From the NCBI GenBank assembly GCA_947184155.2, contig CAMXCT020002344.1, forward strand, positions 39,636-103,635: a stretch of DNA of 64,000 nt, read 5' to 3'. Source of the DNA: Cladocopium goreaui. Taxonomy: Eukaryota; Sar; Dinophyceae; Suessiales; Symbiodiniaceae. Under the pieces are notes generated by a model. That model did no database searches. It saw nothing but the letters and a program-made list of their open reading frames with translations, and was not told the origin of the DNA. Positions 1 to 64,000 of this stretch are shown here, piece by piece. Both the position numbers and the translations under genes were made by a program. The stretch's first letter is position 1. Every line of letters begins with the position of its first letter.

Positions 1-1419
1 GGGGCGGGCCCACTTATGGAAGTTGGGCTGCCTGCCTTGGAAACCATCAAGAATTCCTCGCAAGTGACCATGCCGGGGCCACTGCCCCGTTGCAGGCACT
101 GGGAACGTGACCAATCCTGACCACTGTCCCAATATGCTCCAAGCATGACACCAATCAGCTGCGCATCGAGTGGCCGTGCCTAGAAGTGGTGATCCTAGCA
201 ATCCACTAGAGACAGCAGTTTCAGTATCACAAGGCGGTTGGGTGGTCGACAGGTAACTCTCAACATGGTCACGGTAGGCACTGCTGGCAATAGCGGCCAG
301 TTCGTCAGGGTCACGATCAGGGTCCACCAGGTCCGCCACTGGTATTGGGCTGCAATGTCGAGATGCCAACACAATAACCAATCCAGCATTGATTTCCGTG
401 AAGGCTTCACTAACCAGAATGATGCCTTTGATGGTCACCGGCTTTGATGTTTCAGCGGCAGCTTGCTTGCCAGTCGATTCATGACACGACTGAGCCGTTG
501 GCGTGGAGTTGTGACTCCGTTCATCTTCCCCCTCTGTTGGGTGTGGACTCGATGGCTCTGATCCCCCGAAGTCAACCTCATCCTCGAAGTTTCCGGACTG
601 GGCAGGAGTTAGCGATCTACTAGCACTAGTCATCAGGTTCTCAACGCTTCGCGACTTGGGCAGCTTGATAGGAGGGCCCGGTTGTTGTTGCGTGGCTTGC
701 CCCGTATCAACTGATCTTGCTCTTTTCTGTGCAGGAGCAATTGGACTACTCGGGATGACTCCTGGTTGGCGGCTTTCCTCTGCAGGGGAGTCAGTCTCAG
801 CGCATGAAAGCCACAGCTCCTGAATCTCGAATAGTGTAACTGGCACACAGTCACTATCAATAAGAGCAAAGTTGATATCAGGGAAGAGGAAAACACACGC
901 ATCTAGAATATAGGTTCCTGCCCACGTCGGGTGCACCTTGGACAGACCAGTGTCCGCAGATATAGGCACAAATACAACTGTGGTACGTTCACCATATGGG
1001 CCTACATATCGTATACGCTCCTTCCACCATGCCGCAACCATAGGCCAATGACTAAGCCCTGCAGTGCTGGAGACAGTCGCTGCCACCAGATCTCGATTGT
1101 CAGTGATGAGGTAGACTGTTTGGAAGGCTAAAAATTCAGCAGCTTGGCTGATGATCCATCGATAAAGGCTGTGCCACACTGGTCCAGGAGTGACTTCCAC
1201 GCCATCCACAACTTTTATCTCACAGTCATGCCGATCAGGGTCTCCGGATTTCTTATGGGGGTCTCCAAATCGCCACTGTTGATGCACCGACTGATTCAGG
1301 CCGTACTCCGTCGAAATGTCTTTGTAGAGGCCTAAGGCTTGCAACAGGTCATCAAATTTCGCACGGGGATCAGCTTCGAACCAGTGGTGTTGCGCTTGCT
1401 GCCTTGTCAGGAGATCCAT
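1..1419 (-). CDS. X protein, unit 1, incomplete at the window edge
   Basis: This open frame starts at an ATG (1419-1417) and runs off the left edge without a stop, about 473 codons. It aligns along its whole length with the X copies at 38681-40510 and 61027-62867: a WRFGDPHKK segment near the N-terminus, HPTWAGTYILDACVF, then IDSDCVPVTLFEI, a variable Ser/Pro/Glu-rich middle, and ILVSEAFTEINAGLVIVLAS. The IDSDC stretch after a hydrophobic strand looks like the DxD metal-binding site of GT-A glycosyltransferases, but I see no other diagnostic motif. The leader holds four two-stem hairpins, the nearest 24 bases before the ATG, then a spliced-leader relic. By comparison with unit 2 about 135 codons are missing, followed by the helicase gene. 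Confidence 0.8.
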   Translation of the reverse strand, partial: MDLLTRQQAQHHWFEADPRAKFDDLLQALGLYKDISTEYGLNQSVHQQWRFGDPHKKSGDPDRHDCEIKVVDGVEVTPGPVWHSLYRWIISQAAEFLAFQTVYLITDNRDLVAATVSSTAGLSHWPMVAAWWKERIRYVGPYGERTTVVFVPISADTGLSKVHPTWAGTYILDACVFLFPDINFALIDSDCVPVTLFEIQELWLSCAETDSPAEESRQPGVIPSSPIAPAQKRARSVDTGQATQQQPGPPIKLPKSRSVENLMTSASRSLTPAQSGNFEDEVDFGGSEPSSPHPTEGEDERSHNSTPTAQSCHESTGKQAAAETSKPVTIKGIILVSEAFTEINAGLVIVLASRHCSPIPVADLVDPDRDPDELAAIASSAYRDHVESYLSTTQPPCDTETAVSSGLLGSPLLGTATRCAADWCHAWSILGQWSGLVTFPVPATGQWPRHGHLRGILDGFQGRQPNFHKWARP

Positions 1420-1442
1420 ACTAGGGCTAGGTGGCAAAGCCC

Positions 1443-2029
1443 CTGGTCCAGTCTACGGCCAGAGACAGTGCTGAACTGAGATTGATTGGGGCCAGCGAGG
1501 TGATACCCCTGACCAGTCTACGGCCAGAAATATCACACTGGATTCTTTGCGGGGGAAATGATATTTTATAATGATGAACCCGGATGGTAAATGCTGAGCC
1601 AAACAAACAAGCAAACAAGGGAAAATGAAGGAGAGGATGATGCTGGAAATCCTGGACCAGTCTACGGCCAGAAAGACCAGGCACCAAACCCGAGAGGACA
1701 AACAGCGCAAAGGGAAGAAAAGACAGACAGGAGGCAGAAGAGTAGAAGCAGCGAGCAAGGCGGGGGAAGTTGAAATCCCGGAGGCAAATAGACCGAAATG
1801 CTGAGCACCAACTCAAAAAGAGAAAGACCGAGGGGGAGCACAAATGGGCGAGAACGTCCAGAAAAGGCCAAGGCCAGAGGGGGAGATGACCACGAAAGGG
1901 GAGCCAGGAGGGCACGAAAGAGCAAGAGCAACCAACCAAAACAACGCCAAGCGAAACAAACAAACAAACCAAACAAACCAAAAAAAGGGGGGGTAAGGCA
2001 CTGACAGTCCTGAGCCAGTCTACGGCCAG
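1443..2029 (-). repeat. Four two-stem hairpins in the X1 leader
   Basis: Inner cores lie at 1443-1462, 1509-1527, 1652-1671 and 2010-2029, with the loop version GTCTACGG (plus strand). The third has an outer CTGG/CCAG stem. The second pairs CTGGCC with GGTCAG in gene sense, using one G-U pair. The other three carry a one-base bulge in the inner stem. The DNA between them is rich in AAAC and G runs and has no conserved ORF. Confidence 0.75.
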
Positions 2030-2225
2030 AAAAATCAGGTACCTATACTCCCAATAAAAGACAAGGAAGCGGAGAAAGAAGAAGGAAAGAGTGATACAGG
2101 CAAACAAGACACTCAATGCTAGCAGAGCAGCCCCACCTACGGATGAAGGAAACAAGACAATTGCCAGGATGCCGTGTCAAGGTGAGCACTGGTCCAGGGT
2201 AGCAGAATACACCTTTATTGTCTAA

Positions 2226-2246
2226 CTTGAGCCAGAGCGGTCAAAG
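2226..2246 (-). other. Degenerate spliced-leader relic upstream of X1
   Basis: The minus strand reads tctGGCTCAAG, matching the 3' end of the dinoflagellate spliced leader; bases further 5' are eroded. It lies upstream of all four X1 hairpins, the same order as in X2 and X3. Confidence 0.5.
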
Positions 2247-2665
2247 GCACACAGGCACAGTATTATAACCCGCCATCGGTCGAATCACTACGTGCATACA
2301 TGCGGGTTACATATTTCAGAAGGTGACTGTTGATGGGGTAGTCAACCATACCTAAGGTGGTCAGGGGACACCTTTTTCCGTGCAGTTTGCCTCATGAAAG
2401 CTCGGCTTCTGATGGGATATCATAATTTGAGCCTTGGTTCATTGATCCTATCCGAATTCCTCACAGCACACCTACCCTAGCCCACTCAAAGGTTGATACA
2501 AACACACCAGTTGTAAAAGCCAGTAAGGCACTGTTGGAAAAATTCAAAACGATAAAGAGACGAAGAAAGCTCAAACCTCACATGAGCAAGAAGTTGTGCA
2601 TCCGATGAAGGCCGGTGCTCACTCCTTTGTTACTCCGCGCTCTCCAGGTGTTATGGGAATTGGCT
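2234..2665. other. Spacer between the X1 leader and the Ank1 stop
   Basis: This is AT-balanced unique sequence with a second minus-strand GGCTCAA at 2427-2433 whose flank does not resemble the leader. No hairpin of the family and no conserved ORF are seen. It probably holds the 3' UTR of Ank1. Confidence 0.4.
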
Positions 2666-3775
2666 TTAGTCTAACTGATCCAGAAGTGTTCCTGGCTGGG
2701 CCAACCCACCAGGGCGACGAAGTTCTTCTCTGATTCGAACAGGTAGGTACAGGCCTTCCAGAACACGTCGCCATCGATGCGTCGTGTAGCACCCTCTCGT
2801 TATATGCGGCCTGGAACTGTAATACTTCTGGACTAGATTGCCTAGGAGGATCTTCGCGTGGTCTGTCATAGCAGTGTCATCACACATTGGGTGTTGAGTC
2901 CCATCTGCGCTTTGTTGGATTGGAGTCCTATTGGGGAGGAGATCAGCCAATGTATCCTCTTGACCTTGGACAAATGATATTTGTACCGCGTTAACAGATT
3001 CCTGGCGTGACAAGAAGCCAAACCAGTACCATGGATGGTCACATAGCGACACAATGGGTGTAGTCCTCCACGGGTCTGCCCTCGCCTCCAGTAGCAATTG
3101 CACATTTTTCCTGTGTCGGTGCAGAACGGCCGTCATCAAAGGTGGCACTGCGTCACCTTCGGGGTGTACCATTGCTTCTTCTTCTAGGAGTAACTGGACT
3201 AGATGTGAGTTACCGAGCTCAACTGCCAGTTCCAACATAGTAGTCGGCTGCTGCTTTGGCGGGATGATGTTGGGGTTAGCCAACGATTGCAAGAGCAAAT
3301 ACGTAAGGCTGACCCCAGGCCGAGGGAAGTACAAGTCCTTGGAAGCTTGAAATTTATATGCATCACTGTCGTTGTCTCGGAAGATTGCCAGTGTGAGCAG
3401 TGAGCTGGTGTGTCCACCATCTGGAACACACCACGTAAGGTCAATTCCTTGGCCTAAAAGGTACAAAAGGTCAATGACATCTTTTTCATATAACGCTGTC
3501 ATTAGCGTCTGGTAGTGCTCGGCGGTTGGGTATTGCAATTTTTGCACCAGATAGCATACCTCTAAGTCTCGAGGCGTCATCTGAGAACTGATGGTTCGCA
3601 CCGGAGAGAGCATCCCCGCCGTGCTGCTCAGGTAGAGAACAATCTGAAAGGGGGAGTCTAGGGCAAGCTTCCGAGCCATCTGTTCCATGAGGTCCCATCC
3701 GACTGTCACCCCAGCAACCACCTGTGTGGTCAGCTCTTCGTTGCCATTAATGCCATGGCGCACAACTACTCGCAT
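2666..3775 (-). CDS. Ubiquitin-like plus ankyrin-repeat protein (Ank1)
   Basis: 369 residues from an ATG (3775-3773). Residues 1 to about 78 have the pattern of a beta-grasp ubiquitin-like domain: a first strand MRVVVRHG, a helix around GWDLMEQMARKLAL, then FQIVLYL and a closing VCYLVQ strand. Ankyrin-type repeats follow at roughly 90-245, clearest at TMLELAVELGNSHLVQLLLE and PLMTAVLHRHRKNVQLLLEA. The C-terminal 120 residues are not recognised but include FRWRRILEGLYLPVRIR-like sequence conserved in Ank2. This architecture suggests a protein-binding adaptor; the partner is unknown. A spliced-leader relic lies 136 bases upstream, but I find no family hairpin in this leader, unlike Ank2. Confidence 0.82.
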   Translation of the reverse strand: MRVVVRHGINGNEELTTQVVAGVTVGWDLMEQMARKLALDSPFQIVLYLSSTAGMLSPVRTISSQMTPRDLEVCYLVQKLQYPTAEHYQTLMTALYEKDVIDLLYLLGQGIDLTWCVPDGGHTSSLLTLAIFRDNDSDAYKFQASKDLYFPRPGVSLTYLLLQSLANPNIIPPKQQPTTMLELAVELGNSHLVQLLLEEEAMVHPEGDAVPPLMTAVLHRHRKNVQLLLEARADPWRTTPIVSLCDHPWYWFGFLSRQESVNAVQISFVQGQEDTLADLLPNRTPIQQSADGTQHPMCDDTAMTDHAKILLGNLVQKYYSSRPHITRGCYTTHRWRRVLEGLYLPVRIREELRRPGGLAQPGTLLDQLD

Positions 3776-4186
3776 TGCTGTATATTTACTCTGATAACCA
3801 GATGGGAGGAAAGTAAATCTTCGGGGGCAAGCAAATCGGTAAGTTCTAAATTGATCCGATCACCTAAATCACACAGGATGCATAAAAACTGCTGCAGAAC
3901 AGTCAGTAATTTGAGCCCATGAAAATACACCGGAAGCTGCGAGAACCTAACGATAATTAGAGACAAGGGGGGGTATCAGCTAGGGTAAATCTTATGGGGA
4001 ACCAAAAGAAACCTCATTGCAGTATTAGCAGGCCAGTTCGCATTATTTACGTTTTACGACACCTTGCCGACTCCTAATGGCAAAACTCGATCAACAAAGC
4101 ACGCTTTATTTTGAGACACCGTCTGAAGGATGCATGTCAGCAGTCTTCGCTACGGTCATGTACATCCAAACAAAAATTGCTCATGT
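3776..4186. other. Ank1 leader and B1 3' region
   Basis: Non-coding. It contains the spliced-leader relic at 3910-3931. No family hairpin is seen. The remainder shows nothing conserved. Confidence 0.4.
3910..3931 (-). other. Degenerate spliced-leader relic upstream of Ank1
   Basis: The minus strand reads TATTTTCATGGGCTCAAA. GGCTCAA and a preceding ATTTT resemble the leader with an insertion between them. It lies about 136 bases before the Ank1 ATG. Confidence 0.45.
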
Positions 4187-5368
4187 TCACTGGTGGGAGT
4201 CCTGTTGCTGCTTCTCTTCTTGAGCAGCTTGGTTCTCATCTTGTGGATGCTCTTGCACAACCTCCTTGGTGGAGCTCGCACTACCTTCGACCACCACTTC
4301 TTTCTGGATTTGCTCCAGGTTCTCTACAACAGTTGCCATTTGGTTCACTGCCTCTTGAAACACGGTTAGCAAGGTTCTCGCATAGGCAATTTGAGGTTCT
4401 TTCCTGTCACCTCCGTCTGCCTTGGGTGCAAGTGGCGGCACTTGTCCACAAGTCCATTGCGCGGCTATTGCTGTTCCCTTCGCTTTCTCTGATGATGAGG
4501 ATACCTCCTTTTCTGGATTGGCAAAGGTGGCATTGAGAGTTTGCATGTCTCGGGCACTATACGTACCGGTGGCATCAAAAGGTCTGGCACCACCTTGCCC
4601 CATGGGGCCTGGGTGTTTGCGCTTCCCATAGGACATTACTCCTTTCTGTGCTGTCGGTCGCATATCATATTTATCTTCAAATCCTGTGGTAAAGGTTTCT
4701 TGGTCAGCCCACTCTATCCTTGTATTGTCGTTGAGGGCGATAAGACAATCCTTCTTTTTGCTGCCTTCTGAGCCCACTGCATAGGTGTGCCAGCACTTCG
4801 TTCTGTTGGCTAGAATATGATGCTCATGCATCTTGTTTGAGTAAAAGTGATTCAGCTTTTCATTATTCGGATGGTTGGAGATGATGGCGAAACGACGAGG
4901 ACTGACCCAGATCCACAAGTCTTCTTGAAAGGATTCCGTGGTGTAAAAGGGCCAAATAACACGGCCTCCCATTTCAACGAAGCTGAAGCTAGTGTATTCA
5001 TCATCACTGCTTTCAGAATCAATATGGCAGAAGTCGTGCGTAAGCTTAACAGAGCTAGAGCCCGGGAAACTGCCTGGAGGTTCCTTCATGTTCTCATCGA
5101 TTATAATGTTCCAGCACTCTGAATTGATGACCATCCGATACTCATAGAAAGCCCAGGTATAGACCTGCGGGCCAATATGCTGATAACTGCCTTGGTGATA
5201 GTACACCTTAATGCCATCATATTCTTGGACAAAGGTCTCTTTGTAGCCACAGTGGAGAGGTTCTGGGTTATTACCTGTAGTGGTGGCCTCAGTTGGCCCA
5301 TCTTTGTTCATTTGGCCAAGCTGTGGGCCTGCCTTCAAACTCCACTTGTCTCCGACCCATTGCGTCAT
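4187..5368 (-). CDS. B-family protein, unit 1 (RRFAI-domain)
   Basis: 393 residues from an ATG (5368-5366). The N-terminal half contains EYRMVINSECWNIII, then a core with a PFY segment, WIWVSPRRFAII and MHEHHILANR. The same core pattern (PF, W-x(2)-SRRFAI, MHAYN-LLGNR) occurs in the E proteins of the same unit, so B and E look like distant paralogues. The C-terminal third is low-complexity, with GKRKHPGP and a helical Glu/Gln-rich tail (about 330-393) likely to form a coiled coil. No known family is recognised. B2 is its counterpart in unit 2. The leader has one hairpin 276 bases upstream and a spliced-leader relic beyond it. Confidence 0.8.
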   Translation of the reverse strand: MTQWVGDKWSLKAGPQLGQMNKDGPTEATTTGNNPEPLHCGYKETFVQEYDGIKVYYHQGSYQHIGPQVYTWAFYEYRMVINSECWNIIIDENMKEPPGSFPGSSSVKLTHDFCHIDSESSDDEYTSFSFVEMGGRVIWPFYTTESFQEDLWIWVSPRRFAIISNHPNNEKLNHFYSNKMHEHHILANRTKCWHTYAVGSEGSKKKDCLIALNDNTRIEWADQETFTTGFEDKYDMRPTAQKGVMSYGKRKHPGPMGQGGARPFDATGTYSARDMQTLNATFANPEKEVSSSSEKAKGTAIAAQWTCGQVPPLAPKADGGDRKEPQIAYARTLLTVFQEAVNQMATVVENLEQIQKEVVVEGSASSTKEVVQEHPQDENQAAQEEKQQQDSHQ

Positions 5369-5643
5369 GGCGATACAGCTGATTGGCGCCGGCTACTTCC
5401 GTGTAGTGTTTGGGTTAGAAGGAAAGACGCAGAAACGAATGCCAGGCAGATCAGGGGGGACAGCAGGGCAAATTCTCACTGCAGAGGAGTTTGATACTGT
5501 CGAGCAAAACAGAAGGAGGAGGACAGAGACGTAAGCAAACGAAAAAAGGGGGAAGGGCAAAAGGCAGCAAGAACCAAAAAAAGAGGGGGGGAGGACAGGC
5601 AAAGAGGGGAAGAAGGAGGGGGGGGCAAGGCGAGGGTACACCC

Positions 5644-5663
5644 CTGAGCACGTCTACGGCCAG
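5644..5663 (-). repeat. Two-stem hairpin in the B1 leader
   Basis: The inner stem is bulged (CTG-GC paired with GCTCAG, gene sense) around the loop version GTCTACGG; the outer ACA/TGT pairing is short. It is followed in gene sense by C-rich tracts. The spliced-leader relic lies about 45 bases upstream. Confidence 0.65.
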
Positions 5664-5708
5664 AAGTGTGAGAGCCCCCGCCTTGCGTTAAGTCTGGGGA
5701 ACGGATAG

Positions 5709-5728
5709 TTTGAGCCGAGAAACGGTAT
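5709..5728 (-). other. Degenerate spliced-leader relic upstream of B1
   Basis: The minus strand reads CCGTTTCTCGGCTCAAA, keeping the CCG start and the GGCTCAA end of the leader with a shortened, altered middle. Confidence 0.5.
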
Positions 5729-5913
5729 CGTGCAGACTGTATTTGAATACTGTCCTCACTCTAACTGAACTGCAACCTTACCAAAGGATTACTTGCTATG
5801 CAACCGTCAGTATGTGCATGAATTGGATCGCAACATGACACGGGAGTAAGCTGTGCCTCCATTTTACTCTGCGCCTTTTTATCCGCGGGGCGTATGTCAC
5901 AGATACATGCGAC

Positions 5914-6309
5914 TTAGGAGAAAGAGCGAAAACATGCAAGCTCTGTATAACTTTGTTGGACAAGTACTCTAGCCACTCGAACCGTAGAGGAATCCGTGAT
6001 CGTTATGCCCTCCAGGCAGAGTTGGTCGAGCAAGTGATCGTCAATGTAGCTGATGTGCTCATCTGTGAGAGAACATTCGCACGGAGTGCGCTGTACCAAA
6101 CCATTGGAGAGCAGGATATATTCTTGATAACGTGCAACATCAAGTCCAATCGCTGCAAACGTTGCTGTGCTAGCTGTCCACACTTCAGCATCACGGGATC
6201 GCAGTATAAGTATTACCAGTTCAAGGTTGTGTCCAATAATACTCTCTGCTGGCCGTTCTTCAGCTGACACTGCCGCCAGCTCCCCATCAACCGCATCAAG
6301 GTGCTTCAT
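5914..6309 (-). CDS. C-family protein, unit 1
   Basis: 131 residues from an ATG (6309-6307). The unit 2 copy (45025-45420) has exactly the same length and shares MKHLD-VDG, an EERP segment, AxTAT-A, the stretch ILLSNGLVQRTPC and TDSSTV, with QSYTEL near the end. No family is recognised; the alternation of hydrophobic strands suggests a small alpha/beta domain. There is no signal peptide or membrane segment. One hairpin lies 265 bases upstream. The equal length and clear protein conservation with divergent DNA argue that it was kept by selection. Confidence 0.78.
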   Translation of the reverse strand: MKHLDAVDGELAAVSAEERPAESIIGHNLELVILILRSRDAEVWTASTATFAAIGLDVARYQEYILLSNGLVQRTPCECSLTDEHISYIDDHLLDQLCLEGITITDSSTVRVARVLVQQSYTELACFRSFS

Positions 6310-6912
6310 GTCTAGGAGTTAATCTAGCATCTCTAGTCAATATTGGCCAACCTTACATGTTAGTCGAATAGGCCGTTTTCCAGAGCCATGAATATGAAGG
6401 AACATGAGGGACCTAGCCAGAGGATCTTCTAGAAAAACACCTGCACACTAGCGATGCACAGCTTGAAACTACACAACAAGGGGAAAGTGGCTATAAGGGA
6501 AGGGGGCACTTTACATAACGCCTAGGAATGGTCACGATTCACGTATGGTCATCTACTACTTGACAGGTGCAATCCGACGCGTCTACGGTCAGAGAGACAC
6601 CGTGTCAGGTAGTTCCTAAGAATTTGAGTTCAGAAAGATATACAAGTTCAATTAATACACTAAATTCGTAGTGGAAACAACCATAACTTCATCATGGTGA
6701 AAGTGGGTCAATTTGCAGCAAGCGTGTCAACTTCATGGCTGCTGCGTTTTGACTCCAAACTGTTTGAGATGAAATGGCTGCAGGCTGACTCTGCATGCTT
6801 ACGTAGCAAGAGACTAGGGCGGTGTAATATACCCTGCTGTCGCGAGTAGCCAGCACTGTTGACATCCTAGGTTGTGTAATCTGGATTGCCACACTCACCT
6901 TCTGCTCATTTT
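6310..6912. other. C1 leader and D1 3' region
   Basis: Contains the family hairpin at 6574-6592 and no clear spliced-leader relic. The minus-strand frame at 6692-6916 has no counterpart downstream of D2, so it is not called as a gene. Confidence 0.4.
6574..6592 (-). repeat. Two-stem hairpin in the C1 leader
   Basis: In gene sense the inner stem is CTGAC/GTCGG with one U-G pair, and the outer stem is GGTG/CACC. Flanking bases are shared with the E1 and F1 hairpins (aggtgcaa before and caccgtg after, plus strand). Confidence 0.78.
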
Positions 6913-7734
6913 TCACAGTAAGACTACCCTTGGAGACAACAGCTCACTGGTGGAGTCACTTACCACTGCAGTGGGTGGATCCTGCATAAGGATCTGAATA
7001 CGCACGTGCGGTTGGAGTTCTCTGACGATGTCTCTGAGCAGGGTACTTTGGGCCACCGAAACAACCGCAGTGTCGACTCCGTCAGAGACTTCCGTCCATG
7101 TCCTGATGTTCCAAGGTCTGTTAACTCGCAGTAATACAAAGGTCAATTCAACCAGAGATGAGACGGGCGCAGCAAGCGCCTCTGTATCCATGTACCCTCC
7201 CAAATTGGCTGTGATGAGTACTGTCCTGACCACAATTCGAAACGGATGAGCATCAAGAGGGACAGGGTATCTGCCTGAACCATCAGTTAGGGAATTTGAA
7301 CCTGCGGGAATTAAAAAAAGCCGGTTAATCCAGACTCCTCTATCTGCCGGGCTACAGAAAGTTGCCAATCGTACAATGTCATGATGTGTCTCTGCCATCG
7401 CTATAAGAAGCTGATGGGTGATAAATTGACTCGTGCGTTCCACTTGCATGAGGTCTCTGTCAAGTGTACTGTACAGCCACTGCAACCCAGACGTCTCATC
7501 CGGGAATAATATGACAAGACCACTCTGCAGAAGTTTGACTGTACGACGCAGGTCTCTTAATGTATTGGTCAATTCCTGGGCAGCTTCCAGGCCATGCATA
7601 AGCATTCTGACCGACGATGGCACTTGATGACGATCATGTCTGAACCGCGCATGGGCCATGAGGCTTGCAGCTAAGGTTATACTGTAATGTTTCACTGCAT
7701 GTGTCAAGGGGCAGGAGGTAGGAGGAGTAATCAT
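6913..7734 (-). CDS. D-family protein, unit 1
   Basis: 273 residues from an ATG (7734-7732). An in-frame ATG 25 codons later aligns with the start of D2 and is an alternative start. Conserved with D2: MHGLEAAQEL, TLRDLRRTVKLLQSGLVILFPDE, ITHQLLIAMAETHHDIVRLA, RGVWINRLFLIPAG, PVPLDAHPFRIVVRTV and the C-terminus ending VVLL just before the stop. Helical N-terminal half, strand-rich C-terminal half. No known family is recognised; there is no membrane segment or catalytic motif. Neither a family hairpin nor a spliced-leader relic is obvious in its leader, although D2 has a hairpin. Confidence 0.78.
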   Translation of the reverse strand: MITPPTSCPLTHAVKHYSITLAASLMAHARFRHDRHQVPSSVRMLMHGLEAAQELTNTLRDLRRTVKLLQSGLVILFPDETSGLQWLYSTLDRDLMQVERTSQFITHQLLIAMAETHHDIVRLATFCSPADRGVWINRLFLIPAGSNSLTDGSGRYPVPLDAHPFRIVVRTVLITANLGGYMDTEALAAPVSSLVELTFVLLRVNRPWNIRTWTEVSDGVDTAVVSVAQSTLLRDIVRELQPHVRIQILMQDPPTAVVSDSTSELLSPRVVLL

Positions 7735-8089
7735 TTAGGAAGAGAAATCCAATAACAGGAAAAAGAAAGAACAACAGAAGTCGAATCCCAAGGGCAGATG
7801 AAAGGTAGATTTCTACTGTTCTTGTGCTTTCAGCGACAGCTTGGCTGCTACCACCTAGGCTACTGCCTCACTTTATCAGCCAGAAGAGAAAAACCGGGCA
7901 TGTGCACACGGACATGGGCACAGATCGAAACATGGTTAGTCTTGACCAGATTACATATATTGCGAAAAAACTAGCAAACCAGTGGTAACTATTTTAATAG
8001 TGCCACAAACTGCCCTACTTTTTCAGGAGGGGCGATCTAGCGTCTCCACTGTCTTTACAGGGCAAAGTCAACGGCTGTAGTAATGCAGG
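7735..8089. other. D1 leader and E1 3' region
   Basis: Non-coding. No member of the hairpin family and no GGCTCAA relic are visible. Confidence 0.35.
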
Positions 8090-8893
8090 TTACCCCGCAA
8101 ATAGCGCCGCATAGGCTTCACTGAGCATCTGCCAGCTCTGCTGTACCTGATAACTGGCTCTGTTTGCTTCATGGATCGCGTCATTGTGCTGCTTCTGCAA
8201 GAGGATGGTCCTTTCACGGAGGTGGAATATTCTTTCTTCCTCACTGGCATTGTTGGGGAATTTCCCCGCAATTGCATCACGGCAGGTTTGGGATTGTCGA
8301 AAATCAAAACTTGAACGGTCATCCTCGTGAATCGCTCGGTTAATTCTTGTGCGATCTGTGAGAGCAATTCCATCTGCCTGGGGGGCATATACCTCAATGC
8401 GATTACCCAACAAATTGTAAGCGTGCATAACTTCTGCTATGATAGTGCATTGTTGGGCACTTCGCGCTACAATGGCAAAGCGGCGTGAGTTCGCCCAACA
8501 AGCATAACCATAGTGTCGGATCTCTGCCGCGAAGGGATAAAAGCCTTTGCCAGCCACCTCCACCCACTCCTGAAGATACTCCTCATCTGTGTCATGGGTG
8601 ATAATCTTATGGAAACCATGAGGTAGGCGTTCTCGTAAGAGTACATTTTCGTCCGGTGGGAGCCAAGTCTCATCATCTGCCCACAAAATGTTCCACTTCT
8701 CCATTTGGATCCATACCCATGCTTCCAACAGGTTGAAGGGAACGCACCCTATTTCAATGTTTCTGCAATGTCGATGCATTGGAAAATTCCCTCGGTGTAA
8801 GCACATCATAGTGTTGGAGTTATTGACAATAGGATCGACTGTGTAGCCTTTCCAATGGTAATTCTCCAGGAACGTAATCGACGGCGATGCCAT
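8090..8893 (-). CDS. E-family protein, unit 1 (RRFAI-domain)
   Basis: 267 residues. I choose the ATG at 8893 because it aligns with the E2 start (TFL-NYHWKGY follows in both); the frame is open 12 codons further up, without an ATG. Conserved: WNILWADDE-WLP, LPHGFHK, FYPFAAE, ACWANSRRFAIVA, MHAYNLLGNR, and a helical tail with LxxxHND. The PF...W-x(2)-RRFAI...MH...L-NR core is shared with the B proteins. No known family is recognised. The strong core conservation between units, against free drift at both ends, suggests a folded binding or enzymatic domain; function unknown. A hairpin lies 161 bases upstream. Confidence 0.82.
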   Translation of the reverse strand: MASPSITFLENYHWKGYTVDPIVNNSNTMMCLHRGNFPMHRHCRNIEIGCVPFNLLEAWVWIQMEKWNILWADDETWLPPDENVLLRERLPHGFHKIITHDTDEEYLQEWVEVAGKGFYPFAAEIRHYGYACWANSRRFAIVARSAQQCTIIAEVMHAYNLLGNRIEVYAPQADGIALTDRTRINRAIHEDDRSSFDFRQSQTCRDAIAGKFPNNASEEERIFHLRERTILLQKQHNDAIHEANRASYQVQQSWQMLSEAYAALFAG

Positions 8894-9533
8894 GGCTAGG
8901 GCAGAGCTTGACGATGTAGAGTGATGCACCCTTGTCGTGTCTCCTTTCCAGAAGAGATGTCGGGAAATTCACTTGCTCAAATGTCAAGTTGTCAGGCATT
9001 GGTATCGGCTGTGATGTGCTTGCTTAACAGTCTTAGACCCCGACAGGTGCAACCCGACACGTCTACGGTCAGAGGAGCACCGTGTACAGGTAGTTGTGTT
9101 GCATCTAATAACTCAAGAAGCCTTAGTTGGTAGTGGTCACCAGACGTATGAGTAGTACACAATTACAAGGATACAACAGACTTGAAAGGTTTCAGGATTG
9201 TAAGCTAGCTGCGAATAACACCAGCCATACCTTTCAGAGCACAACCTGCACGTTTAGTGACTGCAATTCTTCTTATGGTGCTGAGAGCCACAGAAAGACA
9301 CGATAGTTACACTCAATTGGTGGAAATACATAAAAATAAGGTACAACACACCAGATAATTGGTCGGATCACATGAATGATGTATAGTGGGAAATCAACAG
9401 ATACAACCCGATAGTTCCAAGGTTAATCCCGTTTCCGACTGGTCTACGTAATCCATAAAAGACACTAGTTTGCCAAACGCGCGCTCACTTTCCTGCTGCA
9501 GCAGTCACTGGTATAAAAGTGTCCTATATACTG
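8894..9533. other. E1 leader and F1 3' region
   Basis: Non-coding apart from the hairpin at 9054-9072. No GGCTCAA relic is seen. Confidence 0.35.
9054..9072 (-). repeat. Two-stem hairpin in the E1 leader
   Basis: Inner stem CTGAC/GTCGG in gene sense (one U-G), outer GGTGC/GCACC, loop version GTCTACGG. Nearly the same element as at C1. Confidence 0.8.
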
Positions 9534-9962
9534 TTATGGTTCCGTAGTGAAATTCGATCCAAGCTCCTCTTTACTTCGTGGGTGCCAGTGTTGCATGATA
9601 TCTTTCTGTGCAGCGGCCACATCTGCTGCACACTCTCTCTGATAGGAAGCTGCGCTGATTTCTACCTGCGCTAGTGCTTTCTGTGCTTCAGCAATATCAT
9701 TCAGCAGTTGTTGTGGGGCACATAAGAGGGTTCGCGCTGTTGGATCAGCTTTGCTAAGAGCATCGGCTGCTTCGGAAACCGTTTCTCGCAGCATACTGCT
9801 GATGGTATATTCGCTGATGGCTGTTGCCATTTGGATCAGCTTGGCCTCCTCCATGGCTTCAACGTTGTCGTTGGTGAGCTGTTGTTCGTGAAAGGTATCA
9901 TTAACCACGTCACTCAGTACAGGACTAGAAGTTCTCTTCTTAAATCGAGGTAACTGTTGCAT
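9534..9962 (-). CDS. F-family small helical protein, unit 1
   Basis: 142 residues from an ATG (9962-9960). Basic start (PRFKKR), then almost entirely helix-forming: EAMEEAKLIQMATAISE, and a repeated Ala/Gln pattern (LLNDIAEAQKALAQVE, ECAADVAAAQKDIM) typical of a coiled coil. F2, in the same position of unit 2, is strongly diverged but keeps P-x(2)-L-x(3)-I-x-AQ-x-AL and a Y-x(6)-E-x(3)-AQ pattern, so I treat the two as homologues. No known family. It may be an oligomerising or nucleic-acid-binding accessory, which is a guess. The leader has a hairpin 35 bases before the ATG and a spliced-leader relic beyond. Confidence 0.72.
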   Translation of the reverse strand: MQQLPRFKKRTSSPVLSDVVNDTFHEQQLTNDNVEAMEEAKLIQMATAISEYTISSMLRETVSEAADALSKADPTARTLLCAPQQLLNDIAEAQKALAQVEISAASYQRECAADVAAAQKDIMQHWHPRSKEELGSNFTTEP

Positions 9963-9996
9963 GGATACGAAGGGTAGAAGCCTGGCAGGTGAGACC

Positions 9997-10015
9997 CCGA
10001 CACGTCTATGGTCGG
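9997..10015 (-). repeat. Two-stem hairpin in the F1 leader
   Basis: Inner CCGAC/GTCGG, outer GGTG/CACC. Its loop (GTCTATGG, plus strand) matches the KJ leader version rather than the GTCTACGG of its neighbours. Confidence 0.8.
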
Positions 10016-10228
10016 AATAACACCGTGCCAGGCAACCTACCTTTGTCTCACATGAAACATCCTAATTAGGGCATGGGCAGTATCAACTACACCATTTCAG
10101 GGGGTGCCATCAGAATCTTAGTTTGGAGAAGATGAAACACTCAGTGCCTTCTCGGTGATCATTTATTAAAATACGAGGCTCACTACCGACTCAATGGATG
10201 ACAGAAATAGCATTTAGTCTCGTGGATG

Positions 10229-10249
10229 TTTGAGCCAGAGTGTCTGCGA
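10229..10249 (-). other. Degenerate spliced-leader relic upstream of F1
   Basis: The minus strand reads CTCTGGCTCAAA; only the 3' end of the leader is recognisable. Confidence 0.45.
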
Positions 10250-10444
10250 CTTAGCCACACGGTGCTACAGGCATAAAAATCATTTGATGACTCATCACCT
10301 TTGGGCAACCCGAGTAGCTACAGTATATTAGGAATGCAAATTGTGAAAGCATGGATCTCCACCTTATTAGCATTATTGCCAATTTGCACGAAAGAGTCCG
10401 AAATATCCACTGCTTTTGACTTACCGCCTGGTAATTGATAGCTG

Positions 10445-10843
10445 TCAGCGGGCTGGTGTTCGACCCCGCGACCTTGATTCACTCGTCGAGCAGGTTGTAC
10501 CACGCCGTTGGGCTTGCCATTGATGGAAATAACAAGATCGCTCTATCATGGTCACTGAGTGCTTCCGTCTCGGAGACACAGTCAGGGTCTTCTGCGTCTG
10601 CTCGTTACCCGGGATAAGAGTGTAAGCCCTCTCCATCGCCTTGTGGGCCTCAGTCAAGTGTTCTAGCATTTGATGAGTCTCTGCTTTCTTCGGATCAAAG
10701 GTGGCGATGACCTCTTCAAGTGAACTCTTGATCTCGCTGATTCGAGCGGATTGATCCCAAGCGCCAATATGCTTACTTGCCACATCTACCTTACTTGCCA
10801 TGGTTCGTAGTGGAGGGGAATGGATGTGCCCACCATCACTCAT
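10445..10843 (-). CDS. G-family small basic protein, unit 1
   Basis: 132 residues from the ATG at 10843; the next in-frame ATG (10801) is a good alternative. Helical middle (EIKSSLEEVIATF, HQMLEHLTEAHKAMERAY) and a basic tail. Near the C-terminus VTMIERSCYFHQWQAQRR matches LTAIDRARIFQRWDASRR of G2, which is the main evidence that the two are homologues. No family is recognised. The basic Arg/Ser tail suggests nucleic-acid binding. Neither hairpin nor leader relic is seen upstream. Confidence 0.65.
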   Translation of the reverse strand: MSDGGHIHSPPLRTMASKVDVASKHIGAWDQSARISEIKSSLEEVIATFDPKKAETHQMLEHLTEAHKAMERAYTLIPGNEQTQKTLTVSPRRKHSVTMIERSCYFHQWQAQRRGTTCSTSESRSRGRTPAR

Positions 10844-11136
10844 AGGGCTCAGTACGTTCGGAATTGCCAACCTTCAAGATGAGAAGGCTGGCTTGAGCAT
10901 ACACGCTGAGGCTGAAATGACAGGGGGGAGCTCTACAAGATCCTCAACTGTGTCCGACGGCTTGAAGAGAGGAATAGTTATGCAAAAGATGTGGTGTGTT
11001 GGGTGGTCGCTATAGTTAGAAATGTCAAATCTTGGGCTGCTGTGAGTCCTGTGGATTCGTGCAGACAGAGTCGCTAACTGTTTCCTGTTTCTTGCGTTCG
11101 ATAGGTACGATCATTAGTCGGCGTGGACGTCTTATT
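10844..11136. other. G1 leader and RT1 3' region
   Basis: Non-coding; nothing recognisable. Confidence 0.3.
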
Positions 11137-14100
11137 TTAACGCAACGTCCTACGCCGTTTAACAGTGCGCTCCACAAAAGTTTCATACCCTGTCGTTGGC
11201 GCTTGCGTGTTCCATCGAATTCTACCCCTGTCATGCAGCATTGCTGAATCAGCTCTGTCTCCCTGATGCGGGATTACAGGCCCATGACCGAGGTTCTGGC
11301 ATTCTTCGTTCATTGTACCTATCAGTTCTTTCATCTCGGTCACCAGGTTCTTTATTCGAAACAACGGAGTTTGTTCTAGCTGGAGCTGTTGGAGCATGCT
11401 TCGTTCAGCCGTCAAGATAATTTCTAGGGGAACTTCTTTAGGGATCCAGAGCCCATCATGCAACCAAATAACAGACTTAAGGTGCACTCGTCTGGTGAGC
11501 TCTTTATAAAAGGTGAGCATAACACATTCTTCGTGCCATTCTAGTACGCGAAAAGTCGCCCCTTTGTCACTGCTGTGATAGCTAGGTCTTAGCCTGGGCA
11601 GGTGAGTGCCAACAAGCTTGCGGGTAGCGCCTTCAATTATGGTGCTAAGATGCACTAACGGCACTGGACAGGAGAAGCCTAGGTCTCGTTCCAGCTTGGC
11701 ACAGGCAAAAGATGCACCAGCATTCATCACAATTAGTGGGTGTTTCTTGATCACCGACTGCCGTTGTTCTTGGGGGGCAAGTCCTAGCAAGTCATTGAGA
11801 ACTAACCGAAGATCAGTGATGGTTGGGAGGTGGGAGTCCTGGCTAAGGCGCCTCATAATTTCATAAAAGGAGCCAGCCATGTCAACTTCTTGATGCGTTC
11901 GACCGAACAGCAAAAGTCGCACTGTGCGCGGAAGTCGCTGTGCACATGGGCCACGACCGTATAATCGACCTAGATTGTCCAATGAGGTGGGCATGTATTC
12001 AACCACCCGCGGTCGAGTGAGATTAGCTGTGCTCGCAAGGTAGGCTTCTATGTCGCTCTTGTAGCGCTCAAAAGCAGTCTGTGTGAGAAGCTGCCGTATC
12101 TGCGGCCATCCATTGCTTGGGAGTTCAGTTAGTAGGAGTATGGTTTCTCCACTTGGCCGTTCTTCTAAAACAATGGCCCCGGCTTGCATTGCCATGTAAT
12201 ACGGAGTTGGGGCAGGTACTTCATAGGGGTGCATTCTGTCCTCCGCACAGTCAGAGGCGGCGCGACTGGCGATTCCCGCCAGATAGTCGGCGATTATATT
12301 TGCTTCCCTGGGGCGGTACATCCAGGTGCCAAAGTCAAAAAAAATTGGCTTGCTTTCGTCTTATTTGTTGTATAATTGGTTGTAGGTCTATTCTTCGAAA
12401 GCGTCCTGCAAAGGCCAGATGTTTAATAATTGGGAGGATGTCCCCTTGTAGGTAAGCTTGCTGGACTGCGAATTGCCTTCTCACCAGTTCTTCACTAAGT
12501 AGGTCAGCCCCAAGGTTTGCAGACATAGCTTCAGCAAAAATATTGTCAGGGCACTTGGGCAGCGCTAAAGCTCTCCATTGCAGGAGAGTAACGCCTTGTG
12601 TCTGCAGTTCCAACAAGGCTGCCCCTGCCCCTCCAACGCCTTTATCTGCATGGCAAGAACCATCAAATTGAACTATCAAGGTTCCTGCCTCTTGTTGTAG
12701 GTTGCTACATAGCACATCGTCTGGACCTATCGGCATCAGGGCAGTAATTTTCAGGTGGAAATCTCCACACCTACATCGGTAGACGGTTAACTTGACGTTT
12801 GGTGCTATTCCGATTCCAACTTGGGAAGGATTGTTGAATCAATTGTGCTTCTTCTGTTCCAAGTTGGACAACTCCAACTGTATGGTTTGTGTCATGAGTG
12901 TTGGTAGTACAACAGACTCGTGCCGGGACAAGCGTGTGCGAAATATGCAAGGGAGGTCTGTCTAGACATGCTAGACTAGTGTCGTCAAGGTCACAACCTG
13001 CAATGGTCCGCTGCATTCGTATGCCGCTGCATTCGTATGTGAGCAATCCTCAAGTCTGTAGGTAGATCCATATAAACTCTATGAGTGAGATTGGTGATCC
13101 AAGTTTCGGTCTCCACCAGTGGGGCAGCAGCTTGATGTCTCATAGCACCAGCTTCTCGTAAAAGCATGCGATATTGGTGGACTACTCTAGTGGCAACTGC
13201 AAGGTGTTTCTTACTCCTTCGCGAGCCATCCAATAGGGATGAGATGGTGGTGTCGTTGGTTAAGTTCCTGAGAGCTACGATTGGTACATGGCACCATCGT
13301 ATCCAGTGTCCGACCGTGTTATCTCCTTTGGCACAGGCAACGCAAGGTAAGCATGGACAGGTTTCAATTGCTACGTTTTGACTTGGTACATTGACCGGTG
13401 CTCTTAACTCAGGCAGTGCCACTGTGTGAGTGGTAAACGCGGTAATCTGCTTACTGGAGATGCAGTTCTCACAAATTGCCACTTGACAACCACCAAGTGG
13501 GTATGCTCGCCCAGTGTTAGTGCAGTAGACACAGCGCTTGCTTCTGCTTGTACCTCGCCTGGCCAGCCAATCGTCATCATCTTCATTAACAGCCCATCTG
13601 AGCAATGTAAATCTGGCAATACTCGGGATCCATCTTTTGCTGGCTGTAACAGCTTGGGACAGCCATGTCCAGCTGACTCCTCCCGTCCACCCTGATGCCA
13701 ATACTTTGTTGCGGATATAACTGGATGCAACCTTCATCATATGAGATAGGATGAGTGTTTTGACTTGACCAATTCTGTGTTTGATAGTTCCGTTGCTTGA
13801 GGCAGCCGCAGTTAGTCGCTCCTCCCCTACTATACTAGACCAGGCCTGCCACAGGGCTCTAACTTGATGTGTCTGCCTATTGACAGGAGGGGGGTATTCA
13901 CTATACAGTTCATGAATCTCTCCTCCTTTACGTAAGAAAAGGCCTAGCGCAGACACAAGAATGCTCAGGCCCGGGTCAAGTAGTGGGGATATTCCGCTCC
14001 ACCGAAGGACATAAGCTAACAAATCGTGCCGTATCCAGCTTCGGCCGAGAAGAAGTTCAGCAGCTGCGGCCCTGAGCATTTGCAGGTCTTCAATGGCAGT

Positions 14101-17100
14101 ACCAAAGTAAGAAGTTGTGTACAGGACTACACGTTGCGCAAAAGTGTTGAAAGCAATGCTTCTTGACACGACTGATAATACGGGTTGCCTGAATAACCGT
14201 AACCTATGCACAAATTTTTCGGCTGCCTTAGGGTTGATATGCTTCAATGTTGATGGATGCGTAGTGGCTTCCCATAGGTCATTGCCATTCAGCTGTGCAC
14301 GCCCTAATAACAGCAAGCCAAGTGATGTGGCAACCCCTTGCACACAATGAGCTCCAAAACCTGCTTGGTCTAGTTGGCGTAGAACCCAACTTGGGAGTGG
14401 GCTATTAACTACAAGGGCAGTCTTGCATCTGCATTGACACTCTATGGCTAGGAGTGAGCTGATGGAGGAGTAATCCATTCCGTTCAGAATTTGACTAGCA
14501 TCCCTTGGAGTTAGGCCAATGCACATTCCTGCTCTAGCCAGGATAAGTGTTTTCTTTGGTAGGATGGCAGCCCGAATGGCTGACAGGGCAGTGGGGTGAT
14601 ACGCTTGGCGGAGGAGACTTTCCTTCTCTTTCCTATCTGCTACTGCCTGCGTCTCAAAAGGGGAACAATCAGAACAGATTGCTTGCCAACACAGGTGAGA
14701 ATCAATTTGGAAACCAGCTGTTCGGCAGACCTGATAGCACGTTTGAATATTTTGGACCCATCCAATATCATTCCCAGGTCCAGCAATCGTATTGTCATCT
14801 ATATACCCCTGCACACTTAATACTCGCGGAATTCTGTTCAGGTAATGGTAAATTGGATCCATCGCCAGACAGAAGAGAAAGACTGAGAAGGATCTGCCCA
14901 TGTCCACTCCCACATGCACAGCTCTGGGCGGTAGTAGTCTGCCCTGTACTTTGTGGCGAATAAGCCTGCCAAATAGTACATATTTGGCGTAGTTACAAAC
15001 CCAAGTCGGCGCCCCTCTCATTTGTAGAATATATAATATCCAATAAGGGTTGACTCTTTCGAAGGCCTTCGATAGGTCGACCAGGAGAGCCGCCGTGGGG
15101 ACATCACTATCCAGCAATGCTTGGATAGCATTGACTGCATGTTGGGGTTCTTTGAAACAATTCATTACTACCTGCGATGGGTGCATGTATGCACAAGTTG
15201 CTTTCATAATGACAGCAGCAATAGTGCCATCTACTAATCTATCACAGGTATTGGGCATTCCGAGAGGCCTAAAAAAATCTGCCGTCGGGCCTAGCTTCGC
15301 CTTAGGGATCCATACTCCTACTTGGACAGGAGCTGCACGAGCGCCGGCGATCATTTTTCCCATTAGCTGTTCAAGTACTGGATAGCTATCTTCAGGGGAT
15401 AATCTCCAAGCGGAGTACGGGATACCGTCGGGGCCAGGGGCAGAGTCTTTAGTGCCGAGTAATGTACGGAGGAAATCTTGCTTCTGCGGTAGATCTATTG
15501 AAGGCCATGCTGTGGCTGTTTGGTATTCTTGTAAAACAGGTTTCCATTCTTGAAATTGATCAGCGGGTTCATCGAACCAGAATTTCCGGGTATCAAGCAT
15601 TGCTTCATCCAACATACAAGATGTCGTGCAATGGTTACCTTTGCTATTTAAAATTGGGCCATTGTATATAACTCCCTTTGGGCAGATTGCCCGGAGTCGG
15701 TTCCAGAAATTAACGTTGCTTCCAATACCCCTAGCTTGGAGATTGGTTTGTTCAAGGCTCGGATACTGTCGGGAAACTGAGATTTGATCATAAAAATCAA
15801 ACATCTGTCTGAGGATGTCACTCCTCACGCTTACTTTGCCTGCTTGTATTTCTGGTGCTGGGTAGGACGCAAAAACTTGGTACGTAACAGCCTGCAAGGC
15901 CTGATATTGCTTAATGGGAATATGTAGGATTTCTGCACGGACCCTGAGGAATTTCCGCAGGAGTTCGTGATCTGGGACTCGTGGGTGCTCGGATGGTATG
16001 GGTTGGTGTCTCCACCAAGACCATAATGTGGCAACAAAGTCAACATCGTCAGCGTTCCTCAGTCTTTGGATGCGTCGTATTAATTCTTGCAAATCATTGG
16101 GGACAGCATAGGGGTCCGCTTCCGTACGCCCGGGGCAAAAAACGTCTGATGGGATAGTTTGATGAACCGGATCTTTCATGTCACTTTTAACACAGGGGCG
16201 GACCAAAAAGGTGGCAGTAATTTGGTAATGCCCGCTTAAATGATGGCGTCTATGCGTAGCGACAAGCACATCGACTTGGGCGGCCGCTAGATATTCCGTG
16301 GGACATAATATTCTGTCGAGGGCAGAATACCCATTCGGCCCTTCAAAGGTGGATAAGTTTGGATGAATATCGGTGACTCTTGCATGTATTAGTAGGTCAT
16401 TCCAGAGGTCCGGAAGAGCACTGTCGGCTTGATTAAAGTCCCCGCTGAGATATACCGGATGGTCGTTTTTCTGCTGTTTGGTCCAGGTGACGAGTTCGCG
16501 CAGTTCAGTGCCTTTACTATTCGGATGCAAGTAAATAGAAATTAGTCCAATTGTTGAGTATCTATCCTGGATTACTGCAAGGACAGCTCGACCCGGAATG
16601 ATTTCTTCAGTTCTGTCTAACCGCCAACCAGGTGGAATAAGGACTGCTGCACCTCCTGATATTCCTCCTCTATCTGTTGGGATGCCTGGGGTATGTGCCA
16701 CCTGCAGACCAGGGATGGCATGATATAACGTTTCAGGTGTTTCCTCGTGCCATCGCGTCTCTTGTAGGGAGACCGGCCCTGTTCGCAATAATCGCTTAAT
16801 CAGCCTCAGCTTAGTGTCGTTGCTTGTTTGGGAGGGGGTCCATCCTGAGACATTCCGGACGTGCAATCGCTTGAGTCGGAAGGGCAAATCTTGTTTAATC
16901 GTGCTTCTATACTGCAATATATTCCGACCGACTTCTTCCATAGCAGGTACACCGATAGTCCTCATATCGTGAGCGAGGGTTTGTCGACAGTCTTCGATAT
17001 CTTGTTGGAAGAGGTTTGCTACTTGTTCCAGTGTAAGGTTCCACCACGGCATGTCCACTTGCAGTATTTTCGGCAATATAGAGAGGTCTCGAACCTTACT

Positions 17101-17259
17101 AAGATAAGATGGGCACGGCGAATCGTGGTCTTGAGCATAGGCCAATTTGATACATCTTGCTAGTGTCTTTTTGAGGGTACGGAGGAGAGGAGTAGGAAGA
17201 GCCCGAAGCAGCATCATGATGCTGTCATGACAATTATCTCTACTCAGGTGGAGCTTCAT
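11137..17259 (-). pseudogene. RT1: AP endonuclease-RT-RNase H-polymerase-like polyprotein, three frame breaks
   Basis: Starts at an ATG (17259) overlapping the end of H by 20 bases. The first 1,420 codons are open. Order: AP-type endonuclease (about 135-350: N near 136, E in SLQET, GDFN, SALD, but SGH where SDH is usual), LINE-type RT (APGPDG near 610, DLSKAF near 729, GVDMGRSFS near 785, YIDD near 820), two Cys/His clusters, RNase H (FDGS, AEA, GDI, IIADYLAG), then about 390 residues with a family A polymerase-like palm (VDMAGSFYE; RQSVIKKHPLIVMNAG; WLHDGLWIPKE). Breaks: a 16-bp tandem duplication at 13008-13039, an extra base at 12823-12825, and an A8 run at 12337-12344. Each shifts by +1; total length stays a multiple of three, so domains before and after read through if the three are corrected. 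Decay or assembly error cannot be separated for the single-base changes. Confidence 0.85.
13008..13039. repeat. 16-bp perfect tandem duplication in RT1
   Basis: Two copies of ccgctgcattcgtatg, 13008-13023 and 13024-13039. Removing one copy joins the long upstream frame to the frame that matches RT2. Confidence 0.95.
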
Positions 17260-18964
17260 CAAGAGTTGTTAAAATCCTACTCCACTCCTCCGTACTAGAA
17301 AATATAAGGTATTCACCCCAATCATCTACAGCAGTGGCCTGTAATAGATGCTTTCCAATTTGTCTTGGTGCTTGTCGAACACTGACCTGTTGGGCATACC
17401 AAACTGGAGACCAGATAAATGGTATTGACACCCGACAGGTCGACACCATACCAGTGTTTAAACATTGTTGAACTTGTTCATTGTCAACCACATGAACGAT
17501 TATCCAACTTGGGGGAGGGGTTTGCATAGTTCTGTTAATAACTCCAACTATGCTGAGCCCTCCTGTTCCTTCCAATCCTCCGAGAAGATGGAGTATTGCA
17601 TCTGCGGTGCCCGGTGTATGAATAAAACAGGGTCGCGCGCCTGCTGTGCTTAAAAAACACATAGCACATATCGGGCTTCGAATTGCTGCAAATTCACTTA
17701 GATGAATAAATTGCTTGGACTCATCGATTCGAATCGTAATTGGGTAATTGCTAAAGATATTGTGCGTAAGCTGTACCACATCGGCAGGAAACTTGAGAAT
17801 AGTGCTACTGGAAAGGAAATCAGATTCTTGCTGGTAGTCAAACGCTGCAGTGCCAAACTGAAAAGGCTGGTCAGTATCGTGTGCGATGAGCAAAAACAAA
17901 AGGCTCGGTTTCTGTGCCCCAACGTAGATGAGGGGAGGCTGCACGGTTTTCGGGGCCCAAATCATGAAGCCAAAGGAAAACTGGTGTGTTGGACCAAGTG
18001 TAGCAACTTGGAGGAGTGTAAACAGTTGCTCGATGGCTGTCAACTTGTCACCACTTGTATATGCCTGTAAAAGTTCAAGGTATTTACACTTGATCTCCTG
18101 CTCAGTAACTCGAAATCCGATGCCACTCCCAACTGCCGCTCTTAGTAGTCGAGATGACAATGCTACATTCTCAAATGTCAGGGACGATTGATGCAGCCAC
18201 TTCATATGCATTTGCTCAAGAGCCTGAGACAGACCTGCATCGCAAAAAGGTACCCCTTTTGATTTCAAACTCGCTTGATTATCAGTAGTTCTAGCCGTTT
18301 GCAGAAACGAGAAGACTGTAGGTTGTTTAACAACTGGCGGAGTTGCAGCTTCAGGTGGATCACCTATCCCATAATGTCGCCACTTAGCTTCGAAGTCAAT
18401 CTGATTTGACTTCAATTGAACTCCTAGTTTAGATCCTTGTTCAAGTACTGCACGGAGTAGGTCTTGGTAATTGGCGTAGACATCCTGGATAGGGGGGGCC
18501 TCGCTATGACAAGGTTGCCCATCAGCATCTCCACGCACCCATGCTTGAAACTGCGGGTCAGTACCTAATGCTGCATCAATCAGGGCAGGGTGAAAGCTAT
18601 TCCCGCAAAAATCCCTGACGACTTTTTCAGTGAGGAGTGCTGGGCCATGCCTGGAAACTGTTAGTATGTCTTCAAGGCCCGATAGTTTGCGAACTTCATG
18701 AAGATTGAGAACTCGCATCGGTAGAGTTATATTTGGATTGTGGAAAATAGGAGCAAGCTGTTCAATAAGTTCGTCCTTGATAGACGACGTCGATTTCGGT
18801 GCACCTATAACTGTTAGGAATCTCTTCCAAACAGGAAGGAAGTGTGCCGGGACGATGCTGGCCCAAGGAAGCTGGGGGACCTTCTTATCTTGCGCGAGCT
18901 GACATAAATAATAGCGAAAATGATCTTTTGCCTCCAAAGAATGCATAGTCCCACAGTAGCGCAT
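17240..18964 (-). CDS. H protein, unknown
   Basis: 574 residues from the ATG at 18964, which lies inside the DNMT gene (80-base overlap); the frame is open a further 12 codons upstream. The stop overlaps the RT1 start by 20 bases. N-terminal half helical, C-terminal half strand-rich with segments such as FMIWAPKTVQPPLIYVGA and PSWIIVHVV. No signal peptide, no membrane helix, no catalytic motif that I can name. Present only in unit 1 here, so there is no second copy to test conservation. Its position between a methyltransferase and the RT in a tightly packed block suggests a replication or capsid-like role, but that is only context. Confidence 0.7.
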   Translation of the reverse strand: MRYCGTMHSLEAKDHFRYYLCQLAQDKKVPQLPWASIVPAHFLPVWKRFLTVIGAPKSTSSIKDELIEQLAPIFHNPNITLPMRVLNLHEVRKLSGLEDILTVSRHGPALLTEKVVRDFCGNSFHPALIDAALGTDPQFQAWVRGDADGQPCHSEAPPIQDVYANYQDLLRAVLEQGSKLGVQLKSNQIDFEAKWRHYGIGDPPEAATPPVVKQPTVFSFLQTARTTDNQASLKSKGVPFCDAGLSQALEQMHMKWLHQSSLTFENVALSSRLLRAAVGSGIGFRVTEQEIKCKYLELLQAYTSGDKLTAIEQLFTLLQVATLGPTHQFSFGFMIWAPKTVQPPLIYVGAQKPSLLFLLIAHDTDQPFQFGTAAFDYQQESDFLSSSTILKFPADVVQLTHNIFSNYPITIRIDESKQFIHLSEFAAIRSPICAMCFLSTAGARPCFIHTPGTADAILHLLGGLEGTGGLSIVGVINRTMQTPPPSWIIVHVVDNEQVQQCLNTGMVSTCRVSIPFIWSPVWYAQQVSVRQAPRQIGKHLLQATAVDDWGEYLIFSSTEEWSRILTTLDEAPPE

Positions 18965-20807
18965 GAGGCTGATAGGCTGTCCACGATAGCTTGAGAGCAC
19001 CTCCTGTGGTGTACTCTCGAGTTCTTAGCAAGGGAGCAAGTACTACAGGTTCATTGGTAAGATAGAGAAGCGGGCCCCACTGTTCATTGCCAGGAGGGCC
19101 ATTAGGCACAGGGGTACCTGTGTCAAGGTGGCTCCGCAGGAAAACTCTTTGTCTTCTGATTCCAAACACGGAACTAGTATCCCATACCCAGTGTTTTGTT
19201 GGTATCTGGCGAGGCAAGCCTAGGCAGTATAGAAAGAGCTGAAAATGTTCAGAGCGTTCCAAGGGATGGCCTGCTTTCATGTTGCCGCCTCCCTGCACCG
19301 CTTGCATGCTACCTGCATTTTCGGCAAGGTATCGTACGGACTCGAAGCCAAATAGCTTTTGAGCATGAAGTAATACAACATATACAACAAAGAAGAGCAT
19401 GCTTCTTCTGCCCGTAAGCCCAAGCAACCCATTCAAGTAGCCGGCGAATGTTAGGTCTTGACAAGGAGAGCCAGAGATCAACAACCATCTGATGTTAGGA
19501 TACATCGCTTTGGCCTGTCTCAGTATTAACGAGTCTTTGTGTAGTAGGTCCCACACATCTTTGACATATATTGTGCCAACTCCTTCAGAATTGTATCCCC
19601 AATGTTGGTCTTCTCGCATGCCCAATTCTGCTGCTACCAATCGACGTAGCACTGGGTCTTGCTCAGCTGCGATATATACGGCAGGAGGCTTGCCAAGTTT
19701 CTTTTTTATAATGTGATAGATGGATCCAACCCCATCAAACATAGAAATGACGCCCACTGTAGCTGGTCCAGCTTCATCGGCAGTAGCCAGCGGTAAGCCT
19801 TCTGGGTCAATGGCAGTGAGCAAGGACAGTTCGCCTTCATTCTGGCTACTCTTCGGTTTGCCTGACTTGGTCTTTGCTGCTCTCGGCTGGGATCTCCTCT
19901 TTTTCCTACGCATCGGAGTATTCGGAGAGATTGGCCCAGTAGTTCGTTCTTTCTTCTTCCTCGGTGGTTTAAGTATTCCTTTGACAACTCTGAGCTGCTT
20001 CTTCGTGTAGCTTGCTTTGTCAACGGCGCCAGCAGTTGTGACCAGATCTTTGGTCGTGAGAATGGCTTTGGGGGATTTGGTCGGTAGCGCAAGCACCCCT
20101 ACAATAAAAAGTTTGCCGTTGATTCTGCTACTATCAAGGACTCTAAGTCCATTGTTATGGTCGTAGACTGAGATGTTTCCGGTCTGTCCAGCCTGTATGA
20201 CTAGCAGCGGGCTGTCCTGGTCAGTCCGATTCACCGTTATCAGGCAACGAATTTCATACGTTCTGTTCTGAAAGGTGAATTGGTGGCCAAGCGGAAAGTT
20301 CCCAGTCTCGATTCTGGGGAGTGTTTCTCCTTGTTCTGCTTTCAATCGGATCAATGCAACGGGCCCGAATTTGAGGCAGCAGCAGAGCGCTTGTTCCAGA
20401 TTAAGGCATGAGCATTTTTTCCTCGCTGTGATCTCCGCAATATTCCAGGTAGGAGTCATGCGGTGGAGAACCTCTTCAAAGGTAGTGGTGGATGCCACGA
20501 CTGCATTAAAATGGTCAACCGACAGGTTAATCTGAGTAGCACACACATTGCACTGAAGTTCATACTTGGTGAAGAGGAAAACTCGCGTGTCTTGACTCAA
20601 ATTCCCACACACTGTTGCATAGAAAGCAAAGACAGCATCACTTTGCATCGCTTCATCTGGTGGTAGATTATCTAGTGTGGCGAGCGAGATACTAGCGTCG
20701 AAACAGTTGAAGGGGAAGACCGTAGGGACTTGATTGAGCCAGCTCCATCCAGCACCAACTGCAGCAAGGGCAGCTTGCCTAACATGAACACTTATGTGTG
20801 CCGGCAT
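18885..20807 (-). CDS. DNMT3-like cytosine-C5 DNA methyltransferase
   Basis: 640 residues from an ATG (20807), 22 bases after the stop of I. The catalytic domain fills about 350-600: AdoMet motif SMFDGVGS (355-362), GSPCQDLT with the catalytic Cys near 449, GLTGRRSMLFFVVYVVLLHA, which parallels the GxGRLFFEFYRLLHDA region of DNMT3, ENAGSM with the Glu near 496, and RRQRVFL in place of the RARYFWGN motif. It is therefore DNMT3-type rather than bacterial or DNMT1-type. Residues 1-250 hold possible zinc ligands (CNVC, CSC) in an unrecognised domain; 278-320 is very basic. It would methylate cytosine in DNA, perhaps newly made element DNA. Intact, with no frameshift. Confidence 0.88.
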   Translation of the reverse strand: MPAHISVHVRQAALAAVGAGWSWLNQVPTVFPFNCFDASISLATLDNLPPDEAMQSDAVFAFYATVCGNLSQDTRVFLFTKYELQCNVCATQINLSVDHFNAVVASTTTFEEVLHRMTPTWNIAEITARKKCSCLNLEQALCCCLKFGPVALIRLKAEQGETLPRIETGNFPLGHQFTFQNRTYEIRCLITVNRTDQDSPLLVIQAGQTGNISVYDHNNGLRVLDSSRINGKLFIVGVLALPTKSPKAILTTKDLVTTAGAVDKASYTKKQLRVVKGILKPPRKKKERTTGPISPNTPMRRKKRRSQPRAAKTKSGKPKSSQNEGELSLLTAIDPEGLPLATADEAGPATVGVISMFDGVGSIYHIIKKKLGKPPAVYIAAEQDPVLRRLVAAELGMREDQHWGYNSEGVGTIYVKDVWDLLHKDSLILRQAKAMYPNIRWLLISGSPCQDLTFAGYLNGLLGLTGRRSMLFFVVYVVLLHAQKLFGFESVRYLAENAGSMQAVQGGGNMKAGHPLERSEHFQLFLYCLGLPRQIPTKHWVWDTSSVFGIRRQRVFLRSHLDTGTPVPNGPPGNEQWGPLLYLTNEPVVLAPLLRTREYTTGGALKLSWTAYQPHALLWDYAFFGGKRSFSLLFMSARAR

Positions 20808-20828
20808 CCACGGGCCTTTCGATAGTAG

Positions 20829-23090
20829 CTAGAGGGCAGTATGAAAGCTAGGAAAATGTTTGCCATGGATTGCTAGGTGCTGGGCTCTTTCGGCAAGATG
20901 TTGTCGCAGGTTGGAGTCAAAATTAGGAAACCATTTTCCGCTCGCTTCCAAGAAAGGTGCCAGTGTCGACAGGTGAGCTGGAATACTTGGTTCTTCAACT
21001 AGGGTGTCACTGCTCAAGTTGATTAAGCCTTCCTGTTCGATTGTTTCCTGATCCCCAGTAATGTCGATACAAATCTGCGTACCATCATTAACAGATAGAG
21101 TCGAGCTTCTCTTGAGGGCAGCATGGATGGGTGGGTCAGTTTTCTTGTCTAGCACCTCTGGCTTCCGTGTTGGTTTTGTGATGTTGCGCTTCGATGCCTG
21201 CGATGGGGGGTTGGTGACTGGATCGCTCACTCCCTCAGCACCTTGTCCCTCTTGTAAGGTTTGCTCATGCTGGCAAGCCACTTTGTCAGGAAAATCCTTG
21301 TTACCAGGACAGTTTCTTTGGCTGGGAGGTGTAGCAGTGATGGGATCGTTGCAATTAGGATCTTCGATTTTGGACCCAGATTTGTCTGGTTTGTTATCCA
21401 CAATCGAGGAGATCGGGGAGACAGGGTCTGGTGACGATACTAGGGTTTCTTTAAGTGGGGTCACAAGGCATGGACCCGGAGCATTGTTGAGTTGTCCCTC
21501 TTGTAGTAAGGAGGAGGCTACCACACTCGAGAGTGCCTTTATCGGGGAGCCGTCAAGTTGTTTTCCTTGACTGGGTTTCTTAGTCGGTAGGGGTCCTTTT
21601 TGTCCACTTGTAAGATGAGGCGATGATTGAACCTCTTTGCCCCTGGGTGTGGATGGTGGGTCGGGATTGTATGGCAACATGACACTGTCCTCGCACTCGC
21701 CATCGATTGGGTCAGCAGTGGAATCAACCATCATGTGACTATTGGGCATCTCTAGTTGGGGGGGTTGGCTTACTGGTAAGTTAGTCCACGTCATTGTGGG
21801 ACTAACAGTATGATGAGTGTTAGAAGTGCCCTGTTGCGGAGGGTGGTTATGAGTTTCTTTGGTTGTCTGTGCGACCGCGCACCCACCGGTTTGACTGGGG
21901 AGGAGGTTTTCATTGCCGCTGGGCATGTCACGACGTAATGACTTAGTACTCTCTGGGCTGAGGTACGGGTTGTCTTGCCCAGGTTGTATGTCCTGTGGTA
22001 GTGGTGAGGGGGGGGAGACAGTGTCAGCAGGGGCATAGGGAGGCGGATGGAGACTAGTCTTAGAAGCATCAGCTGGTGCCTGGCTTTGGTCAGCTTTTTT
22101 CTCCTGCATCTGTTGTGTTTTGCCTATTGCGGTGGGTTTCTTAGCCAAAGTAGCGCAGGAGGTCACTGATGCCACATGTTTATCGACCATGCTATTCGCT
22201 TTGACGTCATTTGTTGGTTCAAAGCACCAGACTTTAACAACGCGAGGACGTGTTGCCGACATAAGCAGAGTATTATGATCAACCAGGGGAGGGGCAAAGA
22301 GCATCAAGTAGCAATCTTTAAAGGGGTATATGTGTAGCGCATCAACTTTGGTGAGATATGGAGCTTCTTCTGTACCTTCAACACGACTAATCTGACACTG
22401 CTTACCTGATGGTAGCTGAAGCAACAAAATTCGCGCATGTTTGGTCAAACTTTCGGGACTTCGACTCAGGCGTGGGCTATAGGTGCCGTTGTCCACCTTG
22501 ACTGCTTCACAGCGACAGAACTTTGTGAGAAAGACGTCTAGGTAATCTGGTTCCGGCAGTGAATTGAGAAAAAGAATCCACGGGTATGTTTCTTCAGCGT
22601 ACGTATAGGACACTGGTTGATCTGGGAGGTCCACGTGCGATTCTTTCAAAAGCCCAAATCGCCTCCTCTGTGAGGAATTCTGTGCACTAGCAGGTGCTAT
22701 GACCGTAAGTCTATTTTTGAAGCTGGGATTTAGTTGTTCTCCTATTTTCCGCCAATGTTCACTTTTCGTCTCATGCCTAGGGGGTTCTCCTGGGGCTCCT
22801 GTTTGGGGTAATATGCATCCGCAATGCTCCACTATAAATGAGAACTTCCTGCCATCCCTGTCAGTAAAGGAGTGATTGCATGGAATTGGAATCTTCAAGT
22901 CTCGTGGTGCCCAAAAGGTGACCATGGCAATGTTCGAATTATCCTCTTCCACAATTGTCTGAAACTCGAAACGGGTGGCGGAGAACGTGCTTGCAAGCGA
23001 CAGACCAAGCTCCGTATTGATGATGGGTTCTCCTTCATCAAGACACTCGATAACACTACTCTTTGTAATCTGCAGCGGTATAAGCGGCAT
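20829..23090 (-). CDS. I protein, long with a disordered Pro/Ser-rich centre
   Basis: 753 residues from the ATG at 23090, which overlaps the end of KJ by 35 bases; the frame is open upstream to about 23225 without an ATG. Residues 1 to about 320 look folded (RDGRKFSFIVEHCGCILP, YPWILFLNSLPEPDYLDVFLTKFCRCEAVK). Then about 330 residues rich in Pro, Ser, Thr and Gln, followed by a short conserved-looking C-terminus with LAERAQHLAIHGKHFPSF. No family is recognised. A folded head with a long disordered linker is common in gag-like or scaffold proteins, but there is no zinc knuckle here. Single copy in the window. Confidence 0.7.
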   Translation of the reverse strand: MPLIPLQITKSSVIECLDEGEPIINTELGLSLASTFSATRFEFQTIVEEDNSNIAMVTFWAPRDLKIPIPCNHSFTDRDGRKFSFIVEHCGCILPQTGAPGEPPRHETKSEHWRKIGEQLNPSFKNRLTVIAPASAQNSSQRRRFGLLKESHVDLPDQPVSYTYAEETYPWILFLNSLPEPDYLDVFLTKFCRCEAVKVDNGTYSPRLSRSPESLTKHARILLLQLPSGKQCQISRVEGTEEAPYLTKVDALHIYPFKDCYLMLFAPPLVDHNTLLMSATRPRVVKVWCFEPTNDVKANSMVDKHVASVTSCATLAKKPTAIGKTQQMQEKKADQSQAPADASKTSLHPPPYAPADTVSPPSPLPQDIQPGQDNPYLSPESTKSLRRDMPSGNENLLPSQTGGCAVAQTTKETHNHPPQQGTSNTHHTVSPTMTWTNLPVSQPPQLEMPNSHMMVDSTADPIDGECEDSVMLPYNPDPPSTPRGKEVQSSPHLTSGQKGPLPTKKPSQGKQLDGSPIKALSSVVASSLLQEGQLNNAPGPCLVTPLKETLVSSPDPVSPISSIVDNKPDKSGSKIEDPNCNDPITATPPSQRNCPGNKDFPDKVACQHEQTLQEGQGAEGVSDPVTNPPSQASKRNITKPTRKPEVLDKKTDPPIHAALKRSSTLSVNDGTQICIDITGDQETIEQEGLINLSSDTLVEEPSIPAHLSTLAPFLEASGKWFPNFDSNLRQHLAERAQHLAIHGKHFPSFHTAL

Positions 23091-26075
23091 ACTGCCTACT
23101 GGCGAGTAGGTGACAGACACATCTGTTCGCAATGTACTTGACGTTGCCAATTGAAACTTGTGACGACTGTTGATGCTGTCCAAATGGGAGATAGGTAGTG
23201 GTGCAATGGAGCAAATTTCTCAGTACCTCAACGTCAATGCCTTCAAGGCTCAGGACAATCTGTGCCTTGGAGAGGAAGTAGAACTTGATCCGATACGACA
23301 TGAGCTCTGATGCGAGTGATGTTCTTTCCTGATCACTGAGGTGTCTGGTGGACATGACTGTGAAGGTTTCAACCTCTTTGAATCTCTGTAATCTGGGCCA
23401 ATCAACACCTTCCTTGACTTGAAACTGAGTATCCTGAAGCACGCTAGTCTCTCTAATCAGAGTCTCTATTATCATGTGATCCTAAAGGGGGGGGGGCCCT
23501 GCAGGGTAGCCCCCCAAGAAATCCTTATTTTTCATAACATTGGCTCAGGACAAATGAACCCCAAAATAAGGTGTCCAAGGCTTATTTTTCGGAAATGTCT
23601 TGGACCTGTAGATCATGATGATCCAACACCAAAATAAGCTATCCCACGCTTATTTCTGGAGTTTGTGAATTGTGAGGATGGAAACCCAAAAAAATGAAAA
23701 TAAGTTATCCAAGTAAATTCTGGGACCCTGTGAATCTTTGATGGTTTAAAACACAAAAGAATCATTATCTGGATAAAAAAGTTGTGCCACCAAAGTGCCC
23801 TGAAAAATGAATATGTCTCCAGTGGTGTTGGGGCCAACTGTTTGATCGGATGGCAGCCTAGCAAACCCTGTGTTGAAATAACTTGGTTCATTCTGTCTTG
23901 ATTTTTCCTCAGCAAAGCACATCCCCAGGACCTTTTCCACAATTGCAGTTTTGACCTGACTATTTCAGAAAAGTTGAGTTTTGCAAGGTATTTGACCTTA
24001 TTTTGACTTTATTTTGACCTTATTTTGACCTTATTTTGGAAAAAGTAGAGTTTTGCAAGCTATTTGACCTTATTTTGACCTTATTTTGACCTTATTTTGA
24101 CCTTATTTTGGAAAACGTAGAATTTTGCAAGCTATTTGACCTTATTTTGACCTTATTTTGACCTTATTTTGGAAAAAGTGGAGTTTTGCAAGCTATTTGA
24201 CCTTATTTTCACCTTATTTTGACATTATTTTGACCTTATTTTGCCCTTGTAGAGTTGTGCAAGCTATTTGACCTTATTTTGACCTTATTTTCACCTTATT
24301 TTGACCTTATTTTGACCTTATTTTGACATTATTTTGGAAAAAGTAGAGTTTTGCAAGCTATTTGACCTTATTTTGACCTTATTTTGACCTTATTTTGACC
24401 TTATTTTGACCTTAAAAGTAGAGTTTTGCAAGCTATTTGACCTTATTTTGACCTTATTTTGACCTTATTTTGACCTTATTTTGGCCTTATTTTGGAAAAG
24501 TAGAGTTTTGCGAGCTATTTGACCTTATTCTGACCTTATTTTGACCTTATTTTGGAAAAGTAGAGTTTGGCAAGCTATTTGACCTTATTTTGACCTTATT
24601 TTGACCTTATTTTGACCTTATTTTGGAAAAAGTGGAGTTTTGCAAGCTATTTGACCTTAGTTTGACCTTATTTTGACCTTATTTTGACCTCATTTTGACC
24701 TTATTTTGACCTTATTTTGACCTTATTTTGACCTTAAAAGTAGAGTTTTGCAAGCTATTTGACCTTATTTTGACCTTATTTTGACCTTATTTTGACCTGA
24801 TTTTGACCTTATTTCGACCTTATTTTGACCTTATTTTGACATTATTTTGGAAATGTTGAGTTTTGCAAGATTTTAGTTCATTTTGGCGTCATTTTGAATT
24901 TATTTCGGAGAACTGTAGTTGTGCACATCCACACCGACCTTTTGATTGGAATGCCCAAAAACGAAGGCCAAAAGAATATAAATGAGTATTTGTATATATA
25001 TATATGAGTGAATATGATGAAACAACATAATATTTCAATGAATGACACACATGTTTCCATATCTTTCTTCGGACAAACAGGCCAAAACAAGGTCGGACGA
25101 ACATCACATAAATTAAATACTTACATCTCCCCTAAAATAAGACTAGAATAAGAAAAAACCAATGATTTACTGCACACGTGTTTCCCCAAAAATAAGGCTA
25201 AAATAAGGATGCAACAGCATGCATTGACTACCCACGGCTTCTCCCAAAATAAGGCTAAAATAGACTATGTTTAGCTATTTACCTTATTTTAGCCTTATTT
25301 TTTCATGTTCTTATTAAGGCCTTAATAAGGCCTTAATAAGCCCTTAATAGACCCTTATCTATGTTCCCTGGGGGGCTACCCTGCAGGGCCCCCCCCCTTT
25401 AGGATCTCATAATATTACTTCATGGATCTTACACCTTTGAAGGGCCGCGTTCTGTTGAAATTTAATGGTAAGCGGTATGCTCCCCTTGGACTTATCAGAG
25501 TTATAGCATCCGTTGGGGGCAGTGCTAGTTTCCATTATTCCAGGGAGGTAGCCCTGGCGCAGATCCTTCCCATCAGGAATCTCATACGCAATTCGGGCAG
25601 GAAGTATTAGCTCATCACTTATGGTATCTGGAATCTTCCACACAATTTTTGGTCGGTTATCATCAGAGTAGTTCATGGTAACTAAGTACAGAACAGTAGG
25701 GTACTTTTGATATTTAATGGCCTCCGTGAGTTGCCTGATCTCTCTTACAGCAGCTATATGTTTATGGCACGTGTCAAAGATTTTAGCTGCTATCTCAACT
25801 GGTCCTGTATTGGCATGACACTCAAATATGAGAATTGCTGTTCTCTGCTCAGCATAGAGTGCACGCATTACACTCTGAGCTGCCCCAACTGACGGAAATG
25901 CATAAACGGTAGTTTCATTCTTGGCAATCTGCGTGTGCAACTGATCGTATGTAGTGAGCAGGATGCCTTCTGGTGCATTGATCTTGCTTGGAAAGTGTAC
26001 CACTAGTGTTGCTTGGATCCCAAGTTCGCTGAGTCCATCTGCTGCTGCTTGTTGCGCTTCAGGATGTTCAGACAT
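23056..26075 (-). CDS. KJ protein, two exons split by a TIR element
   Basis: Exon 1 is 26075-25419 (ATG at 26075), exon 2 is 23481-23056. Without splicing, exon 1 runs into TGA five codons past the junction (25409-25407). Removing 25418-23482, which starts GTAATA and ends CCCTTTAG before G, joins GAA to GAT in frame, giving 1083 bases or 360 residues. The AG-G acceptor is usual for dinoflagellate introns. Exon 1 encodes an alternating alpha/beta protein (SELGIQATLVVHFPSKI, TAILIFECHAN, PTVLYLVTMNY); exon 2 includes MSYRIKFYFLSKAQIVLSLEG. No known family. It is the first gene of unit 1, preceded by nine hairpins and the spliced leader. Alternatively they are two genes, K (219+ residues) and J (139), with the element between. 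Confidence 0.68.
23478..23515 (+). repeat. Terminal inverted repeat, left
   Basis: Pairs with 25370-25406: GATCCTAAAGG, a run of 10 G (9 at the other end), then CCCTGCAGGGTAGCCCCCC. The palindrome CCCTGCAGGG sits inside. Flanks just outside (tattat...gatcc) are also loosely inverted. Confidence 0.95.
23960..24860 (+). repeat. 12-bp minisatellite inside the TIR element
   Basis: Dozens of copies of a unit close to gaccttatttt(g), interrupted every few copies by a longer spacer containing gtagagttttgcaagctatt. The higher-order pattern suggests amplification of a compound unit. Confidence 0.92.
25370..25406 (-). repeat. Terminal inverted repeat, right
   Basis: Reverse complement of the left repeat at 23478-23515, differing by one G in the homopolymer. 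The KJ exon 1 reading frame meets its stop immediately outside it. Confidence 0.95.
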
Positions 26076-26117
26076 GATATTCAATTCACTGTTCTTGGGA
26101 GAAAACGGAGAGTAGGT

Positions 26118-27060
26118 GTACCAGCGCACCTGTCACGTCTATGGACAGACACGCCACTACAAGGTGAAAGAGGAAGGAAGAAACAAGAGAAGGGAGGGAA
26201 GAGGGAGGAGGGGAGCCCAGCGCACCTGTCACGTCTATGGACAGACACGCCAGTACAAAGGGGCAAAGAGAAGGAAGAAAAGGGAAGCAAAAAGAGGAAG
26301 GAAGGATAGTACGAGTGTACCTGTCACGTCTATGGACAGACACACAAGGTTCGAAGGGAGGGGAAAGGAAGGAGAAATGACGGGGTCACACACGATTGAG
26401 CCAAGGAGGTGAGATTCTTGGGGAAAACTGGACCTTGGTCGTAAAGCAAATTTAAAAGTGAAAGTTGGGGTGAGCCTTAGTTGAGCAAGGTACGAGTGCA
26501 CCTGTCACGTCTATGGACAGACACACAAGTACAAAAATTGAAACTTTGTTGTGGTGAAAATGCCGAAAACGAAACTAAACCTTGGTTGAACAGAGTACAA
26601 GTGCACCTGCCGCGTCTATGGACAGACACACAGGTACGAAAACAGAAAACGGCTGCAGTGAAGATGCCAGTGACTAGACCTTGGTTGAGCAAGGTACAAG
26701 TGCACCTGTCACGTCTATGGACAGACACACAAGTACGAAACAACAAAAACTGTGGCGAGAATGTCGAATCTAAACCTTGGTTGAACGAGGTACGAGTGCA
26801 CCTGTCACGTCTATGGACAGACACACAAGTACGAAAAGCAACAGTGATGAAAAAGTAAACAAACTGAACCTGGATTGATTAAGTACAAGTGCACCTGTCA
26901 CGTCTATGGACAGACACACGAGTACCAACTAAACAACGAAACGGACGAAAGAACGGTGAGAAAGAGAACAGAAACCAAACAAAAAACCAGGGCCAGTAAA
27001 ACTAAGTAAAAATAGTACAAGTGCACCTGCCACGTCTATGGACAGACACACAAGTACAAA
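26118..27060 (-). repeat. Nine two-stem hairpins in the KJ leader
   Basis: Inner cores start at 26130, 26226, 26321, 26502, 26607, 26706, 26802, 26895 and 27027. Each is CTGTC or CTGCC, loop ACGTCTATG or CGCGTCTATG-like, then GACAG. Outer pairs vary together: GCG/CGC in the first two, GTG/CAC in the rest, with GTAC/GTAC further out. The spacing is about 95-180 bases, with semi-repeated spacers (acctggttga). The nearest is about 55 bases before the KJ ATG. Confidence 0.9.
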
Positions 27061-27335
27061 ACAGTTAAACAAACTGAGGCTAAGGTTTGCGCAATCTCTC
27101 AACTGGTGTTTTCTCTAAGGGCCAGACGAAGACCAAAAGAGGTCGTCAAGACTTAAGCACAACTAAGCAACCTAAAAAAGGGGGGGGGTTCCGGCAGCAC
27201 AGGAGGAATCGAGCACAGTAAGTCGCCCCAGCAACAAACTACACAACAACTCCCTTACCCCTGGGCTAACTACGCAGTTACCAGTACTCTCCTCTGCAAC
27301 AGGTGTGCTCGGCTACTAGTAACTTGAACCGAAAA
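27061..27335. other. Start of unit 1 leader, between leader relic and hairpins
   Basis: Unique sequence with one G9 run (27181-27189). No ORF, no hairpin of the family. Confidence 0.4.
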
Positions 27336-27356
27336 CTTGAGCCAAAGGGTTACGGA
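27336..27356 (-). other. Spliced-leader relic at the 5' end of unit 1
   Basis: The minus strand reads T then CCGTAACCCTTTGGCTCAAG. The dinoflagellate leader has CCGTAGCC, ATTTT, GGCTCAAG; here one T is missing and two bases differ. Directly upstream the plus-strand RT3 reading frame begins, so the relic marks the exact junction. Confidence 0.85.
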
Positions 27357-29279
27357 GTCTTTACGAGGCCATACAAGTGCATGCGTTGCAATATCTGCAG
27401 TCTAGAGTAAGCTTACAACTCCTACCAGGTGGAGTATCGTGGGCTTGGTTAACCCATTTAGCCACAGTGCCTAAACTTGCAGTTAATGGGGTTGCACGCT
27501 TTGCTGTCTTGCGGTGGGCAGTGAATGAGGATGATGATGAATGCCTTCGACTTCGTCTTACAGGCTCTCTTCAGGCTGAGCAGCCCATGCCAGCTCTGTG
27601 GAATTCACACCCGCTTGTACCCACTCGGACTTAATTTTGCCCCAGCCTGTGAGAGATGCTGCCATGATCACGATATCAACGCTACCACTCTATACAGTAG
27701 CGAGAGATGGGGGATACCGGCCACATCCCCCTGGCATGCCATCGCTGAATCTACTCGGGGATCTTTTCCTGTTCCTGCCTCATGGCGTGACCGGGCACGA
27801 AATCTCGCCCCCTGCGTGGCGTGCGGACATGGAGATAACTCCTCTCAACACTGGGCTCGCTTTTGTATAGTGCCTGTCCTAGTTGCCAATATCTTGTCAC
27901 CTTCCAAACCATTGAAATCATTGGATCAACTAGCCCGAGTTAACACAGCTGGATGCGTGATCGCGAGCCACATTCTGCATCAGTTCCGCCGACTCTTGCT
28001 TGAGCATGGAGGCATGCAACATGCACCATCCTCAGTTCCCCTAAGTGTCCCTGAATGGTTAACCCGCCTACATGACAATGCTCTGCAAGCGATCCCAACT
28101 CGCTTCCTCCCGGAGCCTGTCTCTCCGGTAAGACCCCAGCGTGCAGGCGCAGACAAACAGAATCATCCCTGCTACATGCAAACCGCCGCCAATGAAGCAG
28201 CTACTCTCCACTCTGCAGCACTTCCTGATTTAGTTTGCACAGCTCTTACATCCATTGCCCCGGATCAGCCCATCGCAGTGCTCCCACTCGGACATCCATG
28301 GCTTAGCCTCATTGCCCCAGCTAGAGCCCGGGTCGCAGGATTCCGCCCCAATGCCAAGATTGTACCAGCCTGCCCCAACTCGTCTGATTCCTTCTGTACA
28401 GTCACAGCTCTTCAATCCGTTAGTCCTGATGAGTTGATCTTAGCAATCCCTCCCGACGATACGCCATCCGAACCCTCGATACAAATCGTAGGCCAATTCG
28501 ATGGCAGTTGTATGCGCGAAGAAACATTAGGAGGAGCCGGATATGTTATATATGCAATAGAAGGTGGTCGGTCTCGGGTTATTGCATGTCGGTCAGTTGC
28601 TCTTCCGCATTGTTCAGACAATATAGAAGCAGAAATCATGGCCTGTTTGTATCTAGTTGAAGAAATTTCTGTTGTCGTTAAGCAGCTTCTATCGAGCCGC
28701 GGCCTCACGCCCAAGGTGGTCATCCAAGGTGATATTCTTCCTGTCATCAAGTACTTCCGACCGTAAGTCTGCACCTCCCCCATAGTCTCCTCATATACCT
28801 GCCTCGAGTTGCGAACGGCATAGCGGATGACTTGGCAGGGCAAGCCTCTCAGTTCCTGTTGGCTAGATATAGGAGTGACCCCTCTACCTTCAATCGGAAT
28901 GCTGGGCCGGTGTCCATCAAACCATCATTCCCCACAGCCCTTTTTCAAGTCGGAGGTTTTCACATTCAATGTTTTGAACAGCCCTGGAGCCAGCCGATAC
29001 TTACCCTAGTAGAGAGACCCAGCATTGATCACGGTCTACTCCGCAAACACGTGACTCTCCACCTCCATCACCACCAGTTGATCGAATCCTATCTCTCCCC
29101 GTGTCTACCGCAAAACTGCAGTATCGAAATTGACTATTCCCCCAAAGCTGCCGACAACTATAGACGAAGATATTGCTGCACCATAGGAGGCCAGCGACTA
29201 CCGAGAGCTGCCAGGCTTTTATTGTTCGGACGGAATCATTGCGAAATTGACCTCAAAGGGTCTTTTTATGAACTTGTCC
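27357..29279 (+). pseudogene. RT3: plus-strand RT fragment, frame-broken
   Basis: Both ends are cut: by unit 1's 5' end on the left and by unit 2's poly(A) on the right. It matches RT1 from GGVSWAWL and RWAVNEDDDE through the Cys/His clusters (CQLCG, CERC; CVACGHGDNSSQHW), RNase H (FDGS, GDILPVIK, NGIADDLAG) and the start of the C-terminal domain (QRLPRAARLLLFGRNHCEIDLKGSFYEL). It shifts frame near 27540-27590 and again near 28766, where the RNase H region is shortened. It is a more distant RT subfamily than RT1 and RT2. It is the only clear coding relic on the plus strand and appears to be target DNA for both flanking insertions. Confidence 0.82.
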
Positions 29280-31886
29280 TTTTTTTTTTTCCTCCGGTTT
29301 GGCCGATTCGCACTAGACTCGGTCCTTACATTTGCGTAAGCAATGAAAAGCAGTAATATACAAGGACACGTGTGGTCCAAAAACGTAGGCAAATCATCAC
29401 GAAACCAAAGACAAACAAAAAACAACAAAACCACCACAACCAAAAACGACCCGCAAATCCCCCAGCCAGATTTGCGTTTCGCCTGAAAGCAAAACAGCGA
29501 AGCAACAAAGAACGGGGCAGGGCCCAAACAAACAAACACATTCAGATTTGCCTTAGATACAGTGACCTTAGCCACCGTATCATCCTCAAAAACATGCAAA
29601 CTAATTATCCATTGCGGCAGTGCGTGAAATATAGTACATGATCGCCCAGAATGTCTCACCTGAGAACAGATAAGAGAATCCAGTGTTGCAGGCAGACTGA
29701 TGTGTAGCACGACAGAGGCCGCCTGTATGGACAGCTTGTCAATATAGCAACTCCCGCATCGCTGCTGTTCATCCTGCATTGTTCAGCGTACGCAAGTAAG
29801 TCTGTTCCTGTCAGTATACACCGCCGCAAGGGATTGTGATCTATTGCCCCCCCTAGATGGGGAGGAGAGTACTGACGGCCCGTAAGACATGCCAGATGGT
29901 GTGAGCCCTCACAGGAACCGTCATATAGTAAAGGGCCCAAGACCCTAATGGGCAGTGGGTAAACAGGTGGCTGAAAAAGCCTGACCGGCTCTATACGGCC
30001 ATTGCAGACAGGCGAAGCTTCTGACCATAGCATGGGCTCGTGAGCACAACCAGGATGCTACTGCCGACATGTAAGCAAAAGTCGCATTCGCATTGCAGTC
30101 GAACTCGTCCCCCTAAGCTATGAAGGTTGAAATGGTTCGCTGCGCCAGCACCAGATTCTCTGACAGGAGTCACTAGGCGTCATCGTCCCAGCAAGAGCCT
30201 GCGGAGAGGACCAGATGCACCGTAAGTTAGCAGTGTAATCCAGACCAGGCCACTCTCCCACCGAGTGGGCCATCTGCCAAGGCACTACAGAACATCCGCA
30301 CAACGAACCATGTGGGCAGGCTTTGCTGCACGCGGGCGCACCAGACTGAACTGCAGGAAGCTCAACTGGACAGCGCCAGTAAAGCTCACTGCAGTGCAGC
30401 CTAGTCCATGGCTCTACCGGGAATCTACCGCCCCTCTCGGAACAAAAGCAGAAACAACACAAAGGAGAAGGGCCCTCCCCAATACGAAGCCGAAGAAGAA
30501 GCCACATGAGAAAACAAACCAAATCAACGTGAATTAAAGAGAAGAGAGGGGGGGGCAGTGAAAAGCTACCCCACCTCGGACGAATCCTTAGTCACAAAAA
30601 GATGAGACCAATGTAGCCAGGGTGAAACGACAGAGCTATTATGCAGGGCGGTATCCTCGGTATCCAGGCAAAAGAAGAAACAAACAACACGCAACCAACC
30701 AACAAGAAACCTGCCATCAAGGGGGGGAAGCAGAAAGAGGGGGGCGGCCAAAGCACCACTCACACCACACCACGAACCACACAGAAGAAGAGAGGAGAGG
30801 AGCCAGGAGGCAGCAGAGGACAGAGGGAGAACGTGACACACACGCACCAGAAGGGGTACGAACGTGCCTTAGCGGTGTCCAAAAAGGGGCCAAGGATCAT
30901 ACAATGATGAATACCTCAGTGAGGGAGCACACAGCACCCCAACAACACAGGAAGCATGGTGTAGAGGGAAAGATCCCCACACAGGGCCAAAGGCCTTTGT
31001 TGCCATGAGACACAATGAAGAGGGGAGACAATGCGCCACAACACTCCACGCACAGAGGCAAGGCAACCAGGCCGTCGCCGGAAGCAACGATACCCAGAGG
31101 GAGGGACCAGTAAAACCTGGGCCAAGGCGCCAAAGAGGACCATCCGAGGGGGAGGGGGGGCCACGTCAGGCAGGGAACAAACAAACCAAAACAACAACAG
31201 AACCATAAAACAAGGCACCAACACCTAAGGTAGCTCTGCTAAGGGCAAAAACTAGGGATCAGTAAACGAATTCAAATACCTTAACTAGTGGGAAGGGTGG
31301 GAGAATGTTTGTCTCGTCAATACTAAGTATCGGAGTAATAACATCAGTTTCGTCACCCATCTATGATTGTCAGGCAGAGGATGCGAGAGCACGCGCCAGT
31401 GCAATAGGCTTCATGGTGGAAGAGACCCTAGTATAATCTAAGCTCTCGACTGGACAGCACATTCAAAACACCAGTGCAAAGGTAACCCATACTGCCCGAT
31501 CTGTTACACCTTAGCTGGCACTCACACCTACTACATATGAGTGTGGCTACCAACTGTTTGAGTGGTCTGAATAGGTAGGGGCCGGGCATGCTCAGCACGA
31601 TGAACCTGACAATTATAAATGAGGAATCCTGAGTCCCCTGCTGCATACCAGTGCACCTGTCACGTCTTTGGACAGACACACCGGTATGGACAGTAACCTT
31701 AAGTGGAACTGACGAAAGGACCAAATAGAGAAGTAAGCCAACTCCCACCAACATTGTTGATGAAGCAAAAGCCGCATATTGCGTGAGGGACAATGCGGAG
31801 TGAAACAGAAAAGAGGGAAAAAGAAGAGGAGAGAAGGGGTGGACACAAAAGGGGTATAAGTGATGCGAACTGGGGTGAGCGTGGGA
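29280..31886 (-). other. 3' UTR and poly(A) of unit 2
   Basis: No conserved ORF: frames open in one copy are shifted in the copy at 54784-57385, although the DNA is very similar. It holds one family hairpin (31645-31687), several C-run and purine-rich tracts, and ends CTAGTGCGAATCGGCCAAA then CCGGAGG and poly(A) in gene sense. Confidence 0.7.
31645..31687 (-). repeat. Two-stem hairpin downstream of ML, unit 2
   Basis: Inner CTGTC/GACAG (31657-31661 with 31671-31675), middle GTG/CAC, outer ATACC/GGTAT. The only family hairpin not in front of a recognised gene; it lies about 200 bases after the ML stop. Confidence 0.85.
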
Positions 31887-34818
31887 TCATGTCATACCTC
31901 TCGTGAAATGTTCCAAATAATGCTTTTTATCTGATGTAATGGTGTCGTTCCATTCGTTAGTGAGTCCAAACGAAACTGGGTTCACTCTTTGTTGATCAAT
32001 AGCACGCTGCAGAAGCGCTCGGATCGCCCTTTGATGTTCGTCCAGGTCTTCCGGAGGAACCCTCCTGCGGACTTTCCTGTCTGGGAAGTTTCGTTCCCGC
32101 AGGTTGGTTTGCAAGGCATGTCCCGCTACATAAACTGCAGGTTGCTGGAATAAGACACGCTCTGCAAATCTGTGGAGATGCACTGTCCACTCAGCAAACA
32201 TATGGCTGTGCGACAGTTGATTCCTGAGTCGCGCTTCCGTTTGATGGAGGCTCCCATTGGTATGCCACAATCGCAAAAGACTGTAGTTGGAAGGCCAATC
32301 AAGTGGGCACAGTGTGGCTGTTTCTTTCCACTTCTCGGGTGTGAGCCCTGCTTGAGAGGGAATGATAATTTCCAGAGTAGTGCGATTCGGTCCCAGTGGT
32401 TGGAGACCTCGCATCATGTATGGTTCAACGAGCCCTGTTGTATATCCATGGATGAGCTCCTGGAAACATCCAGCCATTTGAAAGTCTTCATCCAAACCAA
32501 GGCGAAAACCAGGCATGTTTTTGGCAGCAAATTTAAGTGCCTGGAGCAACTGCTTTGCTCCCTCCACCGGAGTCTCGTCACAGGAACGTTTCGGGCCGCT
32601 TGGTACCTTTGGGCTCCCGGTGCAGGGCCACGCCAAAAAGGCGAAAACCACGCAGAAGCATGGCCCCCCGCAAGCACCAGGCGCACCCTGGGGCGGTACC
32701 CTTTCCACACCACGAGTCCCACGTCAACCCAAGGAGAATGGATCCACTCACCGAGTGACGTGGGAACCGAACCCATTCATTTCCATCAAGAGTGTACAGC
32801 GTAAACCGTACACCCCGAATGGACGTGGAGACGGAACCCATTCATTTCACCCAAGATGATCACCACTCAATCCAAGAGAGACCAACTCATGATGCCCCCA
32901 TAGGTTCCCGGACTCCAGCGGCTACCGGAGAAGACGATCCAAGAAAGGAGTGGAAAGTCTTAGTCACCTTTTCAGTGACCCCAGTCCCTATGGAGCACAG
33001 CTCGGACCTTAGAGCCGAAAAACAAGGTCCTCACTGTGGCCAGACTGTACATTGAGCCCACTCTCCCCGAAGGTTGAGAGTGAACCGGTCGGTGACCCAG
33101 TCGTTAGCGATCCCATGTATCCCAGGGGGATACACCTGTCTTGCGACAGGACCCTAACACTGTTAGGGGGGAACCGACGGTCTTGTCCACCGCGAGCTTA
33201 GCTACCCAACGATGAATATTGACCGTTAGCCAACGGGTTGCCCCGTTGACCCCTCCTCGAGACAAGTCCCCAAGTCTCTAAGAGGGTCACCGACCTTGCC
33301 TGTTCCCCCGTGTCATCATTGGGTGTTGCTACCCTAGACACAAGGTAAGGTGAGACCCGTCGGTCCCGTACCACGTGTGTACCGATCGGTCCGGGAGAAC
33401 CCCGAGATACCGCACGATCACCCAAGGATGTGCGCAAACACAAACGAGGGTGTGACATGAGGAGCAACCCAACATGTCAACACACGCCGACTAGGGGGTA
33501 CCAAGGTACCGTGTCAATTCACGGTTCGATAGGGACGGGGGCCTTCAGCAACTCCCCTGCGCTATATAACAGTTTAACGTCCCCCTGGACCCTCTCGGGT
33601 CCACCTCCCCCTGTTTCGCGCATGGTATTGGGGACCCCATCCCCCTACCCACGCGATGTTAATTTCTTGTGGTTTCTGCGCATTCTCAGGAGCATTCTCG
33701 AGAAGTTTGGGAGCAATTTTGCTGGCCCAGCTGGCCGGGAACCATGCCAGTAGGGCAGAGGCACCACTCGTAAGGTCCACTAGCCCAGTCATGCGTCGAT
33801 GCGGCCGATCTGTGACCAGGACTTTAACTGGGCCACTCGGCGCTCGACTCCGGTTCACCTCAGAGCTCTCTCGGGCCGAGCCAATGAGTTCAGACAGGAT
33901 GGGCCGAAACCAGTACGTGGCATACAGCAAGCATTCAGTTTCTGGAGTCACCATGGATTCAGCCAATCTCATCAACGAGCTCATCGCCTGGGCGAGCTTC
34001 TCTGCCAAACGAATTGTGAGAGCCCTTGCCGCCTGCAGGAGGACATCCTCCACCCTGGCAATTTGCCCGCGCAACCACAGTTCACAGGCCACACTCAGCA
34101 AGATGCGCGCAAACTTTTCTTGGATGGCAGTCAAAGACAACGTCAATCTTGCCTGTAGCCATAACGGTGGGAGAACTCCAAAGTTTTCGGGTATGCAAAA
34201 AGGGTTTCCGTTGGGTTGGACATTAGAAATCAGGATTGCTAGCTTGTCAGCTGCACTCGCGATCTCATCTTCAGAGGGATCTTCAGCTGCATCAGGTATG
34301 GGTGGGCACCATGCAACTGTAGGGTCTTCTGGATCACTCTCGTCATCGGTAGAGGCTGCTTCCTCATCCGAGGAGGGGTCATTCACTGTGTCTCCTGCAC
34401 CCTCGGGGCTTGCGAGTTTCATAGACCCTGGATCAATCTGGCGATCCAATGTGTCCAAAAGGTCCGGTTGCAACCGATGGGCATCGAAATAATGGATACC
34501 CGGTATTACGACGAGTTGCCGATCCTGTATACCCACGTGAAAGAAGACCTTGTGGCCTCGATGTCGATGAACAAGTGCTGGGGACCCATTATAGGCTGCA
34601 CACAGCCAGAGAGGAGATCTGTAACCATCAGCAGCATAACCATACAAGTATTCACGATCGATCGAGCAGGGGAAAAAACCGCTGGTCGTCAGCACATGGT
34701 CACGTGTGCGAGACTCTAGCGCTGCAAGGACATCAAGGGGAAGACGTAACTTGTCTCTGCATGCCACAACCAACCGATATCGTCGCCACGCTCGCGTGCC
34801 ATTGATGGTCACTATCAT
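31887..34818 (-). CDS. ML protein, unit 2, two exons
   Basis: ATG at 34818, 44 bases after the helicase stop. Exon 1 is 34818-33653, exon 2 is 32598-31887; removing the GT...AG segment between them gives 1878 bases, 625 residues, in frame. The spliced junction reads INIAGPKRSCDE, against INITCPKRSCDE in the intron-less copy at 57386-58213. N-terminal part with IDREYLYGYAADGYRSPLW, an acidic linker (about 150-190, many Asp/Glu/Ser), a helical middle, and a C-terminal domain with LHRFAERVLFQQPAVYVAGHALQ and RKVRRRVPPEDLDEHQRAIRALL. No known family. Last gene of the unit. Unspliced, it would instead be two truncated products. Confidence 0.7.
32599..33652 (-). mobile_element. Hairpin-dense insert in ML, candidate intron
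   Basis: 1054 bases absent from the unit 3 copy. GC-rich and packed with perfect short hairpins: CCCACGTCA/TGACGTGGG (32718-32764 area), TGTATCCC/GGGATACA (33116-33134), CCTGTC/GACAGG (33135-33150), CCTAACA/TGTTAGG (33153-33167), ACCGTG/CACGGT (33510-33527), GGACCTT/AAGGTCC near 33005-33031. GT at the 5' end and AG at the 3' end allow in-frame removal. No terminal repeats or clear target duplication. Confidence 0.65.
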
Positions 34819-34862
34819 GGCAATAGCAAGAGGGGGTTTGTCTTGTGGAATAAAAGGTGACC

Positions 34863-37800
34863 CTAATCCCCAGTCCAGTATGGCAATTTTGTCGCTGGGT
34901 AGGTTGTAGGGCCATGGTACTGAATGTCTCGGTCTTTCAGTGTGAAGTATCCATAATGGTACACTCCTAGTGTCTGAGCCATGCCAATCATGCCTGCCAT
35001 ATCAAGAGGCGAGACAATATAGGTATGTTCAATGGCTCTTGTGAGCGCTACAGTTGCTCTCCCATAGCAGTCTTCACGCTCGTCTGCTGTTGCATCTCTA
35101 CGTCCTCCACTGAGAAACCCACAGCCTGTTTGAACAATGACCGCAATGCGTGCTGTTGCCCCCGCGGCAGAGGAAGTGGTGGAAACTCTCAGCCCACCAT
35201 GCCACGTAGACTGGAACCCATGTTGGAGTAGCAAGTTGTGCACCGCAGTACGGTTGCATAAGACAAGCAGCTGCGAGGTCGCTCCCTGTTGCAAGTTGCG
35301 ATAATAATTCTTCAGATAGGTGCAGAAGGCAACGACGTCCTCAACAGCAGCTCTTAGATCTTTAGGTGCATTCCACAGTACTGTCCGGAAACCTCCTTGT
35401 GCCACAGTGGACTCATGTGGCACGAAGTGTCCAATGTAGATGTGATTGGGCTCATGGAGGACTAACTCAGGATACCGAACTGCCACGATAGCTTGGTAAG
35501 TCAGCATTGAGACCCGTGAGCTGTTGGGGAGAATGATACCCCAACGGTGAGGACCACATAGCCCGGCTGCTTCAAGGGTTGTGGTACACTCAGGTACTCC
35601 AAACTCCTCTGGTGCTGTGGCAATCAGCAGGACTGCTAGAGCTGCTGCAATTAGGCTGCTGTGTGCATCCAGCTGGCACGAGATTCGGCAGTGAAACACC
35701 CGCCCTAGGGCGACAGGCAGCTCGTAGTCTTGCAGAGTGGATGTCCATGGGCCACTATGCGGCTTGTTTGCAAGTCTCAGCAGACTAAAGAGATCTGACT
35801 CCGGATCTTGGCTCGCATCAGGCCAAAGCTGAGCGACAAGTGCTGCCATTCGTGCCGGTGGAAGATAGTCTCCTGGCCTATCAAGCGCTCTGAGCCCTAA
35901 CGGCCGTTGCAACAGTTTGCGTCGATTGGCAGCCGCTGCTCGGCCTTTTGACAGCCCTCCTGGAGTTTGCCTGTGATCGCCAATGAAGACCGTGCGAGTT
36001 GGTTGTTGAATGGCAGCGAGAGCTGCGATCTCATGGTAGTTGCCATACTGTTGGCTTTCGTCCATGACAGCTAGCCAGGTGCGAGAGATCCAATGGCCAA
36101 AAGTGGAATAGCGCATCGCCATTTCAGCCGTGGCTGAGCCACCTGTTGCAATGAGCACATTCTTGTACGCGATGATTTTATTACGGTCACTGCACCGGAC
36201 GTCAATTTTAGAGGCATATGCTTCTCCTTTACCTTCCTCCATGCGACCAATTAGCCTACCGAAGCTCCTGATTGTGGGGGGCGCGAGATCACTTAATTGA
36301 TCCGCAAGTGCTTTGGCAGCTACATTCTCTTTAGTGTAGACGATTGCAACAAAGTCATTCAGTTCGCAGCTTAGGGCAATGAGCAGGACCGCAAGGGACC
36401 ACGTTTTGCCAGCACCAAAGACCCCTGCAATACATAAGTCAGATCTACCTGTCAGAATAGCCAGCAACAGTGCAATTGAGACCGTTAAGACATGTCCATC
36501 ACCGTGGGCTGCTAGAGGGAGGAGGTACTCACGGTAATAACTGTCATGGGCCCCATCCATCGAGATCGTGGCTGGTGTCAGGAACCGGCTCAAGATTCTG
36601 ACTAGTGCATCGGTCAGCTTCGTTTTGCGCTCGCTGGCCATGCGGCGAACAGGTATATGCGGCTGTACGATGCCCATGGCCAATGGTAGGCGCGACTGGT
36701 TAGCTTGTGCAAACACTAAGAGTTCATGCCGGCTGCGTGTGTCACCCAGGAAGGCTAGCTCTTCCCACACTACGGCCATAGACACGTGTTCTTCAATGGG
36801 TTTCGGCCAGTCCTGTGCAGGATCAAAGTAACTCATTGTTTTGAGATACTGGTCCAAAAGTCGTCCACAAAACGTCCGCGCAATGGGTAGTGAGACAATT
36901 ACAAGCTCTAGCAACTTCGGGGCAATGCGTTTGATTGCTCGCTGAGCAGGGTTCTTACTGGTTCCGCTGTGCATCACCTTTTCATGTACCAGTAGTATAA
37001 CACACCGCTGCTGAGTGTCTGGCAACTGGAGTACCCCTAGTAGCGCTCTGCCCGCCATCACGTTGGCTTCCAGGTTGCCTAGATTCCCAGCTTCACAGAG
37101 ATCACGCGGCGAGGTCTTTGGAACATCCGAAGGTGCACTAAAGAGTAGGAGAGGGGCACCTTCAGTATGTAGGTGAATGACATGAAAACCAGCATACGCC
37201 TCATATTGGTAGGTGACCTGCAACCGTGTTCCAGTTTGTCCTCGATTCTTCTGCTGAGCTAGTTCTACACTGACCCAGGGCTGAAGGTGTTGGAGCTGCC
37301 GTCCCGCATGATAGGCGTCTAGTTGCGGAAGCACCATGTCCAGTAGGAAGATGAGGGTTCTTAATGAAAAACCACGCAGGAATTCCGCCAGTAAGTTGCG
37401 AACCAGCAACCCTCCCTCATCGTGGGATCCTCCTGGTGTGGGAATCATCGCAATCAGAGCTGCTTGTAGCTCAGCTTCCGTATCAGGCTGACCATCCCGA
37501 ATGTCCCGGCCGACAATGGGTACTGTTTGTAGCTCAGTGTTCCCCTCTCCAGCTGCTACTAACAGAGTGCTTAGAGTCGTCTTGAGGTGCACAGGAAGGT
37601 CAAAGCTCACCCATGAGAGTACTCGCAGCAATCCCTCGCACCGTACCCCGTGTGGAATGACCTGAGGGTTGGTGATTTGTAATCTTTGAACTTCATGGAC
37701 CCCTTCATCAAGGTCAATGAAGAGCAAGTGGCCATATGAGTGTTTGGCACGCCCACTCCATGTGGGGTGCCCTTCTATAAGAACCACCTGATAGTTGAAT

Positions 37801-38708
37801 TCTGTCAGAGAGTCCGGTTTCCACACACATAGCCGGTCTTCCAGGCAGTGCACCAGAGTGACTCTGCGTTCGCCAGTGGCAAGTCGCATCATCTCTGGCG
37901 GCGTCGCAATCGCAGCAACTTTAGTGAGGCCTGGGAATGCAGCGAAATCACTCAGGATCTCGTGAACTGCAAGGCCCGTGTAGGACCCTGCCGAGAACCC
38001 ATAAACGTTGATGTCCCTGACACCTCCTGTATCCGCTGTAGTGACTAAGTGAGGAAAACATGACTTCAGGAAAAGATGTTTACCTTGCGGATGGTAACAA
38101 CGAAAGATCTGCATGATTGCTGTTGACCAGGTCGGGTGTGGTGGTCTGGCATGGGCTGACCGGATATGCGCGGCCTCAATGAGACGAATCGCTCTCGTGA
38201 GCAACAGTTGGTGATCGGAGAAATGTTCAGGGAGGAAGTCTCGCCAAGCTGTCCATCCTTCTGCAGTGGAGAGTAGCTGGTAGACCGCATATTCGTGCAC
38301 TGTTTTGGTGAGGCCCAATTGGGTGACATGTGCTTCCCAATTATCTGTCATAGCGAGCGATGGGCCATACACCTTTGTTTGTGCCTGATTTTGTAGGAAA
38401 ATATCATAGTCGTGTTCGCCACTGAGTAGGCCACCTCCTAATCCACTGCAGTGCACTTCAAGGGGTCGGTCTTGCATTGGGGCGTCATCTTGCCAGACTT
38501 CTGAGAGGGAAAAGACCCAGGATGCCCACTCGTCAGAGCCCTTGAGTGCTGTGGGCAGCGCAGCAGCAGGTGTTCTTCCAATGTAATTTTGTTTGGACAA
38601 TTCTCCAACATCTATGGTCTGCTCATTGACAGTGACGTCCCACTTAGCCATCTCTCTGAAAGGTAACGGAAGACCAAACTTCAGGGGAGCTGCTTGCTGC
38701 AGCGACAT
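34863..38708 (-). CDS. SF1 (UPF1-like) helicase with alpha/beta-hydrolase-like N-terminus
   Basis: 1281 residues from the ATG at 38708, inside the end of X2 (28-base overlap). Near residue 237, VYGFSAGSYTGLAVHE has the G-x-S-x-G nucleophile elbow of alpha/beta hydrolases; HCLEDRLC and SYGHLLFID that follow could supply the acid and His. The helicase lies in the C-terminal half: GVFGAGKT (motif I, near 763), MDESQQ (II, near 883), GDHRQTPGG (III, near 910), and VALTRAIEHTYIV (VI, near 1220), which resembles the UPF1/SMUBP2 branch. It probably unwinds RNA or RNA-DNA hybrid in the element's cycle; the hydrolase activity is only suggested. Intact here, broken in unit 3. Confidence 0.85.
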   Translation of the reverse strand: MSLQQAAPLKFGLPLPFREMAKWDVTVNEQTIDVGELSKQNYIGRTPAAALPTALKGSDEWASWVFSLSEVWQDDAPMQDRPLEVHCSGLGGGLLSGEHDYDIFLQNQAQTKVYGPSLAMTDNWEAHVTQLGLTKTVHEYAVYQLLSTAEGWTAWRDFLPEHFSDHQLLLTRAIRLIEAAHIRSAHARPPHPTWSTAIMQIFRCYHPQGKHLFLKSCFPHLVTTADTGGVRDINVYGFSAGSYTGLAVHEILSDFAAFPGLTKVAAIATPPEMMRLATGERRVTLVHCLEDRLCVWKPDSLTEFNYQVVLIEGHPTWSGRAKHSYGHLLFIDLDEGVHEVQRLQITNPQVIPHGVRCEGLLRVLSWVSFDLPVHLKTTLSTLLVAAGEGNTELQTVPIVGRDIRDGQPDTEAELQAALIAMIPTPGGSHDEGGLLVRNLLAEFLRGFSLRTLIFLLDMVLPQLDAYHAGRQLQHLQPWVSVELAQQKNRGQTGTRLQVTYQYEAYAGFHVIHLHTEGAPLLLFSAPSDVPKTSPRDLCEAGNLGNLEANVMAGRALLGVLQLPDTQQRCVILLVHEKVMHSGTSKNPAQRAIKRIAPKLLELVIVSLPIARTFCGRLLDQYLKTMSYFDPAQDWPKPIEEHVSMAVVWEELAFLGDTRSRHELLVFAQANQSRLPLAMGIVQPHIPVRRMASERKTKLTDALVRILSRFLTPATISMDGAHDSYYREYLLPLAAHGDGHVLTVSIALLLAILTGRSDLCIAGVFGAGKTWSLAVLLIALSCELNDFVAIVYTKENVAAKALADQLSDLAPPTIRSFGRLIGRMEEGKGEAYASKIDVRCSDRNKIIAYKNVLIATGGSATAEMAMRYSTFGHWISRTWLAVMDESQQYGNYHEIAALAAIQQPTRTVFIGDHRQTPGGLSKGRAAAANRRKLLQRPLGLRALDRPGDYLPPARMAALVAQLWPDASQDPESDLFSLLRLANKPHSGPWTSTLQDYELPVALGRVFHCRISCQLDAHSSLIAAALAVLLIATAPEEFGVPECTTTLEAAGLCGPHRWGIILPNSSRVSMLTYQAIVAVRYPELVLHEPNHIYIGHFVPHESTVAQGGFRTVLWNAPKDLRAAVEDVVAFCTYLKNYYRNLQQGATSQLLVLCNRTAVHNLLLQHGFQSTWHGGLRVSTTSSAAGATARIAVIVQTGCGFLSGGRRDATADEREDCYGRATVALTRAIEHTYIVSPLDMAGMIGMAQTLGVYHYGYFTLKDRDIQYHGPTTYPATKLPYWTGD

Positions 38709-40510
38709 GAGGGTTCCGGTTGTTCCTTTCGTTGCCACAGTCCACACAGCAAAATTAGTTGAGCTTGGGAAAGTGGAGGAGGAGGCACTTTGGCATGCAG
38801 TCGCAGACCAACCACTGGAAGGAAATTGTGATGTAGCCATTGAGGCTTCCATTCTTGTGTACCAAATAAAGCTGCAGCCAACGGCAACCAGCCATATTGG
38901 GCGAGGTCAGCGAGACTGCTAGGCATTCTTTTCTTGGCATTGGTGCCAAACCCATGCAGAATAACAGGCCGCATGTAATGTGGCTCAATTTCCATGGCCT
39001 GGTACATCTTGTCTCCTTGTAGCACTCGTACACTGACCTCACCTGGCAGCAGGCTAAGGGTCGGAAGGGCACCTTGCTCGTAGGCAGGCCGAGCCCATTT
39101 ATGGAAATTTGGTTGTCTGCCTTGGTAGCCATCAAGGATCTTCCGTAAATGACCATGGCGCGGCCAGACTCCAGAGGCTGGGACAGGAAAAGTAACTAGT
39201 CCAGACCACTGGCCTAACACACTCCACGCATGGCACCAATCTGCAGTGACACGTGTGGACGTGCCAAGCAGAGGAGAGCCAAGTAATCCACTAGCTACTG
39301 CCTGCTCAACATCTGCAGGTGGATACGTGGTAGCAAGGTAGGCTTCAACATGCCTGTGGTAAGCACGAGTAATGACGTGGGCTATTTCATCAGGATCCGT
39401 GTCCGAGTCCTCCAAGGCAGTGACAGGTACAGGGCTCTCATGACCCGAAGCTAATACAATGACCAGACCCGCATTGATTTCAGTGAATGCCTCACTCACA
39501 AGGATGACTCCTTTGGGCCTGCACGCACTGGCAGTTTCATCCACGTCTGATTTGTCCTTCCGGGTAGGTTTGGTTGACCCAGCCGGGGAAGAGTCATTGC
39601 TGCTAGACGTCGCCCGCCGAGACATGCGGGGACTCGGGTCTGGCGAATCACCATAGTCAACCTCGTCTGCCAAATTGGCACCATAGGTGAGGGGAGGGGC
39701 TCGTGGTGGGTCAGCTTTTCGGACAGCAAGATTGTCCGCACTATGCGATCTAGATAGCTTCGATGGTGGACCAGGCTGCTGCATGTCCCTTCCCGTGTCA
39801 ACAGAGCGCGCACGTTTGTGCGATGACGCAATGGGGCTTGACAGTTTGCTCTTTGCAACTTTGCTTGATGTAGCTGGTCGGGTTGGGTCAGTGCTCGCAA
39901 GCCAAAGTTCTCGTATCTCAAAGAGGGTAACTGGCACACAATCGCTGTCAATCAGTGCAAAATTGATGGTCGGAAAGAGGAACACACAAGCATCAAGGAT
40001 GTACGTCCCTGCCCATGTTGGGTGTACCTTATGAAGACCAGTGTCAGCTGAGATGTGAACAAAGACAACTGTGGTGAGTTCTCCATATGGGCCGACATAG
40101 CGTAACCGTTCTTTCCACCAAGCAGCGACCATTGGCCAATGGCTGAGTCCATGCACGGATTTGACCTTGTCCGATTGCAAATCACGATTGTCCGTCACCA
40201 AATACACGGTGTGGTAAGGCAAGAAAGCAGAGCTTTGACTAACCAGCCATCGGTACAACTTGTGCCAGTCAGGTCCAGGTGGAGTTTCACTCCCGTTTAC
40301 CATTGCAATTTCGTAGTCATGTCGATCAGGTTCAGCTGTCTTCTTATGGGGGTCTCCAAATCGCCAGTGCTGTTCAATAGATACATTCAGCCCGTACTCA
40401 GTCGAAATGCTCTTGTGCTGTTCAAGTGCGTAAAGCAGATCCAAGAAGCTAATTGCAGGGTTCTTCGCGTACCAGGACTTCACAACTTGTTCCCTGGAAA
40501 GCAGAGACAT
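38681..40510 (-). CDS. X protein, unit 2
   Basis: 609 residues. I choose the ATG at 40510 because unit 3 begins with the same MSLLSREQ and the upstream frame has no ATG and enters the hairpin. Order: helical start with YALEQHKSISTEYGLN, WRFGDPHKK, YRWLVSQSSAFLPYHTVYLVTDNRDL, HPTWAGTYILDACVFLFP, NFALIDSDCVPVTLFEIREL (DxD-like, near 188), a disordered Ser/Arg/Asp-rich region (about 230-330), SEAFTEINAGLVIVLASG, then WARPAYEQGALPTLSLLPGEVSVRVL. The DSD after a hydrophobic strand is reminiscent of GT-A glycosyltransferases; unproven. Four hairpins and a leader relic precede it. The stop overlaps the helicase start by 28 bases. Confidence 0.83.
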   Translation of the reverse strand: MSLLSREQVVKSWYAKNPAISFLDLLYALEQHKSISTEYGLNVSIEQHWRFGDPHKKTAEPDRHDYEIAMVNGSETPPGPDWHKLYRWLVSQSSAFLPYHTVYLVTDNRDLQSDKVKSVHGLSHWPMVAAWWKERLRYVGPYGELTTVVFVHISADTGLHKVHPTWAGTYILDACVFLFPTINFALIDSDCVPVTLFEIRELWLASTDPTRPATSSKVAKSKLSSPIASSHKRARSVDTGRDMQQPGPPSKLSRSHSADNLAVRKADPPRAPPLTYGANLADEVDYGDSPDPSPRMSRRATSSSNDSSPAGSTKPTRKDKSDVDETASACRPKGVILVSEAFTEINAGLVIVLASGHESPVPVTALEDSDTDPDEIAHVITRAYHRHVEAYLATTYPPADVEQAVASGLLGSPLLGTSTRVTADWCHAWSVLGQWSGLVTFPVPASGVWPRHGHLRKILDGYQGRQPNFHKWARPAYEQGALPTLSLLPGEVSVRVLQGDKMYQAMEIEPHYMRPVILHGFGTNAKKRMPSSLADLAQYGWLPLAAALFGTQEWKPQWLHHNFLPVVGLRLHAKVPPPPLSQAQLILLCGLWQRKEQPEPSCRCSKQLP

Positions 40511-40578
40511 CTCACTGTTCAGTTCCTGTGTAGCTGATTTGGGTGTAAAGGTTATTAAGGGGGAGAAATGGGGAGGTG

Positions 40579-41101
40579 TTGAGAATCCTGACACGTCTCT
40601 GGTCAGAAGACTCAAGCACTCCTGTCAGTACCGAAACACAAAGTCAAAGAAAAGAAGGAATTCCCAAACCAAGACCAACAAAACAGAAAGCGGCCAGAAC
40701 AAATCCAAAACAAAAGGGGGGGGGAGGGAGAAAGTGTTGAAAAACCTGACACGTCTTTGGCCAGGCAGTTCAAGCACCTTAACAGGAAACAAGAGGAACC
40801 AAAAAAAAACCAACACAAGAAATCAAACAAGACAGCACAAATGAAGCGGCGCCCAAGGCGGTGAGGGAGTGAAGTGCAATCAGGGGGGGAAGGAGCGGGA
40901 CAAGAAAAGCTGGAAGCCCTGACAGTCTTCAGTCAGAAAATCCAGGCACGAGAGAAAAGAGGAAATCAGAAAGGGAAAAGGAGGGAGCAGAGCACAAGGA
41001 CGAGTCAAAGAACAAGAGAGGAGAAGAGAGAGCAAATCAAAAAGAGGGGGGGTGGAGAGAGGCGCTGGTAACCCTGGCACGTCTTTAGCCAGAAAAACCA
41101 G
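40579..41101 (-). repeat. Four two-stem hairpins in the X2 leader
   Basis: 40579-40615: outer TTGAG/CTCAA, inner CTGAC/GTCAG. 40737-40773: outer TTGAA/TTCAA, inner CTGGC/GTCAG in gene sense (one G-U). 40910-40945: outer CTGGA/TCCAG, inner CTGAC/GTCAG. 41065-41101: outer CTGGT/ACCAG, inner CTGGC/GCCAG. Every outer stem differs and every one is fully complementary. The first three are preceded on the plus strand by G runs, that is, followed by pyrimidine tracts in gene sense. Confidence 0.93.
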
Positions 41102-41359
41102 AAGCCAAAGGGAAAGGAGAAAGAGGAGTCGGGTAAGAGGAAATTACGCAACAAGGGGCAATGTCGTGGAGTAAGGTCCAAGCGCACGAACGACCAGGGT
41201 GTAATCTGTAGTATGGACGAAGCAAGCTGTAAGTAATACCCTTAGCCCACTTACCGGAGAGGTTTGTTATATCTATCCCTTACCGAGATAAGGAGGCACT
41301 ATATGTCTGACCCCTTTCTTAAACTCAGTTGAAGCAGCAGGTCTGTCTACTGCTGTGCT

Positions 41360-41379
41360 TTTGAGCCAATAGGGTCGCA
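41360..41379 (-). other. Degenerate spliced-leader relic upstream of X2
   Basis: The minus strand reads CGACCCTATTGGCTCAAAA, close to the leader from its CC onward. Confidence 0.55.
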
Positions 41380-41562
41380 GGGAGTGGTAACTACATGTAA
41401 CAGCGCACACGATACTTGTGTAATTAAGGACATCATTGTTCAAAGGAGATGTGACTGATGTGTACTGCTCTTTCTTTTTTCCTGGGATCACAAGCAGGCC
41501 CGGAGTCAGCCTTTACCTGGTGCCAGCCTCTCACTGGGAAAGTGTCCGTCTGGAGCGCTCGA

Positions 41563-42681
41563 TTAGTCGACTTGATGCAGGAATGTCTCTTCCCGGTTGA
41601 GCTCAGGGGGTGATTGCAGCTCATTTCGTATTCGTACTGGTAAATACAATCCTTCGAGTATTCTGCGCCATCGGAACGTAGTAAAGTTTGTCTGTCGAGA
41701 CTGCTTTTCGACGATATGTTGATATTTCCACACCGTTTGCTTCATGATAGTGGTGGCCCTCTCTGTCAGAGCTGTGGGCTTCACTCGTGCCAGAGAAGAT
41801 TGATCTCTCCTCACCACTTCTGTAGCGTTACTGAATTGCTGTAGCATGTCAATGACCGTGTCTTCAGCACTCTGCGCAGCAGCAGCTTGTACAGCGTTGA
41901 AGACTTCTTTTCGGGCGGCGTGACCGTGCCATTGCAGTGAATGGCAAAGCACGGAGGCAATCGCAATCTCCTGCCACGGGTCCGCTTGCGCGTCTAGGAG
42001 CAGCTGTACATTTGTCCTGTGCCGATGGAGGACAGCAAGGAACAGTGGTGGTAGCGCTCCTTTCACGGGCATGACCGAGGCACCAGCCTCGAGCAAAATT
42101 TGAACAGGCTGTGAGCTGCCCAACTCAACTGCTAATTCCAACATAGTGGTAGGTTGCGTTTTGGGCGGGAGAGTATTGGGGTCAGCTTGGGCTTGTAACA
42201 GTAGATAAGTTAAGCTGGCCCCATGTCGAGGGAAGCAGTGGCCAGCAGTAGGCTGGTAAGCATACGGATCAGTAGAATGATCTCGAAGGATAGCAGAGGC
42301 TACTAGTGTGCTGGTATGCCCTCCCTCCGTCGTCACGCTCGTAAGGCCTAATCCCTTGCCAAGGAGATAGCTTAAATCCATCAGGTCTTTGTGATCAATG
42401 GCTGTCATAAGGTCTTGATATTGCTGTGCCGATGGGACTTGCAATGATTGCACTATATAGCATAAGGTTGCCTCATCTGCATCAGTATCAAGTTGAACAG
42501 CCCTCAGTGGCGATTGGATTACTGACGAGCTGTCTGCATATAGGACCACTTGGAAGGGTGAATCCAACCTAAGCACCATAGCCATCTGTTTCATAATATC
42601 CCATCCGAGAGTTGTCCGTTCCATGACGTCCATCGTCAGGGCTATTTCTCCAAGGAGTCCATGGCGCACACGAAGTCGCAT
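41563..42681 (-). CDS. Ubiquitin-like plus ankyrin-repeat protein (Ank2)
   Basis: 372 residues. The ATG at 42681 gives MRLRVRHG, aligning with Ank1 MRVVVRHG; the longer upstream frame would read through the hairpin and starts without ATG. N-terminal beta-grasp-like domain (helix at TLGWDIMKQMAMVLRL, strand FQVVLYAD), then ankyrin repeats (TMLELAVELGSSQPVQILLEAGA, PLFLAVLHRHRTNVQLLLDAQADPW) and a C-terminal domain with RWRRILEGLYLPVRIRNEL. Intact. Leader: one hairpin 23 bases upstream, then the best internal leader relic (42846-42866). Probably an adaptor. Confidence 0.84.
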   Translation of the reverse strand: MRLRVRHGLLGEIALTMDVMERTTLGWDIMKQMAMVLRLDSPFQVVLYADSSSVIQSPLRAVQLDTDADEATLCYIVQSLQVPSAQQYQDLMTAIDHKDLMDLSYLLGKGLGLTSVTTEGGHTSTLVASAILRDHSTDPYAYQPTAGHCFPRHGASLTYLLLQAQADPNTLPPKTQPTTMLELAVELGSSQPVQILLEAGASVMPVKGALPPLFLAVLHRHRTNVQLLLDAQADPWQEIAIASVLCHSLQWHGHAARKEVFNAVQAAAAQSAEDTVIDMLQQFSNATEVVRRDQSSLARVKPTALTERATTIMKQTVWKYQHIVEKQSRQTNFTTFRWRRILEGLYLPVRIRNELQSPPELNREETFLHQVD

Positions 42682-42703
42682 ACTTGCCCCGTAAGATGAA
42701 GCG

Positions 42704-42739
42704 GAGGCAACCCTGACAGTCTTTAGCCAGAGAGGCCTC
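42704..42739 (-). repeat. Two-stem hairpin in the Ank2 leader
   Basis: Outer GAGGC/GCCTC, inner CTGGC/GTCAG in gene sense with one G-U pair; the loop is one base shorter (AGTCTTTA, plus strand). Confidence 0.88.
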
Positions 42740-43361
42740 ACACTTATGACTGCAGCCACAAGACTCGTCTAGGTAGGGGATAGGGAGGATACTGAGGGGT
42801 ATAACTGGAAGTATAAATAATCAACAACTGATCTGACCATCTATACTTGAGCCAGAATTGCTTTGCAGACCAAACAAGAAAACCTTGCCACGTGGGCTCA
42901 TTGACATGCAAGACAACACAACGTATGCATAACAGCAAGTCAGATGTCACAGGCACATGCTGTACAGCCGTCTGTGATAGCATAGGTCTAGAGGGTACTG
43001 CAATCTGGTTAGTAGGGGACTTGACTTGTACCAGGAAACGTTAGTGGTGATCATAAATCCGGTGTTTTGCTTGAGCTAAAAATGTTGCAGGCCCTCCATC
43101 GAGCAGCATGACAAATGGCCTCATGCTCACCAAAGACACATCCTGCATGAGTGCAAATGAAAAATACCGCAAAACATGTGTTACATGCATTCTTATATTG
43201 TCACTCTAATCGACTTTTACTGATCCATCAGTAGGTGTACCTTCTAGTGCAATTACCTTCTTTTCACGTCCTGCATCCTCGGGGTGAGAATAAGGCCACA
43301 GTCTTCGCTGTGGTTCCTTCGGACTTTATACAGCATGCAGATGTCAGAATCTAATGTGCAC
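42740..43361. other. Ank2 leader start and B2 3' region
   Basis: Contains the relic at 42846-42866 and a weaker minus-strand AGCTCAAG (ttgagct on plus) near 43073. No conserved ORF. Confidence 0.35.
42846..42866 (-). other. Spliced-leader relic upstream of Ank2
   Basis: The minus strand reads AGCAATTCTGGCTCAAG, 15 of 17 positions matching the leader's AGCCATTTTGGCTCAAG. Confidence 0.65.
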
Positions 43362-44527
43362 TCAGTTCTGACTTCCCTCTGTAGCTGGCTCTGTGCAAGA
43401 TTCGGTTGGAGCAGCTGAAGCAGCTTGCCCCAAATCTTCCTCTGTAGCCGTTGCTTGTTCGTTCTCGATTTGCACTAAATTGCTCACGACTTCTTCCATT
43501 TGGGTGGCTGCCTCCATAACAGCAGTTAATAGAGTGCGTGCATAAGCCAGCTGTTTAGCAGCCCGGGCCCGGCCCTCTGCTGCAGGTCCTAGTGGCGGTA
43601 CTTCACCATGTCGCCACATCGTGACTTTGCTGGTTGTATGGGTTGGCACTGTTGCAGCTGATTTAGACTCAGACTGATCGGCAAAGGTCGCATTGAGTTT
43701 CTGCAGATCACGTGCACTGTAATTCCCGGACGGGTCAAACTGTTGGGTACTCGTTTGTCCCGAGGGGTCCGAGTACTTTCTCTTGCCATGTAGGTTCTCT
43801 TCTCTTCGCGGCATAGGCTTCATGGCAATTTTGTGTTCAAAGCCAGTCTTGAAAGTTTCGTGAGCTGCTGAACTACAGCGGGATTCTTTGTTCAGGGCTA
43901 TGGTTTTGTCCGTCACCTTGCCTGAGCTATTGGTCAGATCAGTGAAGTACCAGCACGGTGTACGATTTGCCAGGATATTATGTTCATGCATCCTGTCGAC
44001 ATAAAAATGATTCAATTTCTCACTGTGTTGGTGGTTCGTGATGACGGCAAATCTTCTGGGGCTAACCCAGATCCATAGATCTTCCTGGAAGGACTGTGTG
44101 GCATAGAAGGGCCATATCTGTCGTCCTCCCATTTCCACAAAATAAAAGTTTGTGTAAATGTCATCACTGGCCTCAGTGTCTATGTGACAGAAATCATGCG
44201 ACAATTTGGCGGAACTGGACCCTGGATAGGCCCAGTCCGGCGGGTCTTCATGTCGTCATTGATGATAATATTCCAGCACTCTCCATTAATGCACATTCTA
44301 TATTCATAGAAAGACCACGCATGGAGCTGCTTGGCGTGCTCATAACAGCCCTGCTGCCGGTAAACCTGGATGTCATCGTATTCCGTAATGTAGGACTCTT
44401 GGTACTCAGGTCGATGGTGGTCACTGGGAGCCTCAGTATCGTTATTGCCTACAGCTGGGCCCCCTTGGTCATGCCCAGTAAGTGGGCCTGCCTTCAGCGT
44501 GACCTTATCACCGATCCAGTGCGCCAT
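43362..44527 (-). pseudogene. B-family protein, unit 2, one-base deletion
   Basis: Starts at an ATG (44527). It follows B1 (YEYRMCINGECWNIII) up to residue 93, then a single missing base near 44247 shifts the frame; the second frame resumes with PGSSSAKLSHDFCHID and runs to 43362, including PFYATQSFQEDLWIWVSPRRFAVI and MHEHNILANR. Total length is one base short of a multiple of three, consistent with one deletion (a GG reduced to G). C-terminal tail Glu/Thr-rich. Either a mutation or a sequencing slip; all else is well conserved with B1. Confidence 0.8.
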
Positions 44528-44751
44528 GGCCGCCCACCGGAGTGCAAAAAGGTAAGGTAGAAATAGGGCCCTAAGAGCAGGAAGGGAGTACTAAGGAATC
44601 AGACACAAGTGACGGGCAGGGATGGATCAGAGAGTACACTTGAAGTACCAACAGTCTTGGAAGGCAGAAGAGGTAGCAGAACAAGAAACAGCCAAAGGGA
44701 GGAGAAAGAGAAAGACAGCAAATTGGAGGGAAGGCAAAATAGAAAGAGGGT

Positions 44752-44782
44752 ACTCCCCTGACACGTCTTTAGTCAGAGGAGT
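44752..44782 (-). repeat. Two-stem hairpin in the B2 leader
   Basis: Outer ACTC/GAGT, inner CTGAC/GTCAG, loop ACGTCTTTA (plus strand). Confidence 0.85.
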
Positions 44783-44807
44783 GAGAGCCCTGCACATGGG
44801 AAGGTGG

Positions 44808-44830
44808 TTTGAGCCACAGAAGTGCGGTAG
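44808..44830 (-). other. Degenerate spliced-leader relic upstream of B2
   Basis: The minus strand reads CCGCACTTCTGTGGCTCAAA: CCG start and GGCTCAA end retained. Confidence 0.5.
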
Positions 44831-45024
44831 GGTATGCGAAATTGCTGACGGATCTTAATCTGCAGAACTAACCAAGGTGGGCAAGTGTACTTATGAGTAC
44901 CGCTGCTGATCATGCTCTCTGTCATGACGGAACCTACCACTCCATTTTTGCCAGAATTTTCTCTCATTGCAATGTCACACTTGAGTATGATAGGCATAGC
45001 CCCTGCTTCGAGCCGGTTGATTCA

Positions 45025-45420
45025 TCAGAAACTTGTTAAACAGTGAGTAAGTTCAGTATAGCTGTGCTGTACATGAGCTATGGCTATGTACACCGTAGAT
45101 GAATCTGTGAGGCCTATTCCTTCACGGGAAAGCTGTTCAAGCAGCAAACCATCAAGGCATCCTACCGTCTCTTCTTTGATCGAAAAAACGCAGGGGGTCC
45201 TGTGCATGAGTCCATTGGATATGAGGAGGTAGTCTTGAATTTGTTGTTCTTCAAGTCTGATTACTGCATGTGTAGCAGTGTGTGCAATCCAAGTCTCAGC
45301 ATCAGGCATCCGTAGGTGTAGAATTAGCAGTTCAATGTTGTCTCCTATAACTCCAGATGGAGGTCTTTCTTCGAGCGGTATTGCGCCGATAACTCCATCC
45401 ACTACATCTAAGTGCTTCAT
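45025..45420 (-). CDS. C-family protein, unit 2
   Basis: 131 residues from an ATG (45420), identical in length to C1 and colinear: MKHLDVVDG, EERPPSGVIGDNIELLILHLR, AETWIAHTATHAVI, YLLISNGLMHRTPC, GLTDSSTVYIA, HSYTEL. The two differ at many residues but without gaps, which indicates constraint on length. No family is recognised. No hairpin or leader relic is visible in the 244 bases before D2's stop, unlike C1. Confidence 0.78.
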   Translation of the reverse strand: MKHLDVVDGVIGAIPLEERPPSGVIGDNIELLILHLRMPDAETWIAHTATHAVIRLEEQQIQDYLLISNGLMHRTPCVFSIKEETVGCLDGLLLEQLSREGIGLTDSSTVYIAIAHVQHSYTELTHCLTSF

Positions 45421-45664
45421 TTCATTACAATGGCAAGTCAGTGTGCGCTGTCTGGCTATGCCTCTATATCTAGCGTTAATTGCTTGAATACATCAGGTGA
45501 ACCCCAAGGATGTATACTGGGTAGTACTTGTGGGGATTGTGTTGTGAGGTAGCCATTCTTGAGCACACGATGGCAAGCGAAGGTAATGAGTGGTCCATAA
45601 ATCATGCAAATTCCAAAGAACTGAGATACAGCAACTCAGTACTCTCCGGTCATCTGACTTTTTG

Positions 45665-46412
45665 TTACAGGAGGACGACTTCCGGCGCACTCAGCTCTCT
45701 GCCAGGGCTACGAATGGCCGCAGTGGGCTGATCCTGCACGAGGAGATTAAACCTTATGGCGGGAGCCACCATTCTGGCTACATCCGCCAGGAGCGTGCTT
45801 GGTTGGAGTCTTTGCACTGTTGAATTGGTACCAGTTGCTATGGTTGTCCAGATGTGGAGGTTGGGTGGCAACCCTGACCGTAATAGTAGGAAAGGCAACT
45901 TCCACTACTGTATCAGCTGCTTGCCGCAGCGTCCTGCGGTCTAGAAAGCCGCCCAGGGTCGCAGTGATGTGTATTGTCTGAATGATCAGCCGAAATGGTC
46001 GGGCATCCATTGGTACTGGAGCAAGTCCCGCCTGATCGGTCATGCCTCCATCAGCAGCTGGAACCAAGTATAGGTGGTTGATCCACAATCCTCGTGTAGA
46101 CGGACAACTAAAACCTGCCACTCGGACTATGTCCTCATACGATGCTGCTAGTGCTGTCAAAAGATGCTGTGTGATGCGCTGTCCGTCCAATTCAACCTGC
46201 TGAAGGTCAACTTCTAAGGTGTTATAGATCAATTGCAATCCGTGTGCTTCTTCTGGGAAAAAAGTGACACATCCACTCTGTACTAGCCGTACTGTGCGCC
46301 TGAGGTCTCGCACAGTCACCATAAGGTCTTGTGCTGCTTCCAAACTATATAGGATCATCTTTACCGGCATAGAGAGCTGGTGTTCTTCTCCGCGAAGTCG
46401 CACATACTCCAT
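45665..46412 (-). pseudogene. D-family protein, unit 2, one-base insertion
   Basis: ATG at 46412 aligns with the second methionine of D1. Colinear with D1 through SLEAAQDL, VRDLRRTVRLVQSGCVTFFPEE, RGLWINHLYLVPA and FRLIIQTIHIT; near 45866 an extra C in a short C run shifts the frame, and the D1-like end (TLLADVARMV, EVVLL) continues in the other frame to 45665. Length is one base over a multiple of three. A hairpin lies 104 bases upstream. Confidence 0.78.
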
Positions 46413-46515
46413 GGCGGTACGGGCAGAAGGAGTGGAGGCCCACTACATAAAGATTGCTAGTTTGCGAATACCGCGAAAGGGACACTAGGATGGCAATTGG
46501 TGGATGTTGTTGTGG

Positions 46516-46561
46516 GTCAGTTGCAATCCCGACGCGTCTTTGGTCGGAAAGACAACGTGAC
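46516..46561 (-). repeat. Two-stem hairpin in the D2 leader
   Basis: Inner CCGAC/GTCGG; outer TTG/CAA where the E and C1 versions have GGTG/CACC; further out GTCA/TGAC. A full compensatory change of both outer arms. Confidence 0.88.
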
Positions 46562-47173
46562 CGCCCATGGTTACCGTATTGCATGTGAGGACATGTCAAA
46601 TATTGGTACATGTCGGTGATAACACTAGGGTGACAGTCTCACTGGGGTACCTCAGTCAGTGTGATGGGGAGGAAAAATTCAAGTTCCCGTCCAGTTGTCA
46701 CTGTACCTACGCTCAATTCTGATCTTCGCGCGCTTGAATTAAAGATGAGCATAGAACACTGAGTGAGTTATCCATTGTGTACACATTAATACTAGAAAAC
46801 AAGTACAGACATGTTAAATGAGGGTTGGGGGTAACCCTAAGCCCGTCCTTGAACATCGTGTACACACGCCCTCACGTAGAAATGTCATCTAACTTGCTAG
46901 AAGGTGTGAAAGGGATATTGATTATTTGGCATGCCAAATTAGGTGGGATGAGATGTACCTGTGAGCCAATAGGAAAACATGTACATACTTCAGTCACCGC
47001 CGGCACTGTCAAACAGAGGATTGCTGGACCCTAATAGGTGAGCATGTAGTTCAGTTCACATAAAAGTTATTTACAAGACGTGCGAGAATCACCATATGCA
47101 AAGCTGTCCCGAGAGCCCCTCTTTGGGTTGCCTGACGATCAACTTCGCTGGTCTTCTGCTGACTCATTGTGCC
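46562..47173. other. D2 leader start and E2 3' region
   Basis: Non-coding. A minus-strand GGCTCAC with a preceding CCTATT near 46960 could be a very degraded leader relic. Nothing else recognised. Confidence 0.3.
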
Positions 47174-47983
47174 TCACAGGTCATTGAAAAAGGTTGCATA
47201 CGCTTCGCTTAGAGCGTGCCAATTTTGCTGTAGTCGATAAAGTGCTCGGTTGGCTTCTTGTACAAGGTCATTATGTTGCCTCTGCAGCACTTGGATGCCT
47301 TCGCTGAGTTGGAAGATCCTATCCGCTTCGTCTTCATGATTAGGAAAAAGGCCTGCTATTGCGTCTTGGCACTCTTGCGAGAGCCGAAAATCAAAGCAAG
47401 GTCGATCATCTTCATGGACAGCACTGTTAATTCGTGATTGTTCACTCAGTGCGATTCCTTCGAGGGTTGGCTGTAGTGTTTCAATGCGATTGCCTAGTAT
47501 ATTGTAAGCATGCATGATTTCTGCAATAATAGCACATTGCTGGGCATTCTTCGCAACTATTGCAAAACGTCTGGAGTTGGCCCAGCATGCATACCCGTTG
47601 TGTCGCACCTCTGCTGCAAAGGGATAGAATCCTCCGTATCCTGCGATATTCCACCAAGCCTGCAGGTACGCCTCGTCACACTCCCGAGGAATGACCTTAT
47701 GGAATCCATGGGGCAATGTAGCCCGCATCGTTACTGTCGCCTCCTCCGGGAGCCATGACTCATCTTCAGCCCATAGGATGTTCCATTTTTCACAGTTGAG
47801 CCATGTGCAGACTTCCATCAAGTTAAATGCCCTGCACTCTATGTTGACATTGTGGCATAGCCTATGGATAGGGTACTTGCCGCGATGTAGGTTCGTCACC
47901 ATATTTGGGGTGCTCTGAATGGTTTCAACGTTATATCCTTTCCAATGATAGTTCCTCAGAAATGTCGTGAGCGCAGTCGACAT
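47174..47983 (-). CDS. E-family protein, unit 2 (RRFAI-domain)
   Basis: 269 residues from an ATG (47983). Strongly conserved with E1: FLRNYHWKGY, EKWNILWAEDESWLPEE, LPHGFHKVI, FYPFAAEVRHNGYACWANSRRFAIVAKNAQQCAIIAE, MHAYNILGNRIE, and a helical tail. Same core as B (PF, RRFAI, MH, L-NR). Intact. Leader is complete: hairpin 23 bases upstream, relic at 48202-48220. Function unknown; the best-conserved of the small proteins between units, hence a good candidate for the element's RNA- or DNA-binding factor, which is inference only. Confidence 0.83.
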   Translation of the reverse strand: MSTALTTFLRNYHWKGYNVETIQSTPNMVTNLHRGKYPIHRLCHNVNIECRAFNLMEVCTWLNCEKWNILWAEDESWLPEEATVTMRATLPHGFHKVIPRECDEAYLQAWWNIAGYGGFYPFAAEVRHNGYACWANSRRFAIVAKNAQQCAIIAEIMHAYNILGNRIETLQPTLEGIALSEQSRINSAVHEDDRPCFDFRLSQECQDAIAGLFPNHEDEADRIFQLSEGIQVLQRQHNDLVQEANRALYRLQQNWHALSEAYATFFNDL

Positions 47984-48005
47984 GGCTTCGCAAGTGGCGC
48001 GCTTA

Positions 48006-48054
48006 CCAGGTGCAGTCCCGACACGTCTTTGGTCGGAAAAGCACCGTGGTCTGG
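48006..48054 (-). repeat. Two-stem hairpin in the E2 leader
   Basis: Inner CCGAC/GTCGG (48018-48022 with 48032-48036), outer GGTGC/GCACC, further out CCAG/CTGG. The most extended member. Confidence 0.9.
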
Positions 48055-48201
48055 CAGCTGCGGATCACCTATACTATTTCTGGTGATGTCAAGCAACAAT
48101 GTTAGCAGGAAGTGCAGAAGGTGCTACCGTAGGGAAATGTAACTCAGTCACAATCAAAGAAAGTAGCACATCATTAGGTAAGCTGTATTGTCTGTAATCT
48201 G

Positions 48202-48220
48202 TTTGAGCCGATAGATTACG
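48202..48220 (-). other. Degenerate spliced-leader relic upstream of E2
   Basis: The minus strand reads CTATCGGCTCAAA; the same sequence precedes X3 (63724-63743). Confidence 0.5.
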
Positions 48221-48494
48221 TGTGCAATGAAGACTGTGGAACTTTGTTCCCATGCATTGGAACACTAGTAGCTGAAGGCATGGAAGAGCTTTGATATAGC
48301 CTACCCAGTCAATGAAGACACACGTGATCTTTTCTTTTCAATGGCTGAACAAAACTGCGCTACGTGCGGCTAAACACGCTGGGACTAGTCAGCCTCTCAT
48401 GGCACAGGCAACACGGGTACAGGGGTCTTATAGGCTCCCTGTCCTCTTGCTTCTTTTATAGTGCTACCACTTCTCATCTTTTGTATGCTCCCTT

Positions 48495-48878
48495 CTAAGG
48501 TGAGCGCGGGAAGCAGTTCTCTCTCACATCATGTAGTTCTTCGTCTACGCCTGAACTGAGCTCAATGCCATCGGGATACACCACTGGGACTAGCAGCTCA
48601 TCTTGAGCATATTCCATTTCTCGTACGATGTGAGCTTTGTAGTCTGCTATCATGTGAAGTAGAGCAACTTGTGCTTGGATGTTCTCATCAAGCTTTTCTG
48701 GCACTGGTAGGTCGACCCAGAATACTTCCCTGGCCTGTTGCTTCGCCTTGAGCAAAAGATAGTGGGCGGACTGTAAATTTTCCAGTAAGGTACAGCAAGC
48801 CGTGTACTTCTTAATGACACGTTTAATGTGGAGAAGTCTTTCGTCACAGCTTGATGCATTCGATGTTGCGCACGCCAT
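48495..48878 (-). CDS. F-family small helical protein, unit 2
   Basis: 127 residues from the ATG at 48878 (the frame continues six codons up without ATG). Helix-rich: LLHIKRVIKKYTACCTLLENLQSAHYLLLKAKQQ, then PEKLDENIQAQVALLHMIADYKAHIVREMEYAQDELL. It occupies the position of F1 and shares P-x(2)-L-x(3)-I-x-AQ-x-AL and a Y...E...AQ pattern, but overall similarity is weak. Leader hairpin at 49001-49036; no relic found. Confidence 0.65.
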   Translation of the reverse strand: MACATSNASSCDERLLHIKRVIKKYTACCTLLENLQSAHYLLLKAKQQAREVFWVDLPVPEKLDENIQAQVALLHMIADYKAHIVREMEYAQDELLVPVVYPDGIELSSGVDEELHDVRENCFPRSP

Positions 48879-49538
48879 GGGAAGCAACGCGATCACTGAA
48901 ATTGTATAATTTCTTTCGAGTTCACCAAACTAACGCAGCTAATGTGAGGGAGAAGCACTGTAATTGATTGAATTCCCAAACGTACGTACATGTTTGTGCG
49001 AGGGACCCCTGTCACGTCTTCGGACAGAAGTACCCTGAGCTATCTTAAAAACAGAAAGCGACAAGTACTCCTGATTGACCACATTGCATAGTTAGGGAGG
49101 AAATTAAAACAAATGGATGATTATGGGCAGGAATTGCACAAATTCATGGGGCAAATGATGTATTCACAGGATGGGTCATTTCGCCTCATAATGTCGCCAC
49201 TGAGGAGCCAAAAAAGGAGTCTGCTAAGAATCCCCGACAATATGTAATGCCAATCAAGTCTGTCTTTGGGATCAAAGCCCATAGCACAAGGGAGACCAGA
49301 CAAAAACAAAGCAAAACAAACACAAACAAACCAGACAAACAAACAAAAAAAAGCGACAGGAAGGAAGTCAGCAAGTGAAGTGACAGTGGAGCCTCAACAC
49401 CTAGTGTCGAAATCAAAGAGAGAGAGTCGAGTAACTACACAGTTAGAAAAAGCAACTACATCAGTTGACAAGTCATTTTGCCCTCTGCGCTGATGGCTGT
49501 CTTATGGCACAATCGCTATGTGCATTTATAGGTCCGGC
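48879..49538. other. F2 leader and G2 3' region
   Basis: Holds the hairpin at 49001-49036 and AAAC-rich low-complexity DNA at 49300-49350. No leader relic. Confidence 0.35.
49001..49036 (-). repeat. Two-stem hairpin in the F2 leader
   Basis: Inner CTGTC/GACAG, outer GGG/CCC, loop ACGTCTTCG (plus strand). Confidence 0.82.
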
Positions 49539-49919
49539 TCACTCATCGAACTTTCGCTTAACAGACCTCTGACTCTGTTGCCTGCCGTGTTTCTCTTGCC
49601 TACGACTTGCATCCCATCTCTGAAAGATTCTTGCTCGATCTATGGCAGTTAACGGTTTCCCGTCAGTTTGTTCTTCGGACGATTCTCGTTTTGGGACCCC
49701 GTGATTCCCTTCATCGTTTGCCAGGAGTACCAGAGCCCCCTCTAGCGCCCTTAAGGCCAATTTCAATTGAGTGACAGCACCCTCAGTTCCCGGGCCGGCT
49801 AGGCTCACATTGTCAGTTGCCTTGACCAGGCCATTTCGCAGCTGAGTGACTTGATGGGATAACAGGCTCGCTGAGCATGGCAACGGTTTCTGTCTAGGTC
49901 TCTCGGTCTCCGTGCTCAT
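49539..49919 (-). CDS. G-family small basic protein, unit 2
   Basis: 126 residues from an ATG (49919). A helical stretch (TQLKLALRALEGALVLLAN), a charged linker, then LTAIDRARIFQRWDASRR and a very basic end (KHGRQQSQRSVKRKFDE). The T-x-I-[DE]-R-[AS]-x(2)-F-x(2)-W-x-A-x-RR pattern is shared with G1. The tail resembles a nuclear-localisation or nucleic-acid-binding sequence. No family is recognised. Confidence 0.68.
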   Translation of the reverse strand: MSTETERPRQKPLPCSASLLSHQVTQLRNGLVKATDNVSLAGPGTEGAVTQLKLALRALEGALVLLANDEGNHGVPKRESSEEQTDGKPLTAIDRARIFQRWDASRRQEKHGRQQSQRSVKRKFDE

Positions 49920-50283
49920 TGGCAGAGATAGGAAGTATAGGATTGACTACCTTTGAGCAGTAAAACGGCTCATGAGTCAAAATATCACGACATACCTAAT
50001 AGCAGTAAAGCAGAGAAAGGTGTTCCAAGAGAAGGAAGTTGAGAATAACGGATTCTAGAGCACTTGTCGTACTTATTTGGAGGGAGGTCACCGTGACTTA
50101 GAATGGGTATAGACAGATAGGTGCTAAGGGTCAGTCGTCGTGGCTACTAGCAGTAAGGTGATACTTTGACTAGCGTAGTCAATGGAGGCGTCTCTCTAGG
50201 ATAGGATGGAATCACCATACGCCTGACAAAAAGTAACCATCCAGGTGTGAATTCCACTAGGCTACAGTAGAGAGGATGGGCGT
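49920..50283. other. G2 leader and RT2 3' region
   Basis: Non-coding, nothing recognisable. Confidence 0.3.
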
Positions 50284-53200
50284 TTAAGCTGCTCTACGAC
50301 GTTTGGCCATGCGTTCTGTGAAGGTATCATAGCCTGATGTCGGTGCTTGTGTGTTCCATCGAATGGGTCGCGTCCCTAATAGCTCACCTTCGATGCTTCT
50401 TTTCCTTTCGGTACGTGGGAATGGGAAGGGATTTCTGGTGACGTTAACCTCCTCGAGAGTCTGTATAAGAGCCTGAGCATCTGTGGCGAGTTCACGTAAA
50501 CTGAAAAGGGGGGGATCACATGGATCCAGCTGTAATTGGTGGAGCATTGCCCGTTCTGCTTCATAGATTAAATGCGGAGAGATTTCTTTTGGGAGCCATA
50601 GTCCGTCATGAAGCCAAATTGCTGATGTTACATGACACCTTCTCGTTAGCTCCTTGTAGTAAGATATCATGATGTGTTCTTCATGCCATTCAAGAGTTCG
50701 AAAAGCAGCACCTCTGATATGATCAGCATATTGTGGCCTCCTTAAGGGTAGGTGGTCGTTAACAAGCGCTTGTGTTGCTGATTCAATTTGTAGACTGAGA
50801 TGTAATAGAGCTGGAGGAGATGTGATGTGGTGTTCTCTTTCTATTTTGGCACACGCTTCTCTTGCCCCTGCATTCATTACAATTAGCGGATGTCGCTTTA
50901 CGACAGCAGAACGCTGATTCGGTGATACCAGACCTAAAAGATCGGTAAGTATTGCTCGAAGATCTACTATGTGTGGGAGATGGCTGTTGCGAAGGAGTCT
51001 TCTCATGATTTCATAAAATGAGCCGATCATATCCACTTCCTGGTGCGTAGTTCCAAATGGGAGTAACCGCACCTTTCGTGGAAGTCTTTGAGCACAGGGA
51101 CCTCTGCGGTATAGTCGGCCAAGACAGTCTGTTGCAGATGCCGTATACTCTACTACTCGAGGTTTCGTGAGATTGGCAGTGCCCGCCAGATAGGCCTCCA
51201 CCTCTTTGCTACACTGCTGGTTCGCAGCATGCACAATAAATTTATTTACCAATTCTAGACTTATATTCGGGACCTCAGTAAGTAGCAGAATGGTAATACC
51301 TAGAGGCCTCTCTTCCAGTACAACGGCTCCAGACCGCATAGCCAACTGATAAGGTGCTTCAACAACGATTTCAGTAGGCTCACTAACATTATCTGGGAAG
51401 GCCTAGGCCGCTCTGCTAGCCACACCAGCAAGATAATCTGCGAGTATATTGGCTTCTCTAGGGCGATATACCCATTTTCCATAGTCAAAAAACCTTGATT
51501 GTTCCGACGAATTTGCTGTATTATAGGCTGTAAGTCTATCCTACGAAAACATCCTGCAAAGGCTAAGTGCTTGACGATGGGGAGTATATCTCCTTGTAGA
51601 TAAATCTGGTCAACTGCGTAACTTCTGTGTACCATTTCCTCACACAAAAGGTCTGTTGCAAGATTTGCTGACACAGCCTCAGCAAAGATGTTGTCTCGGC
51701 AGCTAGGCAATGCAACAGCCCTCCATTTGAGCAAAGTTAATCCTTCTCGTTGGAGGTCCAGGAGAGCAGCGCCCGCTCCACCTGTTCCTCTATCAGCATG
51801 ACAGGATCCATCAAATTGCACTAGTAGTGTAGGCTTGTCAGAATCAAGATAGCTGCTGAGCACTTCATTGGTGCCTATAGGCTGTAATGCCGTAATGCGG
51901 CAATGATAGTCACCACACTCACACTGGAAAGTGGAAAGCGAGACATTGGGGGAAATTCCTGTTCCGACCTGGATAGTTTGCTGAATTAATTGTAGAGGTT
52001 CAGAGCCTAAGGGGACGACCGCAACCGCTTGATTGGCTTTCACTGCTTCAAGCGTAATGCATACTCGAGCTGGTGCAAGGGCGCACGAGATGTGGAGTGG
52101 GGGTTTGTCACAGCAACAGAGTAGCGAGTCATCAGCAGAGCAGTGGGCGGAAACTAATTGTGTCCTTACGTGCTGCATACGAAGGTCTAGTGGTAGCTTT
52201 GTTTGTACTCTTTGCACGAGATTATGGATCCAGGTATTCATGGGGATAAGGGGAGCAGAGATTTGATGTCTCATTGCACCAGCTTCCCGTAGTAGTAACC
52301 TGAATTGATGGACTACTCGTGAGGCTATTGCTAGGTGTTTAGCGCTTTTCCTTGACCCTTCGGCCAGCGACAGGATTGAATCATCTCCTGTTAGGCTTCG
52401 TAGCGCACAGATAGGTACTACGCACCACCGAACCCAATGCCCTACCGTATTGTCTCCCTTTGTACATGCAACGCATTTCTCCCAGTCTTCACTTTTTGGC
52501 AATTCTTCTTGCATAGGGAGTTCTCTGTGTGATGCCTCAAGCAGTCTGACAAGGGAGTCTGTCGTAAAGGCCGTTAACTGTTTGGTTACTATACATGTTT
52601 CACAAATTGCGGTTTGACAGCCGCCAAGTGGGTATGCACGGCCAAAGTTTGTGCAGAGAGCACACTTTTTTTGCCGGCTTTGGCCACGTCGTGCTAACCA
52701 CTCATCATCATCCTCATTGACTGCCCAGCGTAGCAAGGTGAACCTAGCAATACTAGGAATCCATCGCTTGTTGGCCTCGCAAGCATGACTGAGCCATGCC
52801 CAGCTGACTCCTCCCGTCCATCCTGCTGTCAGCACTTTGTTACGAACATAGTGAGACGCAAGTTGCATCATGTGATGAAGCACGCATTTTTTTACTGCAT
52901 TTATTCTTTGTTTGATTGTACCACTTCCTGACACAGCTCTTGTTAGGACATCTTCCCCAACGATACGTGCCCACGCTTGCCATAGTATGCTGACTTCGTG
53001 TGTTTGTCTGTTCACTGCCGGAGGACTCTCAACATAAAGTTCATGGACCTTGCCTCCTTTTCGCAGAAACAGCCCTAATGCAGACACAAGGATACTTACG
53101 CCAGGGTCAAGTAGTGGTGCAATTTTACACAATCGAAATACAAAGGCAAGGAGGTCCTGTCTAATCCAACTACGTCCTAGTAGGAGTTCAGTTGCTGCCG

Positions 53201-54500
53201 CCCGTAGCATTTGAAGATCTTCCGTGGCAGCACCAAAGTAGGATGTAGTATATAGTACAACACTCTGTGCGAAAGTGTTGAAGGCAATACTCTTGGAGAC
53301 AACAGAGAGGATTGGCTGCCGAAACAGCCTAAGCCGATGTATAAACTTTTCGGCAGCTTTAGGATTGATTTGTTTCAGGGTAGTAGGATGTGTAGTTACT
53401 GTCCATAAGTCACGATCGGATAATTGGGCACGCCCCAGCAGTAATAGCCCGAGTGAGGTCGCAACACCTTGGATGCAGTGTGCTCCGAATCCAGACTGAT
53501 CTAACTGACGGAGCACCCAGCTTGGAAGCGGGCTGTTGATTACTAGAGCTGTTTTGCACCTACAATTACACTCCAGTGCCAGCAATGAGCAAATGGGTGT
53601 GTAGTCAGTTCCGTTAAGGATACGGCAAGCTTCTCGAGTGGTCAGTCCAATACACTTTTCGGCTCGTGCAAGTATGAGTGTCTTTTGTGAAAGGATAGCC
53701 GATAAAATCGCTGCTCGTGCGGTTGGGTATGTCTTCTGCCGGAGGATAGCTTCACTTTCGATCCGCCCAGGCAGTGATTGGAATGAAAAAGGGGGGCAGT
53801 CAGTGCTAATAGCTTGCCAACAAGCATGCTGGTCAATTTGAAAACCTGCCGACCAGCAAGATTGATAGCACTTGTGGACTCTACTTACCCAGGTAATGTC
53901 ATGTCCTGGTCCTGCAATCGTGTTGTCGTCAATATACCCCTGAACGCTAATGACCCTGGGAATACGATTCATATAATGATATATCGGGTCCATCGCCAAA
54001 CAGAAAAGGAATACTGAGAAAGACCTTCCCATGTCTACTCCCACATGCACCGCCCTAGGCGGTAGAAGTCTGCCTTGAACTTTATGGCGGATGAGTCTTC
54101 CAAATAGGATGTATTTGGCATAATTACATACCCATGTCGGGGCGTTGCGCATTCGCAGTATATGTAAGATCCAATAGGGATTAACCCGCTCAAAGGCCTT
54201 TGATAGATCGACGAGTAGCGCAGCCATGGGAGTATTGCTGTCCAGTAAGGCTTGTATGGCATGGACTGCGTGCTGTGGTTCTAAGCAATTCATGACTACT
54301 TGCGAGGGATGCATATATGCACAAGTTGCTTTCATGACTACAGCAGCAATGGTGCCATCAACAAGCCTATCGCACGTATTGGGCATTCCTAATGGCCTGA
54401 AGTAGTCAGCAGTCGGCCCTACTTTTGCCTTGGGTATCCAGACCCCTACCTGTACAGGTGCAGCTCGCAGTCCTGCTAGCATTTTCATCATTAGCTGCTC
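50284..54500 (-). pseudogene. RT2: 5'-truncated RT-RNase H-polymerase-like, broken
   Basis: Begins at EQLMMKMLAGLRAAPVQVGV, inside the RT domain, so the endonuclease and the APGPDG motif are lost. It keeps DLSKAFE, GVDMGRSFS, YIDD, the Cys/His clusters (CALCTNFG, CETC; CVACTKGDNTVGHW) and RNase H (FDGS, AEA, GDI). At 51487-51492 an A6 run is one base short, so the frame slips just before the last RNase H aspartate; a TAG at 51405-51403 follows in the restored frame. The C-terminal domain (50284-51345) retains MIGSFYE, RSAVVKRHPLIVMNAG and WLHDGLWLPKE. Homology to RT1 is high throughout. Upstream it is joined in frame to a zinc-knuckle fragment. Confidence 0.83.
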
Positions 54501-54783
54501 TGCCAACTCGTGCATCTTTCCCTTACCTTTGCTCTTTCCACCTTTCGGCTGGGGCTTCTTCTGCTGCTTTCCCTTGTCACCTTTGGGCTTGTCAGGACAT
54601 TGTGCCCCAATGTGACCAAACTTCGAGCAATGAAAACACTTCACCTTGCTCAGATCGGCCTTGCATTGCTTGGCCATGTGGCCTCGCCTCCCACACAGAT
54701 GACACTTCATCGTGCTCTTGGGACTTCCCTTTCCTTTGGCAACAGTAGCACTGATCCAAACCTGTGCATCTTCGTCCCATTCC
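54500..54783 (-). pseudogene. Gag-like fragment with two CCHC zinc knuckles
   Basis: Two perfect knuckles, CHLCGRRGHMAKQC and CFHCSKFGHIGAQC, then a Lys/Gly-rich stretch, typical of LTR-retrotransposon gag. It is cut at one end by the poly(A) of unit 3 and fused at the other, in frame, to RT2. RT1 has nothing like it at this position, so it is not a native part of the RT gene. Confidence 0.8.
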
Positions 54784-57385
54784 TTTTTTTTTTCCTCCGA
54801 TTTGGCCGATTCGCACTAGGCACGGTCCTTACAATTGCGTAAGCGGTGAAAAGCAGTAATGTATAGGACACGTGTGGTCCAAAAACTCTGGCAAATCATC
54901 ACGAGGAACAAACCAAACAAAACAAAAACGCAACCAAAAACGACCCGCAAATCCCCCAGCCAGATTTGCGTTTCGCCACAAAGCAAAACAGCGAAGCAAC
55001 AAAGAACGGGGCAGGGCCCAACAAAAACCAAAACAAAAACTTGAGATTTGCCTTGGATACAGTGACCTAAGCCACTGTACCATCCTCAAAAACATGCAAA
55101 CTAATTAATTGCGGCAGTGCGTGGAGTATAGTACACGATCGTCCAGACTGTCTTACCTGAGAAAAGAGAAGAGAATCCAGTATTGCAGGCAGACTGATGT
55201 GTAGCACGACAGAGGCCGCCTGTATGGACGTCTTGTTAATAGCAACTTCGCATCGCTGCTGTTCACCCTGTATCGTTCAGCGTATGCACGGCAGTCTGTT
55301 CCTGTCAATATGCACCACCGCAAGGGATTGTAATCTATTTCCCCCCCTAGGTGGGGAGGAGAGCACTTGACAGCCTGCAAAATGGTGTGAGCACTCGCAG
55401 GAACCGTCAGAGCGCAATGGGCCCAAGACCCTAAGACCATGGGTAAAAAGGTGGCTATAGGCCTGACCGGCACAATACGGCCATGACAGACAGATGGAGC
55501 TTCCGACCATAGCATGGGCTCGTGAGCACTTCCAGTATGATACTGCCGCTATGTATGCAAAAGTCGCATTCGCATTGCTGTCAAACTCGTTCCCCTAAAC
55601 TATGAAGGTTGAAGTGGTTCACTGCGTCAGCACTAGGTTCTCAAACAGGAGTCACTAGGCGTCATCGTCCCAGCAAGTCCTGCGGAGAGGACCAGATGCA
55701 CCGTATGTTAGCTGTGTATTCCAGACCAGGCCACTCTCTCCCACCGAGTGGGCCATTGCCAGGGCATTACAGAATATCCGCACAACGAACCATGTGGGCA
55801 GGCTTTGCTGCACTCGGGCGCTCCAGACTGAACTGCAGGAAGCACAACTGGACAGCGCCAGTAGAGCTCACTGCAGTGCAGCCTAGTCCATGGCTCTACC
55901 GGGAATCTACCGCCCCTCTCGGAAAAAACGCAGAAACAAAACAGAGCGAGAAGGGCCCTTCCCAACACAGCCAAAGAAAGAGCCACAAGACTCAAACAAA
56001 CCAAACACAAACGAATTTAAAGGGGAAACAAGGAGAGGGGGGGACGGTGAAGAAACTGCCCCACCTCGGACAAATCCTTAGTCACTACCAGATGAGACTA
56101 ATGTAGCTATGGTGAAACGAAGAGCTATGATGCAGAGCGGTAACCTCGGTATCCAGGCAACAGATGGAGCAAACAACAAAAAGCCAACCAACAGAAACCT
56201 GCCATCATGGGGGGAAGCACAAAGGGGGGAGCGGCCAAAGCACAACACACACAACACCACAAGCCACACAGAAGAAGCGAGGAGAGGAGCCAGGAGGCAG
56301 CAGAGGACAGAGAGAGAAAGGACACACACGCACTAGAAGGGGTACGAACGTGCCTTAGCGGAGTCCAAAAAGGGGCCAAGGATCATACAATGATGAATAC
56401 CTCAGTGAGGGAGCACACAGCCCCCAACAACACAGGAAGCATGGTGTAGAGGGAAAGATCCCCACACAGGGCCAAAGGCCTTTGTTGCCATGAGACATAA
56501 TGAGGAGGGGAGACAATGCGCAACAAACACTCCACGCACAGAGGCAAGGCATCCACGCACAGAGGCAAGGCAACCAGGCCGTCGCCGGAAGCAACGATAC
56601 CCAGAGGGAGGGACCAGTAAAACCTGGGCCAAGGCGCCAAAGAGGACCATCCGAGGGGGAGGGAGGGCCACGTCAGGCAGGGAACAGGCAACAAAAACAG
56701 AACCAAATAACAAGGCACCAACACCTAATGTAGCTCTGCTAAGGGCAAAACCTAGGGATTAGTCAACGAATTCAGATATCTTAACTAGTGGGAAGGGTGG
56801 GAAAGTGGGTGTCTCGTCAAGACTAAGTCTGGGGATAATAACAACAGTTTCATTACCCATCGATGATTGTCAGGCAAAGGCTGCGAGAGCGTGCGCTCGT
56901 GCAATAGGCTTCATGGTGGAGGCGACCTTAATATAATCTAAGCTCTCGACTGGACAACACATTCTAAACACTAGTGCAAAGAGAAAGCATGCTGCCCGAT
57001 CTGTTATGCCTAAGCTGGCACTCACACACAACTACAAATGCGGCTACCAACTGTTGGAGAGATCTGAATAGGTAGGGGCCAGGCATGTATAGCATAATGA
57101 ACCTAACAATTATAAATGAGGAAGAGCTGTGTCCCCTACTGCATACCAGTGCACCTGTCACGTCTTTGGACAGACACACCGGTATGGACAGTAACCTTAA
57201 GTAGAGATGACGAAGGGACCAAGCAGAGATTTAGGTCAACTCCCACCACCATTGTTGATGAAACGAAGGCCAAATACTGTGTGAGGGACAATGGGGAGTG
57301 AAACCGAAATGAGACAAAAGAGGAAGGGGGAGAAGGGGTGGACACAGAAAGGGTATAAGTGGTGCGAGCAGGGGTGAGCTGGGGA
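54784..57385 (-). other. 3' UTR and poly(A) of unit 3
   Basis: Close copy of 29280-31886 with small indels, including a local duplication of cacgcacagaggcaaggcat near 56536-56570. Carries the hairpin at 57143-57185. No conserved ORF. Confidence 0.7.
57143..57185 (-). repeat. Two-stem hairpin downstream of ML, unit 3
   Basis: Same as 31645-31687: inner CTGTC/GACAG, outer ATACC/GGTAT. Confidence 0.85.
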
Positions 57386-58213
57386 TCATGTCATACCTCT
57401 CGTGAAATGTTCCAAATAATGCTTTTTATCCGATGTGATAGTGTCGTTCCATTCGTTGCTGAGTCCAAACGAAACTGGGTTCACTCCTTGCTGAGCAATA
57501 GCACGCTGATGAAGCGCTCGGATCGCCCTTTGATGTTCGTCCAGATCTTCCGGAGGGACTCTCCTGCGGACTTTCCTGTCCGGGAAGTTTCGTTCCCGCA
57601 GGTTGGTTTGCAAGGCATGTCCCGCTACATAAACTGCAGGTTGCTGGAATAAAACACGCTCTGCAAATCTGTGGAGATGCACTGTCCACTCAGCAAACAT
57701 ATGGCTGTGTGACAGTTGATTCCTGAGTCGCGCTTCCGTTTGATGAAGGCTTCCATTGGTATGCCACAATCGCAAAAGACTGTAGTTGGAAGGCCAATCA
57801 AGTGGGCACAGTGTGGCTGTTTCTTTCCACTTTTCAGGTGTAAGCCCTGCTTGAGAGGGTATGATCACTTCCAGAGTAGTGCGATTCGGTCCCAGTGGTT
57901 GGAGACCTCGCATCATGTATGGTTCAACGAGCCCTGTGGTATATCCATGGATGAGCTCCTGGAAACATCCAGCCATTTGAAAGTCTTCATCCAATCCAAG
58001 GCGAAAACCAGGCATGTTTTTGGCAGCAAATTTAACTGCCTGGAGCAGCTGCTTTGCTCCCTCCACTGAAGTCTCGTCACAGGAACGTTTCGGGCACGTG
58101 ATGTTAATTTCTTGTGGTTTCTGCGCATTCTCAGGAGCATTCTCGAGAAGTTTGGGAGCAATTTTGCTGGCCCAGCTAGCCGGGAACCATGCCAGTAGGG
58201 TAGAGGCACCACT
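57386..58213 (-). pseudogene. ML protein, unit 3, N-terminus deleted, no intron
   Basis: Carries the C-terminal 270 or so residues of ML (from LLAWFPASWASKIAPKLLENAPENAQKPQEINI). It is continuous through the point where unit 2 has the 1054-base insert, showing the uninterrupted state. The front two thirds of ML, together with the helicase 3' end, were removed by one deletion at 58211-58214. A chance ATG in helicase sequence (58231) opens the remaining frame. Confidence 0.82.
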
Positions 58214-61058
58214 CCGGATCTTGGCTCGCATCAGGCCAAAGCTGAGCTACAAGGGCTGCCATTCGTGCCGGCGGAAGATAGTCTCCTGGCTTCTCAAGCG
58301 CTCGGAGCCCTAACGGCCGTTGCAACAATTTGCGTCGATTGACAGCCGCTGCTCGGCCTTTGGACAGCCCTCCTGGAGTTTGCCTGTGATCTCCAATGAA
58401 GACAGTAAGGGTTGGTTGTCGAATGGCAGCGAGAGCTGCAATCTCATGGTAATTGCCATACTGTTGACTTTCGTCCATGAAAGCAAGCCAGGTGCGAGAG
58501 ATCCAATGGCCAAAAGTGGAATAGCGCATCGCCATTTCCGCCGTAGCTGAGCCACCTGTTGCAATGAGTACATTCTTGTAAGCGATGATTCTATTACGGT
58601 CACTGCATCGGACGTCAATTTTGGAGGCATATGCGTCTCCTTTACCTTCCTCCATGCGACCAATTAGCCTACCGAAGCTCCTGATTGTGGGGGGCGCGAG
58701 GTCACTTAATTGATCCGCAAGTGCTTTGGCAGCTACATTTTCTTTCGTGTAGATGATCGCAACAAAGTCCTTGAGTTCGCAGCTCAGGGCAATGAGCAAG
58801 ACCGCAAGGGACCGTGTTTTGCCAGCACCAAAGACCCCTGCAATACATAAGTCAGATCTTCCTGTCAGAATGGCCAGCAACAGTGCAATTGAGACTGTCA
58901 AGACATGTCCATCACCGTGGGCTGCTAGAGGAAGTAGATGCTCACGGTAATAACTGTCATGGGCCCCATCCATCAAGATCGTGGCTGGTGTCAAAAACCG
59001 GCTCAAGATTCTGACTAATGCATCAGTCAGCTGCGTTTTGCGCTCGCTGGCCATACGGCGAACAGGTATATGCGGCTGCACGATGCCCATTGCCAATGGT
59101 AGGCGCGACTGGTCAGCTTGTGCAAACACTAAGAGTTCATGGCGGCTGCATGTGTCTCCCAGAAAGGCTAGCTCCTCCCACACTACGGCCATGGACACGT
59201 GGTCTTCGATGGGTTTCGGCCAGTCCTGTGCAGGATCAAAGTAACTCATTGTTTTGAGATACTGGTCCAAAAGTCGCCCACAAAAGGTCCGAGCAATGGG
59301 TAGCGAGACGATAACAAGCTCCAGCAACTTAGGGGCAATGCGCTTGAGCGCTCGCTGAGCAGGGTTCTTGCTGGTTCCGCTAGGCATCACCTTTTCATGT
59401 ACCAGTAATATGACACACCGCTGCTGAGTGTCTGGCAACTGGAGTACTCCCAGTAGTGCTCTGCCCGCCATCACGTTGGCTTCCAAGTTGCCTAGATTCC
59501 CAGCTTCACAGAGAGCACGCGGCGAGGTCGTTGGAACTTCCGAAGGTGCACTAAAGAGCAGGAGCGGGGCACCGTCAGTATGTAGGTGAATGACATGAAA
59601 GCCAGCATACGCCTCATATTGGTAGGTAACCTGTAACCGTGTTCCCGTTTGTCCTCGCTTGTTCTGCTGAGCTAGTTCTACACTAACCCAGGGCTGGAGA
59701 TGTTGGAGCTGCCGTCCCGCATGATAAGCGTCTAGTTGCGGAAGCACCATGTCCAGTAGGAAGATGAGGGTACGTAATGAAAAACCACGCAGGAATTCCG
59801 CCAGTAAGTTGCGAACCAGCAACCCTCCCTCATCGTGGGATCCTCCTGGTGTGGGAATCATCGCAATCAGAGCTGCTTGTAGTTCAGCTTCCGTATCAGG
59901 CTGACCATCCCGAATGTCCCGGCCGACAATGGGTACTGTTTGTAGCTCAGTGTTCCCCTCTCCAGCTGCTACTAACAGAGTGCTTAGAGTCGTCTTGAGG
60001 TGCACAGGAACGTCAAAGCTAACCCATGAAAGTACACGAGCAATCCCTCGCACCGTACTCCATGTGGAATGACTTGAGGGGTGGTGATTTGCAATCTTTG
60101 GATTTCATGGACTCCTTCATCAAGGTCAATGAAGAGCAAGTGGCCATAGGAGTGTTTAGCACGCCCACTCCATGTGGGGTGCCCTTCTATAAGAACAACC
60201 TGATAATTGAATTCTGTCAGAGAGTCAGGTTTCCACACACATAGCCGGTCCTCCAGACAATGCACCAGTGTGACTCTGTGACTCTGCGTTCGCCAGTGGC
60301 AAGTCGCATCATCTCTGGCGGCGTCGCAATCGCAACTTTGGTGAGGCCAGGGAACGCAGCGAATTCACTCAGGATCTCGTGGACTGCAAGGCCCGTTTAG
60401 GACCCTGCCGAGAACCCATAAACGTTGATGTCCCTGACACCTCCTATATCCGCTGTAGTGACTAAGTGTGGAAAACATGACTTCAGAAATAGATGTTTAC
60501 CTTGCGGATGGTAGCAACGAAAGATCTGCATAACTGCTGTTGACCAGGTCGGGTGTGGTGGCCTGGCATGGGCTGGCCGGATATTCGCGGCCTCAATGAG
60601 GCGAATCGCTCTCGTGAGCAGCAGTTGTTGATCGGAGAACTGTTCAGGGAGGAAATCTCGCCAGGCTGTCCATCCTTCTGCAGTGGAGAGTAGCTGGTAT
60701 ACCGCATATTCATGCACTGTTTTGGTGAGGCCCAATTGGGTGACATGTGCTTCCCAATCATCTGTCATCAAGTAGGCCACCCCCTAATCCACTGCAATGC
60801 ACTTCAAGGGGTCGGTCTTGCATTGGGGCGTCATCTTGCCAGACTTCTGAGAGGGAAAGGACCCAGGAGGCCCACTCGGCAGAGCCTTTGAGCGCTACGG
60901 GCAGCGCAGCTTCAGGTTGTCTTCCAATGTAGTTTTGTTTGGACACTTCTCCAACATCTATGGCCTGCTCATTGACAGTGACTTCCCATTTAGCCATCTC
61001 TCTGAAAGGTAACGGAAGACCAAACTTTAGGAGAGCTGCTTGCTGCAGCGATGTACAT
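58212..61058 (-). pseudogene. Helicase, unit 3, decayed
   Basis: Homologous to 34863-38708 but broken: a 4-base insertion right after the start codon (61052-61055), a deletion of about 75 bases near 60771, TAC to TAA at 60399-60397 just after GFSAGS, an 8-base duplication near 60270-60285, a one-base loss near 60045, and loss of everything past LWPDASQDPE. The helicase core with GVFGAGKT, MDESQQ and GDHRQTPGG is still open (60053-58212). Confidence 0.85.
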
Positions 61059-62867
61059 GAGGGTTCCGATTGTTCCTTCCGTTGCCACAGTCCACACAGC
61101 AAGATTAGTTGAGCTTGGGAGAGAGGAGGAGGAGGCACTTTGGCATGCAGTCGAAGACCAACCACTGGAAGGAAATTGTGATGCAGCCATTGGGGCTTCC
61201 ATTCTTGTGTACCAAATAAAGCCGCAGCCAGCGGCAACCAGCCGAATTGGGCGAGGTCAGCGAGACTGCTAGGCCCTAGGCATTCTTTTCTTGGCATTGG
61301 TGCCAAACCCATGCAGAATAACAGGCCGCATGTAATGTGGCTCGATTGCCATGGCTTGGTACATCTTGTCTCCTGGTAGCACTCGTACACTGACCTCACC
61401 TGGCAGCAGGCTAAGGGTCGGAAGGGCACCTTGCTCGTAGGCAGGCCGAGCCCATTTATGGAAGTTCGGTTGTCTGCCTTGGTAGCCATCAAGGATCCTC
61501 CGTAAATGACCATGGCGCGGCCAGACTCCAGAGGCTGGGACCGGAAAAGTGACTAATCCAGACCACTGGCCTAACAAACTCCACGCATGGCACCAATCTG
61601 CAGTAACACGGGTGGACGTGCCAAGCAGAGGAGAGCCAAGTAATCCACTAGCGACTGCTTGCTCAACGTCTGCAGGTGGATATGTAGTAGCAAGGTAGGC
61701 TTCGACATGTCTATGGTAAGCACTGGTAATAACGTGGGCTATTTCATCAGGATCCGTATCCGAGTCCTCCAAGGCAGTGACAGGTACAGGACTCTCATGA
61801 CCCGAAGCTAATACAATGACCAGACCCGCATTGATTTCAGTGAATGCCTCACTCACAAGGATGACTTCTTTGGGCCTACGCGCAGTGGCAGTTTCATCCA
61901 CGGCTGCTTTGTCCTTCCGGGTAGGTTTGGTTGACCCAGCCGGGGAGGAGTCATCGCTGCTGGACGTTGCCCGACGAGACATGCGGGGACTCGGGTCTGG
62001 CGAATCACCATAGTCAACTTCGTCTGCCAAATTGGCACCGTAGGTGAACGGAGGGGCTCGTAGTGGATCAGCTGTTCGGACAGCAATATGGTCCGCACTA
62101 TGCGATCTGGATAGCTTCGATGGTGGACCAGGCTGCTGCATGTCCCTTCCCGTGTCCACAGAGCGCGCACGTTTGTGCGATGACGCCATGGGGCTTGACA
62201 GTTTGCTCTTTGCAGCTTTGCTTGATGTAGCTGGGCGGGTTGGGTCAGTGCTCGCTAGCCAAAGTTCTCGTATCTCAAAGAGGGTCACTGGCACACAATC
62301 GCTGTCGATCAGTGCAAAATTGATGGTCGGAAAGAGGAACACACAAGCATCAAGGATGTACGTCCCTGCCCATGTCGGGTGTACTTTATGAAGACCAGTG
62401 TCAGCTGAAATGTGGACAAAGACAACTGTGGTGAGTTCTCCATATGGACCGACATAGCGTAACCGTTCTTTCCACCAAGCAGCGACCATTGGCCAATGGC
62501 TAAGTCCAGGCACAGACTTGACCTCGTCCGATTGCAAATCACGATTGTCCGTCACCAAATATACCGTATGGTAAGGCAAGAAAGCAGAGCTTTGACTAAC
62601 CAACCATCGGTACAACTTGTGCCAGTCAGGTCCAGGTAAGGTTTCGCTCCCGTTGACCATTGCAATTTCGTAGTCATGGCGATCAGGTGCAGCTGTCTTC
62701 TTATGGGGGTCTCCAAATCGCCAGTGCTGTTCAATTGATACATTCAGCCCGTACTCAGTCGAAATGCTCTTGTGCTGTTCAAGTGCGTAGAGCAAGTCAA
62801 AGAAGCTGATGTTAGGGTTCTTCGCGTACCAGGACTTCACAACTTGTTCCCTGGAAAGCAGAGACAT
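61027..62867 (-). pseudogene. X protein, unit 3, frameshifted
   Basis: ATG at 62867, then 532 residues nearly identical to X2, ending prematurely because of a 7-base insertion (aggccct) at about 61271-61277. Past it the X frame resumes (SSLADLAQFGWLPLAAALFG) and, because of the 4-base insertion near the helicase start, runs on into the helicase frame. The four leader hairpins and the leader relic are preserved. Confidence 0.85.
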
Positions 62868-62933
62868 CACACTGTGCAGTTCCTGTGTAGCAGATTTGGG
62901 TGTAAAAGTTATTAAGGGGGAGGGTGGGAGGTG

Positions 62934-63469
62934 TTGAGAATCCTGACACGTCTTTGGTCAGAAGACTCAAGCACTCCAGTCAGTCTCGAAAGTCGAAATC
63001 AACCAAAAAAGGGAAAACCAAAGCAAGACCAACAAAACAAACAACAACCAGAAAAGGCCAAAAGCAACACAAACCAAAGAAACAAGGGGGGGAGGGGGCA
63101 AGTGTTGAAAAACCTGACACGTCTTTGGCCAGGCAGTTCAAGCACCTTAATAGGAGACAAGTGGAATCGAAAATCACCCAACACTCAAGAAATTAAGGTA
63201 CGACAGCACAGCAGAGGCGGCGCACAAGGCAGTGAGGGAGCAAAGTGAAATCAGGGGGGAAGGAACGGACAAGAGAGGCTGGAAGCCCTGACAGTCTTTA
63301 GTCAGAGAATCCAGGCACGAGAGTGAAAAGGAGAAAGAGAGGGAAAGGGAGGGAGCAGACCGCAAGGACGAGCCAAAGAACAAAAGAGGAGAGGAGAGAG
63401 CAAAAGAAAGAGAGGGGTGGTGGAGAGAGGCGCTGGTAGCCCTGGCACGTCTTTGGCCAGAAAAACCAG
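62934..63469 (-). repeat. Four two-stem hairpins in the X3 leader
   Basis: 62934-62970 (TTGAG/CTCAA), 63105-63141 (TTGAA/TTCAA, inner G-U in gene sense), 63279-63314 (CTGGA/TCCAG), 63433-63469 (CTGGT/ACCAG). Same order and outer stems as X2, while the spacers between them differ more. Confidence 0.92.
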
Positions 63470-63723
63470 AAACCAAATGGAAAGGAGAGAAAGGAGTCAG
63501 GCGAAAGGAGATAACGCAATGAGGGGCACTATCGTGGAATAAGGTCCCAATGCACGAAAGAGCAAGGTGTAATCTGTTGTATGACAAAACAAGCCTGTAG
63601 TAATACCCTTTGCCCAATCACCGGAAAGGTTTGTTATATCGATCCCTCACCGAGGTAAGGAGGCACTATATATTTCCCTTTTCTGGAAATAAGCTGAGGC
63701 AGCAGGTCTGTCTACTGCCGTAC

Positions 63724-63743
63724 TTTGAGCCGATAGGATCGCA
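63724..63743 (-). other. Degenerate spliced-leader relic upstream of X3
   Basis: The minus strand reads CTATCGGCTCAAA; the same position as the X2 relic. Confidence 0.5.
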
Positions 63744-63928
63744 GGGAGCGGTAGCTACATGTAACAGAGCACACGATACTTGTGTAGTTAAGGACATCAT
63801 GGTTGAAATGAAAGATGTGACTAATGTGTACTGCTCTTTCGTTTTTCCTAGGGTCACAAGCAGGCCAGAATTCAGCCTTTACCTGGTGCCAGCCTCTCAC
63901 TGGGAAAGTGTTCATCTGGAGCACACAA

Positions 63929-64000
63929 TTAGTCAACTTGGTGCAGGAATGTTTCTTCCCGGTTGAGCTCCGGGGGTGATTGCAGCTCATTTCGTATTCG
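63929..64000 (-). CDS. Ankyrin protein, unit 3, last 23 residues
   Basis: The minus strand at the right edge encodes RIRNELQSPPELNREETFL and HQVD before TAA, identical to the end of Ank2. The rest of the gene lies outside the window. Confidence 0.85.
   Translation of the reverse strand, partial: RIRNELQSPPELNREETFLHQVD

Follow-up and report, generated by a model that had tools for sequence, protein, structure and literature searches.

Copies of a probable giant, polycistronic LINE with spliced-leader-like 5' ends in the genome of Cladocopium goreaui

LINEs usually have one or two ORFs and a length of about 4-8 kb. The closest described relative of the elements considered here is the dinoflagellate SymbioLINE-Dnmt, a many-copy element with a DNMT ORF upstream of an EN-RT ORF, target-site duplications (TSDs) and conserved 5' and 3' UTRs, reported without poly(A) (de Mendoza et al. 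2018, PMC5890265); neither 'helicase' nor 'ankyrin' occurs in the main text of that paper. Terminons, giant Penelope-like elements of rotifers, are described as reaching up to 40 kb, with an RT and extra ORFs in head-to-tail arrays, no EN, attachment to telomeric repeats and hammerhead ribozymes (PMC6431247). Spliced-leader (SL)-tagged retrogenes of dinoflagellates are DNA copies of single host mRNAs that open with a spliced-leader relic (PMC6050394, PMC12014239). A search for giant LINEs in largely open-access literature returned SymbioLINE-Dnmt and nothing further.

We analysed a 64,000-nucleotide stretch of a Cladocopium goreaui contig (hereafter the window), for which a sequence-only reading had proposed three copies of a poly(A)-tailed retroelement of about 36 kb and 15 genes. 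Three units were found, of which unit 1 alone is demonstrably complete, since unit 3 passes the contig end:

1..27355, minus strand: unit 1 (family B), window part; continues leftward to G000:C2344:30801, 36,190 bp in all
27336..27355, minus strand: DinoSL-like 5' end of unit 1, CCGTAACCCTTTGGCTCAAG
27356..27376, no strand assigned: right copy of a 21-nt TSD, AGTCTTTACGAGGCCATACAA; left copy at L012:780-800, adjoining a T9 run
27377..29279, plus strand: 3' part of the target element RT3, broken twice, by unit 1 and at unit 2's 3' junction
29280..54501, minus strand: unit 2 (family A), 5'-truncated in RT; 3' T11 at 29280-29290
54784..64000, minus strand: unit 3 (family A), 3' part; continues past the contig end; 3' T10 at 54784-54793

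The length of unit 1 (34.3 kb once a later insertion of 1.9 kb is subtracted) agrees with the proposed size, and the gene count came out lower, at about 10-13 ORFs according to the way in which broken frames are divided. A perfect TSD flanks the unit on both sides, with poly(A) at its 3' end and, exactly at its 5' end as had been claimed, an SL relic at an edit distance of 3 from the DinoSL sequence, compared with a best distance of 5 or 6 in each of 20 shuffles. SL relics of this kind accord with a dinoflagellate source. The target was the coding sequence of another LINE, RT3, and the flanks of unit 1, once joined, form a single open RT3 frame. To the left of position 1, where the single-unit model predicted the remainder of the element, we found the rest of X, the helicase, the 3' UTR, poly(T) and, beyond it, plus-strand sequence of the 5' part of RT3; the 'ML' domain also expected there had no match.

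From X to RT, unit 1 aligns colinearly with unit 2 (offsets 38,752-39,162), bearing out the shared minus-strand gene order. Units 2 and 3 match from their 3' ends to the contig end, within the last part of the ankyrin gene (Ank). The match consists of three long blocks (88.8, 93.7 and 90.7% nucleotide identity) and a further 120 nt at 97.5%, and the terminal T-runs of the two units are homologous 3' ends. The truncation of unit 2 inside RT, at about 54501, holds up against copies on C324 and C5639, which carry on upstream into the endonuclease. Unit 2 abuts a foreign zf-CCHC fragment, and a search for its TSD found none; an RT3 relative on C779 is uninterrupted at the site matching its 3' junction.

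The reading had also called for other units with their own TSDs, and the 1.17-Gb assembly of the same genome contains them. Unit B on C5639 is complete (33,732 bp), with a 19-nt TSD, poly(A) and an SL-like 5' end at edit distance 2 (best per shuffle, 5-6), and lies inside another unit; the unit on C870 is complete (36,018 bp), with a 13-nt TSD, poly(A), a helicase match inside and a 5' end that is SL-like by eye. TSD length varies between 21, 19 and 13 nt across the three complete units, which are those demonstrably complete among 12 copies looked at. Poly(A) of 9-11 occurs at seven 3' ends. The C324 copy is truncated in ORF1 and the C1164 copy is also 5'-truncated, with no TSD found when one was looked for, and C113, C978, C779 and C710 have no SL end at the predicted place. 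First-look candidates in this genome numbered 768 with a helicase probe and 642 with a 5'-end probe, 40 being scored per probe. Summed member sequences per gene family fall from 3' to 5' (1630, 1343, 310), as 5' truncation predicts, a gradient that is sensitive to protein length, divergence and gene prediction, with the helicase family search scoring the 7996 candidates with most words in common.

The genes lie in the same order in families A and B, all on the minus strand of the window:

26124..27049, minus strand: 5' UTR with nine RNA hairpin copies, unit 1
25410..26132, minus strand: ORF1 N-terminal part, unit 1
20832..23219, minus strand: ORF1 middle part, unit 1; in frame with the DNMT part, from which one stop codon separates it
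18888..20828, minus strand: ORF1 C-terminal part, DNMT-like, unit 1; SMFDGVGS, GSPCQDLT and ENAG stretches
17243..19024, minus strand: g03, unit 1, overlapping neighbouring ORFs
12994..17268, minus strand: EN-RT ORF, unit 1; RVT_1, with Exo_endo_phos just under cut-off
11140..12838, minus strand: RNase H-like continuation (g05, g06), unit 1, named by eye
8093..8968, minus strand: gene Y, a multicopy orphan, unit 1
47177..48064, minus strand: gene Y, unit 2
6916..7734, minus strand: g09, unit 1
5917..6318, minus strand: g10, unit 1
4190..5392, minus strand: g11, unit 1
2669..3859, minus strand: ankyrin-repeat gene, unit 1
41566..42768, minus strand: ankyrin-repeat gene, unit 2
1..1452, minus strand: X, N-terminal part of the helicase polyprotein, unit 1; runs on over L012 to C2344:34161
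34866..40624, minus strand: X plus helicase polyprotein, unit 2, in two overlapping frames

EN and RT share one ORF (RVT_1, 1.9e-11; Exo_endo_phos, 8e-05, 22.9 bits against a cut-off of 24.5; positions 12991-17262), which matches an R2 structure at 6.9e-07. The Pfam scores for Exo_endo_phos, helicase and DNMT are all under the curated cut-offs. The ORF upstream of EN-RT bears a DNMT-like part with weak scores (Pfam DNA_methylase, E 0.077; PDB DNMT3B, E 0.9), and its motif stretches are common to four aligned copies. A putative RNase H motif after RT was picked out by eye, g05 and g06 having no Pfam match and the RT3 C-terminus scoring 0.085. For gene Y, a PDB profile search gave no usable match (lowest E 0.41), and the predicted structure, at a mean pLDDT of 46.6, is too low for use. 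X belongs to a single polyprotein together with the helicase and the domain that follows, as in the 1973-aa homologue P0001, which ruled out their treatment as separate genes; in unit 2 it combines AAA_19/AAA_30 matches below cut-off with an alpha/beta-hydrolase-like GFSAGS/D/H arrangement. Several ORFs of these copies contain stops or frameshifts. Families A and B are saturated at synonymous sites, and all 13 gene segments compared between them are under purifying selection (pS 0.69-0.85, pN 0.17-0.41).

One type of RNA hairpin recurs in both UTRs and also precedes many of the internal ORFs:

31648..31684, minus strand: 3' UTR hairpin, unit 2; unit 3 counterpart at 57146-57182
40579..41101, minus strand: four hairpins upstream of X, unit 2
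42704, 44749, 46520, 48009, 49000: further hairpins, unit 2
1500, 1643, 2001, 5635, 6566, 9046, 9988: further hairpins, unit 1

The hairpins covary, with 94.9% of 176 cells paired, a level reached in none of 500 shuffles (75.0% paired after shuffling). We suggest, at roughly even odds, that the hairpin helps to define the 5' end of each cistron, via trans-splicing guidance or internal initiation; ribonucleoprotein assembly is the main alternative role. A ribozyme at the 5' end was considered and rejected, as no Rfam family matched at gathering scores and one match was at chance level (E 4). The folding energy of the terminal 140 nt is not unusual (z 0.40 and 0.37).

We consider it very probable that the units all stem from a giant LINE that is autonomous, SL-capped and polycistronic and has SymbioLINE-Dnmt as a relative. 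In this model the dinoflagellate spliced leader would cap the 5' end of a sense RNA about 34 kb long, which would finish in a short poly(A) tail, as read from the ends of the DNA copies; the element's EN-RT would nick the target and copy the whole RNA starting at the poly(A) end, leaving the TSDs of 13-21 nt and the often 5'-truncated copies that are seen. The TSDs and the sequence to the left of position 1 support the earlier proposal that the set moves as one giant RNA, and we infer that its own RT does the copying. The further genes (the DNMT-like ORF1, the orphans Y and g09-g11, the ankyrin protein and the hydrolase-helicase polyprotein) would be working parts of the element, because selection keeps them, and the putative SF1-like helicase probably helps the RT through a structured template of about 34 kb.

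The alternative that survives best, although improbable, is mobilisation in trans, in which the 34-kb RNA was copied by the RT of another LINE and the units are giant retrocopies rather than autonomous elements. SL-tagged retrocopies of host mRNAs offer a precedent (PMC6050394, PMC12014239); however, purifying selection on the EN-RT of the units is itself strong (pN 0.19, pS 0.83), and the full gene set is common to both. Slightly less probable again is that an ordinary-size LINE of the SymbioLINE-Dnmt type, after a past read-through of its 3' end, carries a block of passenger genes. Its DNMT plus EN-RT core does fit the published shorter architecture (PMC5890265), and RT3 is a more divergent element with this core, its 3' end lying outside the visible sequence; yet Y, g09, g10, g11, Ank and X are under purifying selection between two anciently split families, and a single hairpin type spans the 5' UTR, the internal gaps and the 3' UTR. 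We regard an endogenised large virus, whether a DNA virus or a giant RNA virus, as very unlikely: the gene number, the helicase-hydrolase polyprotein and the structured RNA repeats are virus-like, but the units have an EN-RT and LINE-type insertion hallmarks, no capsid gene was recognised (the orphans being without usable structure models) and three IMG/VR scans of one protein each found no relatives. One GTDB scan found none either. Least probable of all is a host gene cluster with a LINE in it by chance that was duplicated segmentally or in tandem. This might explain three head-to-tail copies in one contig and the nested copies on C5639, but the perfect TSDs already contradict it, and the poly(A), SL-like ends and differing flanks of the three dispersed loci, hundreds of first-look candidates and the rejoining RT3 frame also count against it.

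The preferred giant LINE shares with non-LTR retrotransposons an APE-type endonuclease plus RT, poly(A), TSDs and 5' truncation, and differs from LINEs generally in its length of about 34 kb and its ten or more genes. It resembles SymbioLINE-Dnmt in having a DNMT ORF before the EN-RT ORF, TSDs, conserved UTRs and many copies; with respect to this core, the earlier view of the element as undescribed has to be qualified. Unlike in SymbioLINE-Dnmt, its RT is followed by some 20 kb of additional genes and 3' UTR, and it bears poly(A) tails, which lead us to class it as a relative rather than a member as published. Terminons are likewise giant, with an RT, extra ORFs and head-to-tail arrays, whereas the present units have an EN-RT, interior TSD-flanked sites and no Rfam match at gathering scores; SL-tagged retrogenes likewise have a relic at the exact 5' end of the DNA copy, whereas the source here is a multi-gene RNA including RT.

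Beyond this assignment, the units may tentatively represent a virus-scale LINE lineage, in which one SL-capped RNA, about 34 kb long, bears at least ten selected genes and its cistrons are expressed via the covarying hairpin, a reading to which we give somewhat less than an even chance. If so, it would be, within the searches made here, the largest LINE yet described and the first to carry an internal signal for gene expression of its own, raising several-fold the size reached by endonuclease-bearing LINEs and placing a viral-scale gene set in a target-site-duplicating retroelement. This bears on RT processivity, on polycistronic RNA expression in dinoflagellates and on gene gain and retention by retroelements, and the repeated hairpin is a concrete RNA signal open to experiment. 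In repeat pipelines such units may come out as unrelated genes, so some annotated dinoflagellate orphan genes may belong to them.

Tandem template jumping was rejected for the head-to-tail units on C5639, where the abutting unit is a nested insertion with a TSD, and may still account for the head-to-tail order of units 2 and 3, where the contig ends within unit 3. CpG observed/expected is 0.56-0.64 in the units, without clear contrast to five other fetched stretches (0.55-0.75), and 0.26 in the TIR insertion. Extra bases, TTTC and T9, sit between TSD and SL in two units, and in RT3, g03 comes after DNMT inside one ORF.

We located the window by searching the organism's own genome assembly (1,165,616,438 bases, 6202 contigs); it corresponds to positions 39636-103635 of contig CAMXCT020002344.1 (C2344), its end being the contig end. 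The sequence-only reading had proposed a poly(A)-tailed, multi-gene retroelement of ~36 kb in three copies, units 1 to 3, and its prediction for the left flank of unit 1 was borne out: C2344:1-39640 carries the remainder of X (the N-terminal part of the helicase polyprotein) and of the polyprotein, a 3' UTR, a poly(T) run and the 5' part of RT3, a plus-strand LINE.

Features left of the window
Down to C2344:34161, minus strand: rest of X and of the helicase polyprotein of unit 1
T9 at C2344:30801: T-run following the 3' UTR of unit 1
C2344:24756-25697, plus strand: DNMT of RT3
C2344:25638-26063, plus strand: gene g03 of RT3
C2344:27305-30692, plus strand: endonuclease-reverse transcriptase (EN-RT) of RT3

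A perfect 21-nt repeat adjoins both ends of unit 1, outside the T-run (L012:780-800, within this left flank) and outside the spliced-leader (SL) relic (window 27356-27376). The presence of SL relics at the ends of elements indicates a dinoflagellate genome. Because these repeats bound the T-run and the SL relic, unit 1 measures 36,190 bp, or 34,266 bp without an insertion flanked by terminal inverted repeats (23482-25405). When the flanks of unit 1 are joined, one of the three RT3 frames stays open across the site and runs into an LRWAVNEDDD stretch that is also present in the RT of unit 1. RT3 (C2344:24756-30692 plus window 27377-29279), which serves as the target, is a third, more divergent DNMT + EN-RT LINE (35-51% amino-acid identity), with DNMT and g03 in one ORF.

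Three of the 12 copies examined are complete: unit 1; C5639 B, which spans 33,732 bp between its SL-like end (171329) and its poly(A) (205060), has a 19-nt target-site duplication (TSD) and is nested in another unit; and the C870 unit (15230-51247; 36,018 bp; 13-nt TSD), which contains its helicase-probe match. Truncation affects unit 2 and the copies on C1164 and C324; unit 3 extends beyond the contig end, and C5639 A is interrupted by C5639 B. No SL-like end was found at the predicted 5' ends on C113, C978, C779 and C710. On C779, a relative of RT3 continues without interruption, its frame open, across the point matching the 3' end of unit 2. Extra bases separate the TSD from the SL-like end in two of the three complete units (TTTC at C5639:171325-171328, nine T at C870:15220-15228), and the three SL-like ends vary from one another by small internal changes. 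Probing the genome with the 5' end returned 642 first-look candidates; the 40 that were scored gave 67 matches, many covering the terminal 270-290 nt (89-92%). A helicase probe returned 768, with 40 scored at 95-100%; these figures are lower bounds on copies, not tallies of complete units.

The genes of the units occupy the minus strand of the window. In a self-comparison, three long blocks of units 2 and 3 show 88.8-93.7% nucleotide identity; unit 1 is colinear with unit 2 at an offset of ~39.1 kb, with ~71-77% identity in aligning stretches. RVT_1 and ankyrin repeats matched Pfam above cut-off; Exo_endo_phos (8e-05), AAA_19 (0.0003) and AAA_30 (0.00037) fell under the curated cut-offs, and no meaningful family match was obtained for Y, g03, g09, g10 or g11. 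Read by eye, the helicase motifs GAGKT, DESQQ, GDHRQ and VALTRA suggest SF1, and the GFSAGS...D...H pattern of the polyprotein (at least 90% conserved in 21 aligned sequences) may be read as an alpha/beta-hydrolase triad. Weak scores, together with stretches common to four aligned copies that we take to be DNMT motifs, point to a putative DNMT.

The genes appear to co-evolve as one set. Between unit 1 and C5639 B, synonymous sites are saturated while the proteins are conserved, with pS of 0.69-0.85 and pN of 0.17-0.41 in 13 of 13 gene segments. The outermost 100 nt of this pair are 97.9% identical at the 5' end (94/96 aligned) and 86.7% at the 3' end (78/90). Member sequences, summed over the hits in a large protein collection, came to at least 1630 for the helicase (26 hits, best 7996 candidates), to 1343 for Y (from 47 hits) and to 310 for the N-terminus of ORF1 (from 43 hits), dropping from 3' to 5' as predicted under 5' truncation, with detectability varying among the proteins. 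Helicase relatives P0017, P0018 and P0020-P0026 show merely 26-30% identity, several on contigs >100 kb; judging by these, more distant giant-unit families probably exist.

A single-unit retroelement is demonstrated by its two ends and TSDs, by the empty sites and by the conservation of gene order. It may be autonomous and would move through a single giant RNA, its extra proteins presumably having roles in the element. SymbioLINE-Dnmt combines a DNMT ORF with an EN-RT-RNase H ORF and has TSDs, stated to be without poly(A) (PMC5890265); the words helicase and ankyrin are absent from the main text of that paper. Terminons, the nearest giant retroelements, differ from the present units in RT type, endonuclease and target, according to the available part of PMC6431247. 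No mention of giant LINEs was seen in the accessible portion of PMC11453091, and no description of a LINE of comparable size was found in the literature, which was covered incompletely.

A 37-nt hairpin recurs on the sense strand, with an outer 5-bp stem, a 3x3 internal loop, an inner 6-bp stem and a 9-nt loop near CAWAGACGY. In its core, the inner stem is paired in 100% of 120 cells, versus 90.2% when shuffled (23 copies, 20 distinct); the longer form is paired in 94.9% of 176 cells, versus 75.0% shuffled and at most 51.0% when slid (17 copies, 16 distinct), with 37 cells changed on both sides versus 12.7, many rows being paralogues inside one unit or copies thereof and only partly independent. 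None of 500 shuffles reached this pairing or 37 double-changed cells; the count of pairs with double changes was equalled in 156 of 500, and the pair-type count in 3 of 500.

Searching 142,640 bases with the longer model gave 58 matches at E<=5. The 53 with E<1e-3, which include 17 training rows, all fall on the sense strand of a unit; two weak matches lay on the opposite strand (E 0.37 and 3.4). This model had no match in L009-L011, further stretches of the left flank, and none was found in the visible parts of RT3; with the shorter model, L009 yielded two weak matches, at E 0.028 and 0.2. A plain loop search found the loop sequence stemless on the sense strand once in the window (16246) and once in C5639 (192997). 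The 5' UTR holds nine hairpins in unit 1 and seven in C5639 B; others precede ORF1, g07, Y, g09, g10, g11, Ank (the ankyrin-repeat gene) and X in one or both families, and the 3' UTR has them too. No hairpin was found ahead of g03 or EN-RT, where the ORFs overlap; at E<1e-3, unit 1 had none ahead of g09 and Ank, and unit 2 none ahead of g10. The first ATG past the hairpin is the assigned ORF start in 8 of 12 cases examined, and the 12 leaders contain 9 ATGs versus 26 expected from the strand average, an expectation that should itself be lower because several leaders are pyrimidine-rich. We infer a role for the hairpin; the first-ATG positions and ATG-poor leaders favour one in which it would set the 5' end of each cistron.

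Other mobile or foreign sequences also occur. The ~1.9-kb repeat-rich insertion in ORF1 of unit 1 (23482-25405) has long terminal inverted repeats (CCTAAAGGGGGGGGGCCCTGCAGGGTAGCCCCCC) and many 11-nt repeats of the TTTGACCTTAT type in its interior, and looks like a non-autonomous DNA transposon. A 1.05-kb sequence (window 32597-33650), in which no terminal inverted repeat was obvious, is missing from unit 3 and present three times within the C324 unit at 96.6-97.7%; it is taken to be a separate mobile sequence inserting into units.

Copies of the 1.05-kb sequence
C324:64348-65000, 66773-67825 and 76928-77983

A zf-CCHC (gag-like) coding fragment (54502-54783) separates the truncated unit 2 from the 3' end of unit 3; it is on the same strand as the units, open in frame with RT, and possibly a template switch or a target remnant.
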